Source: Candidatus Nyctobacter psychrophilus
GTDB taxonomy: Bacteria > Vulcanimicrobiota > Vulcanimicrobiia > Vulcanimicrobiales > Vulcanimicrobiaceae
DNA length: 64,000 nt
Reading direction: 5' to 3'
NCBI GenBank assembly: GCA_014305025.1
Contig: JACRTY010000021.1
Coordinates: forward strand, 1 to 64,000
Both the position numbers and the translations under genes were made by a program. This document shows positions 1-64,000 of the stretch, one piece after another; the stretch's first letter is position 1, and every line of letters starts with the position of its first letter. A model generated the notes under the pieces. That model ran no database searches. It saw nothing but the letters and a program-made list of their open reading frames with translations, and was not told the origin of the DNA.

Positions 1-44
1 TTGCGGCGAAGCCGCAAACGCTACAGATTCGGCGAAGCCGAATC
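1..44. repeat. Two tandem GAA-loop hairpins
   Basis: Two perfect hairpins follow one another. The first has a 7-bp stem (TTGCGGC/GCCGCAA, positions 1-17) and the second an 8-bp stem (GATTCGGC/GCCGAATC, 26-44). Both close on GAA (TTC on the other strand). They lie just past the 3' end of the minus-strand uppP operon, so they may act in transcript termination or mRNA end protection, but there is no T-tract. They could also be a dispersed short repeat cut by the window edge. Confidence 0.55.
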
Positions 45-80
45 CACGTGAGGCCGGTAGCGGCGACGCCCTGCGGAAAA

Positions 81-269
81 TCAGAGTCTCCTAGCCGGCT
101 GGGTTTGAAAGCGCATCCAGATGAGCGAGAGCACGCCGAGGACGGCGAACAACGCCGCGTGCGAGAAGTGGGGGCCGCCATGGTTCGAGGCGACTTGCAG
201 CACGCCGGTTGCGTACAGGATCGCGATGATGAAGAAAACGACGGCGAGCACGAGGGCCAAAGCCTTCAC
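81..269 (-). CDS. Small membrane protein (62 aa), unknown function
   Basis: I do not recognise this family. I take the GTG at 269, whose GTGA overlaps the TGA stop of uppP by 4 bp; an upstream start at 329 would overlap uppP by 64 bp and add a non-hydrophobic tail. The protein begins VKALALVLAVVFFIIAILYA, a clear membrane segment, followed by a short His-rich loop (NHGGPHFSHA) and a second hydrophobic stretch (ALFAVLGVLSLIWM), then a basic tail. It is probably a two-pass inner-membrane protein translated by coupling with uppP. Nothing in the sequence gives a function. Confidence 0.6.
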   Translation of the reverse strand: MKALALVLAVVFFIIAILYATGVLQVASNHGGPHFSHAALFAVLGVLSLIWMRFQTQPARRL

Positions 270-1126
270 GTAATGACTTTCGTTAAAGCGAGGGTAAGAC
301 AAACCGTTCCGAAGATCAGGCAGTACCACCCGAACGGGCGCAAATCATGCGCATGGAACCAGCGTGTCAAGAAGGCGACCGATGCATACGCGGTCAACGC
401 CGCGAGCACGCCGCCCACGGCCGACTGTTCGAGTGCGACGCGCGAGCCCGTGGCGAACAGCTTCGGCACCTCGAGCGCCGAGGCCGCGAAGATGACGGGC
501 GTCGCCAGTAAAAAAGAATAGCGCGCCGCATCTTCGTGCGTTAATCGCAGGAGCAGCGCGGCGACGATTGAGGCGCCCGACCGCGAAATCCCCGGCAACA
601 GCGCGGCCGCCTGCGCGAAGCCGACGCGCACGCCGCCCGACCACGGTAAGTCCGGGAGCGGCCGCACGGCAACGCTCCCGGTGCCCGCGAGCGAGCGGCG
701 ACGCAGCGCTTCCCCCGCGAACATCACAAACGCGTTAACGATGAGGAAGCCCGCTACCAGCGCACTGGAGCCGAAGAACTGACGGACCGGCGCTTCCAAG
801 AACACACCGAGCAAAGCGACCGGCACGGTGCCGACGACGAGCAGCCACCCGAGCCGTTCGTCGGGATCGCGCGACAGGTTGCCGCGGATGATGCTCGCGA
901 TCAGCGCGCGCACGATGCGCACCCAGTCCGCGCGGTAAAAACCGATCAGCGCCAGCGCCGTTCCCAGGTGCAAGGCCACGACGAACGACAGAAAGGTGGG
1001 ATCGCTGCGATCGACCTTCCAGTGCAGTAACGCCGGAACGAGCACCGTGTGCCCGAGGCTGGACACGGGAAACAGTTCACTCGTCCCTTGCAGCACGGCC
1101 AGCACCAGCGCTTGCATCCACGTCAT
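266..1126 (-). CDS. uppP: Undecaprenyl-diphosphatase (UppP/BacA)
   Basis: Integral membrane phosphatase that converts undecaprenyl diphosphate to the monophosphate, recycling the lipid carrier for peptidoglycan and other envelope polymers; overexpression gives bacitracin resistance. The two family signatures are present: LQGTSELFPVSSLGHTVL near residues 12-30 (the Glu-rich motif and SS..H) and PGISRSGASI near residue 178 (the phosphate-binding loop). The 286-residue length and multiple hydrophobic segments fit the family. It lies 62 bp downstream of tonB and is coupled through GTGA to a 62-residue membrane protein. The ATG at 1126 puts the first motif at the usual distance from the N-terminus. 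Confidence 0.95.
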   Translation of the reverse strand: MTWMQALVLAVLQGTSELFPVSSLGHTVLVPALLHWKVDRSDPTFLSFVVALHLGTALALIGFYRADWVRIVRALIASIIRGNLSRDPDERLGWLLVVGTVPVALLGVFLEAPVRQFFGSSALVAGFLIVNAFVMFAGEALRRRSLAGTGSVAVRPLPDLPWSGGVRVGFAQAAALLPGISRSGASIVAALLLRLTHEDAARYSFLLATPVIFAASALEVPKLFATGSRVALEQSAVGGVLAALTAYASVAFLTRWFHAHDLRPFGWYCLIFGTVCLTLALTKVIT

Positions 1127-1188
1127 CGGTCGGTTACCAGGGGGCGGCGCCGCCCCCCCGCGCCACCGTCCGTGCCGTTCGGCGCTCC

Positions 1189-1983
1189 TTACTGACCGGT
1201 GAAGTCCACCTGGAAGAGGTAATTCCCGGCGGTCGGCACGCAGTTGACGATGTCCGGCGTGTACGTCTGTTCCTTCGCGGCTGCGATCGCACTTTGATCG
1301 AGAGCTGCGTTTCCCGCGCTCTTGTAGATGGTCGCTCCCGCTACCGAGCCGGCTGCTGTGAGGCTCACTTTAACCTCGGCTGTCCCGGTGGCGCCTTGTT
1401 GGCGGGCAATGTCGGGATAATCGGCCGAGACCAGTTGGCCCTTCGTTGCGGCCTTGGCGTTCGGCACGGCGCACTGGGGCTTGGGAGTCGGCGGCGTCGT
1501 TGGGACCGGCGTCGGTGCCCGAGGAGCCGGCGTCCCGGCTTTGACGGGTGCCGGAGCGCCCGTCGCCGCGTTGCCTTGCGGCACCCCATTCTCGCTTCCT
1601 TTCGCGGGGGCGACATACTTTGCTTCGCTCGGCCCGGTGTTGGTATTCGAGTGCGTCTTGGGCGGGTGAACCTTCAACTTGGCCACCGGCGGCGGATTGG
1701 TCTGTTTGACCGGGGGCGGCGTTTGCTTGGGTTGCGGAGTCGGCGGCGGCGGCGTGGGGGTCGGCGGCGGCGGCGTCGGAACGACGACCTTGATCTTCTT
1801 GGTGACGGAAACTTTCTCGACGTCTTGCTGTTCGTTCTCGTTTTGGTGCAGGTGGAAGAACGGCAGCGCCATGCCGTGCAAAACGAGCGAGATCAGAAAC
1901 GCCCAGCCCAAAAACGAACCCACCCGGGCGCTCGCCGACGAGAGACGCGGTGCGGTGTCGCGTTGCGGATGCTGCTCGGCCAT
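1189..1983 (-). CDS. tonB: Energy transducer TonB
   Basis: Inner-membrane-anchored, periplasm-spanning protein that passes ExbBD proton-motive energy to outer-membrane receptors. The order is classical: a short cytoplasmic tail, one membrane segment (about residues 25-46), a proline/lysine-rich linker (about 65-115, repeated PPPPTPTPPPP), an Ala/Pro region, and a C-terminal TonB domain (about 175-264). Two cysteines (PQCAVPN and IVNCVPT) flank or lie in the C-terminal domain, so a disulfide is possible. It follows exbD by 3 bp on the same strand. A TonB-dependent receptor about 38 kb away (39661-42555) is a natural partner within this window. Confidence 0.93.
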   Translation of the reverse strand: MAEQHPQRDTAPRLSSASARVGSFLGWAFLISLVLHGMALPFFHLHQNENEQQDVEKVSVTKKIKVVVPTPPPPTPTPPPPTPQPKQTPPPVKQTNPPPVAKLKVHPPKTHSNTNTGPSEAKYVAPAKGSENGVPQGNAATGAPAPVKAGTPAPRAPTPVPTTPPTPKPQCAVPNAKAATKGQLVSADYPDIARQQGATGTAEVKVSLTAAGSVAGATIYKSAGNAALDQSAIAAAKEQTYTPDIVNCVPTAGNYLFQVDFTGQ

Positions 1984-1986
1984 GAC

Positions 1987-2400
1987 CTAGCCCTTCGAGC
2001 CCTCGACCTTGTTGGCAAGGCCGAAATTCGTCAAGTTTTCTTTCTTGGCGGCGTCCATCACTTGCAGGATCGTGCCGTAGCTGGCATGCGGGTCGGCTTT
2101 GATGATGACGCTCGTGTAGATATGATTAGTTTGGTCCTGAAGTTGCCGAAAGACGTCCGGAGCGCCGGCAACGTCGGTTTGCGTCGAACCGACGTTGATG
2201 TGGTCCTTGTCGTCGACGTAGACCAGAATCTGCGAGGGCTTGACCTTGTCTTTGTTGTGCGCCAGCGGCAGCTTGGGCTCTTTGGTGACCGACGCGAGGA
2301 TGATGAAGATGATCAGCAGGACCAGCAGCACGTCCGTGAAGGGCGTGATGTTGATCGTCGACATGACATCGTCTTCGCCGGTATTCGCCGTGACGGCCAT
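1987..2400 (-). CDS. exbD: Biopolymer transport protein ExbD (copy 2)
   Basis: Stator subunit of the TonB energising motor. One N-terminal membrane helix carries the conserved proton-relay aspartate in NITPFTDVLLVLLIIF, followed by a periplasmic domain of about 95 residues. The 137-residue length is normal. It lies between a second exbD (16 bp upstream) and tonB (3 bp downstream), so two non-identical ExbD proteins are made from one operon. Tandem exbD genes are known in some systems, where one paralogue may be specialised; the sequence does not say which is essential. Confidence 0.92.
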   Translation of the reverse strand: MAVTANTGEDDVMSTINITPFTDVLLVLLIIFIILASVTKEPKLPLAHNKDKVKPSQILVYVDDKDHINVGSTQTDVAGAPDVFRQLQDQTNHIYTSVIIKADPHASYGTILQVMDAAKKENLTNFGLANKVEGSKG

Positions 2401-2415
2401 ATTTAGTACACCACC

Positions 2416-2826
2416 TTACGAAGTGACGAAGCCGACGTCGTCAAGGTTCGATTCCTTGGCCGCGTCGAGGATGCGGATGATCGTGCCGTACGGGGCTTTC
2501 GAGTCGGCAGTGATCGCAACGTGGATGTGCCCGCGCTTGGCGGCAGTCTGGGACATGACGTAATAAATGTCTTGCGCGTTGGTTCGGTTGTTGTCGACGA
2601 AGATCACGCCGCGATTATTGACCAAGACGTCGATCTCGCGCTTGTTGTTCTGATCCAATGAGCTGGAACTGTTGTTGTTTGGAAGCTCTTTTTGAAAACC
2701 GGGCGGCGTCACGAGGGCGGCCAAAATCATGAAGATGATCAGCAGGACCAACAGCACGTCCGTGAAGGGCGTGATGTTGATTTCCGCCATGACTGCGTCG
2801 TCTTGTTGCGCCGAGAGCATCGACAT
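2416..2826 (-). CDS. exbD: Biopolymer transport protein ExbD (copy 1)
   Basis: Same role and architecture as its neighbour: EINITPFTDVLLVLLIIFMI contains the membrane helix and key aspartate, followed by a periplasmic domain. Directly after the helix it has a Ser/Asn-rich insert (LPNNNSSSSLDQNN) that the other copy lacks. Near-identical helices with divergent periplasmic domains suggest duplication and then specialisation for different partners. It starts 12 bp after exbB. Confidence 0.92.
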   Translation of the reverse strand: MSMLSAQQDDAVMAEINITPFTDVLLVLLIIFMILAALVTPPGFQKELPNNNSSSSLDQNNKREIDVLVNNRGVIFVDNNRTNAQDIYYVMSQTAAKRGHIHVAITADSKAPYGTIIRILDAAKESNLDDVGFVTS

Positions 2827-2838
2827 GGGGAAGCCTCG

Positions 2839-3531
2839 TTATTTGGCGGTAGCCGGAGTGGTCGTCACGCGGCCGCCGACCGGCTGATACAGTTCGGTAG
2901 GAATCGGTTCGCCGACGTTGTGGAAGTGCAGCATTTCGGCCAGTTGATTGGACGCGACGATCAGGTCCTGGTTGAACGCCTTGATGCGCGTCTTGAAGTA
3001 GTTGAAAAAGATCACCGAGACGACGGCCACGAAGAGGCCGGCGGCCGTCGTGACCAGCGCTTCGCCGACGCCGGCGGCGACGACTGCGGGGGTCGAATTC
3101 CCCTTGAGGGCGATGTCCTGAAAGGCCTTGATGATGCCGAGGACGGTGCCCAAGAGACCGACGAAAGGTGCGATGACGGCGATCGTTCCGATGACGCCCA
3201 AGTTGCGCTCCAAAAGATTCAGGTTCTCCATTAACGCTATGGAGAGCGCATCTGTGATGTCGGCGCGATTTTTTTCTCCGCGCTGAAGTCCGAACTCGAG
3301 GATGCGCGGCAGCATGCCCGAGGTCTTGCGGCACTGCTGCACCGCCCCGGGGATGTCGTCGGTGGCGATGCGCTGGCCGAGCGCACGTAAGAGGGCTTTG
3401 CTGTCCGCGCCTTCCTTGGCGAAGAAGACGAGTCGTTCGATCACGATGGCCACGGCGATGATCGACATCAGTATCAGGATGATCATGATGGGGCCACCCT
3501 GATGGATCAATTGTCCGAATCCGTTAAACAC
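2839..3531 (-). CDS. exbB: ExbB / MotA-TolQ family proton channel
   Basis: Proton-channel subunit that forms the motor with ExbD in the inner membrane. It has three membrane segments (about residues 14-36, 112-136 and 150-182). The family signature lies in the second and third segments (APFVGLLGTVLGIIKAF and a Gly/Ala-rich stretch with GVGEALVTTAAGL). The start is a GTG at 3531; GGAGG lies about 14 nt upstream, rather far for a ribosome-binding site. It is the first gene of exbB-exbD-exbD-tonB and lies 104 bp downstream of the TPR gene. The family also includes TolQ and MotA, but the tonB neighbour favours ExbB. Confidence 0.92.
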   Translation of the reverse strand: MFNGFGQLIHQGGPIMIILILMSIIAVAIVIERLVFFAKEGADSKALLRALGQRIATDDIPGAVQQCRKTSGMLPRILEFGLQRGEKNRADITDALSIALMENLNLLERNLGVIGTIAVIAPFVGLLGTVLGIIKAFQDIALKGNSTPAVVAAGVGEALVTTAAGLFVAVVSVIFFNYFKTRIKAFNQDLIVASNQLAEMLHFHNVGEPIPTELYQPVGGRVTTTPATAK

Positions 3532-3635
3532 GCTGTTACGGCGCCTCCAAAGAGAATATTAAGCGTTTGCGGGGCAGCCTTCTTACTTGCCCCCGAGCCG
3601 TATTCCTCGGCCGGGGAGGGCCGGAGCCTCCCGGA

Positions 3636-4961
3636 TCATTTTGAGGAGGAGAGTTGTTTGATGTTGTTCTCGATCTGGGTCGCGAGCTGCGTATTGTTGT
3701 CCTTCTTGGCCGCGGCGTCTGCCTTGTTTAAATACGTCAGCGCGTCTTTGGTCTTGCCGGTATTGGCGAGCGCGATGCCTTCGGCGAAGTTTGCTTGCGC
3801 GTCCTCGGGCGCGATCGCCAGCGCCTTGTCGGCATCCACCTTGGCCTTATCGTTGTCGGGCTTGGGCTGCGCGCTCAGATAATTGAACGCAGCCTGCGCG
3901 TACAGTTGCGCGGCCGCCTTGGGAGCCGCCGCTGCACCCTGTTCGAGCAGCGCCGCCGCATCCGCGTTCTTGCCGGCTTTCGACAGTGTTTGGGCTTGCG
4001 CCACGAAATAGTTGGCCATCAAGGTCGCTGCGCCGCTTTGGCTTGGGTCGAGGCGACTCACCTCGGCCGCGATGGCGTTGGCCTTTTGCACGTCCTTCGC
4101 CGCCAGATACGCGGCGATGAGGTTGACGTCGACCTGAGCACGATCCTTGGGCTTCACGTTTGCCGTGCCGGCGGCGAGCGACCGCGCCTTTTCGAGGGCG
4201 GCCACCGCGGCATCGTTTTGGCCGGCCTGCAGTTCGGCATTGCCTAAGTTGTTGTAGGTGACGAAATTCGGGGCGACCGCGGTGCCTCGTTTTGCTACGT
4301 CGAGTGCCGCGTCGTTCTGATTGTTTTTGAGCAGCGCAGTTGCATCGTTCGCATAGGCGTTTGCAGCGACCGATCTCAAGCCCGGCGGGATCGTGCCGGC
4401 CTTGTCGAACGCCGTGACGGCACCGGCATAATCGTTGAGGAACGTATCGGCGACGCCTAAGTCAGTCTGTGCACGCGCATCGTTCGGATGCTGGGTCACG
4501 TAACTGCGCAGTCCCGCTTGCGCGGCCGAATAGTTGCCGGCGTGCAGCATCGCTTCGAAGCGGCCGGCTCCCGCGGCCGCCGAGCCCGTTCCCGAACCGG
4601 ACGCTTTAGCGGCGCTGGCCGTGCCGCCCGACGTGAAGCGCAACGTGTAATCGTAATAGGCCTTCAGCTTCTGCGCACCGTGCGAGGCAGGCCGGTACGT
4701 CGCGTTCCGCGCGATCTCGAGCGCCGCGGCGTTGTCACCTTGATTGGTCGAGCGGAGGATCTTGTTGACTTTGAAACTGCCGTCCTTATTGACGAGCACT
4801 TGAACCACGACGATGCCCTTGCCGGCGATCGGCGACGAACTCGTGCCCTGCTTGATCAGTTTGGGCGGAACGTAATACGTCGGCGCCGCCTGCGCGTGCG
4901 CGACGAGGGGCGCCACCAGCGCGAGCGCGCCGAAGGCCGCGCCCGAGATTCGTCCGTTCAT
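3636..4961 (-). CDS. Secreted protein: TonB-type C-terminal domain fused N-terminally to TPR repeats
   Basis: The ATG at 4961 follows a usable AAAGGGA and begins a signal peptide ending near LVAHAQA (residue 24). A longer frame to 5096 only adds non-hydrophobic sequence. Residues about 27-112 resemble the TonB C-terminal fold (VPPKLIKQGTSS... IVVVQVLVNKDGSFKVNKIL... YDYTLRF). The rest, to residue 441, is Ala-rich tetratricopeptide-like repeats. It is thus a soluble periplasmic protein with a TonB-like domain at the wrong end and no membrane anchor or Pro-rich linker. Its position directly upstream of exbB-exbD-exbD-tonB suggests a partner or scaffold of that machine. Function is inferred. Confidence 0.75.
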   Translation of the reverse strand: MNGRISGAAFGALALVAPLVAHAQAAPTYYVPPKLIKQGTSSSPIAGKGIVVVQVLVNKDGSFKVNKILRSTNQGDNAAALEIARNATYRPASHGAQKLKAYYDYTLRFTSGGTASAAKASGSGTGSAAAGAGRFEAMLHAGNYSAAQAGLRSYVTQHPNDARAQTDLGVADTFLNDYAGAVTAFDKAGTIPPGLRSVAANAYANDATALLKNNQNDAALDVAKRGTAVAPNFVTYNNLGNAELQAGQNDAAVAALEKARSLAAGTANVKPKDRAQVDVNLIAAYLAAKDVQKANAIAAEVSRLDPSQSGAATLMANYFVAQAQTLSKAGKNADAAALLEQGAAAAPKAAAQLYAQAAFNYLSAQPKPDNDKAKVDADKALAIAPEDAQANFAEGIALANTGKTKDALTYLNKADAAAKKDNNTQLATQIENNIKQLSSSK

Positions 4962-5034
4962 GGATTCCCTTTCGTAGTTCGTGGTCGGAATGTCGAGCAA
5001 CGCCACGGCGGGTGGCAACGTTTCGCCAAGCGGC

Positions 5035-5913
5035 TTATGCGGCCGCAGCGGCGCGTTCCGGCAGCGGCCGGCCGACTGCGGCGGCGACGAGGGCAAGGCC
5101 TTCCATTGCCTCCGCGAATTCGGCCGGCGTCAGCGACTGCGCTCCGTCGGAATAGGCACTCGCCGGGTGCGGGTGGACTTCCACGATCACCCCGTCGGCG
5201 CCCGCCGCCACTGCCGCCAGCGTCATCGGCGCTACCAGCGCACGCACGCCGGTGCCATGCGACGGATCGACGATGACCGGCAGGTGCGTGAGGTTTTGCA
5301 CGAGCGGCACGGCGGCGAGGTCCAGCACGTTGCGCGTGTGGGGGTCGAAACCGCGGATGCCGCGCTCGCATAAGACGACCTGCGCGTTGCCGCCGGTGAC
5401 GATGTGTTCGGCGGCCATCAGCCACTCCTCGATCGTCGCCGCAATGCCGCGCTTGAGCAGCACGGGTTTCGGAGCGCCGCCGACTTCCCGTAACAGCGGG
5501 AAGTTCTGCATGTTGCGGGTACCGATCTGCAGCATGTCGGCGTAGCGAACGACCAAGTCCACATCGCGCGGATCGAGCACCTCGGTGACGACCGCCAAGC
5601 CGTAGCGGTCGGCGGCGTCGCGCAGATAGCGCAAGCCCTCTTCGCCCAGTCCCGCAAACGCGTAGGGCGACGTGCGCGGCTTGAATGCACCGCCGCGCAA
5701 GACATTGGCGCCCGCCTTGGCGACGGCGGCGGCAGTCGTCTCCAACTGCTCGCGCGATTCGACGCTGCACGGGCCGGCACACACGGCCAGCGCCGCGCCG
5801 CCGAAAGCGGCCCGCTGCCCGACGCGCACGATGCTGCGGGCCGACCGCGCGGCGCGACTGACCAGCCGGTAGCGGTGCGCTTCGGGCCCAGCCGATTCCA
5901 CGCCATATTTCAT
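5035..5913 (-). CDS. aroF: 3-deoxy-7-phosphoheptulonate (DAHP) synthase
   Basis: First enzyme of the shikimate pathway; condenses phosphoenolpyruvate and erythrose 4-phosphate. This is the small single-domain type. Visible signatures are [46 protein letters not shown], the metal-binding VLCERGIRG and VDPSHGTG. The protein has 292 residues, with a shortened N-terminal region and no separate regulatory domain. The ATGA at 5910-5913 overlaps the stop of the upstream pseudouridine synthase gene, so the two are translationally coupled. Cytosolic. Confidence 0.93.
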
Positions 5914-6638
5914 CGCAGGCCGCCCGCTTCGTGCAAGGTGCTGCGCAATGCTGCCAGTTCGCGATCCGTAACGGAGCGCCAGTGCCCGGGCGGCAGAGCG
6001 CCGAGCGCAATCGGTCCGAAGCGCAGCCGCGCCAGCGAGACGACGGGATGCGCCGTCGCTTCGAACATGCGGCGAATCTGCCGGTTACGGCCTTCATGGA
6101 CCGTCACGTCCAACTCGGAAAATTCCGCGCCGCTGCGGACGACGCGCAGCCGCGCCGGGGCGGCACGCTCGCCTTCGACCGGCATCCCCCCGAGGAAGCG
6201 CGCAACGTCGTCGCGGCCAATCCGACCCCGGACCACGGCGCGATACGTCTTGTCCACGCCGAAGCGCGGGTGGGTCAGCACGTGCGCGAGTTCGCCGTCA
6301 TTGGTCAGCAGCAGCACGCCTGAGGTGTCGTAATCCAGCCGCCCGACCGGCACCACGCGTCCCGGCTCCCTGGGAATGAGGCCGGCCACAGTGCGGCGGC
6401 CTTCGGGGTCACGCATCGTCGTCATGACCTTGCACGGTTTATGTAGCACGATATAGCGCTTCTCCGGCGTCACGCGCAGCGGTTTGCCGGCGAACTCGAC
6501 ATGGTCCGCCGCGCCGACGCTCGTACCCAATCGCCGTACGACCGCCCCATTGACCGTCACGTGGCCGGCCGCAATCAAGACCTCGGCCTTGCGCCGCGAG
6601 GCAATTCCGGCCTGAGCTAAAAATCTTTGCAGCCGCAC
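5910..6638 (-). CDS. rluB: rRNA/tRNA pseudouridine synthase, RsuA/RluB family
   Basis: Isomerises specific uridines in ribosomal RNA. The N-terminus ([24 protein letters not shown]) is an S4 RNA-binding domain of about 60 residues. The catalytic domain follows, with [19 protein letters not shown] carrying the nucleophilic aspartate, and a basic RQIRRMFEA segment near the end. The start is GTG at 6638, giving the expected 242-residue length. It lies 22 bp after the DNA glycosylase gene and may be read from the same SOS-type promoter. The exact target (RluB versus RsuA or RluE) cannot be fixed from sequence alone. Confidence 0.9.
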
Positions 6639-6660
6639 CGCCGAAAGGCTTCGACGCCCG

Positions 6661-7248
6661 TCAGGGTTTGTGCTCGTTGAGTCGCCGGGGCCCGCTCAGT
6701 ACCAGACTCGCCGCATCGAAGAAGCGCAGCGGACGGGCGGCCTCGCGCGTGAGCCCGATGCGGACGCTGGTTCCGATTGCTTCCGGCGGTCGACCGGCGG
6801 CGAGCCACAACGGACCTCGCGCACACAGGTCGAGAGCATCGTGCCAACGAGTCACGCCGAGCGCGCGCGCCAACCGTCCGGGACCCGAACAAAGCAGCCG
6901 ACCGTCATGGCAGGCGCGCCGCGCTTCCATCAGTTCCACGCCGGCCAGCGGTTCAGCCGCGCGCAGGAGGACGGCCGCACCGACACCGGGTGTCTCGCTC
7001 GAGACGTTGAGGCAGTACGACCGCCCGTAGATCACATAGACGTAGGCGTGTCCGCGGCGCAAGAACATCGAGCGATTCCGCGCGGTCTCGCCCCGAAACG
7101 CATGAGACGCGGCATCCCCCGGCACGTACGCCTCGGTTTCAACGATGCGCACCACGGCCCGGCCGCCGGCGCCGTCGGCGACGAGCAGCGTACCCAGTAG
7201 GAAGCGGGCGAGCGCGCCGGTTTCAAACGGTAACTCGGCCCGTCGCAG
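6661..7248 (-). CDS. mpg: 3-methyladenine DNA glycosylase (AAG/MPG family), non-ATG start
   Basis: Base-excision repair enzyme that removes alkylated purines. The catalytic motif RIVETEAYVPG, the downstream SHAFRGETARNRSMF, the YVYVIYG strand and the C-terminal RIGLTREA are all typical. The first canonical start (GTG, 7155) would begin at the catalytic motif and remove the N-terminal helix. In-frame sequence upstream encodes a normal family N-terminus (LPFETGALARFLLGTLLV) without ATG, GTG or TTG until a stop at 7372-7374. I therefore take the CTG at 7248 as the likely start, giving about 195 residues. It lies 43 bp after the RNase H-like gene, both behind a promoter with an SOS box. Confidence 0.85.
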   Translation of the reverse strand: MRRAELPFETGALARFLLGTLLVADGAGGRAVVRIVETEAYVPGDAASHAFRGETARNRSMFLRRGHAYVYVIYGRSYCLNVSSETPGVGAAVLLRAAEPLAGVELMEARRACHDGRLLCSGPGRLARALGVTRWHDALDLCARGPLWLAAGRPPEAIGTSVRIGLTREAARPLRFFDAASLVLSGPRRLNEHKP

Positions 7249-7291
7249 CCGCCGTAGACGCGAGGTCCCGCGCGCGGTCGGATGTGTCCGC

Positions 7292-7720
7292 TTACGCTGC
7301 GATGTCGAGCGAAACTTCCGCGCGTGCCCGCGCTTCGAGATCGCGGCAGCCGCGTTGGTCGCGCGCGAGCGCTACCTGCGCCGCGGTGAAGCGGTTGAGT
7401 AGACAGCGCAAGGTCACGTACGGCACGGTCAGCGGCGGCGGCACGTTGCGTCTGCCGTCCAAGTCGGCGACCATGTCCGCATCGGTGGTCGTCAACGTGA
7501 CGCGCCGAACTCCGCGTTCATACAGGCGCATGGCGACCGTCCGCATGGCCGCATAGGTGACGTCTCGTCCGTGTAAGGCCCCGAGCGGCCGGCACGCAAA
7601 GGTCACGCGCACCAACGTTTCGCGCTGCTGGGCGCGCACGAGCGCATAGGCCACGCCGGTCGCGTGCGCGTCGGCCGCACATCCCACGGCGACGTCCACC
7701 ACTTCCTCGCGCATCTCCAT
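7292..7720 (-). CDS. RNase H-fold-like protein, unknown function, SOS-controlled
   Basis: I do not recognise a named family. The ATG at 7720 follows a strong AAGGGAG; a longer frame runs into the promoter and is unlikely. The 142 residues show alternating strands and helices like an RNase HI fold: two N-terminal strands with a G-A-Y pattern, a helix (VTYAAMRTVAMRLYERG), a strand (VRRVTLTTTDADMVADLDG) and a C-terminal helix (DLEARARAEV). The canonical DEDD residues are only partly matched, so any nuclease activity is doubtful. It is the first gene after a promoter whose spacer contains a perfect LexA-type palindrome and precedes a DNA glycosylase gene, which suggests a role in the DNA damage response. 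Confidence 0.6.
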   Translation of the reverse strand: MEMREEVVDVAVGCAADAHATGVAYALVRAQQRETLVRVTFACRPLGALHGRDVTYAAMRTVAMRLYERGVRRVTLTTTDADMVADLDGRRNVPPPLTVPYVTLRCLLNRFTAAQVALARDQRGCRDLEARARAEVSLDIAA

Positions 7721-7738
7721 CGGCTCCCTTCTTCCCCG

Positions 7739-7768
7739 ATCATATACCGAACGTACGTTCGATGTCAA
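7739..7768 (-). promoter_or_regulatory. Sigma-70 promoter with embedded LexA-type SOS box
   Basis: On the minus strand the sequence reads TTGACA (7768-7763), an 18-bp spacer, then TATGAT (7744-7739). Inside the spacer is CGAACGTACGTTCG (7748-7761), a perfect 14-bp palindrome that matches CGAAC-RNRY-GTTCG, the SOS operator known from Bacillus and mycobacterial LexA. A repressor bound there would block both promoter boxes. The -35 box overlaps the stop codon of the upstream glycosyltransferase gene. The predicted start of transcription is about 12 nt before the AAGGGAG-preceded ATG at 7720. Confidence 0.85.
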
Positions 7769-8931
7769 ACCGGTTGCGGCCGAGCGGCGCGCGGACGACG
7801 GGGGGCGTGGAGACTCGGTCGTTCGATGAGGTTTGCGTACAGCTCCATGATGCCGCCGGCGCAGTGGCGCGCGTCGTAGTCCCACGCCCGGGCCCGGGCG
7901 GCGGCATCGGAACCCGGCTGAGCCGCCAGACGGCGGTCGAGCGCCACCGCAAGCGCCTCGGCATTGCCGTCGGCAAGCGTGCCTGCGCCGGCGAGCACCT
8001 CGCGCGTCTGCGGCGTGTCGGCGGCGACCACGCCGGCGCCCGCCGCCAGCGCTTCGATAAGGACCAAACCTTGCGTCTCGCTGCCGCTGGTAAACAGGAA
8101 CACGTCGGCGGAGGCGTACGCATCGGGCAGCCTGTCGCGCGCGAACTCGCGCGCGAACGTCGTGCGCGCTGCAATGCCCATGCGCTGCGCCGTTCGTTCG
8201 AGCGCTCGACGGTGCGTCCCATCACCGACGACGACCAACCGAACGTCGGCCGCCGTAACGCGCGCAAACGCTTGCAGCGCCAATTCGACGTTTTTTTCGC
8301 GGCCGAGTCGGCCGACGGCGAGGATCATGCGCTCCCGCGGCCCGATGCCCAGGCGCGCCCGCAACGCGTCGCTACGCCGCCCGCGTGCAAAGGCCGCAAC
8401 GTCGATGCCGCTGGGGGCCACGGCGATCGGGCGCTGCACCCCGATCGCCCGCAACTGCTCTTCCATGGCGCGCGTCGGAACGACGACGGCATCGGCCGCA
8501 TTGGCGTAATTGCGCGTAAGCAGCGTCGCGGCGGCGCGCGTTAGATTGCTTTCGAAGGGAATGTAATGAGCGTACGCCTCGAGTTGCGTGTGATACGTGA
8601 ATACGAGCGGAACGTTGCGGCGACGCGCGTAAGCAGCGGCGAGCATACCGGTAACGAACGGTGAATGCGCGTGCGCGATTGAGAGCGGTCGTGCGATGGG
8701 CGGAAGGTATGGTAGGGTAAGCCGATATGCGGTACGCGTCGGAAGGGGCAGCGACGGCACCCGAACGACGCCGGCCGCCGCATCGTCGAAGCGCGGCATG
8801 CGCGGCGCGACGATCGTCACTTCGTGACCGTGCGCACACAATGTCTGCGCAAGCGCATCCACCGACGCAACGATTCCATTTTGAATCGGTCGGTAACATT
8901 CGGTGAACAAGCCGACGCGCCAAACGCTCAC
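7765..8931 (-). CDS. Glycosyltransferase family 4
   Basis: GT-B fold, retaining sugar transferase using an NDP-sugar. The N-terminus WRVGLFTECYRPIQNGIVAS is the classic glycine-rich start of this group. The donor-binding domain has ILAVGRLGREKNV and FTSGSETQGLVLIEALAAG, the E-x7-E region. With the GTG at 8931 the protein has 388 residues. The closest functional types are diacylglycerol glucosyl- or mannosyltransferases and phosphatidylinositol mannosyltransferase-like enzymes, so a role in envelope glycolipid or polysaccharide synthesis is likely, but the acceptor is unknown. The -35 box of the next transcription unit overlaps its stop codon. Confidence 0.85.
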   Translation of the reverse strand: MSVWRVGLFTECYRPIQNGIVASVDALAQTLCAHGHEVTIVAPRMPRFDDAAAGVVRVPSLPLPTRTAYRLTLPYLPPIARPLSIAHAHSPFVTGMLAAAYARRRNVPLVFTYHTQLEAYAHYIPFESNLTRAAATLLTRNYANAADAVVVPTRAMEEQLRAIGVQRPIAVAPSGIDVAAFARGRRSDALRARLGIGPRERMILAVGRLGREKNVELALQAFARVTAADVRLVVVGDGTHRRALERTAQRMGIAARTTFAREFARDRLPDAYASADVFLFTSGSETQGLVLIEALAAGAGVVAADTPQTREVLAGAGTLADGNAEALAVALDRRLAAQPGSDAAARARAWDYDARHCAGGIMELYANLIERPSLHAPRRPRAARPQPV

Positions 8932-8991
8932 GCCACAACGTACTCGACAACGCAAACCAACGCCTACAAAGGTCGTACGATATTCTACTAT

Positions 8992-9027
8992 ACCGGATTG
9001 TGATTTAAGACCGGATCGTGATTTAGG
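8992..9027. repeat. Tandem 18-bp direct repeat
   Basis: Two head-to-tail copies (8992-9009 and 9010-9027) share ACCGGAT.GTGATTTA.G with two mismatches. They sit in the intergenic region between a minus-strand glycosyltransferase and a plus-strand cell-wall protein, and the second copy runs into the left arm of a long inverted repeat. The arrangement is suitable for cooperative binding of a regulator. No protein can be named. Confidence 0.7.
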
Positions 9028-9129
9028 TGGCTCTGATTGTGTTCGTGGCTAGGAGCCTAGCGGCGAAGTGGCCCTGGGGCCATGAGCCGCGTAGCGACGA
9101 CGCCACGGACACAATCAGAGCCACCTAAA
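9022..9129. repeat. 28-bp inverted repeat enclosing nested hairpins
   Basis: The left arm is 9022-9049 and the right arm 9102-9129; they are complementary over 28 bp with one position forming a G-U pair in RNA. The 52-bp interior contains two smaller hairpins (CTAGG/CCTAG at 9049-9060 and TGGCCC/GGGCCA at 9069-9082). Immediately after the right arm comes the promoter of the next gene. It could be a strong terminator or structured RNA, or a small non-autonomous mobile element (MITE-like); no clear target-site duplication is visible. Confidence 0.75.
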
Positions 9130-9133
9130 CGAT

Positions 9134-9162
9134 TTGACGGGGACGGCGGGCTGTGCTATGGT
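9134..9162 (+). promoter_or_regulatory. Sigma-70 promoter of the 3D-domain gene
   Basis: TTGACG at 9134-9139, a 17-bp spacer and TATGGT at 9157-9162 form a near-consensus promoter. Transcription would start near 9169, leaving a leader of about 150 nt before the coding region. The promoter begins only 5 bp after the long inverted repeat. Confidence 0.65.
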
Positions 9163-9168
9163 GGCCCG

Positions 9169-9320
9169 GTTCCCGAGTCCGGGGTGTCCGGATTCCTGTG
9201 GTAGCCCTTCTTCGGAAGCGTCAGCCGCTACTTTGCAAACTTGCGCCTCGTGGTGCAGAGTTTACCGCTGTGACGGTGACCTCGCATCGCGGCGTGCCGC
9301 ACGTCCAGAAAGGAGCCGTG
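9169..9320 (+). promoter_or_regulatory. Structured 5' leader of the 3D-domain gene (candidate riboswitch)
   Basis: About 150 nt of GC-rich, pairing-prone sequence separates the predicted transcription start from the coding region and ends in AAAGGAG. Genes for 3D/Rpf-like cell-wall enzymes in Gram-positive bacteria often carry a c-di-AMP (ydaO-yuaA) riboswitch. Some pieces here appear in a similar order (GGGGTG, TAGCCC, GCGTCAGCCGCTAC), but the match is too loose to call. No other gene or element is seen between 8932 and 9320 beyond the repeats and promoter listed separately. Confidence 0.35.
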
Positions 9321-10412
9321 TTGATCGTCAAGGATCAAACCGCCGCACTCATAGCGGCCAGCGCCCTGGCACTCGGTCTCGCCTTCGGTCCTTGCGCGGC
9401 CGGCGCAGCGACGGAACATGCCTCAACTCCTGCGGCTGCCGAACCTGCTCAGCCTTCACTCGCCGGGACCTCCGCGCAAAGTGCCGCGACGCAGCCATCG
9501 ACGCTGAGCGTCGTATTCGTCGAGGCCGGTACCGAGACCGCGTACCCGACGTCGGCCCGCACGGTCGCACAGTTCCTCGCCGAACGTGGCGTCGTGGTGG
9601 GCGGCAACGATTTTGTTTCGGACCGAACCGACGCGACGCTCGAGGACGGCATGCGCCTGGAGTATCGCCGCGCCGTACCAGTTGAATTATTCGTCGGCAA
9701 GCACAAGGCGCTGCTGCATTCGTCCGCCGCAACCGTCGCCGATTTCCTGGCACAGCAGCATGTGAAGCTGGCTGCGAATTCCGACGTACGGCCCGGTCTT
9801 CAGTCGCCCCTGACCGCCGGTCAGATCGTGCAGATCGTACGCAACAGAACGTGGACGGCGCACGTTCGCTCCCGCATCACGCCGCGCGTCACGCAGCGCT
9901 TCGACAAAAACTTGCCCCGCGGCATGAGTCGCATTCTCGCTCAAGGCAGTCCCGGCTTTCGCGAAACGACGATCCGCTACTGGGCGTCCGACAATGGTGA
10001 GCGAACGCGTACGGTGCTCGCCTCGCGCATCATTCGCGGACCGCGCCCACGCATCGTCATTCGCGGCATCGCCGACTATGCTTCGCTCGCGCGCGTCGCG
10101 GTCGCCGGATTCGCGAGCGTGCTTCACTTTGCCGGGACCGCCTTGCACGCCATCGCGACCGGCTACACGGCGGGCTGCGCGGGTTGCAGCGGGGTGACCG
10201 CCAGCGGCTATCGCGCCGGCTTCGGCATCATCGCCGTCGACCCGAATATCATTCCGCTGGGAACGCATCTCTTCGTGCCGGGTTACGGCCGCGCCATCGC
10301 CGGCGATACGGGCGGTGCCATCCATGGGAACCGCGTCGACCTGGGCTTCGACACGCTGGCCGACGCGATGCGCTTCGGCCGCCGCCCCGTCACCGTCTAT
10401 CTCGTAAAATAA
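9321..10412 (+). CDS. Secreted cell-wall protein: DUF348-G5-3D domains
   Basis: Exported protein of the YabE/RpfB-like class, probably a peptidoglycan-acting enzyme. A signal or anchor segment (about residues 7-35) is followed by two DUF348-type repeats, a G5-like region and a C-terminal 3D domain. The 3D domain has its three aspartates in FGIIAVDPNIIPLGTHLFVP, IAGDTGG and RVDLGFD and resembles MltA-type lytic transglycosylases. I choose TTG 9321 because AAAGGAG lies 5 nt before it; GTG 9318 is possible. The frame is open back to 9153, but that part is leader. It is followed after 20 bp by ksgA, an order also seen as yabE-ksgA in Bacillus. Confidence 0.85.
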   Translation: MIVKDQTAALIAASALALGLAFGPCAAGAATEHASTPAAAEPAQPSLAGTSAQSAATQPSTLSVVFVEAGTETAYPTSARTVAQFLAERGVVVGGNDFVSDRTDATLEDGMRLEYRRAVPVELFVGKHKALLHSSAATVADFLAQQHVKLAANSDVRPGLQSPLTAGQIVQIVRNRTWTAHVRSRITPRVTQRFDKNLPRGMSRILAQGSPGFRETTIRYWASDNGERTRTVLASRIIRGPRPRIVIRGIADYASLARVAVAGFASVLHFAGTALHAIATGYTAGCAGCSGVTASGYRAGFGIIAVDPNIIPLGTHLFVPGYGRAIAGDTGGAIHGNRVDLGFDTLADAMRFGRRPVTVYLVK

Positions 10413-10432
10413 GCGGCCAGCATCCGCGAGCG

Positions 10433-11236
10433 GTGCTCGCTGCGCGGGGGCTGCGACCGAAAAAACGGTTCGGTCAACACTTCTTGACGGACCGCGGTGC
10501 GCTGCAGCGCATCGCGGATCTGTGCGTTCCGCAAACCGGAGAGCGCATCGTCGAAGTGGGCGCGGGAACCGGCGCGCTCACGTGTGCGCTCCTCGAACGC
10601 GGAGCTCGCGTGACGGCGCTGGAAATCGATGCGAACCTCGTCGCGGCCTTGCGCGAGCGCGAGGACTTGAGCGGCGTGGACATCGTCGAGGCCGACGCGC
10701 TCGCGTTCGACTACGAAGCGGCGGTAAAAGGCGAACGTTGGTGCGCGGCCGGAAACCTGCCCTACAACATTGCCACACCGCTCATTGGGCGCTGGCTGCA
10801 AGCCGGCGATCCGCCGCAACGGATCGTCGCGATGCTGCAACGTGACGTGGCGGACCGGCTCGGCGCGCGTCCCGGCACACCGCAATACGGGAGCTTCAGC
10901 CTCGTCGTCGCGTATGCGATGACGGTCAGGCGCGCCTTCATCCTTCCGCCGAGCGCTTTCTATCCGCGACCGAAGGTCGACAGCGCCGTCGTCGTCATGG
11001 ATCGCCGCCCGACACCGGCCGTCGCCGTTCGCGACCCCGTCATGCTACTGCAGGTCGTGCGCGGCGCCTTCGCGTACCGCCGCAAGACGCTCGCAAACAG
11101 CCTGGCGCTTGCGCTCGGCATCGAGCGCACGCGTACGCAGAATGCGCTCGCAGCACTCGACGTCGATACGGAGATTCGTGCGGAACAACTCGACTTGGGC
11201 GCCTTCGCCGCCCTCGCCGATTTCCTGGGCGAGTGA
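10433..11236 (+). CDS. ksgA: 16S rRNA (adenine1518/1519-N6)-dimethyltransferase KsgA
   Basis: Universal S-adenosylmethionine-dependent enzyme that dimethylates two adenines near the 3' end of 16S rRNA during small-subunit maturation. The start motif LRPKKRFGQHFLTD, the SAM-binding VEVGAGTGALT, the acidic end of strand 2 (ALEID) and the catalytic NLPYNI are all present. The GTG at 10433 gives 267 residues, the normal length. A longer open frame from 10184 overlaps the upstream gene and is not credible. The gene is co-directional with the 3D-domain gene before it and a CPBP protease after it. Confidence 0.95.
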   Translation: MLAARGLRPKKRFGQHFLTDRGALQRIADLCVPQTGERIVEVGAGTGALTCALLERGARVTALEIDANLVAALREREDLSGVDIVEADALAFDYEAAVKGERWCAAGNLPYNIATPLIGRWLQAGDPPQRIVAMLQRDVADRLGARPGTPQYGSFSLVVAYAMTVRRAFILPPSAFYPRPKVDSAVVVMDRRPTPAVAVRDPVMLLQVVRGAFAYRRKTLANSLALALGIERTRTQNALAALDVDTEIRAEQLDLGAFAALADFLGE

Positions 11237-11255
11237 TGCCTGGAAGCCCTCGAGC

Positions 11256-11960
11256 GTGGTCCTCGTCGTCATCGGCGTCGCGTTCTGTTTCGTCGTCGTT
11301 CCGCTCGTCTATCTCATCGCGGGCGCCGTCGCCGGCTTCATCAACATCAGGCATCTGTCCGTCGACCAAACCCTGATCGCGGGCGCAATCGGGTACGTCC
11401 CGCTGGCCGCGCTATTACTGGTAGCACTGCCGCGGGTCGCAAAAACCACGCTGCGCGAACTTGGTTTTCGCGCTCCGACTCAGGGGGAACTCGCGATCGG
11501 GCTCGGCGGCATCATTGCGATGTGGGTCGTCGTCACGCTCGTCGGCACGTTGGTCAGCACGCTTGCGCACAAGCACGAGACCGAGGCCGCGGTGGCGCTC
11601 ATGCGCCAGCTGCGGACGCCCGGCCAAAAGGCGTTCTTCGCGTTCGACGCCGTCGCCCTCGCGCCGATGCTCGAGGAGTTGACCTTTCGCGTCTTCCTCT
11701 TCAATGCGTTTTCTCGATACATGCCGCTGGCGTGGGGGGCGCTGTGTTCGGGAGCCGTCTTCGGAATCGTGCACGCGCAGTCAACGAGCGGCGCCGACTA
11801 TGCGACGCAATTGCTGACGGTGTCGCTCGCGCTGACGCTCGGCGGAATCATCCTGGCGTACGTCTATTCGCTGACGCGCTGTTATTGGTGCAACGTCATT
11901 ACCCATGCGGGGTTTAACGCGATCACGGTGTTCGCCGTCATCTTTCTCCACGCGCGATGA
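11256..11960 (+). CDS. CPBP family intramembrane metalloprotease
   Basis: Polytopic membrane protein of the CAAX protease/bacteriocin-processing (Abi) family. The three motifs are clear: EELTFR (EExxxR), FGIVHA (FxxxH) and HAGFN (HxxxN), spread over about eight hydrophobic helices in 234 residues. The GTG at 11256, 19 bp after ksgA, begins directly with the first membrane helix. Family members process prenylated or leader peptides or confer self-immunity; the substrate here is unknown and no bacteriocin genes are nearby. Confidence 0.85.
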   Translation: MVLVVIGVAFCFVVVPLVYLIAGAVAGFINIRHLSVDQTLIAGAIGYVPLAALLLVALPRVAKTTLRELGFRAPTQGELAIGLGGIIAMWVVVTLVGTLVSTLAHKHETEAAVALMRQLRTPGQKAFFAFDAVALAPMLEELTFRVFLFNAFSRYMPLAWGALCSGAVFGIVHAQSTSGADYATQLLTVSLALTLGGIILAYVYSLTRCYWCNVITHAGFNAITVFAVIFLHAR

Positions 11961-12009
11961 TCCGCCGCCGCGGCGCACCCGCCGCTATGGCGGATCAGCG
12001 CGCGTGACC

Positions 12010-13095
12010 ATGCTGCGCGCCGCTCCGCCGGCGCAAAGGGCGTTCTCACTGGCGGTTGACGCTGCCGCGCTGGCACACGACCGGCGCGGGATGGGACGCT
12101 TGGTGCGCGGTGCCGTGACGCTCTTTGGGCGCGACTCCGGCGTCCGATTGACGCTCCTGGCGGACGGTCGCAGCGCGCGCACGCTTGCCCAGGAATTTCC
12201 GGGCCTTGCGGTCCGCCCGGTGGCCGGCGCTCACCGCTCAGGGCAGTACGACGTCGTTTGGTTTCCGTTCAACGGCATGCGTTTCGAGCCGGCGGCGCCC
12301 GCCGTCGTGATGATGCACGACGTCTTTGCGTTCACCGCGCCGCATCCCGAACGCATCGCGCGGTTTCGCGAGCAAGCCCCGATGCGCCGCGCCGCGCGAC
12401 GCGCGGCACGCATCGCGGTCAATTCGCACTGGACCCGCGATGAAGTCGTGCGGCAACTACGCCCGGCGCGGTGCGAGCCGGTCGTCATTGCGCCCGAGCC
12501 CGACGCCTTCTTCTTTCCCTCGCCCAAGGATCCGCCGCCGCCGCCGCTCGATGCGCTGCCCTACGCGCTGTTGGTCGGCGTTCGCGAGCCGCGCAAGAAT
12601 GCGCGCCTGGCCATTGCGGCCTGCGCGCGCGCCCTGCGCGACCGGGAAACGCTCGTCATCGTCGGGCAACTCTCGGCACACGATCGCGAGTTCGCGCGGC
12701 GCTCCGGTTTGCGCTGCGGCGAAATCAGCGCGAGCGACCGCGTGCTGCGCGCGCTGTACCGTCATGCGGCTCTCGTGCTCGTGCCGTCGCTTGCCGAAGG
12801 CTTCGGACTCGTCGCGGTCGAGGCGCTGGCCTGCGGTGCGCCCGTGCTCGCGTCCCGGGCGACGGCGCTCCCCGAAGCGACCGGCGGCGCCGCGTTGTTG
12901 CTCGACCCGCGCGACCCGGATCTGTGGGGACGGACGATTCGTACGGTACTCGACGAACCGCAGCGTGCGGAGCAATTGCGCGCCCGCGCTCGCGCTCATT
13001 TCGCATGCAGCGACCGGGAAGCATTCGCGCGCGCGACGCTCGCACTGTTACGCGAGACCGCCTCTCGCGCGCTCCGCGATCGCCGCCACCAGTGA
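12010..13095 (+). CDS. Glycosyltransferase family 4
   Basis: GT-B fold enzyme. Residues about 10-30 (FSLAVDAAALAHDRRGMGR) form the N-terminal glycine-rich segment and VVMMHDVFAF the typical acceptor-domain motif. NSHWTRDEV and LLVGVREPRKN mark the interdomain region, and PSLAEGFGLVAVEALACGAP the donor-site E-x7-E motif. ATG 12010 is chosen; GTG 12004 is in frame and equally possible. Its 3' end overlaps the opposite-strand glycosyltransferase gene by 48 bp, tail to tail. Probably envelope polysaccharide synthesis. Confidence 0.85.
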   Translation: MLRAAPPAQRAFSLAVDAAALAHDRRGMGRLVRGAVTLFGRDSGVRLTLLADGRSARTLAQEFPGLAVRPVAGAHRSGQYDVVWFPFNGMRFEPAAPAVVMMHDVFAFTAPHPERIARFREQAPMRRAARRAARIAVNSHWTRDEVVRQLRPARCEPVVIAPEPDAFFFPSPKDPPPPPLDALPYALLVGVREPRKNARLAIAACARALRDRETLVIVGQLSAHDREFARRSGLRCGEISASDRVLRALYRHAALVLVPSLAEGFGLVAVEALACGAPVLASRATALPEATGGAALLLDPRDPDLWGRTIRTVLDEPQRAEQLRARARAHFACSDREAFARATLALLRETASRALRDRRHQ

Positions 13096-14142
13096 ACCGA
13101 AGCGCGCCTTGAAGCGCGCCGGGGAGAACTGCTCGGCGTGCGCGCGCAGGGCGACCGGGTCGTAGCGCTCGGCATCGAAGCGGGCGAGCACCGCGGCCAG
13201 CGACGCGGGCGTCGGTTCGTCGAAATGTTCGCCGGTCACGCCCGGTCGCATGGTTTCCAGTGCGCCACCCCGTCCGTACGCGATCGCAGGTCGTCCCGAA
13301 GCATTGGCTTCGAGCGGAACGAGCCCGTAGTCTTCTTCACCCGGGACGATCACGGCCCGCGCGCTTTGCATCAACGCGCGCAGCTGCGCGTCGTCGACCG
13401 CGCCGGCGAATTCGGTGCGCGTACCGGCCGCTCGAGCTTCGAGTTGCCGTCGGGCGGGACCATCGCCGACCACGATGAGGCGCGCCTTCGCGAGCCGGCA
13501 GGCGTCGATGGCCAGATCGATTCGTTTGTACGCGAGCAAACGCGACACGACGAGGTAATGGTCGCCGCGCACCGCCCCGACGGCGAAGCGCTCGAGGTCG
13601 ACCGGACAGTGCACGACCGATGCTTCACGACTGTAATACCGGCGCACGCGCGCGGCGACGTTCTGCGAGTTGGCAATGAAGGCCGTCGGCCGCGCAGCGG
13701 CGCGCCGGTCCCACGCGACGAGGCCATGCATGAGCGGGCGCGCCAGCATGGCCAGACCAAACCCGCCGACATACCGCTCGTAATCGAACACAAAGCGGCT
13801 CACCGAGTGGATGTAGCACACGTGAACGGCATCGGGGCGAAACCGGACGCCCTTGGCCCAAGCCGTCGTCGTGCTGACGATCAGATCGTACGCCCGCAGG
13901 TCGAAGGCTTCGAAGGCCAGCGGATAGAGCGGCGCGAGATACCGGAAGTGTTTGGAAGCGCCGGGGATGCGCTGCAGCGGCGACGTATGGACGCGCGCCG
14001 GAGCCACGAGATCCCCGGTGGCTCGCGCATCGGTGATCGACGTATAGACGGGCGCATGCGCGTAGAGGTCGGCCACATGCCGAAACACGCGCTCGGCCCC
14101 GCCGCGCTGGTTAAGGTAATCGTGAACCAGCGCAACGCGCAC
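13048..14142 (-). CDS. Glycosyltransferase family 4
   Basis: The GTG at 14142 gives the family-typical start RVALVHDYLNQRGGAERVF; an ATG at 14175 would add 11 extra residues. Further signatures are YIHSVSRFVFD, ANSQNVAARVRRYY, YLVVSRLLAYKRIDLAIDAC and the donor site VPGEEDYGLVPLEANASGRP. About 364 residues. It resembles O-antigen or exopolysaccharide mannosyltransferases (WbaZ-like). It follows the M16-like genes and is the last gene of the ftsH-led block. It converges with and overlaps the plus-strand glycosyltransferase by 48 bp. Confidence 0.85.
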   Translation of the reverse strand: MRVALVHDYLNQRGGAERVFRHVADLYAHAPVYTSITDARATGDLVAPARVHTSPLQRIPGASKHFRYLAPLYPLAFEAFDLRAYDLIVSTTTAWAKGVRFRPDAVHVCYIHSVSRFVFDYERYVGGFGLAMLARPLMHGLVAWDRRAAARPTAFIANSQNVAARVRRYYSREASVVHCPVDLERFAVGAVRGDHYLVVSRLLAYKRIDLAIDACRLAKARLIVVGDGPARRQLEARAAGTRTEFAGAVDDAQLRALMQSARAVIVPGEEDYGLVPLEANASGRPAIAYGRGGALETMRPGVTGEHFDEPTPASLAAVLARFDAERYDPVALRAHAEQFSPARFKARFGSLVAAIAERARGGLA

Positions 14143-14181
14143 GAAAGGCTCTTTAAGGAGACTCCGATTTAGCATTCCGAT

Positions 14182-15522
14182 TCATCGACCGGGCCCAGGG
14201 GCGCGTTCGCGGGGGAGGACGAGCGCGACGATGTAGCGCTGCAGGTAGCGCTTGGCGACGCGCTGGAGATCGGCGGGCGTCGTGCGCTCCAGACCGGCGA
14301 GCGCGGCATTGATCGGATCGTCGCCGAGGCCTTGAGCAGAAAAGGCCCCCAGGAGATAGGCACGACTCGACAAGGTGTCCGCATCGGCGAGAAACTGACC
14401 GCGCGCGGAGCTCTTCAACCGTGACAGCGCGGCCGCCGTCACGGGCTTGGCCGCGAGTGACCGCGAGACGACGAGCACCTCGCGCAGCGCCAGCGACGGA
14501 TCGGTAATGGTGCCGTTGACGTAGACGACCAAGCCCGCCGGCTTGGCGTCGTAAAGATAGACCGCCCCGACGCCCTTTTCGATATCGCCGAGCGTGGTCG
14601 CGCTGTTGCGATTGAAGGCGTCGGCGACGAGCGATTCGAGCACTAGCATCGGCCCGAAGTCGGGGCTGTCGGGCGACGGGGCCGCAAAGCCGAGGACCAC
14701 CCACGGGGCCGCAATGTCGCGGTGCGCGACGATACGCGGCGCCTGGGCGGAGAGAGCGTTCGCGCGTTCCGAGCCGGCAGCGACGGGACCGTCGGGAAGC
14801 GCGGCGGCCAGCGTTCGCAAGGCAGCCGCCAGTTGCGGCACCGCGCTGCCGACCGCGCTCGCCGTCACCGCGCGCCGTTTGTACGTCGCAGCGTAGAAGG
14901 CGCCCAGCTCGGGCGGACCAAGTTGCACCAAGCCGGCGGCCGTGCCCAAAGCCGGCATGCCTGCGCTGGCCGCGTAGTAGGCCTGGCGGAACATCTGGAT
15001 GCCGACCGCCAGTGGGTCGGCGTCAGCCTGATCGATTTTGCCGCCCAGGCCGGCCCGCGCGGCGGCAACGGTGGCCGCTGAAAAGTCCGGCGCGGCCAAG
15101 GCTTTGCCGAGCAACGTCACCAGGGCCGGTAACTCGGCACTACGCCCCTCGAGAAAGTACCGCACGGAGCGCCCGTCGACCGTGTAATTGACCGAGCCGC
15201 CGCGCCCCGTCACCGCCTCGCGCAGGGGAACGCCGTCGACGGGCGTGCGGATGATGCACTCCGCCGTGAGCGACGCGATCCCGCTGCGAGCGGCCGGAAC
15301 GCGGTCGAGGCCGGCGGCGATGAAGATCGCGACGCCGCTGAGGAGAGCACCGGGATCCGCTTCACCGATCAAGCGCGTCGGACCGACTTCGACGGCGCTC
15401 GGCGTCGGGAAGCGCAAGGTCCGGCCCGGTGCGGGCGCCGGCGCGGCGGCGGCCGACGAAGCGGCCCCGGCGAGCACGGCCGCAAGTCCAAGCGCCTTCG
15501 CGCGCCGTAAGCCGGCGCTCAC
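14182..15522 (-). CDS. M16-family peptidase-like protein without zinc motif (1)
   Basis: Secreted or periplasmic protein of the insulinase-like M16 fold: a signal peptide ending near AAAAPAPA (residue 30), then two repeated alpha/beta halves including a C-terminal lobe like the M16C domain (LGDIEKGVGAVYLYDAK). The HxxEH metal motif expected near residue 80 is replaced by a segment around RSGIASLTAECI. Thus it is probably a non-catalytic partner, as in the alpha/beta pairs of mitochondrial processing peptidase, but its mate here also lacks the motif. The ATGA overlap with the upstream paralogue shows coupled translation. Confidence 0.8.
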   Translation of the reverse strand: MSAGLRRAKALGLAAVLAGAASSAAAAPAPAPGRTLRFPTPSAVEVGPTRLIGEADPGALLSGVAIFIAAGLDRVPAARSGIASLTAECIIRTPVDGVPLREAVTGRGGSVNYTVDGRSVRYFLEGRSAELPALVTLLGKALAAPDFSAATVAAARAGLGGKIDQADADPLAVGIQMFRQAYYAASAGMPALGTAAGLVQLGPPELGAFYAATYKRRAVTASAVGSAVPQLAAALRTLAAALPDGPVAAGSERANALSAQAPRIVAHRDIAAPWVVLGFAAPSPDSPDFGPMLVLESLVADAFNRNSATTLGDIEKGVGAVYLYDAKPAGLVVYVNGTITDPSLALREVLVVSRSLAAKPVTAAALSRLKSSARGQFLADADTLSSRAYLLGAFSAQGLGDDPINAALAGLERTTPADLQRVAKRYLQRYIVALVLPRERAPGPGR

Positions 15523-16880
15523 GGCGCGGCAGCCTTCGCGTAGGGCGCCAAGGTTACGGTAGCGGGCGTCCGCCCCAAATACTTGCGGGCGACGGCGGCC
15601 ACGAACTCCGGTGTCAGCGCGTCGGCAATCGCGAAGTACCGGCCACGGTCACCGACCGCTCCTGGGGCGTAGGGGGGATTGCCCTCGACCGTGTACCAGC
15701 CGAAGCTGTCCGCCAACTGCAGCGGCGTCTGAAGGTCGTCGAGAAGATGGAATTCGAACGCCGCCCGGGCCGCCGCGAACGTCGCCGGCGGCAAGGGCTG
15801 CTGGACCGCAGCGATGGCGTCGGTAACAAGCTTGCGCACGCCCGTACCGTCATTGCCGCCGTAGGCGACGAACATCACGCCCGGGTCGTGTAAGGTGATG
15901 AAGCCACCGAGCAGGAGGGTGTTCGGGTAACGCCGCGCGGCCTGCGCGACCACGGTTCCGCTGTCGGCGCGGAACAGGTAGTCGGAGATGAAGTCCATCG
16001 CCGTTGCCTCGCGTTCGTCGGCGATCGGCGGACCGAGCCACCCGAAGCCCCCGGAACGTTGCACCGAGGCCAGCGTGGCTGGACTCGAGGCAGCACTGAT
16101 GCGCCCCACCAGCGGTGCTTCGGCCGACGCATCGAGTTCGTGGCGTCCCGTGGCCGCCGCTTGGGCGATGTTGGGGTCGACCGCTCCGCTCAGGACGAGG
16201 GTGGCGTTCGGCGAGCGAAAGGCCCGCAAGGCGAAACTTTGAACGTCGGGAAAGGCCAGCGCCGCCAGGGCTCGCGGGGGGGCCAAGGTCGGAAAATGCT
16301 GCGGCCCATCACTGAAGAGCTGCGCAAAGAGGGCGTCGCGCACGACCGTTTCCACGTCCACGCTGGCGAACAGCGCCTCGGCGGCGACGTCGCGCTGCGC
16401 CGACGTGAACCCGGCCTCGGTGAGCACGGGGGCGAAATAGGCCGTCGTCATCGTCTTGACGACATCGCCGGCGCTGGTCGCCGGAACGAGCGCCGACACT
16501 TCGAGCGAATCGCTGTACACCGTGATGAACAACCGGCCGCCGGCATCCGCAACGGTCTGGGCGAGCGACTTCCCAATGATCGGCTTGGACGCCGCCACCG
16601 CTTGGGCCGCAAGCCGCGCCAGACCGGGCTGGGCCTTGGCTCCGAAGCCGATGGACGGTGCGCGATACCACAACTCGACGGCCGCGAGCGGCGCCCCCTC
16701 GGTCGGCCGGACGATCGCCGTTCCGCCGGCGGGCAGGCGCGACACCGTCACCGCGCTGCCCAGATCGGGCAGTGCCGGGGCTGTGGCGCTGGGCGGAACC
16801 GCCGCCGCGGCGCCGGCGGCGACCATGATGAAGCCCGCGAGCAGCGCGCTCGCGCGAAGCAGCCCTCCGGCGGCGGTCAC
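15519..16880 (-). CDS. M16-family peptidase-like protein without zinc motif (2)
   Basis: Paralogue of the next gene with the same length (453 aa) and fold: a signal peptide (about residues 1-27), then the M16 N-terminal lobe (VELWYRAPSIGFGAKAQPGLARLAAQAV). In active enzymes the segment after GLA carries HxxEH; here it is RLAAQ, so zinc binding is not expected. The C-terminal lobe (LLDDLQTPLQLADSFGWYTV) is intact. ATGA overlaps at both ends couple it to ftsH upstream and the other M16-like gene downstream. This suggests a periplasmic complex made together with the membrane protease FtsH, function unknown. Confidence 0.8.
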   Translation of the reverse strand: MTAAGGLLRASALLAGFIMVAAGAAAAVPPSATAPALPDLGSAVTVSRLPAGGTAIVRPTEGAPLAAVELWYRAPSIGFGAKAQPGLARLAAQAVAASKPIIGKSLAQTVADAGGRLFITVYSDSLEVSALVPATSAGDVVKTMTTAYFAPVLTEAGFTSAQRDVAAEALFASVDVETVVRDALFAQLFSDGPQHFPTLAPPRALAALAFPDVQSFALRAFRSPNATLVLSGAVDPNIAQAAATGRHELDASAEAPLVGRISAASSPATLASVQRSGGFGWLGPPIADEREATAMDFISDYLFRADSGTVVAQAARRYPNTLLLGGFITLHDPGVMFVAYGGNDGTGVRKLVTDAIAAVQQPLPPATFAAARAAFEFHLLDDLQTPLQLADSFGWYTVEGNPPYAPGAVGDRGRYFAIADALTPEFVAAVARKYLGRTPATVTLAPYAKAAAP

Positions 16881-18811
16881 GCCGGTTCCGGCGAAATGTT
16901 GGGCGGTAAGCGCTTGGGCTTTTCGGCGCGCTGCGGTTCCGGCGGCTCGTAGGGTGCGGCCGCAGCCTTGGGAGGCGCCTTGTCCCCGTCATCGGACTTA
17001 TACGGCAAGTCGTTGAGAATCGCGACGACTTCGTCGGTGTCGACCGTCTCGTGTTCCATCAGGGACGCGACCATGCGCTCCACCTTTTTCCAGTTGTCCT
17101 TGAGCAATTGGGTCGCGTTACTGTAGCAGTTTTCAATGATCTTGCGCACTTCGGCGTCGATCTTGCCGGCGATCTCCTCGGAATAATTCCGCTCTTCACC
17201 GAAGTCGCGGCCGAGAAAGACTTGGTGGTTGCCGCGGCCGTATTGAATCGGCCCCAACGTATCGGACATGCCGTACTGGGTGACCATCCGACGCGCGAGT
17301 TCGGTGGCCTTCTCGAAATCGTTGGACGCGCCGGTCGTCACGTCGCCGAACTTGATCTCTTCGGAGATGCGGCCCGAGAGCGCCATCGTGATCTGCGCGA
17401 GCAACTCGTTCTTCGTGCGCGAATGGCGGTCTTCGTCGGGCAACGACCACGTGATCCCCAGCGCCATGCCGCGCGGAATGATCGTGACCTTGTGCACCGG
17501 ATCGGCGTTGGGCAGCAGGCCCCCCACGATCGCGTGCCCCGATTCGTGATACGCCGTATTCTCTTTTTCTTTCTGGCTCATCACGAGGGACTTGCGCTCC
17601 GGGCCGGCCACGACACGGTCGATCGCTTCCTCGCAATCGTTCATTTCGATGATCGACTTGTTCTTACGAGCCGCCAGCAGCGCCGCTTCGTTGAGCAGAT
17701 TCTCCAGGTCGGCGCCGGAGAACCCGGGCGTGCGCCGCGCCAACGTTTCGAGTGAGATCTCTTTGGAGAGCGGCTTGTTCTTGGCGTGGACGCCGAGGAT
17801 CGCTTGGCGGCCTTTGACGTCGGCGCGGTCGACGACGATCTGTCGGTCGAAACGGCCCGGACGCAGCAGCGCCGGATCGAGCACGTCGGGCCGGTTGGTC
17901 GCCGCGATCAAGATTACGCCCGTGTTCTGATCGAAGCCGTCCATTTCGACGAGCAATTGGTTGAGCGTCTGTTCGCGCTCGTCGTGACCGCCGCCGAGCC
18001 CGGCGCCGCGTTGGCGGCCGACCGCGTCGATCTCGTCGATGAAGATGATGCAGGGCGCGCTCTTTTTGGCCTGCTCGAAGAGATCGCGTACGCGGCTCGC
18101 GCCCACGCCGACGAACATCTCGACGAAATCCGAACCCGAGATCGAGAAAAACGGCACGCCTGCCTCACCAGCGATCGCCCGGGCGAGCAACGTTTTCCCT
18201 GAGCCCGGCGGGCCGAGCAAGAGGACGCCCTTGGGAATCCGCGCACCGAGGGCCTGAAACTTCTTGGGGAACTTCAGGAACTCGACGACCTCGCCCAGCT
18301 CTTCCTTTGCTTCCTCGATGCCGGCAACGTCGTTGAACGTGACCTTGGGCCGGTTCTCCGAAAGCAGCTTCGCGCGCGAGCGTCCGAACGACAACGCTTG
18401 GCTGCCGCCACTTTGGGCTTGGCGCAGAATGAACAGCAGGAGCAGCGCCATCAGGGCGATCGGCAAGAATTGGAACAGCATGCTGACGAACGGCGTGCTT
18501 TGCGGGTTTTCGAACGTGACGTTGGCACCGTGTTTTTGCAAGGCAGCGCCGATGTCGTCGGAATTGCCGACGGTCGTCGTGAACTTCGTATCGCCGCTGG
18601 GGATGGCGGCGATCGGATGCTTCAACTCGCCCGCGATGTCGTGCCCGGTGATCGTGGCCTGCCCGATGTTGTTGCCGTTGAGCGCCCCGATGAACTGCGA
18701 ATACGTCAGTTTGGTCGGGGGAGTCTGGTTGAGCACCAGCCGATCGACGATGAAGATGACGATGATGAAGATGAAGAGGACGACGACGATCGATCTGACG
18801 TGTTTGCCCAA
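16877..18811 (-). CDS. ftsH: ATP-dependent zinc metalloprotease FtsH
   Basis: Membrane-bound hexameric AAA+ protease that degrades misfolded and short-lived membrane and cytosolic proteins. The order is an N-terminal membrane helix, a periplasmic domain of about 70 residues, a second helix ([15 protein letters not shown]), the AAA domain with Walker A GPPGSGKT and Walker [10 protein letters not shown], the second region of homology ([19 protein letters not shown]), and the peptidase domain with HESGH. It has 644 residues. The start is TTG at 18811 with AAGGGA upstream. The tail is Pro/Lys-rich. It is coupled by ATGA to the M16-like gene. Confidence 0.97.
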
Positions 18812-19075
18812 CGTGTTGCTTCCCTTACTCCCTGCGGTCGCTGCTCGAGCCCGCTCGAGGCGGCGGCCGAAGATGCATGTCCCGTTTTTCCCCTATTTGA
18901 ACGACAGGCGCCGGCGGTCGGACGGCCGGTCGGCCGAGACGGGGGAAAGCGCGCTTTTTCTGGGTAGTCGCTCCTCTTTACTCCATCGGCAGCCGGCGCG
19001 GTTCCCCGAGTGGAAGCGGCACCGTCGCGACGAGGAGTTGCTGCTCTCACAACACCCCTTTGGGTGCAGGCGGAT
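18812..19075. other. Intergenic region between tilS and ftsH
   Basis: This 264-bp stretch contains no credible gene. On the minus strand it begins with a weak hairpin (CACCC/GGGTG, 19053-19066) just after the tilS stop and ends with the ribosome-binding site of ftsH. It holds GC-rich inverted repeats around 18908-18945 and the palindrome AAAGCGCGCTTT. It probably carries the ftsH promoter, but no convincing -35/-10 pair could be picked. Confidence 0.4.
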
Positions 19076-19894
19076 TCAGCCGCGCGACGCCTTCTCGATC
19101 GTTTGGGCCGCGGCGTCGAGCCGTTCGAAGGTCAGCTCTCCGGCGCGCCCATCGGCGCTCAACTCGCGCCGCAGCCGCTCGCGCAGGAGCGCCCGCGGTA
19201 CGGCTTCGCGCTCTTGCCGGACGATCGTCGCGCAGCGTGCCACGGCGGCGTCGAGATGCGGAAAGGCCGTGCGCAACTCCCCGAGCGCTGCCCGCACGGC
19301 GTTGCGGCGGTACGCCCGATCGGCGTTGTGGGGATCCAGCGCGAAGGGCAGCCGGCGGCGCAGCAGATACGCGCGCAACTCTGTGGGTTCGATGGCGAGC
19401 AGCGGGCGGACGAGCGTCACTCCCGGCGCGAGATCGCGCTTGCTTTGCATGCCGCCCAGACCCCTGGGACCCGCCCCGCGGAAGAGGGCCAGCAGCACGC
19501 TTTCGGTTTGATCTCGCGCGTGGTGAGCCGTGAAGATCCGCACCGCACCGACGCGTTGCGCAATTGCGACGAGCGCTGCGTAACGCTCGTCGCGCAGACG
19601 CGCTTCGGCATGCGAGCCGGCCGGGAGCGAGACGCTGATTGTACGCGCGCTCAAGGCGGTTCCCAGTGCCAGTGCAACGGCTTCGTCTTGCCAGGCACCG
19701 GCGCGGACCGCGTGGTTGACGTGCGCCAACACGATCCGCGCGCCGGCGTCGCCCGCGGCACGGGCCAGCAACGCCGCCAGCGCCCCGCTGTCGCTGCCGC
19801 CCGAAGCCGCGGCGACGACGACTTCGCCCGGCGCAAGCGCCGCTTCGTCGGCAACGCGTTTCTCAAGCGAGCGTTCGGGTTTAGCGCCCCTCAT
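19076..19894 (-). CDS. tilS: tRNA(Ile)-lysidine synthase TilS (short form)
   Basis: ATP-dependent enzyme that converts the wobble cytidine of tRNA-Ile(CAU) to lysidine, so that it reads AUA. The PP-loop is SGGSDSGALAALL near residue 35, followed by HARDQTESVLLALFRGAG and RPLLAIEPTELRAYL, as in the family. At 272 residues it lacks the C-terminal domains of the E. coli enzyme (432 aa), like several short orthologues. ATG 19894 overlaps the smpB stop by 4 bp; a longer frame to 19963 lies inside smpB. Confidence 0.92.
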   Translation of the reverse strand: MRGAKPERSLEKRVADEAALAPGEVVVAAASGGSDSGALAALLARAAGDAGARIVLAHVNHAVRAGAWQDEAVALALGTALSARTISVSLPAGSHAEARLRDERYAALVAIAQRVGAVRIFTAHHARDQTESVLLALFRGAGPRGLGGMQSKRDLAPGVTLVRPLLAIEPTELRAYLLRRRLPFALDPHNADRAYRRNAVRAALGELRTAFPHLDAAVARCATIVRQEREAVPRALLRERLRRELSADGRAGELTFERLDAAAQTIEKASRG

Positions 19895-20382
19895 CGTTCG
19901 GCCAGCGCCCGCGCGATGTCGCGCCGGACGTCGCGCTCGCGCTCTTCGCGGCGCTTGTCCCACAGCTTTTTGCCGCGCGCTAGGGCGATCTCGACTTTCG
20001 CGCGCCCGCGCTTGAAGTACAGGCGGGTCGGGACGAGCGTGAGACCCTTTTCGGAAATGCGCCCGGCAAGCCGGTCGATGTCTTTGCGATGCAGGAGCAG
20101 TTTGCGCGGCCGGTTGGGCTCGACGTTCGAGAAGCTGCCTTCTTTATAGGGAGGAACGTGCATCGACAGCAACCACAGTTCGCCATCGCGAATGCGCGCG
20201 TACGCTTCGGCGATGCTGATCTTGCCGGTGCGGATGCTTTTGATCTCGGTGCCGGTCAACACGATGCCCGCTTCCATGCGCTCCAGGAACTCGTACTCGA
20301 AGCGGGCGCGCCGGTTGTCGATCGCCGGCGTGGCTGCCGGTGCTTTAGCCGGAACCGCGGCTTTGGCGCGTGACTTAGGCAC
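19891..20382 (-). CDS. smpB: SsrA-binding protein SmpB
   Basis: Partner of tmRNA in trans-translation, which rescues stalled ribosomes and tags the nascent chain for proteolysis. After an Ala/Lys-rich N-terminal extension of about 20 residues, the beta-barrel core is clear: RRARFEYEFLERMEAGIVLTGTEIKSIR, SFSNVEPNRPRKLLLHRKDI and YFKRGRAKVEIALARGKKLWDKR. The basic C-terminal tail is typical. Neither end leaves space: it overlaps the thioesterase gene by 8 bp and tilS by 4 bp. The tmRNA gene itself was not found in this window. Confidence 0.96.
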   Translation of the reverse strand: MPKSRAKAAVPAKAPAATPAIDNRRARFEYEFLERMEAGIVLTGTEIKSIRTGKISIAEAYARIRDGELWLLSMHVPPYKEGSFSNVEPNRPRKLLLHRKDIDRLAGRISEKGLTLVPTRLYFKRGRAKVEIALARGKKLWDKRREERERDVRRDIARALAER

Positions 20383-20812
20383 CTAAGCGTTCTCCGGGCT
20401 CGAGCGTGCCGCGCGCGACGAAGCGGCCTTCTCCCGTCGCCAGGATCGTTCCGTCGCCGCCGGCAACCGTCGCCGCGACGCCCAGAACGTTACGGCGTTG
20501 CCACAGCACCCATCCGCGCACGAGCAGCGGCGCATCGATCGGAACCGCTCGGCGGAAGCGCATCTTCAAATGCGCCGTGACGCCCACGATGCCGCGCGCA
20601 CCGGCCGCATAGGCCATCGCCTCGTCGAGCAGCAGCCCGACGATGCCGCCGTGCACGACCCCGCGCCAGCCCTGATACGTGCGCCCGATCGTGACGCGGC
20701 TTTCGATGCAGTCGTCGTCGGCGGCGGCGAACTCCATGTGCAGGCCGACCTCGGAGTGCCGCCCGCAGCCGATGTAAAAGCCGTCGTCGACCGGTTTGAC
20801 GAGATCGCTCAC
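20375..20812 (-). CDS. PaaI-family hotdog-fold thioesterase
   Basis: Small cytosolic acyl-CoA thioesterase-like protein, 145 residues. The family motif is VVHGGIVGLLLDEAMAYAA, with the hotdog helix, followed by strands of the 4HBT type (LKMRFRRAVPIDAPLLVRGWV). The substrate cannot be inferred. The ATGA overlap with the upstream TPR gene and the 8-bp overlap with smpB place it in a tightly packed operon. Confidence 0.85.
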   Translation of the reverse strand: MSDLVKPVDDGFYIGCGRHSEVGLHMEFAAADDDCIESRVTIGRTYQGWRGVVHGGIVGLLLDEAMAYAAGARGIVGVTAHLKMRFRRAVPIDAPLLVRGWVLWQRRNVLGVAATVAGGDGTILATGEGRFVARGTLEPGERLGA

Positions 20813-21756
20813 TGAGGGGCAGCGCTACGCCCGGGACTCGGGCTCGGCACGGCATCGCGTACCTTCGCCAGCAAAGTGCGAGCGTAGATCGTATCGACGT
20901 CGGCCGCCAGCGCGGCGGCCAGTTCGCTCTTGGCATCGGCATAGCGGCGCTCGTCGATTTCGATGCGCGCGATTAGCGTGTAGCCGTGTTGCCCCGCTTC
21001 GCCGACGTGGCTACGATCGAGCGCGATGCCCCGCTGCAGATACGCGATGGCCGCATCGTTCTGATGCAGATCGCTCAACAGCGAGCCGATGTGGAAATCG
21101 ATGTCCGCGTACTGCGGCACGAGGTTGGGGATGTCGATCACGTACGACAGTCCCCGCCGTGGGTCGTGCAGGTCCGTTTGGTAGAGCTCTCCGAGATACT
21201 CGCGCGCGAGCACCTCATTGGGATCGGCGCGTAGGGCGCGCAAGAACTCGACTTTTGAGCGATTGGTCGAACGATCGTCGAACCGCATGATGCCCAAGCC
21301 GACGTGGGCACCGGCGGCAGCGGAATCGAGCATGACGGCGGCATTGAACTCATCACGCGCGTCTTGGCTGCGGTCGCGTCCGGCGCGCGAAGCGAACAGG
21401 TACGCGAACCCGAGGCGCAGATGGTTGACGTAGCTTTTCGGGTCGTCTGCGACGGCGTCTTCGGCCGCGTTGACGACCGCGTCGAGCGCGCCCAAGCGAT
21501 GCGCCGCCGACGCGTCAAGGAAGGCGATCGCCAGCGCGTTGTCGGGAACGATCTGGAGGGCGCGTTCGAAGGCGGTCTGGCCTTGCGCGAAACGCTCGGC
21601 GTAGAAATCGTTGAGACCGGCACCCAGCGCGCTCGCGAAACGCGCGTCGGCATAGTCGTTGCGCTCGGGCCGCTGCGTTGCCGGCGCCGGTACGTGCGCG
21701 GCGACGACAGCGCAGCACAGGAGCGCGGTCCACAGCGGTGCGCGGCGCGGATTCAT
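20809..21756 (-). CDS. Secreted TPR-repeat protein
   Basis: The ATG at 21756 overlaps the stop of the metallophosphoesterase gene by ATGA and starts a signal peptide (PLWTALLCCAVVAAHVPA). The mature part (about 290 residues) contains degenerate tetratricopeptide repeats, for example the segments around FAQGQTAFERALQIVPDN and DVIPNL-like linkers between helices. Probably periplasmic and a protein-interaction scaffold. The same frame is open much further upstream to 22566, but that is the shadow of the neighbouring gene. Function unknown. Confidence 0.75.
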   Translation of the reverse strand: MNPRRAPLWTALLCCAVVAAHVPAPATQRPERNDYADARFASALGAGLNDFYAERFAQGQTAFERALQIVPDNALAIAFLDASAAHRLGALDAVVNAAEDAVADDPKSYVNHLRLGFAYLFASRAGRDRSQDARDEFNAAVMLDSAAAGAHVGLGIMRFDDRSTNRSKVEFLRALRADPNEVLAREYLGELYQTDLHDPRRGLSYVIDIPNLVPQYADIDFHIGSLLSDLHQNDAAIAYLQRGIALDRSHVGEAGQHGYTLIARIEIDERRYADAKSELAAALAADVDTIYARTLLAKVRDAVPSPSPGRSAAPQ

Positions 21757-22478
21757 CGTCCCAACTTCAACCGGCGTGCGCACACCGCGGGAAGGTGCGC
21801 CGCGGCAATCTTTTCCTGGACGCTCGCGATCGGGTAGGCGACACGCTGCCACTCGATCGTGTGCCTGTCGGGATCGTAGAAAACGAAGGATGCTTCGGGA
21901 TTGAGGTCGCGCGGTTGTCCGACGCTGCCGACGTTGACGATGTACCGGCGGCCCTCTTCGAGCACCAGCCGCCCGCCATGCTGGCGGTGTTCGTGCGCGA
22001 TCGTACCGGCCACGGTGCACTCGTAGTATTCGGCGACGTGGGTGTGTCCGACCAGAATCAGCGGCGCGTCGGTCGCGCCAAACGCGGCAGCCGCTTCCTC
22101 TTTGTCCAGAATGTAAGCGAAGTACCGCACGGGCGCGCCGTGCACCATCAGAAACGCCGGTTGGCGGATCTCGTACGAGAGCGAGTCGAGCCAAGCCGCG
22201 TGCTCGGGTTCGAGCACGCCACGCGTCCACTCGAGCGCGACGCGCGCCGCGTCGTTGAAGTATTCCAGTCCGTGGCCGTCGACGGCGGCCACGTCGTGGT
22301 TGCCGAGCACGGTCAATGCGCCGCGTGCACGCAGCATCGCGATGCAGGCGTTGGGATCCGGACCGTAGCCGACGATGTCGCCCAAACACAGCAGCACGTC
22401 CGAGGGCGCAACGGCGTCGAGCACGGCTCCCAGCGCATCGAGGTTGCCGTGCACGTCGGAGAGGACGGCATACCTCAC
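21753..22478 (-). CDS. Metallophosphoesterase (YfcE/MJ0936-like)
   Basis: Cytosolic calcineurin-like phosphoesterase with the full set of metal motifs in order: DVHGN (residues 8-12), GDIVGYGP, GNHD, VHGAP, GHTH and NVGSVGQPRD. It has 241 residues, a complete single domain. Relatives hydrolyse phosphodiesters or phosphoproteins, often with unknown natural substrate. ATGA overlaps at both ends couple it to hisC and the TPR gene. Confidence 0.9.
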   Translation of the reverse strand: MRYAVLSDVHGNLDALGAVLDAVAPSDVLLCLGDIVGYGPDPNACIAMLRARGALTVLGNHDVAAVDGHGLEYFNDAARVALEWTRGVLEPEHAAWLDSLSYEIRQPAFLMVHGAPVRYFAYILDKEEAAAAFGATDAPLILVGHTHVAEYYECTVAGTIAHEHRQHGGRLVLEEGRRYIVNVGSVGQPRDLNPEASFVFYDPDRHTIEWQRVAYPIASVQEKIAAAHLPAVCARRLKLGR

Positions 22479-23653
22479 GAAACGGCGACGTCCCCTTCAG
22501 TCCGGTTCCCGAGCGTAGCGCCGGGAACCGTCCGGTTCCCAAACGTAGCGCCGGGGGACAGCGCATGCAACGCCGCGGTAAATGCTGCGCCGAAACGCGC
22601 GCGCTCTTCTGCTGTTCCGACCGTCACGCGAATGAATCCGTCCAGCGGCGGGGCGCCGGGCTTGCGGACGAACACCGCGCGGCGAAGCAGTTCGGCGACC
22701 ATCGCTTCGGCGCGTTCCCGCGAACCGATGTCGATGCAGACGAAGTTGGTGCGCGAGGGTAGCGTGCGTAGTCCAAGCGACGCGGCCAGCGCGTGGTACT
22801 CGTCACGTCCGCGGGCGACTTCGGCGACGACGTCGCGGATGAACCGCTCATCGTGCAACGCTGCGAGCGCGCCGATTTGGCCCGTTCGGTTGACGCCGAA
22901 CTGAAGGCGAATCTTGCCGAACGTTGCGATGATCTCGCGCGCGCCCAGCGCATAGCCGACGCGCGCGCCCGCGAGCCCGTACGCTTTCGAAAACGTACGC
23001 AGGCGCACCACGCGTGGGTCAGTCTCCATTGCGGGTAGCTCTGCGGTTGCGACGAAATCGGCGTACGCTTCGTCGAGCACCAGCAAACAGTCATCCGGCA
23101 GTGCGGCACGAAACGCGGCGACGGCGCTCCGCTCGACGAACGTGCCGCTCGGGTTATCGGGATTGGCGAGATACGCGGCGCGAGCGCCGGTCTCATGCGC
23201 GCGCCGCGCGAGTGCTTCCAGCTGCACCGTGCCGTCGCTGTGGTACGGCACGGTTTCGAGTCGCGCGCCGTAGCCGAGTACGTGATATGCGTAGGTCGGA
23301 TACGTCCCCAGCGTCGCTACGGATACGTCGCCGAGGTCCAGGTACGCGCGGACGACCAAACCCATCAAGTCGTCGATGCCCGCACCGACGGCGAGCCCTT
23401 CGAGCGTGCAGCCGTGACGCGCCGCGAGCGCTTCGCGCAGATCCATCGATTCGGGATCGCCGTACCAGGACGTGCGGGCGACCGCGGCTTGCATCGCAGC
23501 GAGCGCCGCCGGCGGCGGCCCGAACGCGCTTTCGTTGGCCCCGAGTCGCAAGAGGGCGGTGTGGCCGCCGAGTTTCGCAAGTTCTTCGGGGGCGATGAAC
23601 GGGCGCGACTCCGGCAGCGCGGCGATGGCCGCGGTTGGTTGCGGAGACGTCAC
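22475..23653 (-). CDS. hisC: Histidinol-phosphate aminotransferase-like PLP enzyme
   Basis: Fold-type I aminotransferase. Histidine biosynthesis is the usual role, though broad-specificity HisC paralogues are common. Signatures are LRLGANESAFGPPPAAL, the substrate/PLP segment AYLANPDNPSGT, DEAYADF, and the PLP-binding lysine in RTFSKAYGLAGARVGYALG. No other his genes are present in the window. The last about 25 residues contain a duplicated decapeptide (PGATFGNRTV/PGATLGNRTE) encoded by a 30-bp tandem repeat, not a normal family tail. ATGA overlaps on both sides. Confidence 0.88.
   Translation of the reverse strand: MTSPQPTAAIAALPESRPFIAPEELAKLGGHTALLRLGANESAFGPPPAALAAMQAAVARTSWYGDPESMDLREALAARHGCTLEGLAVGAGIDDLMGLVVRAYLDLGDVSVATLGTYPTYAYHVLGYGARLETVPYHSDGTVQLEALARRAHETGARAAYLANPDNPSGTFVERSAVAAFRAALPDDCLLVLDEAYADFVATAELPAMETDPRVVRLRTFSKAYGLAGARVGYALGAREIIATFGKIRLQFGVNRTGQIGALAALHDERFIRDVVAEVARGRDEYHALAASLGLRTLPSRTNFVCIDIGSRERAEAMVAELLRRAVFVRKPGAPPLDGFIRVTVGTAEERARFGAAFTAALHALSPGATFGNRTVPGATLGNRTEGDVAVS
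22501..22557. repeat. 30-bp tandem repeat in the 3' end of hisC
   Basis: Two copies (22501-22530 and 22531-22557) share TCCGGTTCCC.A.CGTAGCG followed by CCGGG. Within a copy, GGTTCCC and GGGAACC can pair as a hairpin, so it looks like a REP-type palindromic element. Because the unit is 30 bp, it is read in frame as a ten-residue repeat and appears to have been inserted into, or to have replaced, the end of the gene without breaking the coupling to the next one. Confidence 0.7.
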
Positions 23654-24216
23654 GAGCCGACGCGAATCCGATCGACGATCGTGCGTACGCCGCCGGTCTT
23701 GCGCGCGGTCTCGAGCATGGCTGCCTTGAGTCCCCCATTGGCCGCCGTACCGCCGAGCGTGACGACTCCGTCGTGCGCTGCGACTCGTAACCGCAAGCCG
23801 CTAGCGCCGAGCTGTGCCGCGAGATTTGCGCGTACCGCCGCAACGAGCGCAAAATCGCGCACCGTTTCGCGCGGCGTTGCCAGTGCCCGATCGATGCTCA
23901 GGCGCGAGTCGACCGCACGAACGCCCGGCGTATCCCGGACCGCGACGATGTATTTGGCGCGCGTCGCCATGCTTGCGACCTTGCCGCTCAGGCGCACGTT
24001 GCCGGCGTGCACGCCGAGCGCCACGTGCAGCGCGGAATTGGGGTCGATGCCGACCAACCGCGCCTCGACTTGCGCCGCGAGCGCCCCGTCGGCGACAAGT
24101 TGCGGAGCCTGCGATGCGACGGAATTCAGCGCGCGGTCGGCGGAGTTCTGAACCTGCTGCGACGTGCACGCGCACAGCGCGGCGAATCCGAGTACAGCGA
24201 GCAACGTCCGGACCAT
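23650..24216 (-). CDS. BON-domain lipoprotein
   Basis: A signal peptide ends in a lipobox-like LCAC at residues 14-17, so the mature protein should be lipid-anchored. Two BON domains follow (about residues 45-115 and 120-188), with patterns such as LHVALGVHAGNVRLSGKV and LRLRVAAHDGVVTLGGTA. BON proteins bind phospholipid and stabilise the envelope, as OsmY and DolP do. ATG 24216 shares one base with the moeA stop and the stop overlaps hisC, so it sits in a coupled operon. Its link to the cofactor gene moeA is probably positional only. Confidence 0.85.
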   Translation of the reverse strand: MVRTLLAVLGFAALCACTSQQVQNSADRALNSVASQAPQLVADGALAAQVEARLVGIDPNSALHVALGVHAGNVRLSGKVASMATRAKYIVAVRDTPGVRAVDSRLSIDRALATPRETVRDFALVAAVRANLAAQLGASGLRLRVAAHDGVVTLGGTAANGGLKAAMLETARKTGGVRTIVDRIRVGS

Positions 24217-25511
24217 CAGGCAATCTCCACCGGCGCGCCGCCTGCAACAAAGGAATAGACCGCAACCCGCTCACCCGCCTCGATGCGCGCCTCCGTTTCC
24301 CCGAGGATTGCATAGCCCGACGCGCGCGCGAGCAGGCTCGTGTGGGCCGAGCGCAAAGCGAGCGGGTGCGCGAGCAACGCGCCGCCGAACAGCGAAAGGC
24401 GCACGGGAACGTACCACGTCCAGCCTTCCCGTCCGGCGAACGGCGCGCTTGCGAGCGCTTCGAGGGGAAGCGGCGGCCGCAGCGTTTGCCCCGTCATCGC
24501 CAGGATGATTGGGCGCGCGACCGCTTCGAGGATCATCAGCGAAGACGTCGGGTTGCCGGGCAGTCCGATGATCGGCTTGCTGCCCGCTGCGGCCAAAAGC
24601 GTTGGTTTGCCGGGCTTCACGCGCAAACCATGCACGACGATGCCCGGCGTAGCCAGCTCCGCCACGACACGCGGTACGAGATCGCGGTCGCCGACCGATG
24701 AACCGCCGGTCAGCACCAGGCCGTCACACGCGTCGAGCCCATCGTGCACGGCTGCGCGTAACGCTTCGCGCGTATCGGCGGCATGCGGGAGATGGACGGG
24801 CTTTGCGCCCAAGGCGGCAAGTGCGCCGGCTAACGCATAGCGATTCGAATCGCGCACTTGTCCCGGTCCCGGCGCTCGATCGGGAGCAACCAATTCGTCG
24901 CCGGTCGAAATGATGCCGATGCGCGGCTGCCGGTACACCGGCAGCGACACCATGCCGAGCGTCGCTAGCACGCCGAGTTCGCTCGCGCCGATGCGGCGTC
25001 CGGCCCCAAGCACCGCCTCACCGGCACGAATATCCTCGCCCGCTTGGGTGACGAACTCGCCCGGGGCAACCCGCGCGTGCACGAGTATCGTGTCGCCCGT
25101 GCGTTCCGCATCCTCTTGCGGGACGACGGCGTCCGCACCGGCCGGCAGCGCTCCGCCGGTCGGAATGCGCAGTGCTTCGTCGACGCCGAGCGCTCGAGTC
25201 GGCTGCGCGCCCATCGCGATTTCGCCGATGACGCGGCGCTCGGCGCGATGATCGCCGCCTCGAACCGCGTAGCCGTCCATCGTCGAGCGCGCGTGCGCGG
25301 GATGGTCTTCACGCGCGACCGCATCGCGTGCGAGCACCCGCCCGAAGCAATCGGCGAGCGAAATCGTTTCGATCGCCGGCGGCCCGAGCGATGTTCCGGC
25401 GAAATACACGGTCAGCGCCTGCGCGGGCGCGAGCAAACGCGCGACGTCGAAGGCACGCGGCGCTTCGTCATGCGCCGCCGCCGAGGGTAGGACCGCCGCG
25501 GAATCCTGCAT
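24216..25511 (-). CDS. moeA: Molybdopterin molybdenumtransferase MoeA (copy 1)
   Basis: Inserts molybdate into adenylated molybdopterin, the last step of molybdenum cofactor synthesis. Motifs are ARSTMDGYAV, ISTGDELV, VLTGGSSVGDRD, RVKPGKPTL and IIGLPGNPTSSLM, followed by a complete C-terminal domain IV. ATG 25511 gives 431 residues; the frame continues to 25880 but that part is antisense to serS. It is first in the minus-strand chain moeA-BON-hisC-phosphoesterase-TPR-thioesterase-smpB-tilS. A second, shorter moeA lies at 58518-59720. Confidence 0.92.
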   Translation of the reverse strand: MQDSAAVLPSAAAHDEAPRAFDVARLLAPAQALTVYFAGTSLGPPAIETISLADCFGRVLARDAVAREDHPAHARSTMDGYAVRGGDHRAERRVIGEIAMGAQPTRALGVDEALRIPTGGALPAGADAVVPQEDAERTGDTILVHARVAPGEFVTQAGEDIRAGEAVLGAGRRIGASELGVLATLGMVSLPVYRQPRIGIISTGDELVAPDRAPGPGQVRDSNRYALAGALAALGAKPVHLPHAADTREALRAAVHDGLDACDGLVLTGGSSVGDRDLVPRVVAELATPGIVVHGLRVKPGKPTLLAAAGSKPIIGLPGNPTSSLMILEAVARPIILAMTGQTLRPPLPLEALASAPFAGREGWTWYVPVRLSLFGGALLAHPLALRSAHTSLLARASGYAILGETEARIEAGERVAVYSFVAGGAPVEIA

Positions 25512-25612
25512 AAAGGCCGGACACGCTTCTCTCCAGCGCTGCGACGCGCCCGCTTTCCCATCGCGTCTTTTGCAGCCCGTCCTGCAAGCGCCGCGTTGCT
25601 CTTTGAGGACCG

Positions 25613-26893
25613 ATGCTCGACCTTGCGCTCCTGCGCCGCGATCCCGAACGCGTCCGGCGCGCCGCCGCGCGCCGTATGACGGGCGCCGGCTTCGTCGACG
25701 AGGTCCTAACGCTCGATGTGCAACTGCGCGCCGCGCGGACGACGGTCGAACAACGCAAGGCGCAGAAAAACGCCTTGACCGCGCAGATCGGCCGCGCCGC
25801 CGACCGGGCCGCCGAGGCTGGGCGGTTACGCCCGGAGATCGCGGCGCTCGATGCGCAGATCGCGGCCGCCGCTGATGCAATGCCGGGGCTCGAAGCGCAG
25901 ATCGATGCGCTGCTCGCGGATGTTCCCAATCTGCTGGACGACAGCGTGCCCGACGGTGCCAGTGAGGACGACAACGTCCTTGTCCGCGACTGCGGGCCGC
26001 CGCCCGAGTTGCCGTTTGCAGCCAAGCCGCACTGGGAGATCGGTGAAGCGCTCGGCATCCTCGATTTCGACCGCGCCGCCAAACTATCAGGCAGCCGCTT
26101 CGCGGTCTTACGTGGTGCGGGCGCGCGGCTGTCGCGCGGGTTGATCAACTTCTTCCTCTCACGCGCGCACGAGCGCGGTTACACCGAAGTCGTCCCGCCC
26201 TTTCTGGTTTCGCGCGCGACGATGTGGTCGACGGGGCAACTCACGAAGTTTTCCGACGCGATGTTCCGCGATGTCGACGGCGAGTTATTCATGATTCCCA
26301 CGTCCGAAGTTCCGCTGACCGCGCTGCACCGCGACGAGATCCTTGCGCCCGGCACACTGCCGCTGCATTATACGGCCTACTCACCGTGCTTCCGAAAGGA
26401 AGCCGGCGCTGCCGGTAAGGATACGCGCGGCCTGATTCGGCAGCACCAGTTCGAGAAAGTGGAACTCGTGTGGTTGACGGAGCCCGAGCGTTCATCCGAA
26501 GCGCTCGAGCGGCTGACGGCTGACGCGGAAGCGCTCTTGCAGGAGCTCGAACTTCCGTATCGCGTGATGCTTTTGTGCAGCGCCGACGTCGGGTTCAATG
26601 CGGCGATGACGTACGACCTCGAAGTGTGGCTCCCCGGCCAGCAGACGTATCGCGAGATCAGCTCGTGTTCGAACTGTACCGACTTCCAAGCCCGTCGTTC
26701 GCAGATTCGCTTCCGGCGCGAGGCAACGGCAAAGCCGGAACTGGTCCACACGCTCAACGGTTCGGGCCTTGCAGTCGGCCGCGCGTTGGTTGCGATTCTG
26801 GAGAACTATCAGGAGGCCGATGGGAGCGTTATCGTGCCGCGCGCGTTGGTCCCGTTTGTTGGGTTCGAACGCATCTCAAGGAACGGTGATTAA
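25613..26893 (+). CDS. serS: Seryl-tRNA synthetase
   Basis: Class II synthetase that charges tRNA-Ser. The N-terminal helical arm (about residues 30-105, Ala/Glu/Arg-rich coiled coil) binds the long variable arm of tRNA-Ser. The catalytic core has motif 2 (YSPCFRKEAGAAGKDTRGL.RQHQF) and motif 3 (NGSGLAVGRALVAILENYQ), plus the serine-binding TSEVPL. It has 426 residues, normal. ATG 25613 follows GAGG. It is divergent from moeA across 101 bp that contain a small inverted repeat (TTGCAG/CTGCAA, 25570-25587). A tRNA-Ser(TGA) gene lies 1.2 kb downstream. Confidence 0.97.
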   Translation: MLDLALLRRDPERVRRAAARRMTGAGFVDEVLTLDVQLRAARTTVEQRKAQKNALTAQIGRAADRAAEAGRLRPEIAALDAQIAAAADAMPGLEAQIDALLADVPNLLDDSVPDGASEDDNVLVRDCGPPPELPFAAKPHWEIGEALGILDFDRAAKLSGSRFAVLRGAGARLSRGLINFFLSRAHERGYTEVVPPFLVSRATMWSTGQLTKFSDAMFRDVDGELFMIPTSEVPLTALHRDEILAPGTLPLHYTAYSPCFRKEAGAAGKDTRGLIRQHQFEKVELVWLTEPERSSEALERLTADAEALLQELELPYRVMLLCSADVGFNAAMTYDLEVWLPGQQTYREISSCSNCTDFQARRSQIRFRREATAKPELVHTLNGSGLAVGRALVAILENYQEADGSVIVPRALVPFVGFERISRNGD

Positions 26894-26958
26894 CGATGCA
26901 GTGCGCCCACGATGCTACCGTGGAACTCCTGCACCATCCCGCGATAGCGACTCACTGT

Positions 26959-27315
26959 TCAGTCCGGCGAAACGCCGAGACACGCTGCGATTTTCGTCCG
27001 GATCAGCCTCAATTGGGTGTCGGTTACGCGCGAGGGGGTCCGGCTAAGCCGGGCATGCGGGACATTCTGAACGCACCATGCGAGTGCGAAGCAGGCCTTC
27101 GTGCAACCGTTCTCCGGCGTCGGTTCGAGCGTAACGTACGTGCCGGGCAACGCATACGCTGCTTCTCCCGTCAACGGCACGACAAGTTCGAACGGCAAGG
27201 TGCTCCCAAAGGTGGGCGGCGCACCGACGACTACCGCGGGCCGACGCTTATCGGCTTCTCCCGAATCGGGTAAGGCGTCGCGCCAATCGACCGTGACGAT
27301 CTGTCCTGCGGTCAT
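26959..27315 (-). CDS. mazF: MazF/PemK-family toxin
   Basis: Sequence-specific mRNA endoribonuclease of a type II toxin-antitoxin system. The N-terminus MTAGQIVTVDWRDALP and KRRPAVVVGAP match the family start (VxxVxW... RPxxV). FELVVPLTG and YVTLEPTPENGCTKAC fit the central strands, with the T-x-CVQNV region near the end. It has 118 residues, typical. Its start overlaps the antitoxin stop by 4 bp. Chromosomal copies act in stress or growth control, or in stabilising a genomic region. Confidence 0.85.
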   Translation of the reverse strand: MTAGQIVTVDWRDALPDSGEADKRRPAVVVGAPPTFGSTLPFELVVPLTGEAAYALPGTYVTLEPTPENGCTKACFALAWCVQNVPHARLSRTPSRVTDTQLRLIRTKIAACLGVSPD

Positions 27316-27554
27316 ACGGCGCTGTCGGGAAAGAACTCCCCGGGATCGTCCGCCATCTCACCGTGCTCGCCGAGGTACGCTGTGAGCCGATCGATACCCG
27401 CTCTGACGAGTTCCGCATGCATCTGCCGGGCGGCACGCTCCAGAATATCACGCGCCAGCGACGATGCCCCCCCAGCGCGGCGCGCGGCGGCAACCTCGTC
27501 CAGCAAACGCCGCGTTTCCGGATCAAGTCGCACGGACAAGGTGTCGGTTGCCAT
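27312..27554 (-). CDS. Ribbon-helix-helix antitoxin
   Basis: An 80-residue antitoxin partner of the downstream MazF-like toxin. The N-terminus (TLSVRLDPETRRLLDEVAAAR) is a ribbon-helix-helix DNA-binding motif with a strand then helix. The acidic C-terminal tail (ADDPGEFFPDSAV) is the likely toxin-binding part. Such proteins also repress their own promoter. Order antitoxin then toxin, overlap 4 bp, usual for these modules. Confidence 0.82.
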   Translation of the reverse strand: MATDTLSVRLDPETRRLLDEVAAARRAGGASSLARDILERAARQMHAELVRAGIDRLTAYLGEHGEMADDPGEFFPDSAV

Positions 27555-27560
27555 ACAGTT

Positions 27561-27589
27561 AGTGTAACACGGAAATCGTCCTCCGACAA
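27561..27589 (-). promoter_or_regulatory. Promoter of the toxin-antitoxin pair, probably leaderless
   Basis: On the minus strand TTGTCG (27589-27584), a 17-bp spacer and TACACT (27566-27561) form a good promoter. Only six bases separate the -10 box from the antitoxin ATG at 27554, so transcription would start at or near the A of the start codon and the mRNA would have no leader. GTGTTACAC around the -10 box is a near-perfect inverted repeat and is a candidate operator for the antitoxin. Confidence 0.6.
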
Positions 27590-27664
27590 GACGGTGACGA
27601 TGACCGCATAGACTTGGGAGGCGCCTGCGAACGTAATGGGCCTGGCGCTATCGCCGCAACGAGG

Positions 27665-27982
27665 TCAGTACATTGGCCATAGGCCAGGCGTCGCGAGTTC
27701 AACGAGATGCTGGTCTGGATCGCGAAAATAGAGGCTCGTTCCGCCGCGCGGCCAGCGCATCGTGGCTTCGACGACGACCCCGCGCTCCGCGAGCAATACG
27801 CGCCAGTCTGGGAGCGTGTCTTCGGGGATCGCAAAGGCGAAGTGAAGCGGGCCACTGCCGTCGTGTCCCGGGATCGTGCCCGAGGGCCCACTGCGCGCAA
27901 GCGTCGAGCCGCCGCGCCGGAAGAGAAGCAGCACGCTCCTTCCGGCGACATCGTAGGCGACGAGGTCTTCATCCGCGATCAT
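27665..27982 (-). pseudogene. 5'-truncated VOC (glyoxalase-fold) protein gene
   Basis: The 105-residue frame covers only the second part of a VOC/glyoxalase domain. It begins MIADEDLVAYDVAGRSVLLLF, where family members already have about 35-40 residues (the first beta-alpha-beta unit with FY..VLG). The rest is well kept: GSGPLHFAFAI, RWPRGGTSLYFRDPD and HLVELATPGLWP. Upstream the frame meets a stop (TGA) within 60 bp, and no other frame between the start and the tRNA encodes the missing part. It is likely a decayed gene whose 5' part was lost in a rearrangement; an internal start making a small protein is less likely. Confidence 0.7.
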
Positions 27983-28124
27983 CGGCCGCCGCGCCGGCGG
28001 CTTCCCCTCGTAACGATGATTTTTTCACGCGTCGTGCCGGATGGGTGCACATCGATGTGCGGCCCGCGCTGGCGGGACTGCCGCCGGAAACGAACAGGTC
28101 GCCGCTGAAGAATCGTATGGGCAC

Positions 28125-28216
28125 GGAGCGGTGGGTGAGCCTGGTTTAAACCGAACGCCTTGAAAGCGTTTGAACGTGTAGAAAACGTTCCGTCAGTTCG
28201 AATCTGACCCGCTCCT
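28125..28216 (+). tRNA. tRNA-Ser (anticodon TGA)
   Basis: A complete class II cloverleaf can be drawn. The acceptor stem is GGAGCGG/CCGCTCC (28125-28131 with 28209-28215). The D-arm has a 3-bp stem and GG in the loop. The anticodon stem is AACGC/GCGTT with loop CTTGAAA (anticodon TGA, 28161-28163). The long variable arm 28171-28191 pairs AACGT/ACGTT, and the T-arm is GTCAG-TTCGAAT-CTGAC (28192-28208). The base at the discriminator position is T (28216), unusual because serine tRNAs normally have G. CCA is not encoded. The serS gene lies 1.2 kb upstream. Confidence 0.95.
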
Positions 28217-28439
28217 TGACGCCTCCTCCCGACTGGCGGGCACACTTTGGATGTGCCTCATGGTACGGCATACATTTGGATGTGCGACATCGAGCGGCAC
28301 GGCCTACATGGTCCACGCTTCAGGATCAACCGTTGTGCCATCTGTCGGTATTTCGCCCGTATGCGATGGAGCGGTTTTCCGCCGACGGTTGCCGCTCCGT
28401 TCCGTCGTGTGACGGCAGAGTTCGGGTAAAGTCGTCGCT

Positions 28440-29388
28440 ATGAACGTTACCAATCTTGGCCCACGCTCACCCCAGGCGGGCGAAATCCCCATGCGTCGGC
28501 TCGGCCGAACCGAAGCGCGCGTGTCGTTGATCGGCATGGGTGGGTTCCATATCGGTCATCCCGATCAGCCCGACGCGGAGGCGATCAAACTGATCCATGC
28601 GGCGATCGAACGCGGCATAAACGTTCATGGACAATTCGTGGGACTACAACAGCGGCAATAGCGAACTGCGCATGGGACGGGCGCTCAGCGTCAAGGGTTA
28701 TCGTGACAAGGTCTTCTTGATGACGAAGATCGACGGTCGCACCAAGGCCTCATTCACGAGCCAACTCGAGGAATCTCTGAACCGGCTGCTCGTCGAGCAC
28801 CTTGATCTCGTGCAATTTCACGAGAACATCCGGCCTGATGATGCCGACCGGATATTTGCCGAAGGAGGCGCCTTCGAAGCGGCGCTTGCGGCGCGTGAAG
28901 CCGGCAAGGTTCGCTTCATCGGTTTTACGGGGCACAAGAGTGCCGCGTACCACCTGCACATGATCGACATCGCAAAGCAGCACGGATTCACGTTCGACAC
29001 CGTGCAGATGCCGCTGAACGTTTTCGACGCGCATTACGAGAGTTTTGAGAAGCAAGTCCTCCCCGTCGCGCAGAGTCTCGACATGGGCATCCTTGCGATG
29101 AAGACCTTCGGCGATCACGAATTGCTCGATACCGGAGCCGTCGATCCGATCGACATGCTGCAATACGGTATGAACCTGCCGACGAGCGTCGTCATCACCG
29201 GTATCGACAAACCGGAAATTCTCGAACAGGCCGTACGCGCCGCCACGACGTTTCGGCCGCTGTCGGCTGACGCGGTCGCTGCGATCCTTGCGAAGACCGC
29301 GCACGTCGCGCGCGACGGCTCCCATGAGTTCTATAAGACCTCGCATTTCTTCGACAGCACGTTCCAAAATCCGAGTTGGCTCGGTTAG
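28440..29388 (+). pseudogene. Aldo/keto reductase with a +1 frameshift
   Basis: Two frames together make one aldo/keto reductase. 28440-28622 encodes the N-terminal barrel part (PMRRLGRTEARVSLIGMGGF... AAIERGIN), and 28624-29388 the remainder, starting FMDNSWDYNSGNSELRMGRAL. One extra base (G at 28623) breaks the frame between AAC and TTCATG. The catalytic Asp and Tyr (DNSWDY), Lys (MTKIDG) and His (QFHEN) are all present, so the damage is either recent or a sequencing error. The corrected protein would have about 316 residues, as expected for the family. Confidence 0.85.
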
Positions 29389-29453
29389 CGCGTCGGCATT
29401 CGCCGGCCACTTGATTAAAAACGCCTTAGCCCCTTTGACATCACAGCCGGTGT

Positions 29454-29480
29454 TGAACCTTACTTGCGGCCGCTTCGTTA
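29454..29480 (+). promoter_or_regulatory. Possible ECF-type promoter of the FecR-domain gene
   Basis: TGAACC (29454-29459), a 16-bp gap and CGTTA (29476-29480) resemble the GAAC/CGTT boxes used by many extracytoplasmic-function sigma factors. They lie 25 bp before the ATG of a FecR-domain protein, and FecR proteins act with such sigma factors. GGAAGGAAA before the ATG serves as ribosome-binding site. No ECF sigma gene is in the window. Confidence 0.35.
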
Positions 29481-29504
29481 CCGAACTGGAAGGAAACCGC
29501 AAGC

Positions 29505-31700
29505 ATGAGTTTTCCGAAGAGATCGATTGGGGCGCTGCTCGTCGGCGCCGTGGCGTTGACGGGGACGTTCGGATACGCCTCACCGGCGGTCGCGCAGGCG
29601 TATCCCGGCGGAAATGGCCCGACGGGGGTGGCAAATCTGAGCGTCGCTGACGGTAACGTGGTGATCATACGCGGCGACAGCGGAGTGCAATCCGCCGGAA
29701 CGGTCAATGCGCCGCTGCTTCCGGGCGACTACATCGCAACGGGGTCCAACTCGCTCGCCGAAGTCCAATTCGACGGTATATCGATGCTTCGCCTTGCACC
29801 GAACACGCAAGTACGCTTCGTCAACCTCAATCCCGCTACACGCGAGATGCTCCTCGCCACCGGAACCGTCGATCTCGCGGAACTGCAGGGCGCAGACGGC
29901 AGCCCGCAAATCGATACCCCTTCTCTGACGGTTCGTCCTAACGCTAGCGGCGACTATCGCGTTTCGACGCTCTCGAACGGCCAGACGCTGGTCACCGTGC
30001 GCAGTGGTTCCGCGAACGTGGCGAGCGGAGCCGGTTCGCAGACGCTATCGCCAGGCAGTACTTTGAGCGCTTACGGAAACTATTCGAACCCGTCAACCGG
30101 CTTCCAAGGACCTGTTGCCTATGATTCGTTCGACGGCTTCAACCGCTCGCGCGACCAGGCTCTCGAGTCGGCCTACAATTCCAATCCGTACTTGTCTCCG
30201 CAACTCGCCGGTTACTCAAACTTTGCCAACTACGGTCAGTGGCAGAACGTCCCAGGCTACGGCTATGCGTGGGCGCCGAATAATCAAAACCAGACGAACT
30301 TTGCGCCGTATCAGAACGGCCAATGGGCGTTCGAGCCCGGCTATGGTTACACGTGGGTCGCGAACGAACCGTGGGGCTATGCGCCGTCCCATTATGGCAC
30401 GTGGTTCAACAACCCGTCTTACGGCGGATGGCTGTGGCAGCCGCCAGCATCGCAGTATCAGAGTAGTTCGTCGGCGCTTTCTTCAGCGTGGCTGCCGGCG
30501 CTCGTTTCGTTCTTCCTGAGCGGCAATAACGGCGGTGGTCTCGGCGGTCTGAGCAGTCTGCTTGGCAATCTCGTGAATCCGTCGGGAAATGCGAACATCG
30601 GGTGGATTCCGCTTGCTCCGGGCGAACAGTACCAACCCTGGTACAACAACAATCAGCCGCAGTATAATTACAACCAGCCAACCTACACGCCGTCATATCC
30701 GCCGACCACGGTGTCGAACGTTACGAACATCACCAATTACTACGTGAACGCGAAGTATCCGGGGGGCGCCACGATCGTACCGATCAGCGCTTGGCGCAAA
30801 GGCAACTTTCGAGACCATGTCAATATTGCGCCGCAACAACTCCGTGCGGTCGCCTTGGTTCGCGGCGCGATTCCCGTCGTGCCAACTGCGGCTACTTTGC
30901 GCTACTCGCAACATGTCGCGGTGAAGCATCCCATCGTCCTCGCACGGACCTTTCGCACCAATCCGCGGTTCGCCGCGAAAGCAAGGATCGTCGCTCGCCC
31001 GTCGTTCAAAGCGCAACAAGCACAGTTCAAGAAGATCGTCAGCGCCAAACCGAAGGTCGTACCGCTTCCCGCGCGCACTGCGATCGTGCATCCGATCTAT
31101 CATCCACGTTTGCTCGCGCCCGTTCATCTGACGACACTCACTGGGTCTTCCGTGCATGCGGTTCGTACGGCTGAGCCCATACGGCGTTCGGTTCACGCGG
31201 GCAGACCTGCGGCGCGTCCAACCGGCGCCACTCGGCGGCAAGTGCACGCACCGGCGCGCAAGCCCGCTGTGCGTAATGCTCCGGCGGCTAAGCACGTCGA
31301 AGCCCCGCTTGCCCCGAGGCCCGCCGCTCGTCGGGCTGCTGCGCCGACGCCCATCGTTCAGCCAGTTGCTGCGCCGAAGCCCACGCAGCCGGCTGCTGCA
31401 CCCAAGCCCGTCGTGCATCCGGCCGCCGCACCCAAACCCGTCGTACAACCGGTCGCTGTGCCCAGACCGGTCGTCCATCCGGTCGCTACACCCAGACCCG
31501 TCGTACAACCGGCCGCTGCACCTAAACCCGTTGTGCATCCCGTCGCTGCACCCAGGCCCGTCGTACAGCCGGTCGCCGCACCGAAACCGGTCGTGCATCC
31601 GGTCACGGCACCCAAGCCCGTCGTGCATCCTGTCGGCGCGCCCGCAGCCACACCGCATCCCGCTGCGCACGTGCCGTCGCCGGCCCACGGCTTCAGATAA
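29505..31700 (+). CDS. Large secreted FecR-domain / DUF6600-like protein with Pro-rich repeat tail
   Basis: 731 residues. A signal peptide ends near ASPAVAQA (residue 31). A FecR-type beta domain follows (about 40-190: VVIIRGDSGVQSAG, LLPGDYIATGSNSLAEVQF, RLAPNTQVRF). Next comes a Tyr/Trp/Asn-rich part (about 230-310) with the DUF6600-like pattern FAPYQNGQWAFEPGYGYTWV and PWGYAPSHYGTW. A Gly/Asn-rich linker, a basic region, and about ten copies of a PKPVV.PVAA decapeptide (about 615-710) complete it. It is likely envelope-associated or exported, with the tail spanning the cell wall or binding polymer. It is separated from other genes and followed by a bidirectional terminator. Confidence 0.8.
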   Translation: MSFPKRSIGALLVGAVALTGTFGYASPAVAQAYPGGNGPTGVANLSVADGNVVIIRGDSGVQSAGTVNAPLLPGDYIATGSNSLAEVQFDGISMLRLAPNTQVRFVNLNPATREMLLATGTVDLAELQGADGSPQIDTPSLTVRPNASGDYRVSTLSNGQTLVTVRSGSANVASGAGSQTLSPGSTLSAYGNYSNPSTGFQGPVAYDSFDGFNRSRDQALESAYNSNPYLSPQLAGYSNFANYGQWQNVPGYGYAWAPNNQNQTNFAPYQNGQWAFEPGYGYTWVANEPWGYAPSHYGTWFNNPSYGGWLWQPPASQYQSSSSALSSAWLPALVSFFLSGNNGGGLGGLSSLLGNLVNPSGNANIGWIPLAPGEQYQPWYNNNQPQYNYNQPTYTPSYPPTTVSNVTNITNYYVNAKYPGGATIVPISAWRKGNFRDHVNIAPQQLRAVALVRGAIPVVPTAATLRYSQHVAVKHPIVLARTFRTNPRFAAKARIVARPSFKAQQAQFKKIVSAKPKVVPLPARTAIVHPIYHPRLLAPVHLTTLTGSSVHAVRTAEPIRRSVHAGRPAARPTGATRRQVHAPARKPAVRNAPAAKHVEAPLAPRPAARRAAAPTPIVQPVAAPKPTQPAAAPKPVVHPAAAPKPVVQPVAVPRPVVHPVATPRPVVQPAAAPKPVVHPVAAPRPVVQPVAAPKPVVHPVTAPKPVVHPVGAPAATPHPAAHVPSPAHGFR
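31350..31650 (+). repeat. Pro-rich decapeptide repeat in the FecR-domain gene
   Basis: About ten 30-bp units encode variants of AAPKPVVHPV and APRPVVQPVA. The third bases vary between copies, so the array is old enough to have diverged or is kept by selection on the protein. Proline every few residues predicts an extended rod. Copy number may vary between strains. Confidence 0.8.
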
Positions 31701-31723
31701 GACCTCACCCAAGACCTAACCGA

Positions 31724-31749
31724 AAGACTGCGGCTTACGCCGCAGTCTT
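31724..31749. terminator. Bidirectional intrinsic terminator
   Basis: AAGACTGCGGC (31724-31734) and GCCGCAGTCTT (31739-31749) form a perfect 11-bp stem with a TTAC loop. It sits between the convergent ends of the FecR-domain gene (+) and a serine hydrolase gene (-), 23 bp after one stop and 20 bp before the other. The outer stem bases are AAG/CTT rather than a long T-run. Confidence 0.75.
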
Positions 31750-31769
31750 CCAAGCCATTTGTCCGCCCA

Positions 31770-33302
31770 TTACGGCTTAGGCGGCGCGGCGACCGGTTGC
31801 GGCGAGGCCACGGGCGGCGGAGACGGTGCGCCATGCGGTGCGTAGTCGACGACTTCGATGACACCGGCGCCCGAAACGGCTCCGTTGTCGTCGCGGCCAT
31901 AAACGTACACGAACGTTTTCTTGGGCGTGGTGACGAGGAACTCGTAGCCGGTACTCGGCGGCCGGCGATCCACGTTCAACAGCTTGTACGTTCGCGGCCC
32001 AAAAGCGGCCAGCGCCCGGAGCGCTGCGCGATGTGCCGGTTGCATGCGGGCGCGCGCGTCGGGGCGCATGCGAGCGAGATCGACATGTCCGGCAACAGCC
32101 TCATCGAGCCAACGCTCAGCAGCGGCCGTTACGGCAGCATTTGCCCCGGCAACCGGTTTTGCCGCCGCACTCGGTCGCGGCGATGGTGAGGCCGGACGCG
32201 GCGAGGGAACCAGCACATTATAGACGGCACTAACGGCGCTGTTGTAGTCGAATGCGCCGCTGTTCGCCAGCACCATGATGTTGAGATCGTCGTCGGGAAA
32301 GCGCGCATCCTGGCTAGCGGCACCGGTCGTATTACCTCCGTGGGAAACCATGCGGTGGCCATTCTCGAGCTTGGATACCATGATCGCAAAGCCGTAGTCG
32401 GGGAATGCGGCGCCGATTTTGACCGGCGTCATCATCTCCGTGAGCGACCGCTTAGACAACAGTTTGCCGCCGTCGAGAGCCGCGTTCCACTTGGCCAGGT
32501 CTTGCACGTTGCTGATGATGGCGCCGGCTCCGGCGAACCACGTGTAGTCGATATGCAAGGCGTGTTCCCAGGGCCCGAGCGCAAAGGAGTCATACTCGGT
32601 GGCGACGTTGGGTTGCGTATCGTCGGAATCGCGCACGTAGGTCGACGTCATGCCCAGCGGCGTGAAAATTCGGCGCTGCAGAAAATCTTTATACGACATA
32701 CCGGACACGCGCTCGATCACCATCGACAGCAATTCATAGCCGGTGTTGGAGTACTGGCGGTTTTTGCCGGGGACGAAGGCGAGCGGACGTGAGTCGACCG
32801 TCCCGACGACGTGGGCCAGCGTCGCCGGGCGGTTGCCAAGTTCATCGAAGGTCTGGATTTCGGTGTACTCGGCGTAGCCTCCGGAGTGGTTCAGAAGATT
32901 GCGTATCTTTACGTCGCGCGAGTGAGGAATTTCAGGAAGATATTTCGAGAGCCGATCGTCGACGTTGAGCTTGCCTTCGTCCTGCAGCATCAAGATCGCA
33001 GTCGCGGTGAACTGCTTCGTATTGGAGCCGATCGGATAACGCGTGTCCGGTGCGGCCGGTACGGCGTTCTCGACGTCGCGATCGCCGAAGCCCTTGGCGT
33101 ACACGATGGAACCGCCCCGAGCGACGGCAATCGTGACGCCGGGAGTGGCCGTGCCGGCGACGGAACGCCGCCCAATCTCGTCGATCGCCGCGCTTTGCGC
33201 CGCGGTTAAACCGGTTTGCGGCGCTGCTGGGGTCTGGGCGTGCACTCCGGCGCCCGAACAAAGAATCGCAATAAGCATCGACAGGGTCGCAATACGCTTC
33301 AT
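31770..33302 (-). CDS. Secreted serine hydrolase (beta-lactamase / D-aminopeptidase class C fold) 1
   Basis: Penicillin-recognising serine hydrolase of the class C/DD-peptidase fold. A signal peptide ends near GAGVHAQ (residue 22). The active-site motifs are GSNTKQF (S-x-x-K), QYSNTGY (Y-x-N) and SHGGNTTG (H-G-G). A C-terminal domain of about 120 residues with Pro-rich linkers and a Pro-rich tail follows. Relatives include D-stereospecific aminopeptidases, DD-carboxypeptidases and esterases, all acting on D-amino-acid-containing or similar substrates; which one cannot be told. It is the last gene of the minus-strand block led by the TonB-dependent receptor, 63 bp after a paralogue. Confidence 0.8.
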   Translation of the reverse strand: MKRIATLSMLIAILCSGAGVHAQTPAAPQTGLTAAQSAAIDEIGRRSVAGTATPGVTIAVARGGSIVYAKGFGDRDVENAVPAAPDTRYPIGSNTKQFTATAILMLQDEGKLNVDDRLSKYLPEIPHSRDVKIRNLLNHSGGYAEYTEIQTFDELGNRPATLAHVVGTVDSRPLAFVPGKNRQYSNTGYELLSMVIERVSGMSYKDFLQRRIFTPLGMTSTYVRDSDDTQPNVATEYDSFALGPWEHALHIDYTWFAGAGAIISNVQDLAKWNAALDGGKLLSKRSLTEMMTPVKIGAAFPDYGFAIMVSKLENGHRMVSHGGNTTGAASQDARFPDDDLNIMVLANSGAFDYNSAVSAVYNVLVPSPRPASPSPRPSAAAKPVAGANAAVTAAAERWLDEAVAGHVDLARMRPDARARMQPAHRAALRALAAFGPRTYKLLNVDRRPPSTGYEFLVTTPKKTFVYVYGRDDNGAVSGAGVIEVVDYAPHGAPSPPPVASPQPVAAPPKP

Positions 33303-33365
33303 GATTATCCTCCTAGAGTTTGACTTGGTAGAACCGGTGCGTTAGCTTGGCGTGCCGTGGCGGAC

Positions 33366-34892
33366 TCACGATTTCTCGGCGACGCGGGGAAAGACCATGC
33401 TCGGATCGTTTGCGACGCTGACGCTGGTAACGTCACCGTGCGGGCCGAGCTCGAACGTGATCAGTTGCTTCGCGTCCACGGGGTTGTCGTCGATCAAGCG
33501 AAACGTATCGAAGTTCCAATGCTCGAGTCTGCCGTTCATCCCGAGCATGTGGAAGCGCAAACCCTTACCGTCGTTTGGGACGAGCGCGTCACCGTAGACG
33601 TCGTTACGGTATGTCCCGGCGTAGCGCTCGAGCGCCAGTGATGGGAGGGTCCCCTTGACGCGCTGCGCATCGAACTTCTTTTGCGCCGCCGTGAGGCGGT
33701 CGAAAACACCATGAAACGACTTTAGGATGCTCGCGCCCTGATCGGTTGCGCTGCCGCCGAGCACGTCGTCGAAGGCTTGATATATCACGGCGTTTCCGAG
33801 AAAGTCGTCACCCTTGTTGGTCAGGATCGTGACGCCGAGATGGCGCTCGGGAAGCATCGACACGAGCGCGCTCATCCCATCGATGTTGCCGGCATGTTGA
33901 ATCGCCTTCTGGCCGCGGTAGTCGAACAGAATCCAACCCAACCCGTAATCGAGAAAGTGGGAAGCCGGCGCGTAGAGCGTCCACGGAAACGTCAGCGGCA
34001 TGATCGTTTGCGGCGTGAACATTTCGGCGACCGTGCCCTCCCGCAACAGACGCCGCCGGCCGTAGGTGCCGCCGTCGAGCAGCATCGCGATCCAGTGCGC
34101 CATATCAACCGCGTTCCAGTTGATTGCACCGGCGGGTGCGATATCGTCGATGTTACGGTAAGGGACCGTTCGCAGCGTTCCGTTGACCGTCTCATGCGGC
34201 TGTGCTACGTCAGGCCGGCCGGCCAGCGCGCGAATCGACGTAGTACTGGACGTCATGCCGAGCGGCGTAAACAGGCGTTGTTGCACGAAGGTGTCCCAAC
34301 TCTGCCCCGTAACCGGCGGGATGATTTCACCCGCAGTCAGGAGCATCAAGTTGTTGTACTCGAACTTACTACGGAAACTCCACGTCGGCTCTATGTAACG
34401 GATGCGGCGTACGATATCGTCACGGCTCAGGCCGGAGCCGTACCACAGCGCATCGCCACGCAAAAGGCCGCTACGGTGGGTGAGCGCGTCGCGAATCGTA
34501 AGCTCGCGAGTGACGTAGGGATCGTACATCTCAAACCACGGCAAGTGCTTGGTGATGCGGTCGTCCCAGGCGATTTTCTTTTCGTCGACGAGCATCCCCA
34601 GTGCCGCAACGGTAAACGCTTTCGAACTCGAACCGATTGCGAAAAGCGTCTGCGCGTCGACTAAGGCGGGTCTGCCGAGCGCGCGCACGCCGTACCCTTT
34701 GGTATACGTGTGGCCATTCTCGACAATAGCGATTGAAACACCCGGTACGTTCCAGTCCTTCATGGCCTGCGTCACGTACGTGTCAAACGCCGGCGAAAAG
34801 AACGAAGGCTCGGGGTCGGCCGCCACCTGCGCCGGCAGACCGGCGACGGTAAGCGCGAGCGCACACAGCGCCATCATGAACCGGGGGGTCAT
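33366..34892 (-). CDS. Secreted serine hydrolase (class C fold) 2 with DUF3471-like tail
   Basis: Signal peptide to about residue 25. The catalytic motifs are GSSSKAF (S-x-x-K), EYNNLML (Y-x-N) and QHAGNIDG (H-x-G). The N-terminal part NVPGVSIAIVENGHTYTKGYG is typical of the family. From about residue 395 a DUF3471-like domain (LERYAGTYRNDVYGDALV) follows, as in many such peptidases. The role may be release of D-residues from peptides or cleavage of cell-wall peptides. It lies 22 bp after the XRE-cupin regulator gene and 63 bp before a paralogue. Confidence 0.8.
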   Translation of the reverse strand: MTPRFMMALCALALTVAGLPAQVAADPEPSFFSPAFDTYVTQAMKDWNVPGVSIAIVENGHTYTKGYGVRALGRPALVDAQTLFAIGSSSKAFTVAALGMLVDEKKIAWDDRITKHLPWFEMYDPYVTRELTIRDALTHRSGLLRGDALWYGSGLSRDDIVRRIRYIEPTWSFRSKFEYNNLMLLTAGEIIPPVTGQSWDTFVQQRLFTPLGMTSSTTSIRALAGRPDVAQPHETVNGTLRTVPYRNIDDIAPAGAINWNAVDMAHWIAMLLDGGTYGRRRLLREGTVAEMFTPQTIMPLTFPWTLYAPASHFLDYGLGWILFDYRGQKAIQHAGNIDGMSALVSMLPERHLGVTILTNKGDDFLGNAVIYQAFDDVLGGSATDQGASILKSFHGVFDRLTAAQKKFDAQRVKGTLPSLALERYAGTYRNDVYGDALVPNDGKGLRFHMLGMNGRLEHWNFDTFRLIDDNPVDAKQLITFELGPHGDVTSVSVANDPSMVFPRVAEKS

Positions 34893-34914
34893 GGGCGGAC
34901 TCGTATCCTGTACG

Positions 34915-35514
34915 TCACATATGGGCCGTCGTCAAGCCGATCGCGCTGGCGGCCCGCGCCGAATCGTTGCGTAGCGTATGCGCGTAGGCCGCCGAATAGA
35001 CGGCGCACTGACCGGCGTGCATCGAATAATCGACCTCGTTCACGCGTAGCACGACTTCTCCCGACGTCACGTACAGTATGTCGACTCCTTCGTGCGTCAG
35101 TTCGTCCCGGAATCCGCAGCGTGGGTCGAACGCCATAACGGCAACTTCCAGATTCACGCCGGGAAGGCGAAGCAATTCGTAGCGGACTCCTTTGCCGCGA
35201 TTGAACATCGTTCGATCCGACCTTCCGACGAAGCTCGGCCGCGAAAGGCGCGCGCTGTAGCCCAGCATCGAACCGAGATCTTGATCGAAGAACTCGGCGA
35301 TGCGCGCGAGGCGGCCGATCGAGACGTCGGATTCGCCGCGTTCGACGGCGCTCAAGAATGATGCGGATAGCCCGCTCCCTTCAGCGACGTCGCGGATCGA
35401 CAGCTTGCGTGAAAGACGCATGCGTTTGAGGATCTGGCTGACGTTGGGCGCACCGCGGAAGGCCGGTTCGCCCTCTTGATTACGGCGCAGGGCTCTTGTC
35501 GTGCGGGCTGGCAT
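34915..35514 (-). CDS. XRE-family regulator with C-terminal cupin domain
   Basis: 199-residue transcription factor. A helix-turn-helix (about residues 25-80: ILKRMRLSRKLSIRDVAEGSGLSASFLSAVERGESDVSIGRL, partly shown here) is followed by a cupin sensor domain (about 115-190: YVTSGEVVLRVNEVDYSMHAGQCAVY). Members of this class sense small ligands such as amino acids and control nearby catabolic genes. Embedded between the epimerase gene and a serine hydrolase gene on the same strand, it is the best candidate local regulator of the D-amino-acid block. Confidence 0.85.
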   Translation of the reverse strand: MPARTTRALRRNQEGEPAFRGAPNVSQILKRMRLSRKLSIRDVAEGSGLSASFLSAVERGESDVSIGRLARIAEFFDQDLGSMLGYSARLSRPSFVGRSDRTMFNRGKGVRYELLRLPGVNLEVAVMAFDPRCGFRDELTHEGVDILYVTSGEVVLRVNEVDYSMHAGQCAVYSAAYAHTLRNDSARAASAIGLTTAHM

Positions 35515-35626
35515 CGGTCGCGCGCTCCTTCCGGCATATCGATCGACGACCGAAATTTCGGTCGGTGTGCCCGCTTCTCAACCGTATCCGCGCCTCCTGG
35601 CGCAGCACGCCTCACCGAAAACAGAT

Positions 35627-36649
35627 TCATGCAGCCTCCGGCGATTCGGACGGATGCACGCCCAGCCCGCAACCGTGCGGCATCACCAGATGCCCTCCCT
35701 CGAAGCGCACGCCCGAGAACGGATCGTGCGCGAGGACGGTCGGTCCGTCGATGTCGAGCCAATCGGTCAGCGGACCAAGATGCGCAGCCGCCGTCGCCAG
35801 AATGCTGCTCTCGGCCATGCAGCCGATCATGACTTTGAAGCCGAGCGCGCGCGCGGCCGCGATCATGTCGTAAGCGGCGCCCAAACCGCCGCACTTCGCC
35901 AGCTTCACGTTGACGGCGTACACAGAGCGGAAGAGAGGGCCGAGCTGCGATGCTTCAACGGCGTCTTCGTCGGCCATGATCGGAATCGGGGAGCGTTCGC
36001 TGATCCACCTCAGCTGCTCGGGGTTCCCCGCTGGAATGGGCTGCTCACAAAGCTCGATATCGAAACGCTCGAGTTCGTGAAGGATCGCCACGGTCTGTTC
36101 GGCGTTCCAGCCTTCGTTCGCGTCGATGCGGATGGCACCGGTATACATCGACCGAATCGCTTCGATCAGCGCGACGTCATCAAAGCCGGCCGCACCGACC
36201 TTTATCTTCAGCGCCGGCGTGTCGCGCAAGAGTCGTACGCGCGCCAGCACCGTGTCCACGTCATCTTCAATCGGAACCGTCAGCGAGGTCGGCGGACGGT
36301 CGAGGCCTTCGAGTCCCAGCAGCTCGCTTACCGACGCGCCGAGCACCTTCCCGCGCAAATCGAAGAGCGCGATGTCGAGCGAACAGCGAGCCGCTCGCGG
36401 TACGCCTGCCAGTATCCGCGCCGCACTGAATGGTCCCGCATCGGCGGGCAGTTTGTATGATGCGAAGTACGCCATGATTGCCGCCACCGAATCGCCGTAG
36501 CGTTCGAGCGGCGCGGACTCACCGTATCCGACGTAATCGTTCCACGCGATGCGCGCGACAACGGTGTTGGCAGCGGTGAGCGTGAATCCGGCGACGCGAA
36601 ACGGCCGTGTCAGCGGCATCTCGCACTCGCGTACGTCGAGCGTCATCAT
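35627..36649 (-). CDS. dgcA: Dipeptide epimerase / N-acyl-glutamate racemase-like enzyme (DgcA-like)
   Basis: Enolase-superfamily enzyme of the muconate-lactonising group. Catalytic and metal residues are visible in order: LKIKVG (K-x-K), RIDANEGW, ELCEQPI, IMADED and VNVKLAKCGG, plus GCMAES, typical of Ala-D/L-Glu epimerases. 340 residues; ATG 36649 overlaps the DUF1611 stop by ATGA. Next to a DUF1611 gene the best match is DgcA of the dgcN-dgcA pathway, in which N-acetyl-D-glutamate is converted to N-acetyl-L-glutamate; the alternative is L-Ala-D/L-Glu epimerase (YcjG) in murein recycling. Both fit a role in D-Glu use. Confidence 0.75.
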   Translation of the reverse strand: MMTLDVRECEMPLTRPFRVAGFTLTAANTVVARIAWNDYVGYGESAPLERYGDSVAAIMAYFASYKLPADAGPFSAARILAGVPRAARCSLDIALFDLRGKVLGASVSELLGLEGLDRPPTSLTVPIEDDVDTVLARVRLLRDTPALKIKVGAAGFDDVALIEAIRSMYTGAIRIDANEGWNAEQTVAILHELERFDIELCEQPIPAGNPEQLRWISERSPIPIMADEDAVEASQLGPLFRSVYAVNVKLAKCGGLGAAYDMIAAARALGFKVMIGCMAESSILATAAAHLGPLTDWLDIDGPTVLAHDPFSGVRFEGGHLVMPHGCGLGVHPSESPEAA

Positions 36650-37743
36650 GCCGGCGTTCTCGCTCGGTCGGCACGCCGCGCCGCTTTCTCCGTCGTCCCG
36701 AGCGCCCGCGCGATTGCGCGCCACAGCGCCGTGCCGCCGTCGCGCACCGGATCGGCGACCGGCAACCCAGTCTCTCGTTCAGCGGCAGCCAGCAGCGCCG
36801 CGGCGGCGGAATCCTCAAACGCTGACGTATCAAGGACGATCGCGATCACGCGCGCCGGCTTGACGCGTGCGAGGATCGCTTCATGTTCGCGCACGAGTTC
36901 GGATAACGGCGGAATCGACGTCGAGAAACCGGCGATGTGTTGCATGGGTGGACGATGACAGAGCACCAGGGCGTCCGGCGCACTCCCGTAGAGGAGGCCG
37001 AACGTTACCGGCGCGTACGCGGGGTGAAAGATCGCGCCTTGCCCTTCGACCAGCAGCACCTCGGAGTCGGGCCGCGCTTGCACGACCAGTTGCTCCGCAG
37101 CGCCGGTCACAAAGTCCGAGATCACGCGGTCGACGGCAATCCCGCCGCCGGCAATCATGATGCCGGTCTGGCCGGTGGCGAGGAACTCCGCGCGAACGCC
37201 GTCCGCCCGCGCGGCGCGCTCGACTTCCAGCATCGCGGTCATCTTGCCGACCGCGCAATCACTGCCGACGGCAAGCACGACGTCCGCGGCGGCATCATAG
37301 GCAGCGCCGCTAAAAAGCGGGATGTCCACCGGTGGTACGCGCACGTCCCACAGACGCGAACCCGAGCGCCGCGCCGCTGAGACAATCTCCGGATCGTCGG
37401 CGATCAGCTCGTGCAGACCGCTGACGATCTCGAGACCGGCGCGCGCGGCCGCCACGATCGGTCCACGTAAGGCGGACGGAATACGGCCGCCGTCGGTTGC
37501 GACCCCGACCAACAGCGACGTCGGCCGATACGCCAACGCCGCTTCCAGATCGGGCACGATCGGAGCGTCGCTTGCGATGGAGGGAAGCACCTCGTTCACG
37601 CGACGGCCCGCCAGCGTGGAATCGATGATGACGGCAACGTCGGCGGCGCGGAAGCGCAGTACTCCGTGCGCCGTCTTCCCATACATGCCGAGCAGCAGTC
37701 CTTCGGTCAAAACGGCGTAGCGACGCGGGTACACGCCTTGCAT
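36646..37743 (-). CDS. dgcN: DUF1611 P-loop protein (DgcN-like D-glutamate N-acetyltransferase)
   Basis: 365 residues of the DUF1611 family: an N-terminal Rossmann-like domain (about 1-130) and a C-terminal P-loop domain with Walker A VGSDCAVGKMTAML, then GQTGIMIAGGG and VEGQGAIFHPAY. A described member, DgcN, makes N-acetyl-D-glutamate in a D-glutamate catabolic pathway and is paired with the epimerase DgcA. Here the two genes overlap by ATGA, supporting that reading. Whether this protein uses D-glutamate has to be inferred. It starts 1 bp after the stop of a serine hydrolase gene. Confidence 0.7.
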   Translation of the reverse strand: MQGVYPRRYAVLTEGLLLGMYGKTAHGVLRFRAADVAVIIDSTLAGRRVNEVLPSIASDAPIVPDLEAALAYRPTSLLVGVATDGGRIPSALRGPIVAAARAGLEIVSGLHELIADDPEIVSAARRSGSRLWDVRVPPVDIPLFSGAAYDAAADVVLAVGSDCAVGKMTAMLEVERAARADGVRAEFLATGQTGIMIAGGGIAVDRVISDFVTGAAEQLVVQARPDSEVLLVEGQGAIFHPAYAPVTFGLLYGSAPDALVLCHRPPMQHIAGFSTSIPPLSELVREHEAILARVKPARVIAIVLDTSAFEDSAAAALLAAAERETGLPVADPVRDGGTALWRAIARALGTTEKAARRADRARTPA

Positions 37744-37744
37744 C

Positions 37745-39649
37745 TCAGTAGTGCACGTTGAAATTTGCGAGACCGAACGCGAGAACGAGCCAACTGAAGC
37801 CGATGCCTGCGAGCGCCGGCAACGTCTCGGCGATTTTCGCCAATAGACTTCGCCTCGTGCTTGTCCACGTAACGACGGCGTTGGCGATCATGCCGATCGC
37901 GCCGATGGCGCAGACGATGCCGAGGATGTACAGCAGATACAGGATGACGTCCGGAATATGGGCCTTATCCACGGCTGATACAAAAGCGACCCACCCGGCG
38001 AGGTCAAGGATGCCGGCGGCGCAGGTGAGCCGCGTAACAAGTCGCAACCGCGCCGCCCGCCCAGTCAACGCGAGCGGTTTCTGGTAGTAGCGCCGAACGA
38101 GCGCGCCGATCGGCCATACGATGAGCGTAATCAGAAACGTCAGCAGCGCAAACCCGCCGAGCCATTCAATGACGTTCATTTGCTGCCAGAACGATACCGG
38201 CTGAAAAATCTGCACCGGCTGCGAGTCATCCGTCGTCAGGTAATCGATGCGATCGCCCTTGCGAACGAAGATCAACCGAGCCGGACCGCCGATCTCGCGG
38301 TATGTGAGAGGCCCTACCTCACGCCACAGCTTGGGCTTTGCGGCCGGCGTTTGGAGCGGCGAAAAGGCGATCGTGCCGTCGGGTTGCGCGGTGACGTGAC
38401 CCTCTCCCATCAGGAACACGAGCGGAAAAGCGTTCTGTTCGCGCCGCGAACTCAAGTACCACCCTTGTACCATCTTGGCATCCGACGCTGCGCTGGGAAC
38501 CGCCCGTTCCGTCACGGTCCGGAAGGGAAAATAGCGGTCCAGAAACGCGCGGAACAGTTCGGTACGAATACCCTCGACGGCCCCATCTTTGCCTACGCTG
38601 TTGAACGACACAAAAAAACCAAGGTTCTTGTCCAACACGAGATGGAGATCGCTGTGAAACGCGTTCGTGTCTCCGGCGTGACCGATGATCTGCAAGCCGT
38701 TGCTATTCTCCTGATAGAAACCCAAATCGAACCCGTTGAGACCCGGGTCCTCCGTATGTGACAGGGTATGCATGAGCCGGGCAGTTTGGGGCTTCAGTAT
38801 CCGCGCACTGCCGAACCGCCCATCCTGGAGTTGCGCGATCATGAAGTTCGACATATCGGTCGAAGTGCTGCTCAGCGAGCCGGCCGCGGAGACTTGAATG
38901 TACTCAAACGGGTACGCGGGACCGCTGCCGACCACATAACCCTTCGACAAAAAAGGCGCGAGAGCCGGCGGCAAGGGTTGCCGCATCGTTGAATGATTCA
39001 TCCCGAGCGGCCGGAAAATATCTCGTTCGATGTAATCGTCGTACCGCTGACTGGAAACGCGCTGAACGATGTACCCCGCGAGCGTCGCTCCGTAATTCGA
39101 ATATGCGACCACCGCTCCAGGTGCATAAATCCGCCGCGGCATGTGCGTTCGCAGGTACGTCCCGAGCGGCTCGAGTTGGGCCGCGCTCTGATCGAATTCG
39201 TCTTTGAAGGTCTCTTCGAACCCCGCCGTGTGCGTCATCAGATTGCGAAGCGTGATCGGCCGCCCGAATGCGGCCGGAATCTTGAAATCCAAGTAGCCAT
39301 TGACGTCGCTATCCAGGTCGAGCTTGCCGCGCTCAACTTGTTGCATGACCGCGGTCCATGTGAACAATTTTGAGATCGACCCGGGCCGGAATAACGTCGC
39401 GTTGGTTACCGGGCGACGCGCTGCGACGTCGGCATAGCCGTAGTTGCGAAGCGTTAACACCTTGCCGTCCTTTACGACGGCGACCGTTACACCGGCAATG
39501 TCGGCGCGAGAGATCGATACGGGCAGGAACCCGTCGAAAAAGGCGTTGACGTCCGTCGCCGTCAGTGCCGGCGCCTCCGAAGCGCTTACCGCGAAGCCCG
39601 GACTCAAGCCCAAGCCCAGCGCGAACAACGCGGCAGCAAGGCGCGTCAA
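37745..39649 (-). CDS. Serine hydrolase (class C fold) with C-terminal membrane domain
   Basis: 634 residues. A signal peptide (about 1-24), then the penicillin-binding-like catalytic domain with PGSISKLF (S-x-x-K), AYSNYGA (Y-x-N) and GHAGDTNA (H-x-G). A middle beta domain (about 390-470) and four to five C-terminal membrane segments (about 490-634) follow. The active site would face the periplasm or exterior while the protein stays in the inner membrane. The order next to the TonB-dependent receptor (11 bp upstream) and dgcN (1 bp downstream) suggests it cuts an imported D-residue peptide. Confidence 0.8.
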   Translation of the reverse strand: MTRLAAALFALGLGLSPGFAVSASEAPALTATDVNAFFDGFLPVSISRADIAGVTVAVVKDGKVLTLRNYGYADVAARRPVTNATLFRPGSISKLFTWTAVMQQVERGKLDLDSDVNGYLDFKIPAAFGRPITLRNLMTHTAGFEETFKDEFDQSAAQLEPLGTYLRTHMPRRIYAPGAVVAYSNYGATLAGYIVQRVSSQRYDDYIERDIFRPLGMNHSTMRQPLPPALAPFLSKGYVVGSGPAYPFEYIQVSAAGSLSSTSTDMSNFMIAQLQDGRFGSARILKPQTARLMHTLSHTEDPGLNGFDLGFYQENSNGLQIIGHAGDTNAFHSDLHLVLDKNLGFFVSFNSVGKDGAVEGIRTELFRAFLDRYFPFRTVTERAVPSAASDAKMVQGWYLSSRREQNAFPLVFLMGEGHVTAQPDGTIAFSPLQTPAAKPKLWREVGPLTYREIGGPARLIFVRKGDRIDYLTTDDSQPVQIFQPVSFWQQMNVIEWLGGFALLTFLITLIVWPIGALVRRYYQKPLALTGRAARLRLVTRLTCAAGILDLAGWVAFVSAVDKAHIPDVILYLLYILGIVCAIGAIGMIANAVVTWTSTRRSLLAKIAETLPALAGIGFSWLVLAFGLANFNVHY

Positions 39650-39660
39650 AGCGATTGAAC

Positions 39661-42555
39661 TCAGATCTTATACTGAAGCGAGGCCCGCAGGGTTGCCGGA
39701 CCGTAGTTACCTCCGTCGGTGGTGCCCACGTACCCCGTCTTGGCGCCATGCGCGCCGTTTACGAGCGGAATGGGTACGCCGTCGAAGTAGCCGAAGTACG
39801 CTTGATTATAGGCTCCGGTCAAGTTGTCGCCCGAGAATTGCAGGGACGCGTTGGGAGCGAGCGGCACGCGGACGGCCGCGGACGCGACGCCGAACGCCGG
39901 GCGGTTGAAACTGTTGTTCGGACCATAGTACGTCAGCCCGAGGTTGGCATAGAGCCCGTGCAGCGTGCGGAAATTCAACTCCCCATAGCCGGTGCTGTAC
40001 GGGACGCGTCCGACCAGGCCGTTATAGCCAAGCCCGCTTGGTTGAAAGTTGGCGCCTGAAATGATGGCGAGGTTGGTCGTGTACGGTCCTACGGCGGTGT
40101 CATAAAAACCCGCCGGAAGATTGTACGGATAGCCGCGTTGTAACGCACCCTGCAGCTTGAAGCCGTAGCCGGCAAGCGGCGCGTTTTGGAGCGCGAGCTC
40201 GAAGCCCTCATAGCGCGCAAACGCCAGGTTCCGGGTTTGATTGATGAAGAGCGGAAGCGGTTTGCCGCCGCTCGCCGCGCTCGCATACGTTCCTTGTTGG
40301 AACGTCGAGGGTAAGAACAAGTCGTGCAGGTTCGTCAGGTACACGTCGGTCGATAGCGACATACTGCGCATGATGCGCTTGTCGAACCCGAGATCGTACC
40401 CGAAGGCCGTCTCGGGCTTGATGTTTCCGTTGTTGGTATTGAGATTGAAGTACGTCGCCGGCACGGAATTCGGCTGCGGTATCTGGGCCGGCGCCGAAAG
40501 CAAGTTGATATAGGGCGGGGCGATCGACGAGCCGAGCGCGAAGCGCCACGAGACATCGACGTTCGGACGCCACAAGAGCGAGAGACGCGGCGCATCGAAG
40601 GCATGGGTGGAGTCCTGGAACGTAACGCCGCCGTCGCCCGTGTAATGGCTGGTATATTGGATCGCGTAGTTGCTGATCGTCGTCGTCAGACGCGGCGTCA
40701 CGGCAAATTGGCCGCGAGCCAGAATCGTCGTGAACTGTTGCCCGGAACCCGGTGCGAGTTGGTAACCGACGACGCCGTCAACGGGGGCGTCTTCGGTAAA
40801 GATCGAGTCGTGGTGCGACCGATCGAACGCGAGCGTAATGAGGTTGCCGGCAATCGGCTCGTCGAGCTCGAGCGAATATCCCCGCAGATGGTCTTGATGT
40901 AAGGTGGTAAGCTGCGCATCCCCCGACGTGAACGACGTCGGTTGCCCGTTGAAATACGTCGGCGTCGGCGCTGCACCGTCGGCGCATGTAAGCGTTGAAA
41001 AGCTGAAGGCAACACCGACTCCGCAGAGAGCCGCTCCGCCCCAGGCATTTCCGGAAAACGATTCGTTGGTCGCCTGCTGGAAGTCGTACAGGTATTGATT
41101 GTCGGTACCGGCGTAATACCGAGCCAGGATCGTCGTCTTGCCGAGCGCGCTGCGCAGCTCGCTTTGGAATAGGCTTTGCTGGATCGAATTACGCAACGGA
41201 AGATTCGCGACGAGATCGAACGGAATCCCCGTGCCGGCGGGCACCGAGCCCGTGTACCCCGGAGGCGGCGCAAAACTTGAGAAATTCATGTACGATCCGA
41301 AAGGCGTCAGCGAACTCGCTTGTACGCCCGTCTGATCACTCGAACTTTGAGCGCCGAGGTAGCTGACCGTCAGCGCCGTTTGCTGAGATAAGTTGAAGCG
41401 TAGCTTCGCTAGCTCAGCGCGATTCAAGTACTGGGTGTTCAAGTTGTAGCAGCACACATAGATCGGTGGGGCAAAATACACTTCACCCGGCAGGCCCGCG
41501 TACTGCGGAGTCTTCGATGCTACCAAGCCGATGGGGCTGCCCGCAAATCCGCGCCCGTTGATGAAATACGGCGCCGCCCCGTAGTCGAGCGGCAGCTGCG
41601 AGCCCGCGACCGGGTAGTTGTGGAGCGGTCCGGGCGTACCGTTGAGGGCATACGCAAACGCGTAGTCGATCAAGTGCGTGGGGGTGGAGCCCGTGATGCG
41701 CACGCTCGGTGAGGTGCCGCCATAGTTGTCGATGCCCAGCTCAACCGCGGAGTGAAAGGTTCTCGTCGGCTCGAGCGTACGGTAATTGACGCTGCCGCCG
41801 ATCGCGTAGTTGATATCGGTTCCCTGGACCCCGGGGCCCTTTCCGATTTCAACGTCTTGTAAAAGGGCCGGATTGAGGTACAGCGGCGCAAAATAGCCGT
41901 CCGCTCCGACCGAGACGGGGTGGCCGTCGACAAGCGTCTCGGTTTCGTACGGCAGCGCCCCACGGATTTGCGGTATCACCGGCGTCGCTTGATCCGAGCC
42001 GTTGAAAAAGCCGCTGCGCGAGGCGACGATCCCCGGCGTTTCGTTGAGAATCTTCGTGACCTGTTGCTGTCCCTGATCGACGAACGCCTGATTCGAAATC
42101 ACCGCGATGGCGCCCGGGCTCGTGTTGATGATGGCGCGGCCGGGCGCGTTCGTCGAGACACGCCCGATCAGCCGTAGCGACGAGAACGACGACGCGACGA
42201 GCTGCGCGTTTACCGTAGCGGTTGAACCGGCCAGGACCGCCACATCCTCCTGCCGCGTCTCTTGAAATCCCGCCTTGGTAATCGACAGAACGTAAACGCC
42301 CGACGCAACCGACGCAAACCGGAATGCTCCGCCGGCGTCGGTCGACGTAGACTGACGGGTGGGTCCCACCAAGGTCACGCCGGCGCCCCGGACGGGAGCA
42401 CCGTCGCTCGTCGAAACGGTTCCGCTAACGGACCCGCTCGAGGCCGACGCCGTCTGACCAAATGCGGCCTGGGTTCCGAGACCCAGGCACGTGGCCGCAA
42501 GTGCGACCGATACTACCGCCGCGCGCCACCGTTTCCATCCGAACTCGTGTATCAC
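39661..42555 (-). CDS. TonB-dependent outer-membrane receptor with carboxypeptidase-like N-terminal domain
   Basis: 964-residue outer-membrane transporter. I choose GTG 42555 because GGAGGCG lies at ideal distance; an upstream start at 42603 has no support. After a signal peptide (about 8-37) comes a CarboxypepD_reg-like domain (SVSGTVSTSDGAPVRGAGVTL), then the plug (NTSPGAIAVISNQAF, QVTKILNETPG) and a 22-strand-type barrel ending ATLRASLQYKI. Receptors of this build import large or scarce solutes, such as peptides or siderophores. It is the first gene of the minus-strand D-amino-acid block. Energy would come from the TonB system at 1.2-3.5 kb or another elsewhere. Confidence 0.88.
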   Translation of the reverse strand: MIHEFGWKRWRAAVVSVALAATCLGLGTQAAFGQTASASSGSVSGTVSTSDGAPVRGAGVTLVGPTRQSTSTDAGGAFRFASVASGVYVLSITKAGFQETRQEDVAVLAGSTATVNAQLVASSFSSLRLIGRVSTNAPGRAIINTSPGAIAVISNQAFVDQGQQQVTKILNETPGIVASRSGFFNGSDQATPVIPQIRGALPYETETLVDGHPVSVGADGYFAPLYLNPALLQDVEIGKGPGVQGTDINYAIGGSVNYRTLEPTRTFHSAVELGIDNYGGTSPSVRITGSTPTHLIDYAFAYALNGTPGPLHNYPVAGSQLPLDYGAAPYFINGRGFAGSPIGLVASKTPQYAGLPGEVYFAPPIYVCCYNLNTQYLNRAELAKLRFNLSQQTALTVSYLGAQSSSDQTGVQASSLTPFGSYMNFSSFAPPPGYTGSVPAGTGIPFDLVANLPLRNSIQQSLFQSELRSALGKTTILARYYAGTDNQYLYDFQQATNESFSGNAWGGAALCGVGVAFSFSTLTCADGAAPTPTYFNGQPTSFTSGDAQLTTLHQDHLRGYSLELDEPIAGNLITLAFDRSHHDSIFTEDAPVDGVVGYQLAPGSGQQFTTILARGQFAVTPRLTTTISNYAIQYTSHYTGDGGVTFQDSTHAFDAPRLSLLWRPNVDVSWRFALGSSIAPPYINLLSAPAQIPQPNSVPATYFNLNTNNGNIKPETAFGYDLGFDKRIMRSMSLSTDVYLTNLHDLFLPSTFQQGTYASAASGGKPLPLFINQTRNLAFARYEGFELALQNAPLAGYGFKLQGALQRGYPYNLPAGFYDTAVGPYTTNLAIISGANFQPSGLGYNGLVGRVPYSTGYGELNFRTLHGLYANLGLTYYGPNNSFNRPAFGVASAAVRVPLAPNASLQFSGDNLTGAYNQAYFGYFDGVPIPLVNGAHGAKTGYVGTTDGGNYGPATLRASLQYKI

Positions 42556-42593
42556 TGCTCGCCTCCACGCACAAAAGCGCCGAGTTACAACTT

Positions 42594-42616
42594 TTTTTCG
42601 CACACTGTGCGAAAAA
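42594..42616. promoter_or_regulatory. 23-bp perfect palindrome in the divergent promoter region
   Basis: Two 11-bp arms (TTTTTCGCACA and TGTGCGAAAAA) flank a single central C. The palindrome lies 39 bp upstream of the receptor start and 139 bp upstream of the S9 peptidase start, so it lies between divergent blocks of the locus. It suits a dimeric repressor or activator. As RNA from either strand it would also make a strong hairpin, but termination makes no sense at this spot. Confidence 0.65.
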
Positions 42617-42681
42617 CCGTGCCGCAGCGTTCTTCGAAGCCTCGCCGACTCCTTTCCCTCCTGAAATTATCGACATTTTCG

Positions 42682-42726
42682 ATTGAGCGGGATTTCGTTC
42701 GCTGTACGCAATATTGTACTAGCGTT
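42682..42726 (+). repeat. Duplicated upstream element, copy A
   Basis: This stretch matches 44924-44967 closely: both read TTGAGCG..AT.TCGT..G.TGTAC..AATAT.GTA over about 40 bp. Copy A ends 28 bp before the S9 peptidase start. The core GTACGCAATATTGTAC is partly palindromic. It is probably a common promoter/operator that co-regulates the two adjacent genes. In both copies the element is open in frame with the gene behind it and would encode MS.IS..V.NIV if a TTG start were used. Confidence 0.65.
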
Positions 42727-42754
42727 GTCGCCGACAAAGCGTCTGGAGAACTTT

Positions 42755-44869
42755 ATGAAGCAATGCTCTGCGTTGGCGCTCGTCATCTGCGCGGGCGTGC
42801 TTGGCACGGCGTCCGCCGGTGCAGCCGTGAGGCGCTTCAGCATCGACGACGTTTTGAGCGCGCCCTATCCCGCTGATCTGGGGGCCTCGCTCGATGGGAA
42901 AGCGTTGCTTTGGACCGTGCACGAGCGGGGAGCACGGAACGTGGCCGTTTGGAAAGACGGCACCGTCCGACTGGTCACCCACAACACGGCCGATGATGGT
43001 CAGGACCTTTCGGATCCGCAGTTCACGCTCGGTGCAACGGCCGTGCTCTACGCACGCGGCGGATCTGATGAGAGCGACAGTGCGGAAGGGCCCAATCCCA
43101 ATCCACTGTCCCTGGCCGAACCCCCGCCGCGGCGCATCGCCATCAGCTCGCTCTCCAGCGGCCGCACGTTCGAGATCGGCGAAGGCACTCGTCCCGTGCT
43201 GTCGCCCAAGGGTGACCGCGTCGCATGGGAGGCGCACCGTCAGATCGTCGGCGCGACACTCGCGTCGGGCGACGGCGGTGCGACGTGGACGGTCGGTAAA
43301 CCGCAGCCGCTGTTCACGGTACGCGGTACGGCAGGCGGCATCGTCTGGTCGCCTGACGGAAGCCGCCTGGCGGTCACCGTCACGCGCACCGACCATTCAT
43401 GGGTCGCGGTCTACACGCTGGGGACGAGCAACGTCGTCTTCGCGGCGCCCGCCTTCACCCTCGACAGTGATCCGGCGTGGTCGCCCGACGGCACGCGCGT
43501 CGCATTCATCCGGCAACCGGGTCCGCGTTTGAGCGTTAGCGAGGTTTACGACGCACCGCCGGCCGCACCGTGGTCGATCGTGGTCGCCGATGCGCGCAAC
43601 GGCAGCGGGCGCCCCATTTGGACTGCGGCGCGCGGAACCGGACACGTCTTTGCTGCCGACTGGAGCGCGCCGTACCTGTGGTGGTCGCGCGACGGTGACC
43701 GGATCGCGTTTCTGTCAGAACAGACCGGATGGTTGCACCTCGACGCCGTCTCGCCGCAGGGCGGTCCCGCGCACGACCTTACGCCGGGACGTTTCGAGGT
43801 CGAGCAAGTCGCGCGCGCCGGCGACGGCGGCGCGTTAGTGTACAGTTCGAATGCCGGCGACGTCGACCGCCGCCATCTGTGGCGTGTCGCCTTTTCAGGC
43901 GGCGCGCCGCAGCGCCTGAGCGACGGCAACAGCAGCCAGTGGTCGCCCGTGCCGCTGGCCGGAGGCTCGCTGGCATTCATCGACGCCGCCTATGCCGATC
44001 CACCGCAGGTAACGCTGACGGCGGGCGGCGCTACCCGCGAACTCGTCGCGGTCTCCGTACCACCGGAGTACCCGCGCGATGCGCTCGTGCAGCCGCAGGT
44101 CGTCACTTTTCGCGCCGCGGACGGGCTGTTGATTCACGGACAACTTTTTCTTCCGCGCGACCGTGTGCGCAGACATCCTGGGCTGATCTTCGTTCATGGC
44201 GGCCCCCCGCGCCAGATGCTGCCGGGCTACCACTACATGGAACCCTATGCCAAGCTCTATCAGCTCAATCAAGCGCTGGTCAATCGGGGCTTCGTCGTCC
44301 TGTCGATCAATTATCGCAGCGGCATCATGTACGGCCACGATTTTCGCGAGGCACCGCGCACCGGTTGGCGCGGCGCCAGCGAGTATCAGGATGTGCTCGC
44401 CGGCGCCGCGTTTCTGCGCGTACGCCGCGACGTCGACAAGACGCGCCTGGGCATCTACGGCCTCTCGTACGGAGGCTACCTCACCGCCCTGGCACTCGCC
44501 CGTAACTCCGACATCTTCGCGGCCGGGGCCGATCAGGCCGGCATCAGCGATTGGCCTGCATCGTTCGATACCGATTTCGGCCATCGCGTCGGCACGCCCG
44601 CGCAGCGCCGTATCGCTTTCGATGCGTCCCCCGATGCCTCACTGTCCCGCTGGCGTTCGCCACTCTACCTTTCGCAAGCCGACGACGACCGCAACGTGCC
44701 TTTCAGTCAGTCGATCGATCTCGCGACGCGCCTCCAGTCGCGCGGCATCGGCGTCACGCAAGCGGCCGTGCCCGACGACTTACACGCCTACGTTCTCTAT
44801 GCCCACGAGTTAACTCGCTTTGAGCAAACCGCCGATTTCTTGAGCACGCGCCTGCACGCTCCGGATTGA
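42755..44869 (+). CDS. Secreted S9-family peptidase (prolyl oligopeptidase fold)
   Basis: 704 residues with ATG 42755 after GGAGAA. A signal peptide (about 1-23), a beta-propeller of PD40/WD-like repeats (for example WSPDGSRLAV, AWSPDGTRVAF, WWSRDGDRIAFLS), and a C-terminal alpha/beta-hydrolase domain with nucleophile GLSYGGY, acid in SQADDDRN and histidine in DDLHAY. Enzymes of this group (DPP IV/acylaminoacyl peptidase-like) cut short peptides, often from the N-terminus. It heads the plus-strand half of the locus, followed by a peptide-binding lipoprotein and a D-aminoacylase. Confidence 0.88.
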   Translation: MKQCSALALVICAGVLGTASAGAAVRRFSIDDVLSAPYPADLGASLDGKALLWTVHERGARNVAVWKDGTVRLVTHNTADDGQDLSDPQFTLGATAVLYARGGSDESDSAEGPNPNPLSLAEPPPRRIAISSLSSGRTFEIGEGTRPVLSPKGDRVAWEAHRQIVGATLASGDGGATWTVGKPQPLFTVRGTAGGIVWSPDGSRLAVTVTRTDHSWVAVYTLGTSNVVFAAPAFTLDSDPAWSPDGTRVAFIRQPGPRLSVSEVYDAPPAAPWSIVVADARNGSGRPIWTAARGTGHVFAADWSAPYLWWSRDGDRIAFLSEQTGWLHLDAVSPQGGPAHDLTPGRFEVEQVARAGDGGALVYSSNAGDVDRRHLWRVAFSGGAPQRLSDGNSSQWSPVPLAGGSLAFIDAAYADPPQVTLTAGGATRELVAVSVPPEYPRDALVQPQVVTFRAADGLLIHGQLFLPRDRVRRHPGLIFVHGGPPRQMLPGYHYMEPYAKLYQLNQALVNRGFVVLSINYRSGIMYGHDFREAPRTGWRGASEYQDVLAGAAFLRVRRDVDKTRLGIYGLSYGGYLTALALARNSDIFAAGADQAGISDWPASFDTDFGHRVGTPAQRRIAFDASPDASLSRWRSPLYLSQADDDRNVPFSQSIDLATRLQSRGIGVTQAAVPDDLHAYVLYAHELTRFEQTADFLSTRLHAPD

Positions 44870-44923
44870 CGGAATAAAAGCGATTAGCTCGTTCGTTCCA
44901 GGAGGAGCCGAAGCAGCGTTCGA

Positions 44924-44967
44924 ATTGAGCGACATATCGTCGGATGTACAGAATATCGTAGAGCCGT
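44924..44967 (+). repeat. Duplicated upstream element, copy B
   Basis: Second copy of the element at 42682-42726, with the same spacing of TTGAGCG, TGTAC, AATAT and GTA. It lies at the apparent 5' end of the substrate-binding protein gene. If it is a promoter, the true coding start of that gene is further downstream than the open frame suggests. Confidence 0.65.
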
Positions 44968-46598
44968 GTCGTTTCTCCAGTAGCAAGTCTCGCGTCCGCA
45001 CCGCGCTGTTTGTGCTGCTGCTCGTCGCATGTGCGCCCGGCTGCACCCGTGCGCCGGGCGGCCCGGCCGGTGCGCGGCTGATCGTCGCGCAAGCGCAAGA
45101 GCCCAACTCACTCAACCCGCTTTTCATGACGGGACCAACCGTTGCCGGCGTTGCACCGCTAATTTATTCGGGTCTCGTGACCATCGACGAACACGGCCGG
45201 ATACGCCCGCAACTTGCGACCAGCGTCCCGTCGCTTCGCAACGGCGGCATCTCGCGTGACGGGCTGACGATCACCTACCGGCTACGGTCAGGCGTGCGCT
45301 GGCAGGACGGCGCACCGCTGACCGCCGCCGACGTCGCCTTTACATACGCGGCGATCATGAATCCAAAAAACAACGTTCCGTCTCGCTTCGGCTACGAAAC
45401 GATCCGCAACGTCGAAGCCGTCGGCGACCGGATCGTTCGCGTGCACCTGCGCCAGCGTTACGCGCCGATTTTATCGCTCTTCATGGGCCCCGATCAAAAC
45501 TTTTCCGTTCTGCCGCGTCATCTGCTGGCGTCTTACCGAGATCTCAACGCGGCTGCGTTCAATGAAATGCCGGTGGGCTCGGGCCCGTTTCGAGTTGTCG
45601 CGTGGGCACATGGCGATCGCCTGCGCTTGGTACGAAATGCCGCATACTTCGGCGGTACGCCGCAGATCGCCGAGATCGATTTGAAGTTCGTTCCCGACTC
45701 ATCCGCAGTCCTCAATCAGTTGCGTACGAGAGAAGTCGGCGCGGCATTCTTCGCCGACCCCTCGTTCCTGGACGCCTATGGACGCTTGCCCAAAAGCCGC
45801 GTGGTCCGCGTGCCTCAAAACGGCTTCGGCGATCTTCTGTTCAACACGCAAGCACCCGCAGTTTCAGACGCCCGGGTCCGGCGCGCGTTGATCGAATCGC
45901 TCGACATTCCACGCCTGGTGCACAACGCCACGAAGGGCGCGCAGACGGCGAAAGATGCGGGCCGCGGGCTCTTCACTTGGGCGTACGATCCGGCAATCGC
46001 GCCACCGCGCTACGATCCGCCGGACGCCGCGCGACTCTTCGCCTTGACGGGATGGCATCGCGGCCCCGACGGTGTGCTTCGCGAGAACGGCCGGGCGCTC
46101 GCACTCGACCTCGCGTTTCCGAGCGGCACCGGCGTAGCGAGCGCAATCGCCGTCGACCTGCAACAAGAACTGCGCACTGCCGGCGTTATGCTGACGTTGC
46201 GCGCGTACACGCCGACCCTCTTTCGCGCCCCCGCAGCAGCCGGCGGTCCGCTTTTCGGCGGCAAGTTTGCGCTCGCGTTCTTCGAACCGTTCGGCGTCAG
46301 CGACCCCGATACGCATTGGTATTTGGGTTGCAGCGAGATACCGCCGCACGGGTTCAACGCGCAGCGTTTCTGCGATCCGGCCATCGAACGGGCACTGGCG
46401 CTGGGAGCGAGCAGTTATGACCCGGCAATACGGCGACGCTCCGCCGTGCTCGTTCAGCAGCGCGTCGCCGCCGAACTTCCTTTCGTTCCGCTGTATCAGA
46501 CCAATGCCGTCGACGTTTTCCCAAACGACCTTCACGGTTTCCGCAGTTCGGCGCTGTCGCCGTTCTGGAATGTAGCAGACTGGACGCTGTCACGGTAA
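44925..46598 (+). CDS. Oligopeptide-binding lipoprotein (SBP_bac_5, ABC transporter)
   Basis: Extracytoplasmic solute-binding protein for peptides or related solutes. A lipoprotein signal (TALFVLLLVACAPGC) ends in a lipobox cysteine about residue 39 of this frame. The mature part has family features: IVAQAQEPNSLNPLF, YSGLVTID, LRSGVRWQDGAPLTAADVAF and the DxxxR-rich C-terminal lobe. The N-terminal 13 codons from TTG 44925 coincide with a duplicated regulatory element, and GGAGGAG lies too far upstream, so the real start is unclear and may be downstream. No permease or ATPase genes are nearby. Its stop is overlapped by the next gene. Confidence 0.85.
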   Translation: MSDISSDVQNIVEPCRFSSSKSRVRTALFVLLLVACAPGCTRAPGGPAGARLIVAQAQEPNSLNPLFMTGPTVAGVAPLIYSGLVTIDEHGRIRPQLATSVPSLRNGGISRDGLTITYRLRSGVRWQDGAPLTAADVAFTYAAIMNPKNNVPSRFGYETIRNVEAVGDRIVRVHLRQRYAPILSLFMGPDQNFSVLPRHLLASYRDLNAAAFNEMPVGSGPFRVVAWAHGDRLRLVRNAAYFGGTPQIAEIDLKFVPDSSAVLNQLRTREVGAAFFADPSFLDAYGRLPKSRVVRVPQNGFGDLLFNTQAPAVSDARVRRALIESLDIPRLVHNATKGAQTAKDAGRGLFTWAYDPAIAPPRYDPPDAARLFALTGWHRGPDGVLRENGRALALDLAFPSGTGVASAIAVDLQQELRTAGVMLTLRAYTPTLFRAPAAAGGPLFGGKFALAFFEPFGVSDPDTHWYLGCSEIPPHGFNAQRFCDPAIERALALGASSYDPAIRRRSAVLVQQRVAAELPFVPLYQTNAVDVFPNDLHGFRSSALSPFWNVADWTLSR

Positions 46599-48178
46599 AG
46601 TTCGTCATCGCGGGCGGTACCGTCGTCGATGGCACGGGAAAGCCCCCCGCGCCGCACGACATCTACGTCGTCGACGGAATGATCGAGAGTGTCCGGGCAC
46701 ATTCCGATTTCCATGCCGACTGGAACGTCGTTGACGCTAATGGCTTGACAGTCACACCGGGATTCATCGACGTGCATTCGCATGCCGACTTCGGTCCGTT
46801 CTTGCACGACGACGACACGACGAAGGTACTGCAAGGCGTGACGACTGAAGTCGTCGGGAATTGCGGCATCAGTTTGGCGCCGACGACTTCCGAGCGCCGC
46901 ACTCTGCTGGCCTCGGCGTTCGAGCCGCGCCTATCCGAGTTGGAACCGAGCGACGGTTCGTTCGCGCAGTACCTCGCCGCCATGGACGAGCGCGGATACG
47001 TTACGAATTTCGCGCCCCTCGTCGGCCACAACACGCTTCGCATCGCCGCGCTCGGCATGGAGGCCCGCGAACCGACGGACGATGAGCTCGCGCAGATGGG
47101 CAAGATGCTTGAAGAAGCGCTCGACGCCGGTGCCTTCGGGCTCTCGACGGGATTAATCTATCCGCCGGGAACCTTTTCCGTGACGAGCGAGATCGTCGCA
47201 CTTGCCGAGCGCTTGCGACCCAACACGCTGTATACGTCGCATCTGCGTAGTGAGGCCGACGCATTGTTGGAAGCCGTCGCCGAAGCCCTGCACGTCGGCG
47301 AAAGCACGGGCACACGCGTGCAGATTTCACACCACAAAGCGGCCGGGCGTTCCAACTGGGGCAAGACGCGCGAGTCACTCGCGCTCATCGCCGCGGCTCG
47401 CGCACGGGGCGTGGACGTCCATCAAGACGTCTACCCGTACCTTGCCGGAAGCACGTCACTGCGCGCTGCGCTCCCACCTGAATTTCACGCGGGCGGAGCG
47501 GAAGCGACGTTGGCACGACTCCGCGACGATACCGCACTGTCGAAGCTAGCGGCTCGAATTGCGGACGGTGCCCCCGGGTTCGAAAACCTCGTCAAACAAG
47601 CGGGCTACGATGGCATCCTAATCGCGACGACGGCCAGCGGTCGCTTCGAAGGCATGACGCTGAGCGAGGTCGGGCACGAGCTTGCCGTCGACCCATTTCA
47701 CGCGCTCGTGCACGTGCTCGTCCAGGAGCGGCTCGAAGCGACGATGACCATCTTTTTGATGAACGAAGGCGACGTCGAACGCGTCATCACCGACGCGCAC
47801 ACCGCCATTGGCTCCGACGGCGCTTACGCGGGCAGCGGGGGCAAGCCGCACCCGCGTCTTTTCGGCACCTTTCCCCGCGTGCTCGCGCGCTACGTCCGCG
47901 AACGCCGCACCCTCTCCCTGGGAGCGGCCATCCATAAGATGACCGCCCTCGCCGCGCACATCTTCAGGTTACCCGATCGCGGAACGCTGGCCGCAGGGCA
48001 GATCGCCGACATCGTGGCCTTCGATGCCGACACCATCAGCGATGATCTCGATTATCGTGATCCGGTCCGAGCGCCGAAGGGCATCGCATGGGTCATGCAG
48101 GGCGGCCGGACGGTCGTGCAAGGTCACTCTTACATCGGTGCCCGCAACGGCGAACGCTTGCGCCCGGCACCGGCATAG
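46580..48178 (+). CDS. N-acyl-D-amino-acid deacylase (D-aminoacylase)
   Basis: Amidohydrolase-superfamily zinc enzyme that frees D-amino acids from N-acyl forms. Motifs: GGTVVDGTG, PGFIDVHSHADF (HxH), TEVVGNCGISLAP (the metal cysteine), STGLIYPPGTFS, SHHKAAGRSNWG and AIGSDGAYAGSGGKPHPRLFGTFPR. The open frame has no ATG, GTG or TTG before 46679, yet the family N-terminus (KFVIAGGTVVDGTG) is encoded from about 46597. CTG 46580 is the nearest plausible start and overlaps the end of the binding-protein gene. It fits a scheme that yields free D-Glu or D-Ala from acylated residues. Confidence 0.85.
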   Translation: MDAVTVKFVIAGGTVVDGTGKPPAPHDIYVVDGMIESVRAHSDFHADWNVVDANGLTVTPGFIDVHSHADFGPFLHDDDTTKVLQGVTTEVVGNCGISLAPTTSERRTLLASAFEPRLSELEPSDGSFAQYLAAMDERGYVTNFAPLVGHNTLRIAALGMEAREPTDDELAQMGKMLEEALDAGAFGLSTGLIYPPGTFSVTSEIVALAERLRPNTLYTSHLRSEADALLEAVAEALHVGESTGTRVQISHHKAAGRSNWGKTRESLALIAAARARGVDVHQDVYPYLAGSTSLRAALPPEFHAGGAEATLARLRDDTALSKLAARIADGAPGFENLVKQAGYDGILIATTASGRFEGMTLSEVGHELAVDPFHALVHVLVQERLEATMTIFLMNEGDVERVITDAHTAIGSDGAYAGSGGKPHPRLFGTFPRVLARYVRERRTLSLGAAIHKMTALAAHIFRLPDRGTLAAGQIADIVAFDADTISDDLDYRDPVRAPKGIAWVMQGGRTVVQGHSYIGARNGERLRPAPA

Positions 48179-48863
48179 TCAGGGACGCCGAAGTCGTAAG
48201 GCGCTGGTCACCATCGCGCCCACGGCGCACGCGCACGCGGTCCAAAGCGTGACCGGTACGGCTCGCGCGATGTGCGTTCCGATTGCGCTGTCATTCACGG
48301 CCTCCACGCCAAGCGAACCGAAGACGATGGCCACAAGCGTCGCACCCAGCGTTTGCCCGCTGACGCGAACGACCGCGAGAAGCCCTGACGCGCTCGCGGT
48401 TTTTTCGCGCGGCGCACTGCCGATGCCGCACACGACGCCACGCAGGATGATCGCCGGCATGCTTGCATGCGGGGACAGCGTCATAAAAGGCAAGGCCGCA
48501 CGCGTAGACGGCGAGACCGATCGTCGCGAGGATGCCTGCCGGGTAGCGGTCGGAGAGCCGGCCCGCAAGCGGGGCGACGATGGCAATCGACAGCGGCCAT
48601 GCCGTAAGCAACAGGCCTGACTGCAACGGCGTGAGACCGAGCGACTCCTGAGAATAAAACGGTAGTGCGACGAATGCGAGCCCCTGCGATGTGAAGGTCA
48701 GCCATGACGCGCCGGCCGATGTCGCGAACGCGGAGATGCGGAAGAGGTCGAGCGCAATCATCGGTTTCGGGAGCGTGAACTGCCGGCGCGCAAACCACGC
48801 GAGCGCGATCATCCCGACGGCCAGCCATTGTGACGCGGCGCCGGCCGCGCGGCAGTCCGTCAA
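48179..48863 (-). pseudogene. Truncated, frameshifted MFS drug-transporter remnant
   Basis: Only the C-terminal half of a DHA2-type 14-helix transporter remains. 48863 to about 48480 encodes RRQFTLPKPMIALDLFRISAF... GLTPLQSGLLLTAWPLSIAIVAPLAGRLSDRYPAGIL and stops making sense after VYACGLAFYDAVPA. The reading then continues in another frame (PAIILRGVVCGIGSAPREKTASASGLLAVVRVSGQTLG, here split) to 48179. The first half of the protein is absent, replaced by the start of the plus-strand monooxygenase gene. Both the loss and the frameshift mark a dead gene. Confidence 0.8.
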
Positions 48864-48899
48864 GGTCGTCGCTGCCGGGCGGTGGCATCAACGGACTGG

Positions 48900-50048
48900 A
48901 TGTCACTTTCATTCCTCGATCTCCCTATCGTTCTTGCGCCGATGGGAGGCGCCTCAACCCTCGAGCTTGTTGCCGCCGTCAGCAACGCAGGAGGCTTCGG
49001 AATACTGCCCTGTGCCTATTCGACACCCGAACAGATTACGACGCAAGTCTCACAACTGCGGCGTGCGACGCGACGTCCCTTCGGCGTCAATCTTTTCGTC
49101 GAAAGTCGGCCGTCCGTTGTCGACGCCCATGATGTGGCGAGGGCGCACGATCGGCTGCGCGCGTACCGCGAAGAGTTAGGAATCGTCCATACGCCGCAGC
49201 CGGCCGTTCCGCCGGACCACTACCGCGGGCAGATCGACGCCGTGCTGAAGGCGCGGCCCGACGTGTTCACGTTTACGTTCGGGATTCCGGATCGCGACAC
49301 GCTGACGCGTTTCCGCGACCTGGGCATCTTTACGATCGGAACGGCCACGACCGTCGATGAGGCCGTCGCTCTGGCCGATGCGGGGGTTGACGGTCTATTC
49401 GCGCAAGGTTCGGAAGCCGGCGCACATCGCGGCACGTTTCTTGCACCCGTCGAAGCATCGCTCATAGGGACGCTGGCTCTCGTCCCGCAAGTCGTCGATG
49501 CGACGCACCTTCCGGTCTTTGCCGCCGGCGGAATTGGAGACGGCCGCGCCGTCGCGGCCGTTCTGGCGCTCGGCGCAGTTGCCGCAGCCATCGGTACATC
49601 ATTTCTGCTTGCCGCCGAATCAGGAATCGCGGTCGCGTACCGGAATGCGTTGCGCTCCAAACGTTCGACGGATACCGTCCTTACGCGCGCATTCTCCGGA
49701 CGCACGGCGCGCGGCATGGCGAATCGTCTCACGCAGGAACTGCGCGATCCCGATGACATCGCGCCGTATCCATTTCAGAATGCAATCACGCGCGACATCC
49801 GCACCGCTGCCGGTGAGCAGGGCAGATCGGATTTTTTATCGCTCTGGGCGGGACAGGCCGCGAAGCTCGCAAAGGAAGCGCCCGCAGCCGATATCGTCGC
49901 CGAACTCATGCAAGAGGCGCAAGCGAGAGCAGAATGCGTCACAGAAACCTTACTCGCGTCTTCTTCATTACTAGGCCGGAAGAACCGCCAGTATGAACTC
50001 CGAAAAGATCCGATACGGGCGATCGTTTTCAGGCGGCCATCTACCTGA
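48900..50048 (+). CDS. Nitronate monooxygenase / 2-nitropropane dioxygenase-family FMN enzyme
   Basis: TIM-barrel flavoprotein, residues about 1-340, that oxidises alkyl nitronates or acts as an NAD(P)H:quinone reductase. Signatures: LPIVLAPMGGASTLELVAAVSNAGGFG at the N-terminus, GVDGLFAQGSEAGAHRGTF and FAAGGIGDGRAVAAVLALGA (FMN phosphate site). ATG 48900 gives the family start; GTG 48882 is possible. The final about 40 residues (after EELMQEAQA-like end) have no family counterpart and may result from read-through past a lost stop. It does not obviously belong to the D-amino-acid theme. Confidence 0.83.
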   Translation: MSLSFLDLPIVLAPMGGASTLELVAAVSNAGGFGILPCAYSTPEQITTQVSQLRRATRRPFGVNLFVESRPSVVDAHDVARAHDRLRAYREELGIVHTPQPAVPPDHYRGQIDAVLKARPDVFTFTFGIPDRDTLTRFRDLGIFTIGTATTVDEAVALADAGVDGLFAQGSEAGAHRGTFLAPVEASLIGTLALVPQVVDATHLPVFAAGGIGDGRAVAAVLALGAVAAAIGTSFLLAAESGIAVAYRNALRSKRSTDTVLTRAFSGRTARGMANRLTQELRDPDDIAPYPFQNAITRDIRTAAGEQGRSDFLSLWAGQAAKLAKEAPAADIVAELMQEAQARAECVTETLLASSSLLGRKNRQYELRKDPIRAIVFRRPST

Positions 50049-50244
50049 TTATGGATCTTCCTACTCGCCAGGGTCGTGCCACCATCGGGAATGCCCCGTA
50101 TTTCAGGTCCATCACCACCTTCTTGTCGTTGGCGCGTACCGTGCTATGGCGTCGGCGTAAAAAGCCGAGCGGAACGAAGGTAGGCAAGTATTGTCGGCGC
50201 TCGAGACTTTCCAGCGGTACGATCGCCGTGATCAATCGCTTTCG

Positions 50245-50790
50245 TTAAACGCGACGCCGGAACAGGAGGTCGAACCACGCTTTCCACGTCTTGCCGCCGT
50301 CGAGCGACGTGACCGCCGTTTCTCGGACGCCGCCCGTCACGGGACGCCAGACACCGCGTACCTGCTTTCTACCGCCTCCCTCGACGCGCTGAACGCCGCT
50401 CAGAAGCATTTCACCGTGGTGAGGGTTCCCCTCGATCGTCAGCAGCGTTCCGTGGTTTGTGACCCACGTCTGGTGCCATACGCCGCGCGATGCGTCGTAG
50501 ATGCTGAAGCTCTCACCCTTCCCGCCGGTTCCATCTTCGTAGAACTCGTGCAACACGCATCCGCCGAGCGCGCGCTCGACCCGTACGTGCGCTACATTAT
50601 CGGCGCCCGGGAAGTCGGACACATTCCAATCACCAATCCAAAAGTCGAACGCCCGGTACGCCGGCGCCGAACAGGCCCGCGACGTAGGCGCTGTAGCGAC
50701 AAGCCCTTCGGGCGCCAGTAGCGCTGCGGTCGCCAATACGAAGGCGATCGCAGGAACCGCGACCGCCTTCGGGCTTTGAGCGCTAGTCAC
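50245..50790 (-). CDS. Secreted protein, DUF1579-like lipocalin fold, unknown function
   Basis: 181 residues: a signal or anchor helix (about 8-30), then ACSAPAYRAFDFWIGDWNV, a pattern that begins many small beta-barrel proteins of the DUF1579 or nitrobindin-like type. Further on, GKGESFSIYDASRGVWHQTWVTNHG and beta-rich segments follow to a basic end. Fold assignment is by pattern only. Upstream (50049-50244) I see no convincing gene; a 64-codon minus-strand frame at 50041-50235 has no support. Confidence 0.55.
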   Translation of the reverse strand: MTSAQSPKAVAVPAIAFVLATAALLAPEGLVATAPTSRACSAPAYRAFDFWIGDWNVSDFPGADNVAHVRVERALGGCVLHEFYEDGTGGKGESFSIYDASRGVWHQTWVTNHGTLLTIEGNPHHGEMLLSGVQRVEGGGRKQVRGVWRPVTGGVRETAVTSLDGGKTWKAWFDLLFRRRV

Positions 50791-50810
50791 GCTTCTCTAT
50801 GATCGTCACG

Positions 50811-52013
50811 TCACGTACCACGCCGCGGAACCGCCAAGAACCCGGGCGTCTCGTTTGTGCCCTGCAGCGTCGCCTGCCCCGTAATTGCACCACGGTCGTT
50901 GATGTCGCTTGCAGCGTTGAGGTAGAGATGCGAACCGGGCAGAACCAGCGTGTTCAGATCGGTCATGACACCGTGCTGCCAGAGGAAAGCGCGCTGAAGA
51001 CCGGATGGGCCGCCGAACGATACGCCAACAATTTGATCGCGATCGTTGATGCCGTTTGCGATGCTGAACTGATCCCCGGGTAGCGCGCCAAGCTTTGTAA
51101 CACCGCCGCTCGCGGTCCAGAGAAACGCTTGAGGATGTATCGCTCCAGGATCACCACCGGGAAGGTTTGCAAATCCGACGACGTCACCTCGATTGTTGAT
51201 CGAGGTCGGCGTATTCCAGGCCACACCGCCGAGGAGTTTGCCGAGATTCGTTACCGTGCCGTCATGCCAGATGACCGCATGCCGAGCGGTGTAGCGCCCC
51301 ACCGCCTGATCGCACGTACCGGAGATGCCGACGATTTGCCCCTGGTTGTTGGTTGCCGTTGCAGCGCCGTCGGGATCGCCGGGCAGTGTGGGGAGTTGGT
51401 GAATCCGCCCATCGGGCGACCAGTACGCCGGTTTGAATTGCAGGACTTGAGATCCGGTGCACGTGCGGTCGCGCGTCGTATTCTCGGCCCAACCGACAAT
51501 CTGCCCCACATTGTTTGTGCCGGCAGCATAACCGTTGATCCCGCCCAGCGTGGGAAGCGGCGTCATGACGTTGTTGCGCCACATGAATCCGCGGCAGACA
51601 TGGTGCGTCACTTTGAGGAAAAAAGCCGCGCAACTCCAAGATTCGCCCAGCTTATCGATCGCTGGAGTCTCCGCTATGCCGGCGATCAAGCCGGATTCGT
51701 TATGATTGGGCCAAGCGACGGCGCTGTTTGAGCCTCCGAGCGTTCCAAGGTCGATCGATTGACGGTTAGGCTGATCGAGCCACAACGTGGCTCGGGTCGA
51801 ATCGGCGGAACGATTTGCAGTTCCAGCGATCCAACCTTGTTCATTGATACTGTTTCCCGTACTCGACGTTCCATTAAGCGTTCCAAGGCTGCTGGCTACA
51901 TAGTACGGGCCCAGAGCAGCAGTTGGGGCTGCGTCGACGGCTGGGCCGCTCGACGCGTAACCCGGGATGATAACCGACAACGTGAAGATGCATGCCGTTA
52001 TTCTAGCCTTCAT
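50811..52013 (-). CDS. Secreted HAF-repeat (probable extracellular beta-propeller) protein
   Basis: 400 residues. A signal peptide (about 1-21) is followed by at least six repeats of about 45-55 residues with the core LGTLGG..S.A..IN..GQIVG and AFLW..G..T.LG (HAF repeat). Examples: IDLGTLGGSNSAVAW, LPTLGGINGYAAG and INDRDQIVGVSF. Such repeats probably form a propeller and occur in secreted proteins of soil bacteria and myxobacteria; no activity is known. Its DNA is slightly less GC-rich than the flanks. Confidence 0.8.
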   Translation of the reverse strand: MKARITACIFTLSVIIPGYASSGPAVDAAPTAALGPYYVASSLGTLNGTSSTGNSINEQGWIAGTANRSADSTRATLWLDQPNRQSIDLGTLGGSNSAVAWPNHNESGLIAGIAETPAIDKLGESWSCAAFFLKVTHHVCRGFMWRNNVMTPLPTLGGINGYAAGTNNVGQIVGWAENTTRDRTCTGSQVLQFKPAYWSPDGRIHQLPTLPGDPDGAATATNNQGQIVGISGTCDQAVGRYTARHAVIWHDGTVTNLGKLLGGVAWNTPTSINNRGDVVGFANLPGGDPGAIHPQAFLWTASGGVTKLGALPGDQFSIANGINDRDQIVGVSFGGPSGLQRAFLWQHGVMTDLNTLVLPGSHLYLNAASDINDRGAITGQATLQGTNETPGFLAVPRRGT

Positions 52014-52095
52014 GTTTCCCCCTTTAGCGCATTGAGCGTATCGCTTTGATACGGTCCATGTCGCCCAGGTTCTGTCGATTTAGAGCACGATCAGA

Positions 52096-52968
52096 CTAGA
52101 TCGTATTGCGCCTCAGAGCGCCGGGGGTGACGCCGGTAATGCGCCTCATACACCGAGCCATGTGGCTTTGATTGGCGAAGCCCGCCTTGAAAGCGACTTC
52201 GCTCAGCGGCAAATCACCCTCTAAAATAAGAGCGGTCGCATATTCGACGCGAACTCGCACAACGTGCTGATGGACCGACAACCCAACCGACTGCTTGAAA
52301 AGTACGTTGAAATATGACGGGCTCATGTTAGCAATCGCTGCGAGTTCACCAAGCGTCAGGTCGTGGCTCAAGTGGTCGCGTATGTAGTCCAGCACCCGCT
52401 GCAACCGACGTTTGGGTAGAGCGCTCGGGAAACGATCGGGTACGCTTGGTGCATAGCGCCGCAACAGATGCGCGGCCAATGCCAAGCCTAAACTGTCGGC
52501 ATAGAGACGCCCGAACGGTTCTTCCGTCTCCAACTCTGCCTTCAGCGCCCAAGCAATGTATTCGATCTGCGGGTCGCGCACGTGGAGCTGCGGCGCGATA
52601 GAAACGCGGTCTGCGTTGAGGCTCATTTCTTCGGCGGCAGTCCGTACCAGCGAAGGGCTGACGTCTATCGTGAGCTTGAGCGTGGGTCCTTCGGTTTCCC
52701 AGATCCTCGAATAGCCCGCCGGCACGATCTTGATGTCGCCGGGTACTTGGAGGCGGTGAAGCCTGAAGCCGTCGCAACGTGACGTTACAAGCAACGGTGC
52801 GCCGACGTGCATGCTGATGCTGTGTTCGGCAAAGTGCGCTTCGGAGTAGCCGCCGGATGCCTCGTAAATCGTGGCCTCGAAGCCGGTCCAGAAGCGATCC
52901 CGGCTCGTCCTCCGCACGGAGAAGCGCATTTGCGCGTCACTGCGCTTGACCCAGACCCGTTCTTCCAT
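52096..52968 (-). CDS. AraC-family transcriptional regulator
   Basis: 290 residues: an N-terminal sensing domain (about 1-180) and a C-terminal double helix-turn-helix (about 190-288) with LTLGELAAIANMSPSYFNVLFKQSVG and LSEVAFKAGFANQSHMARCMRR. AGGAAC lies just before ATG 52968. It is divergent from the DUF2254 gene across 192 bp. Its target could be that gene, itself or the HAF-repeat gene; no site is obvious. Confidence 0.9.
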   Translation of the reverse strand: MEERVWVKRSDAQMRFSVRRTSRDRFWTGFEATIYEASGGYSEAHFAEHSISMHVGAPLLVTSRCDGFRLHRLQVPGDIKIVPAGYSRIWETEGPTLKLTIDVSPSLVRTAAEEMSLNADRVSIAPQLHVRDPQIEYIAWALKAELETEEPFGRLYADSLGLALAAHLLRRYAPSVPDRFPSALPKRRLQRVLDYIRDHLSHDLTLGELAAIANMSPSYFNVLFKQSVGLSVHQHVVRVRVEYATALILEGDLPLSEVAFKAGFANQSHMARCMRRITGVTPGALRRNTI

Positions 52969-53160
52969 GTTCCTATCTTGGTTCGCGCCCGTGGCGGCGC
53001 TCTCTTACGAGCCTAGCGGCATGGAGGCATGTACGTCGCGCACATTCGAACGGTCCAGCATACAATCCGACTCTATGTTGCCCGATGCCGAGCGCCATGG
53101 TGCGACGAAAAACAGGGTACGAGGCCGCATGCCCAGACGAACCCTTGACGTAGCCAATCG

Positions 53161-54498
53161 ATGAAGTTGCGCTTGCTTCGGCTCGGTGATGCCGTTGTAT
53201 CGAGTTATCTCTTTATTCCATTGCTCATGGCGGCGGCCGCCATCGCCCTCGGCGTCGTCCTCGTGCAGTTCGATCGCGTTCTCTCGCCTCACGCATTGCA
53301 GCACATCGCCTGGGTCTACTCGGGGGACGCCGACGGGGCACGCTCGGTGCTGTCGACGGTAGCCAGCTCGATCATTACCGTAGCGAGCGTAACGTTCTCA
53401 ATCACAATCGCGGCCCTGTCGCTGGCGTCACAGCAGTACGGACCGCGCTTGTTACGCAGCTTCGTACGCGACCGCAACAATCAGTTCGTGCTCGGAACCT
53501 TCGTCGGCACGTACCTGTACGACCTGATGGTGCTGCGCACCATCCGCAGCCCAACGCACGGCGCCTTCGTGCCCAACGTCGCCGTCACGTGTGGGGTTGC
53601 GTTCGCGATCGCGACCATCATCGTGCTGGTCTACTTTCTTCATCACGTATCGACGTCGATTGCACCCGAGCACGTCATCGAAGCGGTGGGCAAGGAGTTG
53701 GACCACGCCATCGACCGCCTCTACCCGCAGCGCATCGGAATGAACGGTGAAGGCACGGCAGCCGACGGCAGCCTCGTTGCGCCGAACTTCGAAGGAGCGG
53801 CACGTCAGGTTCCCGCACACGGCGCCTGTTACGTTCAAGCCGTCGACGGCGATCGCCTGATCGCGGTCGCATGCAAACACGATCTCGTCGTAAAGGTTTC
53901 CACGCGACCGGGCCAATACGTTGCCGCCGCGGGAAGCATCGTCGCTTCGGCTTGGCCGCATGGGCGCGCGAGCGATGAAGCGGTCCGCGCGATAGCGCGC
54001 GCCTTCACGACCGGTACGCAACGCACCATGGTGCAGGACGCAGAGTTCGGCGTTAACCAGCTGGTCATCGTTGCCGTGCGCGCCCTTTCGCCGGGCATCA
54101 ATGCACCGTTTACGGCAGCGATGTGCGTCGATCGCCTCGGGACGTCGCTCTGCCGGCTTGCGCAGCGGCCGGCTCCGTCGGCGCTTCGTTACGATCGGCG
54201 CGGAGCGTTGCGCGTCATCGCTGCGCCCATGACGTTCGCGGACATGCTGGAGAACGCACTGGAGCCGATCCGGCAGTACGGCAGCAACAGCGTGCCGGTC
54301 GTCGTCACGCTCCTTGAAACGATCGGCAAGGTCGCCAGGCACGTCGACCGCGACGCCGACTGCACCGTTTTGCGCAAACACGTCGACCTCATCCGCCGCG
54401 GCGCGCTCGAGGCGTTGACGCTCCAGGAGGACCGCGCCTCCATCACAGCCTCATACGAGGCAGCAATTGCGGTGCTGGACGGCCTCAACGCAAGATGA
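53161..54498 (+). CDS. DUF2254 integral membrane protein
   Basis: 445 residues. Four membrane segments lie in the first 175 residues (for example SYLFIPLLMAAAAIALGVVLV and IITVASVTFSITIAALSLAS), followed by a large soluble domain of about 260 residues with the family pattern SPGINAPFTAAMCVDRLG. Function of DUF2254 is unknown. ATG 53161 is preceded by weak ribosome-binding sequence. The 214 bp after it (54499-54712) hold no recognisable gene. Confidence 0.8.
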   Translation: MKLRLLRLGDAVVSSYLFIPLLMAAAAIALGVVLVQFDRVLSPHALQHIAWVYSGDADGARSVLSTVASSIITVASVTFSITIAALSLASQQYGPRLLRSFVRDRNNQFVLGTFVGTYLYDLMVLRTIRSPTHGAFVPNVAVTCGVAFAIATIIVLVYFLHHVSTSIAPEHVIEAVGKELDHAIDRLYPQRIGMNGEGTAADGSLVAPNFEGAARQVPAHGACYVQAVDGDRLIAVACKHDLVVKVSTRPGQYVAAAGSIVASAWPHGRASDEAVRAIARAFTTGTQRTMVQDAEFGVNQLVIVAVRALSPGINAPFTAAMCVDRLGTSLCRLAQRPAPSALRYDRRGALRVIAAPMTFADMLENALEPIRQYGSNSVPVVVTLLETIGKVARHVDRDADCTVLRKHVDLIRRGALEALTLQEDRASITASYEAAIAVLDGLNAR

Positions 54499-54712
54499 TG
54501 ATGCCGCTGGGGCGGGCGCGGCAGCCGAGCGGCTGAGAAAACGCCGCTCTATGAAGCGCTGGTGGGCGTGAGCGCAGCATGCGTCGGTGACGCCGCGGCC
54601 GAAGCGCTCGGACGCCATGCGATGTCATCGCCGCGGGGACGCGACAATAATGCGCTCTGTCGCTAGGGCCCCCGATGAAACCGCCCCGCCCCGAACGGGG
54701 TAGAAGAGACGC

Positions 54713-54910
54713 GTGGTCGTTGCGTTCATTCTCATGGTCGGACTCGTCACGGTCGCCTCGGCCATAGCGATTGCACACAACATACGCATTTATCGCCGCT
54801 GCCTACGCTCGATCCGCGAGCGGCGAGCAAAGGTCTATGAGAGCGCCGTCCTCAAGCGGCTCGAGCGCAGTCTGACGACGAGCAGTTCGCAACAACGATT
54901 CGAACGCTGA
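54713..54910 (+). CDS. Small single-pass membrane protein, unknown
   Basis: A 65-residue frame from GTG 54713 (AGAAGAG lies 5 nt before). It has one hydrophobic helix (VVAFILMVGLVTVASAIAIA) followed by an Arg-rich, cytoplasmic-looking tail (IRIYRRCLRSIRERRAKVY). The amino-acid composition looks real and the ribosome-binding site is plausible, but no family is recognised. Confidence 0.45.
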   Translation: MVVAFILMVGLVTVASAIAIAHNIRIYRRCLRSIRERRAKVYESAVLKRLERSLTTSSSQQRFER

Positions 54911-54938
54911 CTCGGGCTGGTCGCCGGCGAGTTAGTCC

Positions 54939-55508
54939 CTAATGATCGAAGTTTTCGCCCTGCGCTCGATCCGTAGCCCGCACGTGCACGTTGTTGGCGA
55001 CGAAGGCGTTGAGGACTTTTTTCTCGTCGATCTTGACTTCCTTACCGTGAGCGAGGTTGTGGCCGAACAACCCGCCGATGCCGAAGGTCGCGAAACCGAT
55101 GATCGTCGCGGTGGAAGAGGCGCCTTTCCGGTCCTCCTCAGCCTGCTTCTGCGCCCCTTGAGCGAGGCGGATCTTCCCGCCATCGACCGAGTAAATCCAG
55201 TCGAAGTTCATGGTCAGTGCGCCGCTGTGCCCGTTTCCGCCGGCTTGATCGACTTCGCCAATCGTTCCCTGACCGAGGGAGCCGCTGCGGACGACGACCA
55301 TGCCGTTGACGATCACGTCTTGCGCAGCCTGAACTTGAAAGGTGTCGCCCTCCTTCACCTTACTCGACGAAACCTCGCCGAGCACATGGACTGGAACCAA
55401 CGTTCCTCCGGGGACCGTGACGGTGACCGGGCGAGACTGGGCGTTGGCGACCAACGGAAAAAACGCGAACGAAGACGCCGCAACGAGCGTCGATACGATT
55501 TTCAACAT
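54939..55508 (-). CDS. Secreted protein with TrbI-like beta domain, unknown function
   Basis: 189 residues with ATG 55508 after a perfect AAGGAGG. A signal peptide ends at NAQS (about 25). The mature protein has GTLVPVHVLGEVSSSKVKEGDTFQVQAAQDVIV in pieces like the SAF/TrbI-type beta domain. A Gly-rich hydrophobic stretch (TIIGFATFGIGGLFGHNLAHG) that could insert in a membrane follows. Similar small proteins occur in Acidobacteria-like and related genomes without known role. The open frame to 55655 is ignored. Confidence 0.7.
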   Translation of the reverse strand: MLKIVSTLVAASSFAFFPLVANAQSRPVTVTVPGGTLVPVHVLGEVSSSKVKEGDTFQVQAAQDVIVNGMVVVRSGSLGQGTIGEVDQAGGNGHSGALTMNFDWIYSVDGGKIRLAQGAQKQAEEDRKGASSTATIIGFATFGIGGLFGHNLAHGKEVKIDEKKVLNAFVANNVHVRATDRAQGENFDH

Positions 55509-55630
55509 TCTTAGCCTCCTTGCCGTCGTGCGAGAAGCTGCGCGCTCCTGTGGGAAGTTCCCGTCTTGCGGCCTTGGCGACCTCCGGGCGGAGCCCTGTC
55601 TTTTGAACCTAAGGACCCAGGCCACCCCGT

Positions 55631-56698
55631 ATGCGTAGTCCCGCCGCCGGCCCACGCGCCGGCCGCGTCGTCATGATTGCTAGTCCTCTTGAGCCCGAAC
55701 TCGTCCAGCGGATCCGGGAGTTACCGGTCGTCGACGAGGTGCTCTACGATCCAACGCTGCTTCCGCTCCCTCTGTTTCCGAACGACCACGCCGGAGATCC
55801 GGCTTTTCGCCGCGATGCCCGGCAACAATCGGCGTGGAATGCGATGCTGAGCCGGGCGCGTGTCTTGTTCGGATACCCTCGAGAGAACGGCGACGAACTG
55901 GCGCGCACGTTGCAAGCCGCGCCGCACGTTCGCTTCGTTCAGGGCACATCCGCCGGAATGGGAGCGCACCTCCGGCGCGCGGCCTTGCCGGCTGCACTGT
56001 TGAAGCGTGTCACGTTCGCGTCGGCGGCTGGGGTCCATGCCGGCATGCTTGCCGAATTCGTCTTCTACGGTCTCCTCGCGCTACGAAAAGATGCACGCCG
56101 CCTCGAACGCATGCGGCGTGAACGGCTCTGGAAGCACTACGTCATGGGAGAGCTATTCGGCTCAACGCTTGTCGTCGTCGGCTTCGGGCAGGTCGGTACC
56201 GCCATCGCGCAACGCGCGCGGGCGTTCGGCATGCGGGTTATCGCCGTCGGGCGAACGGCGACTGCGCATTCACTCGCCGACGAGTCGTGCGCCGTCGGTC
56301 AGCTCGAGTCGGCATTCTCGCGCTCCGATGCGGTCGCCGTCACGTTACCGCTAACGGACACAACGCGGGGACTCATCAGCGCCCAGAAATTGGCCGCCCT
56401 CGGGCCGTCGGCGGTGTTCATCAACGTCGGGCGAGGCGCCGTCGTCGACCAGGCTGCGCTCGTCGCGATGCTGGCGGACGGTCGTCTTGCCGGCGCGGTG
56501 CTCGATGTGTGCGATCCCGAACCACTGCCCCGGGATCATCCGCTGTGGGACATGGAAAACGTGATCTTGAGTCCCCACACGGCGGCGTTGTCACGGCATG
56601 AAAACGAGCGAATCGTCGCGCTCTTTTGCGATAACCTCAAGCGTCTCGCCGCCGCGCGACCGTTGCGCAACGTCGTCAACCTGACCGAGTTTTACTAA
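55631..56698 (+). CDS. D-2-hydroxyacid dehydrogenase
   Basis: NAD(P)-dependent reductase of D-2-hydroxyacids, 355 residues. The Rossmann nucleotide motif VVGFGQVGTAIAQRA is near residue 183. The catalytic arginine lies in FINVGRGAVVD, the glutamate in DVCDPEPLP and the histidine in LSPHTAALS, in the usual order. Substrate-specific enzymes (phosphoglycerate, lactate, glyoxylate reductase) cannot be distinguished here. Monocistronic and divergent from the secreted protein gene before it. Confidence 0.9.
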   Translation: MRSPAAGPRAGRVVMIASPLEPELVQRIRELPVVDEVLYDPTLLPLPLFPNDHAGDPAFRRDARQQSAWNAMLSRARVLFGYPRENGDELARTLQAAPHVRFVQGTSAGMGAHLRRAALPAALLKRVTFASAAGVHAGMLAEFVFYGLLALRKDARRLERMRRERLWKHYVMGELFGSTLVVVGFGQVGTAIAQRARAFGMRVIAVGRTATAHSLADESCAVGQLESAFSRSDAVAVTLPLTDTTRGLISAQKLAALGPSAVFINVGRGAVVDQAALVAMLADGRLAGAVLDVCDPEPLPRDHPLWDMENVILSPHTAALSRHENERIVALFCDNLKRLAAARPLRNVVNLTEFY

Positions 56699-56719
56699 GC
56701 GAGGCTTAGGCCATGCTTA

Positions 56720-57577
56720 CTACGGCTTCGCGAAGGGATCCGGCGCCGGAGTGGGACCCGCGAACGGGTCGGAGTCTCGGGCGCCGCACAACTTGGACGC
56801 GCGCACGACTGCACGCGCGACGCGCTGGGCCGTCTCGGCGTCGGTTACGACGAAGGGCTGGAACATCTCACGTTTCTCGAGGTTGGTCAGGCGTACGATG
56901 CGCAGACGCGTGAGGTCGACGCCGTTGAAGTGATAGACGAAGCGATAATCCCAGGTGTACGTGTTCCGATTCGCACCGTCGAAACGGTCGGCGGCGTGCC
57001 GTCTCGCGTAGGTAGCCTGCGTGAATGCCGGTGAGTAGACGTTCGAAGCCGACCCGTCGTCGACCGCGTAGAGCTGCGGCGGGTCGAGCGGACGAACCGC
57101 TTCACTCGTGTCGGTAAACGTTTCGACGAACGTATTGGCCACCACTAGATCGCAGTGCGTCCCGGGCGTAAAGGTGTACGTGCTCGTGTAGTCAAGGCGG
57201 TAACGCACGCGCGGTGTCGCTCCGGCCCGAATTTCACTCGCGTGCAACGTCGCCGGCACGTGCGCCAAGATATACTGCAGTGCCGTATCGTAGTCCGGGC
57301 CGCCATCGGTCGGTGCTGCCGGCGCGGGGCCGCTGGACGTTGGCGGTAGCGAACCAGCCGGAACCGCCGTGGTCGAACGGGTTCCCGAAACGTTCGCGGG
57401 CGGCGCGGGCTGCGGTGCAGCGACCGGTACGAGTGACGGCGACGGCGTCGGCACGGGCGGTGGCGATGCGGCGACCGCGCGTACCGACGAGGGCAAAGCC
57501 GACGGGGCCGCCGCCGGGGCGGAGGCGGTCGGTGCCGATGCCGCAATGGCCAGCGCTGCCAAGGGAATGAACAACAT
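56720..57577 (-). CDS. Secreted Pro/Ala-rich protein, unknown function
   Basis: 285 residues with ATG 57577. A signal-like N-terminus (FIPLAALAIAASAPTASA) is followed by a Pro/Ser/Ala-rich linker to about residue 90. A beta-rich domain then follows (TLHASEIRAGATPRVRYRLDY, YTFTPGTHCDLVVANT) to the C-terminus. No family is recognised. It converges with the dehydrogenase gene before it and is divergent from fdhD. Confidence 0.65.
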   Translation of the reverse strand: MLFIPLAALAIAASAPTASAPAAAPSALPSSVRAVAASPPPVPTPSPSLVPVAAPQPAPPANVSGTRSTTAVPAGSLPPTSSGPAPAAPTDGGPDYDTALQYILAHVPATLHASEIRAGATPRVRYRLDYTSTYTFTPGTHCDLVVANTFVETFTDTSEAVRPLDPPQLYAVDDGSASNVYSPAFTQATYARRHAADRFDGANRNTYTWDYRFVYHFNGVDLTRLRIVRLTNLEKREMFQPFVVTDAETAQRVARAVVRASKLCGARDSDPFAGPTPAPDPFAKP

Positions 57578-57648
57578 GTCTGGCGGCGGTCTTGGCTGTG
57601 CCTCGCGATCGTCCCCCAGGTGCAACCGAGCGTGAGAGGAGCCTGGCA

Positions 57649-58521
57649 ATGGCGGTAGAGCGCGGGAACCTGGCCACGCGGCCCGGACCGACGTGCGAGG
57701 CAAGCATCGTCGCATTTGAAGATGGCCGTGCGGCGGCGCGCTTTGACCGGCTTGCGACCGAGGAACCGCTCGAGATTCGGCTGCAGGGCGGCGGAGAGAA
57801 GCGCACGGTCGCGATCACGATGCGCACGCCGGGCAACGACTTCGAACTGGCCGCCGGCTTCCTGCACAACGAAGGCGTCCTTCCGGAGGGCGCGGCTTTG
57901 CGGCGCATCAGCTACTGTCTGGCCGGCGAACTGGACGCCGATCAGCACTACAACATCGTCAACGTCGAACTCGGCGATGCGGCGTTGCCGAATCTGGACG
58001 CGCTCGAACGGCACTTCACGATGACCAGCGCCTGCGGCATCTGCGGCAAGGCGAGTCTCGATGCACTGCGCGTGCGCGGCTTCGTGCCGCTCGACGGCAA
58101 GCAGCGTGTCGCGCCGCAAATGATTCTCACGTTACCCGAGCGCCTGCGTGAACGGCAAGGCGTCTTCGCAAAAACCGGCGGACTGCACGCGGCGGCGCTG
58201 TTCGACGCGCGCGGCAGCTGCCTTGCGGCTCGCGAAGACGTCGGGCGCCACAACGCGGTCGACAAGCTCGTGGGGTGGGCGCTCTTCGAACGCCGTCTGC
58301 CGCTGAACGACTGCATCTTGATGGTCAGCGGTCGCGCCAGTTACGAGATCGTGCAAAAGGCGCTGTCGGCCGGGATCCCCATCGTGTGCTCCGTTTCTGC
58401 GCCGAGCAGTTTGGCCGTCACGCTGGCCAATGAGTTCGGCCTGACGCTCGCGGGCTTCGTGCGCGACGCCCGTTTCAACGTGTACGCGCACGCGCACCGC
58501 ATCACGGGTGCGCAGGCGTGA
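57649..58521 (+). CDS. fdhD: Formate dehydrogenase accessory sulfurtransferase FdhD
   Basis: Carries sulfur from IscS-type desulfurase to the molybdenum cofactor before its insertion into formate dehydrogenase. The conserved cysteine pair is in TSACGICGKASLDAL, and the C-terminal nucleotide-like fold has AREDVGRHNAVDKLVG, LMVSGRASYEIVQKAL and SAPSSLAV. ATG 57649 has GAGGAG upstream; a start at 57592 is unsupported. Its stop overlaps the second moeA (GTGA). No formate dehydrogenase genes are in the window. Confidence 0.93.
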   Translation: MAVERGNLATRPGPTCEASIVAFEDGRAAARFDRLATEEPLEIRLQGGGEKRTVAITMRTPGNDFELAAGFLHNEGVLPEGAALRRISYCLAGELDADQHYNIVNVELGDAALPNLDALERHFTMTSACGICGKASLDALRVRGFVPLDGKQRVAPQMILTLPERLRERQGVFAKTGGLHAAALFDARGSCLAAREDVGRHNAVDKLVGWALFERRLPLNDCILMVSGRASYEIVQKALSAGIPIVCSVSAPSSLAVTLANEFGLTLAGFVRDARFNVYAHAHRITGAQA

Positions 58522-59720
58522 TCGATTTTCAGGACGCGCAGCGACGGGTGATCGCTGCCTGCCCGCCGCTCGAACGTGAAACGATCGCGCTTGCCGAGGT
58601 TCTCGGGCGCGTGGTCGCCGATGATGTCGTCGCCCGTGGAGAAGTCGTGCCCTTCGCGCGCTCCGCGATGGACGGGTTCGCCTTGCACGCCGCGGAGACG
58701 TCGCCCGGCCGAGTGTTTCCCGTGCGGGCCGCGGCGTACGCGCAAGCCGCCGAACCGGCGCGGCACGTCGCGGGAACAGCGACCGCCATCGCGACCGGCG
58801 CCCCGCTGCCGCTGGGAGCAAATGCCGTCGTTGCGGTGGAGGACGTCGTGCGCGACAACGGCTCCATCCGCCTCGCGAGCCCGCTGCGTCGGGGTGAACA
58901 CGTCTTTCCCCCGGGCGAAGATGCGCACCGCGGCGAGCGCCTCGTTGCGGCCGGAACGCTACTCGAGCCGTGTCATCTCGGATTGCTCGCGGCGGCCGGT
59001 TGCACGCAACTGAGCGTCCGGCGGCGACCGCGCATCGCCCTGATCTGCGGGGGCGACGAGTTGGTCCCGATCGACGGCACGCCGGCCCACGGGCAGATTC
59101 GCAACAGCAACGCAATGGTGGTGCGGTCGTTCGTCGCCCGTGCGGGGGGCGCGATCGTAAGCGAAGCGACGGTCCCTGATGACCGCGAAACGCTAGTCGC
59201 GGCTTTACGGCGTGCCCTCGAATCCGCGGACGTCGTCGTTACGACGGGCGGAGCGTCGGTCGGGGAACGCGATTTCACAAAACCGGCGTTGCGTGACCTG
59301 GGCGCTGCGTTCGCCTTCGAATCGGTCGCGCTGCGTCCCGCGCGGCCGACCGCGTTCGCGACGCTCGGCGCGACGCGCATCGCGGTCCTCGCGGGCAATC
59401 CGGCCGCCGTCTTCGTCGCCCTGGTCGAATTCGTGGGCCCCGCGGTTGCCGCCCTACAGGGCGCCGCCCGGTTGCATCCCGCGCAGCGCCGTGCGCGGCT
59501 AGACGGCCGCGTGCATGCGAAACCCGACCGAACCTATCTGCCCTTCGTGCACGTACGATGGCAGGATGGCTACATCGCTACGCCGCTGGACAATCAGTGT
59601 TCGGCCCTGACGCGAACCGCCTCGGAGGCGCACGGTCTCGCCGTCATCGAACCCGGTTCGCGCGACTACGTCGCGCGCGATGAGGTGGAAGTCCACTTCT
59701 ACCGGACGCCGGCTCTTTAA
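58518..59720 (+). CDS. moeA: Molybdopterin molybdenumtransferase MoeA (copy 2)
   Basis: Second MoeA, 400 residues, starting at GTG 58518 (overlap with fdhD). The motifs are present with changes: ARSAMDGFAL, LICGGDELV, VVTTGGASVGERD, RPARPTAF and VLAGNPAAVFVAL. The last differs from the usual LPGNP (AGNP here), and the lysine-rich RxKPGKP stretch is RPARP. It may have specialised in cofactor delivery for the FdhD-dependent enzyme, or be a degenerate paralogue of 24216-25511. The fusion-free length is normal. Confidence 0.88.
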   Translation: MIDFQDAQRRVIAACPPLERETIALAEVLGRVVADDVVARGEVVPFARSAMDGFALHAAETSPGRVFPVRAAAYAQAAEPARHVAGTATAIATGAPLPLGANAVVAVEDVVRDNGSIRLASPLRRGEHVFPPGEDAHRGERLVAAGTLLEPCHLGLLAAAGCTQLSVRRRPRIALICGGDELVPIDGTPAHGQIRNSNAMVVRSFVARAGGAIVSEATVPDDRETLVAALRRALESADVVVTTGGASVGERDFTKPALRDLGAAFAFESVALRPARPTAFATLGATRIAVLAGNPAAVFVALVEFVGPAVAALQGAARLHPAQRRARLDGRVHAKPDRTYLPFVHVRWQDGYIATPLDNQCSALTRTASEAHGLAVIEPGSRDYVARDEVEVHFYRTPAL

Positions 59721-59742
59721 ATTTGAACTAGGGCGGCAGGGA

Positions 59743-59758
59743 CGCCCGTCACCGGGCG
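59743..59758. terminator. Possible terminator hairpin after moeA
   Basis: CGCCCG and CGGGCG with a TCAC loop form a 6-bp GC stem just after the moeA stop (59720), between convergent genes. There is no T-run, so intrinsic termination is uncertain. Confidence 0.3.
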
Positions 59759-59858
59759 CCCGTTAGGGCTGCATGAGATAATCACGTCCCAAGAGCGACG
59801 CCATCGCTACTTTTCCCGCAGATCGGCAAGCTCTTGATGAAGGTATCGCGTCCGTCTA

Positions 59859-60803
59859 CTACAAGTGTTTTTGCGCGCTACAACCGGGTGCGTAATAGCA
59901 GTCTGGCAGCGTCGCACCTCTAACGGTGGCTCCGTTGAATGCAAAGTTTTCGATAAAGGTTCCGTCGGGGCTTCCCCCACCCGCATACGTTACAGAAACG
60001 TGGTTAACACTTCCGGGGGCCGACAGTGTTTGCGGCTTTGGTACTTGCACACAAACCGCGGCACCCGGGCCTCCGCACAGTGATGCTTGGACCGGCGTAT
60101 TATAGGTTTGCGGAACTGTGTAGTCGGCGCGAACGAGGGACTTTCCCGTGATTGAGCAGTCATTCGAGATCGCGGTCAGGATATCAGGAGGCTGCGGCCC
60201 GTCTATACGGCCGGGTCCCCCACCAGTCCACTGCTTCCGACCACCGCACAATGGGTCAGAACTCCAGCCACCGACTAGCGGACACGTTGTATCTGGTGTC
60301 GCTGCCTGAGCCTGGGAAGAACCACCCAACACTTTGATGAGGCGGGCTCCTCCAAGCTTGATTAATCGCTCTACTTCAGGATCCGTTGCTCCTGGACGCA
60401 GAATCATTTCTATATTGTTGTTGTATCTCGTGATTGTGGCGTGGCGAGAAAAATTCCACGTATACCCGGAGCCGATGTCCGTCACGTAAAGTGCGCCGGC
60501 ACGATCCCGATGAAACGAAGTGTCAATAAACGCCGTCAGACTGTCGTTTCCGTCAAGAATGACGTACTGATCGACTCCGAAGACGCGAGATCCCTTCGGA
60601 TACTGTCGCTCGAGCTGCTGATAATACCGCGTAATCATCCGCGCAGTCGCAGCTGTTGCAGGATTAGTAGCCGGAACGGGGATCGGGGTTGCGCCGTACG
60701 CCAACCCAACGCTGAGCAGAGCCGAAACAAAGAAAAAACCCAACGTCGCTAGGAGCCTGTCGGCTCCCAGAGCGCGGGTTTTGAGCGGTAGGTGTCGTTG
60801 CAT
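59859..60803 (-). CDS. Secreted cysteine-containing protein, unknown function
   Basis: 314 residues from ATG 60803; the frame is open further to 60932 but that part is leader. A hydrophobic N-terminal segment (LATLGFFFVSALLSVGLAYG) is a signal or anchor. The mature part has YYQQLERQYPKGSRVFGVDQYV, an Arg-bordered beta-rich region and four to six cysteines in the C-terminal half (TTCPLVGG, LCGGRKQW, DCSITGK, CYYAPGC), which suggest disulfides. GC content is visibly lower than the flanks, hinting at foreign origin. Family not recognised. Confidence 0.65.
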   Translation of the reverse strand: MQRHLPLKTRALGADRLLATLGFFFVSALLSVGLAYGATPIPVPATNPATAATARMITRYYQQLERQYPKGSRVFGVDQYVILDGNDSLTAFIDTSFHRDRAGALYVTDIGSGYTWNFSRHATITRYNNNIEMILRPGATDPEVERLIKLGGARLIKVLGGSSQAQAATPDTTCPLVGGWSSDPLCGGRKQWTGGGPGRIDGPQPPDILTAISNDCSITGKSLVRADYTVPQTYNTPVQASLCGGPGAAVCVQVPKPQTLSAPGSVNHVSVTYAGGGSPDGTFIENFAFNGATVRGATLPDCYYAPGCSAQKHL

Positions 60804-60878
60804 CGTAGCCTCTATTTCGCGATTCGCGAAATCTGAGAACCCTCTAGGGGTGACCGGAGTGTGGCACAGTCGACGTTG

Positions 60879-60902
60879 GCCGTCAAGTACAACGTTGACG
60901 GC
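60879..60902. repeat. 8-bp inverted repeat upstream of the cysteine-rich protein gene
   Basis: GCCGTCAA and TTGACGGC flank GTACAACG. It lies about 75 bp before the start of the 59859-60803 gene and about 80 bp after the Flp pilin stop, both on the minus strand. It could end the pilin transcript or act as an operator. The rest of 60804-60980 shows nothing more definite than a small ATCGG/CCGAT hairpin. Confidence 0.35.
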
Positions 60903-60980
60903 GTGCTGCTGGCCCCTTAGCATCCCTGGCAAGTAGACTGATCGGACAAACCGATTCCCTGAGTGTCGTGGTTACCTTCG

Positions 60981-61136
60981 TTAGTTTGGTACCAGGGCAG
61001 CCGAATTATTGAGCGAGTTGACCGTCTTCTTGCCGAAGAGGGTCACGACGCCGACGGCGACGAGAGCGACGAAGGCGATGATGATGGCATACTCGAGCAG
61101 GCCTTGACCGGAATCATCGCCGAGCAGGCGGGGCAT
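60981..61136 (-). CDS. Flp/Fap-type pilin (51 aa)
   Basis: A short gene hidden between larger ones. The product begins MPRLLGDDSGQGLLEYA, continues with a hydrophobic helix (IIIAFVALVAVGVVTLFG) and ends KKTVNSLNNSAALVPN. The G-x-x-x-x-EY start of the helix and the length match Flp-type (type IVb) pilin subunits, cleaved before the helix by a prepilin peptidase. ATG 61136 has only a weak ribosome-binding site. No tad/cpa assembly genes are near, so assembly proteins must lie elsewhere, or it is an orphan. Confidence 0.8.
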   Translation of the reverse strand: MPRLLGDDSGQGLLEYAIIIAFVALVAVGVVTLFGKKTVNSLNNSAALVPN

Positions 61137-61181
61137 GGCTTGATATTCGGCCGCCACCGCGGCCTTTGTGAGCCCCCGGCG

Positions 61182-61454
61182 TCAGGCCAGGTCCGGCTCA
61201 ATCCCGCGCACGGCGTCCTCGAGTTCGGTGGCCGTGGGAGCCGTGAGCGGCTCCTCCAGCGTCGCCGCCAACGTCGGGGCGTCCGGCAGCGGCACGTCCT
61301 CGTCGAGCGGGCGCTGCAACGCGACGATCATGCCGCCGCCGGCCGCAGCCAGTCCGCGGAGCTCCCACCCTTGCGCGCCCATGAGCGCGAGGGTTGGGTC
61401 GACGCTCTGCGGGTCGTCGAGCCGATGCAGCGCGAACTCGTAGCGTCGCCGCAC
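61182..61454 (-). CDS. DUF4177-like small protein
   Basis: About 90 residues starting at GTG 61454, 5 bp after the aldolase stop. The core RRRYEFALHRLDDP... TLALMGAQGWELRGLA has the YE..... L..LG..GWEL pattern of DUF4177-type proteins, followed by an acidic tail rich in Pro/Leu. A start at 61508 would overlap the aldolase gene by 49 bp. Function unknown; it appears co-transcribed with the aldolase and bisphosphatase genes. Confidence 0.7.
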   Translation of the reverse strand: MRRRYEFALHRLDDPQSVDPTLALMGAQGWELRGLAAAGGGMIVALQRPLDEDVPLPDAPTLAATLEEPLTAPTATELEDAVRGIEPDLA

Positions 61455-61459
61455 GAGCG

Positions 61460-62521
61460 CTAGCGGCTGGGGACGAGGTCGCGCTGCTTTTCGGCGTCCG
61501 GCGACCATTCGCCGCGCGCGGCCAGCGAATTCATCTGCGCGCGGTGCTCGAGCGCGGCTTGCGCGGCGGACGCGTTGGCATCGTCACCCTTCCAGAGGTT
61601 GAGCGCGGCGTGCTGCAAGGCTCGGCCGTAGGAGAACGTCAACGGCCACGGCGCTCGCCGTTCCTTGGCGACCCGATTGATCTCGCTCAAGTGCGCGGTC
61701 GCGTCTTCGTCGTTCTGACCCCCCGAAAGGAACGCTATCCCGGCGACAGCGGCCGGCACCCAGCGCATCAGCACCTCGACCGTCGCATCGGCGACTTCCC
61801 GCAGGAACGCTTTATTGCTTGACTTTTGCCCGGGGATCACCATGCTCGGCTTCAGGATCATATCCTCGAAGCGCACGTTCTGACCGGCCAATTCGCGGAA
61901 CACGAAACGTAAGGTGCGTTCGTGGACGTCGAAACTCGTCTCCAGCGACTGCGCAGCGTGAGCGCCGTCCATGAGCACTTCGGGCTCAACGATCGGCACG
62001 AGTCCGCCTGCTTGGCAAATCGCCGCGTACCGCGCGAGCGCGTGCGCATTCGCGTTCAGACAGGCGTCGCTCGGCATGCCCGCTTGCGTGTCGATCGTGA
62101 TGACGGCGCGCCACTTCGCAAACATCGCGCCCATCTTCACGTACTCGTCCACCCGCTTGGCGAGCCCGTCGAGTCCTTCGGTCACCTTTTCGTCGGGCTT
62201 GCCGAGCGCGAGCGGCACGGTTCCGGTGTCGAGTTTGATGCCGGGCATCGATCCGGCCGACTTCAAGATGTCGACGAACGGACGGCCCGAGTTGCCGTTC
62301 TGCCGAATCGTCTCGTCGTACAGAATGACGCCGCTGAAGTAGCTGCCGAAATCGGGAGTCGTAAAGAGCAAGTCGCGGTAACGACGGCGCATTTCTTCGG
62401 TCAGCGGGATTCCGAGCGGTTCGAAGCGCTTGTTTGCCGTGCCCGTGCTTTCGTCGGCGGCCAAGATGCCTCTGCCGGGCGCGACCATGGTTTGGGCGAC
62501 CGAATGCAGCGGGCTGCTCAT
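61460..62521 (-). CDS. fba: Class I fructose-bisphosphate aldolase
   Basis: Schiff-base aldolase, 353 residues, that interconverts fructose 1,6-bisphosphate and two triose phosphates. Motifs: ILAADESTGTANKRF, the phosphate-binding GVILYDETI, VPIVEPEVLMDG and the Schiff-base lysine in DMILKPSMVIPG. The order and length match the animal-type class I enzyme, less common in bacteria. The start ATG 62521 overlaps the stop of glpX by ATGA, so the two consecutive enzymes of gluconeogenesis are made together. Confidence 0.95.
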   Translation of the reverse strand: MSSPLHSVAQTMVAPGRGILAADESTGTANKRFEPLGIPLTEEMRRRYRDLLFTTPDFGSYFSGVILYDETIRQNGNSGRPFVDILKSAGSMPGIKLDTGTVPLALGKPDEKVTEGLDGLAKRVDEYVKMGAMFAKWRAVITIDTQAGMPSDACLNANAHALARYAAICQAGGLVPIVEPEVLMDGAHAAQSLETSFDVHERTLRFVFRELAGQNVRFEDMILKPSMVIPGQKSSNKAFLREVADATVEVLMRWVPAAVAGIAFLSGGQNDEDATAHLSEINRVAKERRAPWPLTFSYGRALQHAALNLWKGDDANASAAQAALEHRAQMNSLAARGEWSPDAEKQRDLVPSR

Positions 62522-63540
62522 GCTGGTGATTCTGCTCCTTGTGGACGGGCGTGGGTGAGGCCGTTGACGCTCGAGAGGTTGGCGAACGACTGCAGATCGT
62601 GCTTGCCGTCGACCATCCGCGTCGTATGCGTGAGCGACGAGATGATGATTGACTGCGTGTAGGCGCTCCCGCGGACGTAACTGACGCCCTGCAACAACTC
62701 GCCGTCGGTCACGCCGGTGGCAGCCAGCATGGCAAGATCGGAACGGCACAAGTCGTCGAGGCCGAGAACCGCACCGGGGTCGAGACCTTCGCGCTTGGCG
62801 ACGACATCTTCACCGTCGCGCAGCCACAGGCGCGCTTGCATGTCGCCGCCCAAACACTTCACCGCGCAGGCCGCGACGACGCCTTCGGTCGCGCCGCCGA
62901 TGCCCATCAACAGGTCGATGCGGCTCCGCTCTTCGAGCGCGGCGATGATTCCGTTGGCGATGTCGCCGTCGCCGAACAAGCGCACGCGCGCGCCCAGTTC
63001 ACGCAACCGTCGCACCGTGTCGTCGTTGCGCGGCCGCTCGAGCAACGCCACGGTAATCTCCGTAACGGGGCGCCCCATGGCCTTGGCGACCGCGCGCACG
63101 TTGTCTTCAACCGAAGCGTCGATCGAGATGACCCCCCGCGCCGCCTTGCCGACGATGATCTTGTCCATGTAGGCGATGTGCGTGTGAAAGAGCGAGCCGC
63201 GCTCGGCGGCGGCGACGACCGAGATCGCACCGTGGCCGCCTTTGCTCGCTAACGTCGTGCCGTCGATCGGATCGACGGCGACGTCCATCTTGGGCCCGTC
63301 GCCCGTGCCGATCTGCTCGCCGATGTAGAGCATCGGCGCTTCATCCTTCTCCCCTTCCCCGATGACCACGACGCCGTCGATGTCGACTTCGCCGAGCACG
63401 CCGCGCATCGCGTCGACGGCCGCTTGATCGACCGCATTCTTGTCCCCGCGCCCGACGAGCTTTCCGGAGACGATCGCGGCCGCTTCGGTGGCGCGGAGAA
63501 ATTCCAACTCGACGCGCGCGTCGATTCGGCGTCTGCTCAT
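62518..63540 (-). CDS. glpX: Fructose-1,6-bisphosphatase class II (GlpX)
   Basis: Metal-dependent bisphosphatase of gluconeogenesis (in some lineages also sedoheptulose bisphosphatase), 340 residues. Signatures: VDIDGVVVIGEGEKDEAPML, DVAVDPIDGTTLASKG (metal site) and IDLLMGIGGATEGVVAACAVK. Immediately upstream of the aldolase gene with an ATGA overlap. Divergent from the next plus-strand gene across 97 bp. Confidence 0.95.
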   Translation of the reverse strand: MSRRRIDARVELEFLRATEAAAIVSGKLVGRGDKNAVDQAAVDAMRGVLGEVDIDGVVVIGEGEKDEAPMLYIGEQIGTGDGPKMDVAVDPIDGTTLASKGGHGAISVVAAAERGSLFHTHIAYMDKIIVGKAARGVISIDASVEDNVRAVAKAMGRPVTEITVALLERPRNDDTVRRLRELGARVRLFGDGDIANGIIAALEERSRIDLLMGIGGATEGVVAACAVKCLGGDMQARLWLRDGEDVVAKREGLDPGAVLGLDDLCRSDLAMLAATGVTDGELLQGVSYVRGSAYTQSIIISSLTHTTRMVDGKHDLQSFANLSSVNGLTHARPQGAESPA

Positions 63541-63637
63541 GCGCTATACCTTTGTCGGGCTGTGCCCGACTTCCACCTCTGCATAGGGCGCGCGGCTCGG
63601 AAAGTCTTGCCGTCCGGGCGGCGAACCGCGACACTTC

Positions 63638-64000
63638 ATGCCCACCCCGAGCGCGCCGCCGCTGCGCGAGCGCTTTCCGACCCTCCAGAATACGACCTAT
63701 CTCGTGTCGCATTCCATGGGGGCGCCCCCCATGGGCGCACGCGCCGCGCTGCTGGGCTACTGGGACGCTTGGGCCGCCGACGGCCCGGAAACGTGGGAAC
63801 GCTGGCTGACCGAGATCGCCGCCATCGCCGACAACCTGGGGAGCATCTTCGGCGCGCCGGCCGGCACGGTGTCGCTCGTTCCCAACGTCTCGCTTGCGAT
63901 GGCGGCGATTGCTTCGGCACTGGACTATCCCGCGGAGCGGTGCGACGTCGTCATCGAAGCGTTGCAGTTCCCGACCGTGGTCTACGTCTGGAAAGCCTGG
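63638..64000 (+). CDS. Kynureninase-like / class V aminotransferase-fold PLP enzyme (partial, cut by the window end)
   Basis: Starts ATG 63638 and is open to the window end (121 codons). The beginning (RERFPTLQNTTYLVSHSMGAPP) resembles the N-terminal segment of kynureninase and related enzymes (YL..NS.G..P). It continues with a Trp-rich helix region (LLGYWDAWAADGPETWERW) and SIFGAPAGTVSLVPNVSLAMAAIAS. The PLP-binding lysine would lie beyond the window. Kynureninase proper, or a cysteine desulfurase-like relative, cannot be separated on this part. Confidence 0.8.
   Translation, partial: MPTPSAPPLRERFPTLQNTTYLVSHSMGAPPMGARAALLGYWDAWAADGPETWERWLTEIAAIADNLGSIFGAPAGTVSLVPNVSLAMAAIASALDYPAERCDVVIEALQFPTVVYVWKAW

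Follow-up and report, generated by a model that had tools for sequence, protein, structure and literature searches.

A conserved LexA-type box in the promoter of an RNase H-like gene suggests a class-wide SOS target in Eremiobacteria

The locus and its promoter

The locus lies in a window of 64,000 nucleotides (the whole stretch of DNA that was analysed) from a genome of 3.22 Mb in 58 contigs that belongs to Ca. Eremiobacterota, a little-studied soil phylum. It holds a glycosyltransferase gene, a promoter, a small gene that we call gene 1 and the glycosylase gene mpg (Table 1). Read directly from the window, the minus strand from 7768 to 7739 has the form TTGACA-N18-TATGAT, and the glycosyltransferase gene upstream ends within its -35 hexamer, which contains the TGA stop. 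The palindrome CGAACGTACGTTCG is exact and falls within the 18-nt spacer (7762-7745), hence between the -35 and -10 elements, and it occupies the same place in the aligned loci. Judged by this position, the box is placed so that it could block the promoter.

The mpg frame follows directly after gene 1. Its Pur_DNA_glyco domain scores 186 bits (cut-off 27), in agreement with the DNA alkylation glycosylase that the initial annotation had placed downstream of the box. Between 6661 and 7374 no ATG, GTG or TTG stands in frame before the domain, which leaves a CTG at 7248 as the sole candidate; it appears that either the start codon of mpg is a rare one or a frame error occurred in the assembly. From the spacing of the two genes we infer that mpg is co-transcribed with gene 1. 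A search of Rfam over positions 7600-9500 gave no match. This region includes an intergenic inverted repeat at 9022-9129 (28-nt arms, 96% complementary, 52 nt apart), likewise without Rfam match.

Table 1. Features of the locus in window coordinates
Feature	Position	Strand	Remarks
mpg, methylpurine-DNA glycosylase	6661..7248	-	PF02245, E 4.2e-55; start uncertain
gene 1, 142 aa, predicted RNase H1 fold, active site probably lost	7292..7720	-	start 7720 or 7714; putative class-wide SOS gene
-10 hexamer TATGAT	7739..7744	-	window sequence and aligned loci
LexA-type SOS box CGAACGTACGTTCG	7748..7761	.	in promoter spacer; exact in 102/103 testable homologous loci
-35 hexamer TTGACA	7763..7768	-	TTGAC here in 100/103 aligned loci
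glycosyltransferase gene (neighbour, outside the SOS unit)	7765..8934	-	PF13439, PF00534; upstream of gene 1 in 99/105 loci

Conservation of the box across the class

Taken alone, the palindrome proves nothing, because it is near chance frequency in both window and genome. For the motif CGAACN4GTTCG the expectation in the window is 0.29 sites, 23 of 100 shuffles contained it, and genome-wide the bare palindrome has 14 sites compared to 10 for a reversed control. We therefore rejected it as stand-alone evidence. When the -35 element was included in the pattern (TTGACN1-5CGAACN4GTTCG), four sites were found in the window's genome and none for the control. Across the class, 110 of 117 genomes have at least one such site, and the control gave two hits in all.

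Of the 117 genomes of the class Eremiobacteria, 104 gave a hit for gene 1. Among 149 genomes that represent the phylum Eremiobacterota, a profile search recovered it in 106, all of them within the class, and in none of the 32 genomes outside it. The 13 class genomes without a hit include four of the 70 good genomes. Gene 1 is therefore not indispensable. We read 106 stretches around gene 1, of which 105 had a scorable gene 1. Two of these (L035 and L121) end at a contig edge without upstream sequence, so that 103 loci were testable for the box. A second gene-1 copy in G111 (L126), cut by a contig end and missed by the HMM search, stands outside the 105; it has an exact box. The genome G048 carries two gene-1 loci (L115 and L118), both with an exact box.

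The initial annotation had described a LexA-type SOS box in the spacer of a near-consensus promoter, and conservation bears this description out: the exact CGAACN4GTTCG box was present in 102 of the 103 testable loci, and the remaining locus, in G104, differs by one mismatch. All 46 testable genera are covered. In the alignment nine of the ten fixed positions reach 2.0 bits and one reaches 1.92, compared to 0-0.4 bits at most of the flanking positions that lie beyond the -35 and -10 elements. The spacers of the aligned promoters measure 16-18 nt. A random sequence of 300 bases with 66% G+C would contain an exact box with a probability of 0.0004. According to Table 1 of PMC9578287, CGAACN4GTTCG is the LexA box of Bacillus subtilis and Staphylococcus aureus, and the proposed fit to the Gram-positive-type consensus holds. 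DNA-damage control of mpg and an unknown protein in a diderm with this type of box had been considered unusual; instead, this type of box is the norm for the class and not an oddity of the locus.

The mpg gene is adjacent downstream of gene 1 in 80 of the 105 loci, and at one more locus it stands at a distance of 1.2 kb; two loci (L108 and L115) were too short downstream for scoring. No mpg adjoins gene 1 in 23 loci whose downstream sequence suffices for scoring; 22 of them retain the exact box, and the other is without upstream sequence. The box stays where mpg is absent and therefore goes with gene 1, which makes mpg a frequent passenger of the gene-1 unit. It is thus the RNase H-like gene 1, and not mpg, that is conserved as the target. 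SOS control of uracil-DNA glycosylase in other phyla is reported in PMC8565304, and control of a glycosylase as such is therefore not new.

LexA and the predicted regulon

The window's genome encodes one full LexA with a self-cleaving S24 domain (TIGR00498, 220 bits; matches to PF01726 and PF00717). Its winged helix-turn-helix reads GYPPSVREIG..VGLSSSSTVQAHL..LEKQGFIRRDPTKPR, and the recognition helix is nearly identical across the class (GLSSSST...). Both the domain and its recognition helix are probably of the B. subtilis type. An alignment revealed that this LexA has kept the Ala-Gly cleavage site and the catalytic Ser and Lys known from E. coli LexA. A LexA was found in 106 of the 117 class genomes. 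The LexA control proposed in the initial annotation would need a LexA with a matching DNA-binding helix and the same box near lexA or recA. The former is probably present in the window's genome. The latter is seen as well, since lexA is preceded by CGAACGTACGTTTG and the ftsY-recA unit carries CGAACAGGGGTTCG. The lexA box has the form CGAACN4GTTTG in 30 of 30 loci examined (L198-L227), and its GTTTG ending is possibly due to overlap of the box with the -35 element there.

In the window's genome ftsY and recA lie together on contig 2 (L013, 2986-5059) with the SOS box before ftsY. In other genera the box was seen between ftsY and recA. An exact box in either position was found in 16 of 17 loci examined from the families f1 and f2 of the window's taxonomic order, that of the window's genome included, and the 17th has one mismatch. 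No recA box was present in the 14 loci examined from family f3, one of which offers only about 20 nt of upstream sequence; the regulon is therefore not uniform. We had considered recA as unregulated, given the few boxes within 300 nt of 30 recA loci, and rejected this after a scan across ftsY had revealed boxes at recA in the window's taxonomic order. Likewise, tRNA T-arms were discarded as a source of five box hits upstream of recA, since a search of these loci with ARAGORN gave no tRNA.

The genes imuA, imuB and dnaE2 of the window's genome each have an exact box behind TTGACT. We surveyed ten good genomes for boxes of the type CGAACRYRYGTTYG, leaving out the known lexA and gene-1 sites, and fetched 54 stretches, one of which is the gene-1 locus of G104. 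These genomes hold 3-9 boxes per strand compared to 0-3 control sites, and most of the sites that do not belong to a gene named here fall within reading frames and resemble background. A box precedes imuA in 8 of the 10 genomes. A gene for a DnaE-type polymerase, with DnaE1 and DnaE2 pooled, adjoins a box in 5 of 10, although for two of the five the box may fall within the frame.

Several minor sites were seen as well. Two genomes have a box before a gene for a class II (B12-dependent) ribonucleotide reductase (L322 in G104 and L290 in G017). In G104 a gene for an AlkB-like 2OG-Fe(II) oxygenase (PF13532) starts at an exact box (L323, box at 1012) and is a possible second alkylation-repair gene under LexA. 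The window's genome also encodes, on contig 46 (L008, 7504-8841), an ImuB-like protein with an IMS_C domain only, in which the N-terminal part of Y-family polymerases is apparently missing. In G071 two short frames (MKLA..., in L305 and L309) begin one base after a box near contig ends; the one scanned had no Pfam match, and both presumably resemble the start of an IS607-type resolvase.

We consider it very likely, on sequence grounds, that the gene-1 promoter is a LexA-repressed SOS promoter. That the palindrome is a chance match in an ordinary promoter, devoid of any regulatory role, would agree with the near-chance frequency of the bare motif in window and genome, but this is next to inconceivable given its exact retention in 102 of 103 homologous promoters between nearly random flanks and the presence of the same motif at lexA, recA and the imu genes. 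A regulator other than LexA could in principle use the palindrome at gene 1. However, the same box marks lexA, recA and imuA and equals the known operator of the same LexA type in Table 1 of PMC9578287, which renders this exceedingly improbable. It is also very unlikely that the switch serves alkylation repair through mpg with gene 1 as the passenger: the frequent adjacency of mpg and the boxed AlkB-like gene in one genome point in this direction, but the 22 exact boxes at loci lacking an adjacent mpg, out of 23 with one devoid of upstream sequence, do not.

If the gene-1 promoter is indeed repressed by LexA, the protein would occupy the palindrome between the -35 and -10 elements and exclude RNA polymerase. 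Upon DNA damage RecA would trigger self-cleavage of LexA, and the loss of LexA would turn on the unit, i.e., gene 1 and then mpg where it is adjacent. LexA binding and induction at this promoter are predicted from the sequence data, and gene 1 would be among the most constant targets of the class LexA.

Box and logic are already known from Gram-positive SOS systems (PMC9578287, Table 1). The LexA regulon of B. subtilis and S. aureus uses the same box, situated within promoters of DNA-damage genes, as in Eremiobacteria. In contrast to that regulon, the targets in the class include the imuA-imuB-dnaE2 set, the ftsY-recA unit and a new core gene, and the class lexA uses the variant box ending in GTTTG. 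A further difference is the Gram-negative staining of Eremiobacterota described in PMC9758169. That paper presents Vulcanimicrobium alpinum, the first cultured member, with a Gram-negative stain and a complete genome of 3.50 Mbp. Since a cultured member exists, the regulon is testable. Our search of the literature available to us for papers pairing LexA with Eremiobacterota, or LexA with WPS-2, found none. New here are the LexA regulon of the class, computed for a phylum for which we found none in print, and a core SOS gene with the fold of what is probably a dead RNase H. Under a LexA-type box in every scorable genus, gene 1 stands beside lexA, recA and the error-prone polymerases.

The gene 1 protein and its possible role

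No Pfam or NCBIfam model fits the gene-1 protein of the window. Among 102 relatives, the Pfam model RVT_3 matches five (best E 6.2e-5) and NCBIfam gave a single weak match (E 0.0095); a search of PHROGs with three family members returned nothing. The AlphaFold model reaches a pLDDT of 94.2, and its top match in Foldseek is an RNase H1 of Halobacterium (E 6.4e-7). VIA-align superposed the model on 4e19_B with a Z of 16.1 (129 residues, rmsd 2.4 A) and on 3hst_B with a Z of 14.3. According to the model, gene 1 has an RNase H1 fold, which it shares with RNase HI of the archaeal or RVT_3 type (PDB 4e19; N-domain of Rv2228c, 3hst). In contrast to these proteins, it lacks the catalytic and hybrid-gripping motifs, is 13-14% identical to them and has an invariant Tyr101 and Cys106 of its own (102 of 102 members).

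In order to locate the catalytic positions we used a profile comparison (hhalign) of gene 1 with 18 canonical RNase HI sequences from the same genomes. The catalytic Glu of helix A pairs with column 55, which is acidic in 1 of 102 members. The catalytic Asp of strand 1 falls on column 13 by our own placement outside the hhalign match; this column is likewise acidic in 1 of 102, and none of the columns 10-16 is more than 15% acidic. The catalytic Asp after strand 4 pairs with column 79, which is 36% acidic; D80, which is conserved, aligns with the Ser that comes next. As to the fourth acid, in the last helix, D127 and E135 are candidates, each about 85% acidic and outside the hhalign match. Neither the DGGSRGNPGPA nor the ATNN motif of canonical RNase HI occurs in the gene-1 family, and a separate canonical RNase HI was found in 60 of 61 genomes searched. 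Based on these alignments, gene 1 appears to have lost at least three of the four catalytic residues. Because these residues and the loops that grip the hybrid are missing, the protein is very probably not a nuclease and RNase H-like in shape only. The initial annotation had named the gene RNase H-like; this stands with respect to the predicted fold and fails with respect to the catalytic residues.

It is quite unlikely that gene 1 encodes an active nuclease with an active site rebuilt from D80, D86, D127 and E135. Acidic residues are indeed well kept at these positions (D80 in 102 of 102 members, D86 in 97%, D127 and E135 in about 85% each, the latter two outside the hhalign match). However, the strand-1 and helix-A acids are each absent in 101 of 102 members, and D80 aligns with the Ser that follows the catalytic Asp and may serve to cap a helix. 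We rejected the idea that a dead RNase H uses the usual face to compete for RNA:DNA hybrids, since the GNPGPA and TNN motifs are missing as well. Another possibility, which we regard as rather doubtful, is that gene 1 inhibits cell division in the SOS response of this lineage, as SulA, YneA and SidA do in others. Such inhibitors are lineage-specific SOS genes according to PMC9578287, and gene 1, a small gene, occurs in this class only, but its product is predicted to be a folded RNase H-type domain.

While the regulation of gene 1 is strongly supported, the role of its protein is a matter of inference. We tentatively suggest that it may serve damage tolerance as an accessory or adaptor protein without enzymatic activity. 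More speculatively, and with little confidence, the dead RNase H of this class-confined core SOS family could act at stalled forks together with ImuA, ImuB and DnaE2, either as a scaffold or as a checkpoint factor. According to PMC9578287, ImuA is related to RecA and ImuB is a dead Y-family polymerase, so the ImuA-ImuB-DnaE2 cassettes, which stand under the same boxes in the class, partly consist of non-catalytic enzyme relatives. Gene 1 differs from them in that it lies at a locus of its own and is related to RNase H. If our suggestion is true, gene 1 would add a further pseudo-enzyme to the SOS tolerance machinery of Eremiobacteria. An unnamed core gene of the predicted damage response, with an RNase H fold minus the active site, poses a specific puzzle.

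What the first reader, a model, noticed from the sequence alone, without database searches (positions are those of the whole stretch)
31770..48178. Divergent locus for uptake and catabolism of D-amino-acid peptides
A TonB-dependent receptor, three penicillin-fold serine hydrolases, a DUF1611 protein (DgcN-like), a dipeptide epimerase (DgcA-like) and an XRE-cupin regulator are packed on one strand. Facing them are an S9 peptidase, a peptide-binding lipoprotein and an N-acyl-D-amino-acid deacylase. From known families, dgcN-dgcA turns D-glutamate into N-acetyl-L-glutamate, D-aminoacylase frees D-residues, and class C hydrolases act on D-peptides. I infer an import and breakdown system for peptidoglycan fragments or D-residue peptides. 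I know of no description of this full gene set as one system.
Basis: partly seen in the sequence, partly recalled or inferred. Interest (0 to 1): 0.85.

Follow-up and report, generated by a model that had tools for sequence, protein, structure and literature searches.

The report
D-glutamate peptide uptake and breakdown locus
This uncultured bacterium carries a conserved block of ten genes that most likely imports small peptides containing the mirror-image amino acid D-glutamate, cuts them up and turns the D-glutamate into an ordinary glutamate derivative; very similar blocks recur in unrelated bacteria and often include a relative of the enzyme that breaks down the cyanobacterial toxin microcystin.

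Summary
The grouping is not chance. The window's dgcN belongs to a supported clade of ten second copies, separate from a class-wide core copy. Nine of the ten sit with a TonB receptor, class C serine hydrolases, an XRE-cupin regulator, dgcA and SBP5; core copies rarely do for the first three. Around 60 dgcN copies in Caulobacterales (another phylum) the same partners are enriched over 20 control stretches: class C 36/60 v 1/20, deacylase-like 27/60 v 0/20, TonB receptor 45/60 v 6/20.

New here: in sister loci the deacylase is replaced by an M81 metallopeptidase nearest to microcystinase C, zinc ligands kept. M81 and deacylase never share a Caulobacterales dgcN window (P 0.0012).

Best reading: TonB import, periplasmic trimming, ABC uptake, release of D-Glu, then DgcN-DgcA conversion to N-acetyl-L-Glu. 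Every substrate is inferred, none shown. Muropeptides, microcystin-like and other D-Glu peptides cannot be told apart by sequence.

The parts
39661..42603 (-). TonB-dependent receptor with N-terminal carboxypeptidase-regulatory-like domain: outer-membrane import
   Evidence: Pfam CarboxypepD_reg, Plug, TonB_dep_Rec; relatives beside second-clade dgcN in 9 of 10 loci
37745..39649 (-). Class C (PF00144) serine hydrolase C, secreted, with a C-terminal hydrophobic (membrane) tail
   Evidence: Pfam 211 bits; SxxK, YxN, HxG all kept; nearest solved relatives 2qmi, 7spn, 9sn1, alkaline D-peptidase 4y7p; signal peptide and tail read from the sequence
36646..37743 (-). DgcN-like DUF1611 protein: inferred D-glutamate N-acetyltransferase
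   Evidence: DUF1611_N + DUF1611_C; NF041892 DgcN 253 bits, below cut-off 480; P-loop GSDCAVGKMT kept
35627..36649 (-). DgcA-like enolase-superfamily epimerase/racemase
   Evidence: MR_MLE domains; NF042940 216/400; best solved relative 3iji, then L-Ala-D/L-Glu epimerases; KxK, D, E, D, K and DxD motifs kept
34915..35514 (-). XRE-family regulator with cupin sensor domain
   Evidence: HTH_3 + Cupin_2; weak PuuR similarity; homologue in 9 of 10 second-clade loci, 0 of 31 core loci
33366..34892 (-). Class C serine hydrolase B with DUF3471 tail, secreted
   Evidence: Pfam; SSSK, YNN, HAG motifs
31770..33302 (-). Class C serine hydrolase A, secreted
   Evidence: Pfam; best solved relative alkaline D-peptidase 4y7p, E 2.3e-44; SNTK, YSN, HGG
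42755..44869 (+). S9 prolyl-oligopeptidase-family peptidase, secreted (the 728-aa ORF begins at TTG 42683; ATG 42755 precedes the signal peptide)
   Evidence: Pfam Peptidase_S9, DPPIV_N; sequence
44925..46598 (+). SBP_bac_5 peptide-binding lipoprotein (lipobox LVAC); start TTG 44925 or later
   Evidence: Pfam; nearest solved relative oligopeptide-binding AppA 1xoc; close homologues lie beside second-clade dgcN
46592..48178 (+). D-aminoacylase-family amidohydrolase, no signal peptide seen; conserved N-terminus from about 46601, first ATG at 46679
   Evidence: 3gip N-acyl-D-glutamate deacylase E 4.6e-83, 1m7j D-aminoacylase 1.9e-78; HSH, GNCG, SHHK, GSDG kept
42703..42718 (+). Candidate operator TGTACNNAATATNGTA, copy 1, 52 bp before the S9 ATG
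   Evidence: Only two matches (up to 1 mismatch) in the 3.2-Mb genome, reversed-pattern control 0
44945..44960 (+). Candidate operator TGTACNNAATATNGTA, copy 2, at the 5' end of SBP5
   Evidence: lies inside the SBP5 ORF if TTG 44925 is the start

Best explanation
A utilisation locus for peptides that contain D-glutamate. (1) The TonB receptor brings the peptide or fragment across the outer membrane. (2) In the periplasm the class C serine hydrolases (D-peptidase/DD-carboxypeptidase-like) and the S9 peptidase trim it. (3) The SBP_bac_5 lipoprotein hands the short peptide to an Opp/Dpp-type permease encoded elsewhere. (4) In the cytoplasm the D-aminoacylase-family enzyme (replaced by an M81/MlrC-like metallopeptidase in sister loci) cuts the X-D-Glu amide bond. 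(5) DgcN acetylates the freed D-Glu and DgcA converts N-acetyl-D-Glu to N-acetyl-L-Glu, or DgcA epimerises an L-Xaa-D-Glu dipeptide directly. (6) The XRE-cupin protein probably controls the two operons. Shown: gene content, motifs, conserved clustering, alternation of the two D-Glu-releasing candidates. Inferred: every substrate, and steps 1-6 as physiology.
For: Families and motifs. Nearest solved relatives are D-residue enzymes. Clustering with second-clade dgcN against core dgcN: class C 9/10 v 1/31, XRE-cupin 9/10 v 0/31, TonB receptor 9/10 v 5/31, M81 5/10 v 0/31. Clade supported at 100/98. Same association in Caulobacterales: class C 36/60 v 1/20, deacylase-like 27/60 v 0/20, TonB receptor 45/60 v 6/20, dgcA 54/60 v 0/20. 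M81 and deacylase never share a dgcN window there. M81 is rare (10 of 110 relatives, 0 of 14 control genomes) yet sits near dgcN in Eremiobacterota, Caulobacteraceae, Steroidobacteraceae and a planctomycete. MlrC cuts only the Adda-Glu bond of linear microcystins (PMC4810221). The DgcN-DgcA route converts D-Glu (PMC12363236, PMC10845958, PMC11747546). Localisation read from the sequences fits: export signals on receptor, hydrolases, S9 and SBP; none seen on DgcN, DgcA and the deacylase.
Against: No activity, expression or growth data. DgcN and DgcA fall below the equivalog cut-offs. The DxD motif is shared by dipeptide epimerases and by a DgcA above cut-off, so it does not separate substrates. 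The class C fold also includes esterases and beta-lactamases. The D-aminoacylase fold also includes GlcNAc1A deacetylases (PMC12017989). No permease lies in the cluster. The deacylase has no canonical start codon at its conserved N-terminus. Neighbourhood counts include related genomes and are not independent; TonB receptors are common in the control windows too.
Confidence: 0.6

Rival explanations
1. Recycling or remodelling of the cell's own peptidoglycan: SBP5 and epimerase act like MppA and YcjG on the murein tripeptide, and the class C proteins are endogenous DD-carboxypeptidases.
For: SBP5 + L-Ala-D/L-Glu epimerase-like pairing; best epimerase hits include the L-Ala-D/L-Glu epimerases 1jpd and 1jpm. 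The class-wide core locus dgcA-dgcN-SBP5-C39 peptidase fits housekeeping recycling well.
Against: The genome already holds the core copy (G000:C8), and the window's copy is an accessory paralogue found in 10 of about 100 genomes that have dgcN. Recycling needs no TonB receptor. No amidase, LdcA or NagZ-type gene lies in the block.
Confidence: 0.15
2. Detoxification or use of a specific D-residue natural product (microcystin-like or other nonribosomal peptide); the class C and M81 enzymes correspond to MlrB and MlrC.
For: M81 of sister loci matches microcystinase C 7ylq at E 3.4e-97 over its full length, with the D, H, H ligands that are essential in MlrC. MlrB is a class C-like serine hydrolase (PMC12474180).
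Against: No M81 in this genome and no MlrA-like gene among the block's ten proteins. Variety of the hydrolases from locus to locus suggests a broader substrate range.
Confidence: 0.12
3. A general peptide or ester scavenging block without D-residue specificity; DgcN-DgcA are there by chance of operon assembly.
For: S9 and SBP5 families are broad; class C proteins include many esterases; TonB-SBP5 pairs occur without dgcN (L098, L105).
Against: Repeated association of dgcN/dgcA with class C, deacylase or M81 across phyla.
Confidence: 0.1
4. The dgcA-dgcN pair makes D-Glu for wall synthesis.
For: Run in reverse the reactions would supply D-Glu; no direct evidence.
Against: A glutamate racemase (TIGR00067) is present in this genome and in nearly all relatives.
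Confidence: 0.02

Closest known systems
DgcN-DgcA D-glutamate catabolic pathway (marine bacteria; EC 2.3.1.312 and 5.1.1.25)
   Same: DUF1611 protein next to an enolase-superfamily racemase, overlapping genes
   Different: Both proteins below equivalog cut-offs; here embedded with a TonB receptor, class C hydrolases, S9, SBP5 and a deacylase
mlr microcystin degradation cluster (MlrABCD)
   Same: Class C serine hydrolase (MlrB kind) in the loci and M81 metallopeptidase (MlrC kind) in sister loci; MlrC cuts at D-Glu
   Different: No M81 in the window's genome, no MlrA seen in the block, SBP/ABC-type uptake instead of the MlrD MFS permease; adds DgcN-DgcA and a TonB receptor
E. coli mppA-mpaA-ycjG murein-peptide genes (from general knowledge)
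   Same: Peptide-binding protein plus L-Ala-D/L-Glu epimerase-like enzyme
   Different: No MpaA-type amidase; TonB receptor, class C hydrolases and DUF1611 are extra
[quoted passage not shown]
   Same: Peptide uptake plus a D-residue hydrolase; the strain also has the DgcN/DgcA enzymes and grows on D-Glu and peptidoglycan
   Different: Different hydrolase family; DgcN/DgcA not described as part of that operon; no TonB receptor described

Membership tests
DgcN-DgcA pathway | DUF1611 protein adjacent to enolase-superfamily racemase | tested here: met
DgcN-DgcA pathway | Scores above NCBIfam equivalog cut-offs NF041892 and NF042940 | tested here: not met
   253/480 and 216/400; some sister-locus DgcA reach 344-361/400
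DgcN-DgcA pathway | Catalytic residues of the racemase (two lysines, three metal ligands) | tested here: met
DgcN-DgcA pathway | D-Glu N-acetylation and N-acetyl-D-Glu racemisation | not testable with these tools
   Needs enzyme assay
mlr cluster | M81 metallopeptidase with D-x-H and H zinc ligands | tested here: not met
   Absent from this genome; met in sister loci
mlr cluster | Class C serine hydrolase with SxxK | tested here: met
   Three copies
mlr cluster | MlrA CAAX-type endopeptidase in the cluster | tested here: not met
   None among the ten proteins; rest of genome not searched
D-aminoacylase family | Fold-wide sequence match and HxH, Cys, His/Lys, Asp motifs | tested here: met
N-acyl-D-glutamate deacylase (BbDam type) | Arg295 equivalent that binds the gamma-carboxylate | tested here: inconclusive
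   The alignment shown ends before this residue; criterion from PMC12017989
Class C (S12) serine hydrolases | SxxK, YxN, H/KxG | tested here: met
   All three window proteins
L-Ala-D/L-Glu epimerase | DxD motif after barrel strand 8 | tested here: inconclusive
   Present, but also in a DgcA above cut-off

The most novel reading that the evidence does not exclude
A widespread, so far unnamed class of TonB-linked loci for D-glutamate peptides, spanning Eremiobacterota and Proteobacteria, built on DgcN-DgcA with an exchangeable D-Glu-releasing hydrolase (D-aminoacylase type, M81 or M19). The mlr microcystin pathway would be one specialised offshoot of this kind of system.
Probability: 0.35. Interest if true: 0.78.

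Novelty: new variant of a known kind. Interest (0 to 1): 0.6.

Why it matters
D-glutamate is locked in nearly all bacterial cell walls and in several nonribosomal peptides, and how soil and aquatic bacteria recover it from peptides is poorly described. The conserved set gives a complete, testable route from outer membrane to N-acetyl-L-glutamate, offers a natural role for M81 peptidases outside microcystin degradation, and gives a physiological guess for an otherwise little-studied phylum.

Tried and rejected
Own-wall D-Glu synthesis: glutamate racemase present. DxD motif as a test between dipeptide epimerase and DgcA: present in both kinds. Local inverted/direct repeats: mostly composition noise. 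The candidate operator was not found at the same genes in the related loci scanned, so no regulon claim is made. First ORF picking by length mislabelled high-GC shadow frames and was replaced by codon-scored picking. An early reading that L045/L047 carry the same deacylase as the window had to be softened: their amidohydrolases lack GNCG and SHHK, and in Caulobacterales the 'deacylase-like' hits are NF006560-type relatives, two of the eight scanned far above its cut-off and six at the window's own level. Papers: none found with DUF1611 and an epimerase, none relevant joining TonB, mlr and D-glutamate. The primary DgcN-DgcA paper was not found in the library. No structure prediction was run: the folds are already clear from sequence.

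Full report
Observation. The ten genes are present as described at 31770-48178. They form two head-to-head operons. The minus-strand one runs TonB receptor, hydrolase C, dgcN, dgcA, XRE-cupin, hydrolase B, hydrolase A, with gaps of 11 bp, 1 bp, a 4-bp overlap, then 112, 22 and 63 bp. The plus-strand one runs S9, SBP_bac_5, deacylase. The window is part of a 313-kb contig of a 3.2-Mb genome whose near relatives are titled Candidatus Eremiobacterota.

Gene by gene. DgcN-like: DUF1611 N and C domains, P-loop kept, 253 bits to NF041892 with cut-off 480. DgcA-like: all catalytic and metal residues kept, 216/400 to NF042940, nearest solved relative 3iji and then L-Ala-D/L-Glu epimerases. Class C hydrolases: SxxK, YxN, HxG in all three; hydrolase A is nearest to alkaline D-peptidase 4y7p. 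Deacylase: nearest to N-acyl-D-glutamate deacylase 3gip (4.6e-83), just ahead of D-aminoacylase 1m7j (1.9e-78), with HSH, GNCG, SHHK and GSDG kept. SBP5: nearest to oligopeptide-binding AppA. Only one OppC-type permease match was found in the genome against at least nine SBP5 matches, so a shared permease is likely but not shown.

Conservation inside the class. DgcN has a core copy in most genomes (own copy G000:C8:64513-65544), in a block dgcA-dgcN-SBP5, followed in the two loci checked by a C39-like peptidase. The window's copy falls in a clade of ten second copies (bootstrap 100, SH-aLRT 98). Nine of these have the TonB receptor, class C hydrolases, XRE-cupin, dgcA and SBP5 nearby; the tenth is at a contig edge. 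Counts second against core: class C 9/10 v 1/31, XRE-cupin 9/10 v 0/31, TonB 9/10 v 5/31, M81 5/10 v 0/31; dgcA and SBP5 are common to both. Gene order is shuffled between loci while content is kept, which argues for selection on the set.

The exchangeable piece. The window and G090 have the deacylase in the block; G049, G029, G025, G009 and G089 have M81 instead, and in G006 an M81 gene adjoins a further dgcN fragment. M81 occurs in only 10 of 110 relatives, one of them a weak match, and in none of 14 control genomes. The L038 protein matches microcystinase C 7ylq at 3.4e-97 over its full length and keeps the D, H, H ligands shown to be essential in MlrC (PMC4810221). MlrC cuts only the Adda-Glu bond of linear microcystins; that this Glu has the D configuration is general knowledge.

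Other phyla. Loci from Caulobacteraceae (L042: TonB receptor, dgcN, dgcA, three class C, two M81), Sphingomonadales (L043, L048: TonB receptor, class C, dgcA, with an M19 dipeptidase in L048), Steroidobacteraceae (L044: M81 about 5 kb away) and a planctomycete (L041: M81 about 1.7 kb away) show the same company. In 249 Caulobacterales genomes 57 have a dgcN relative. Around 60 of these copies, against 20 control stretches of the same genomes: class C 36/60 v 1/20 (P 9e-6), deacylase-like 27/60 v 0/20 (6e-5), TonB 45/60 v 6/20 (5e-4), M81 10/60 v 0/20 (0.046), dgcA 54/60 v 0/20. M19 is not significantly enriched (8/60 v 1/20). M81 and deacylase-like never share a window (P 0.0012). The deacylase-like proteins scanned fall in or near NF006560, as the window's does, but lack its GNCG motif. 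Several windows are from close relatives, so all P values are optimistic.

Mechanism. Import by TonB receptor, periplasmic trimming, ABC uptake, release of D-Glu in the cytoplasm by the deacylase (or M81), then acetylation and racemisation to N-acetyl-L-Glu. The pathway step D-Glu to N-acetyl-L-Glu is taken from published work on DgcN-DgcA (PMC12363236, PMC10845958, PMC11747546). All substrate assignments here are inference. Muropeptides are the commonest D-Glu source and remain the first candidate; cyanobacterial or other nonribosomal peptides are possible.

Regulation. TGTACNNAATATNGTA occurs exactly twice in the genome at up to one mismatch, before S9 and at the 5' end of SBP5, with no match for the reversed pattern. 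The XRE-cupin protein is the obvious candidate ligand; this is unproven, and the element was not found at the matching genes of the related loci scanned.

Verdict. Observation confirmed, interpretation supported and narrowed. A broader variant of the DgcN-DgcA system; not a member of the mlr family, though sister loci share two of its enzyme kinds.

Noticed in passing
G000:C8:64513-65544 (L080 9648-15319) and core loci among L061-L091: A class-wide core block dgcA-dgcN-SBP5, with a C39-like peptidase in the two loci checked, independent of the accessory locus; I know of no description of its role in this phylum.
   Followed up: partly
46592-46600: The conserved start position of the deacylase (by comparison with L094) holds GTA overlapping the SBP5 stop; no ATG/GTG/TTG in frame until 46679.
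   Followed up: partly
42683-42719 and 44925-44961: An imperfect repeat of about 36 bp (TTGAGCG...TGTACxxAATATxGTA) that could also be read as a shared N-terminal peptide (MSxISxxVxNIV) of two unrelated proteins.
   Followed up: partly
L098, L105, L109, L110: TonB receptor relatives followed by conserved large ORFs without dgcN, beside SBP5 in L098 and L105: possible further peptide-uptake loci.
   Followed up: no
L086/L092 (G005): dgcN directly downstream of a DHDPS-family gene and lacking an adjacent dgcA, in a region that also holds SBP5, a TonB receptor and a deacylase.
   Followed up: no
L097 4557-5822: A FAD-dependent DAO-family oxidoreductase between class C hydrolases near a TonB receptor and SBP5, perhaps a D-amino-acid oxidase in place of DgcN.
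   Followed up: no
31356-31685: 30-bp tandem repeats near the 3' end of a FecR/DUF6600 gene, giving a proline-rich tail.
   Followed up: no
G000 whole genome: At least nine SBP_bac_5 matches but a single OppC-type permease match.
   Followed up: partly
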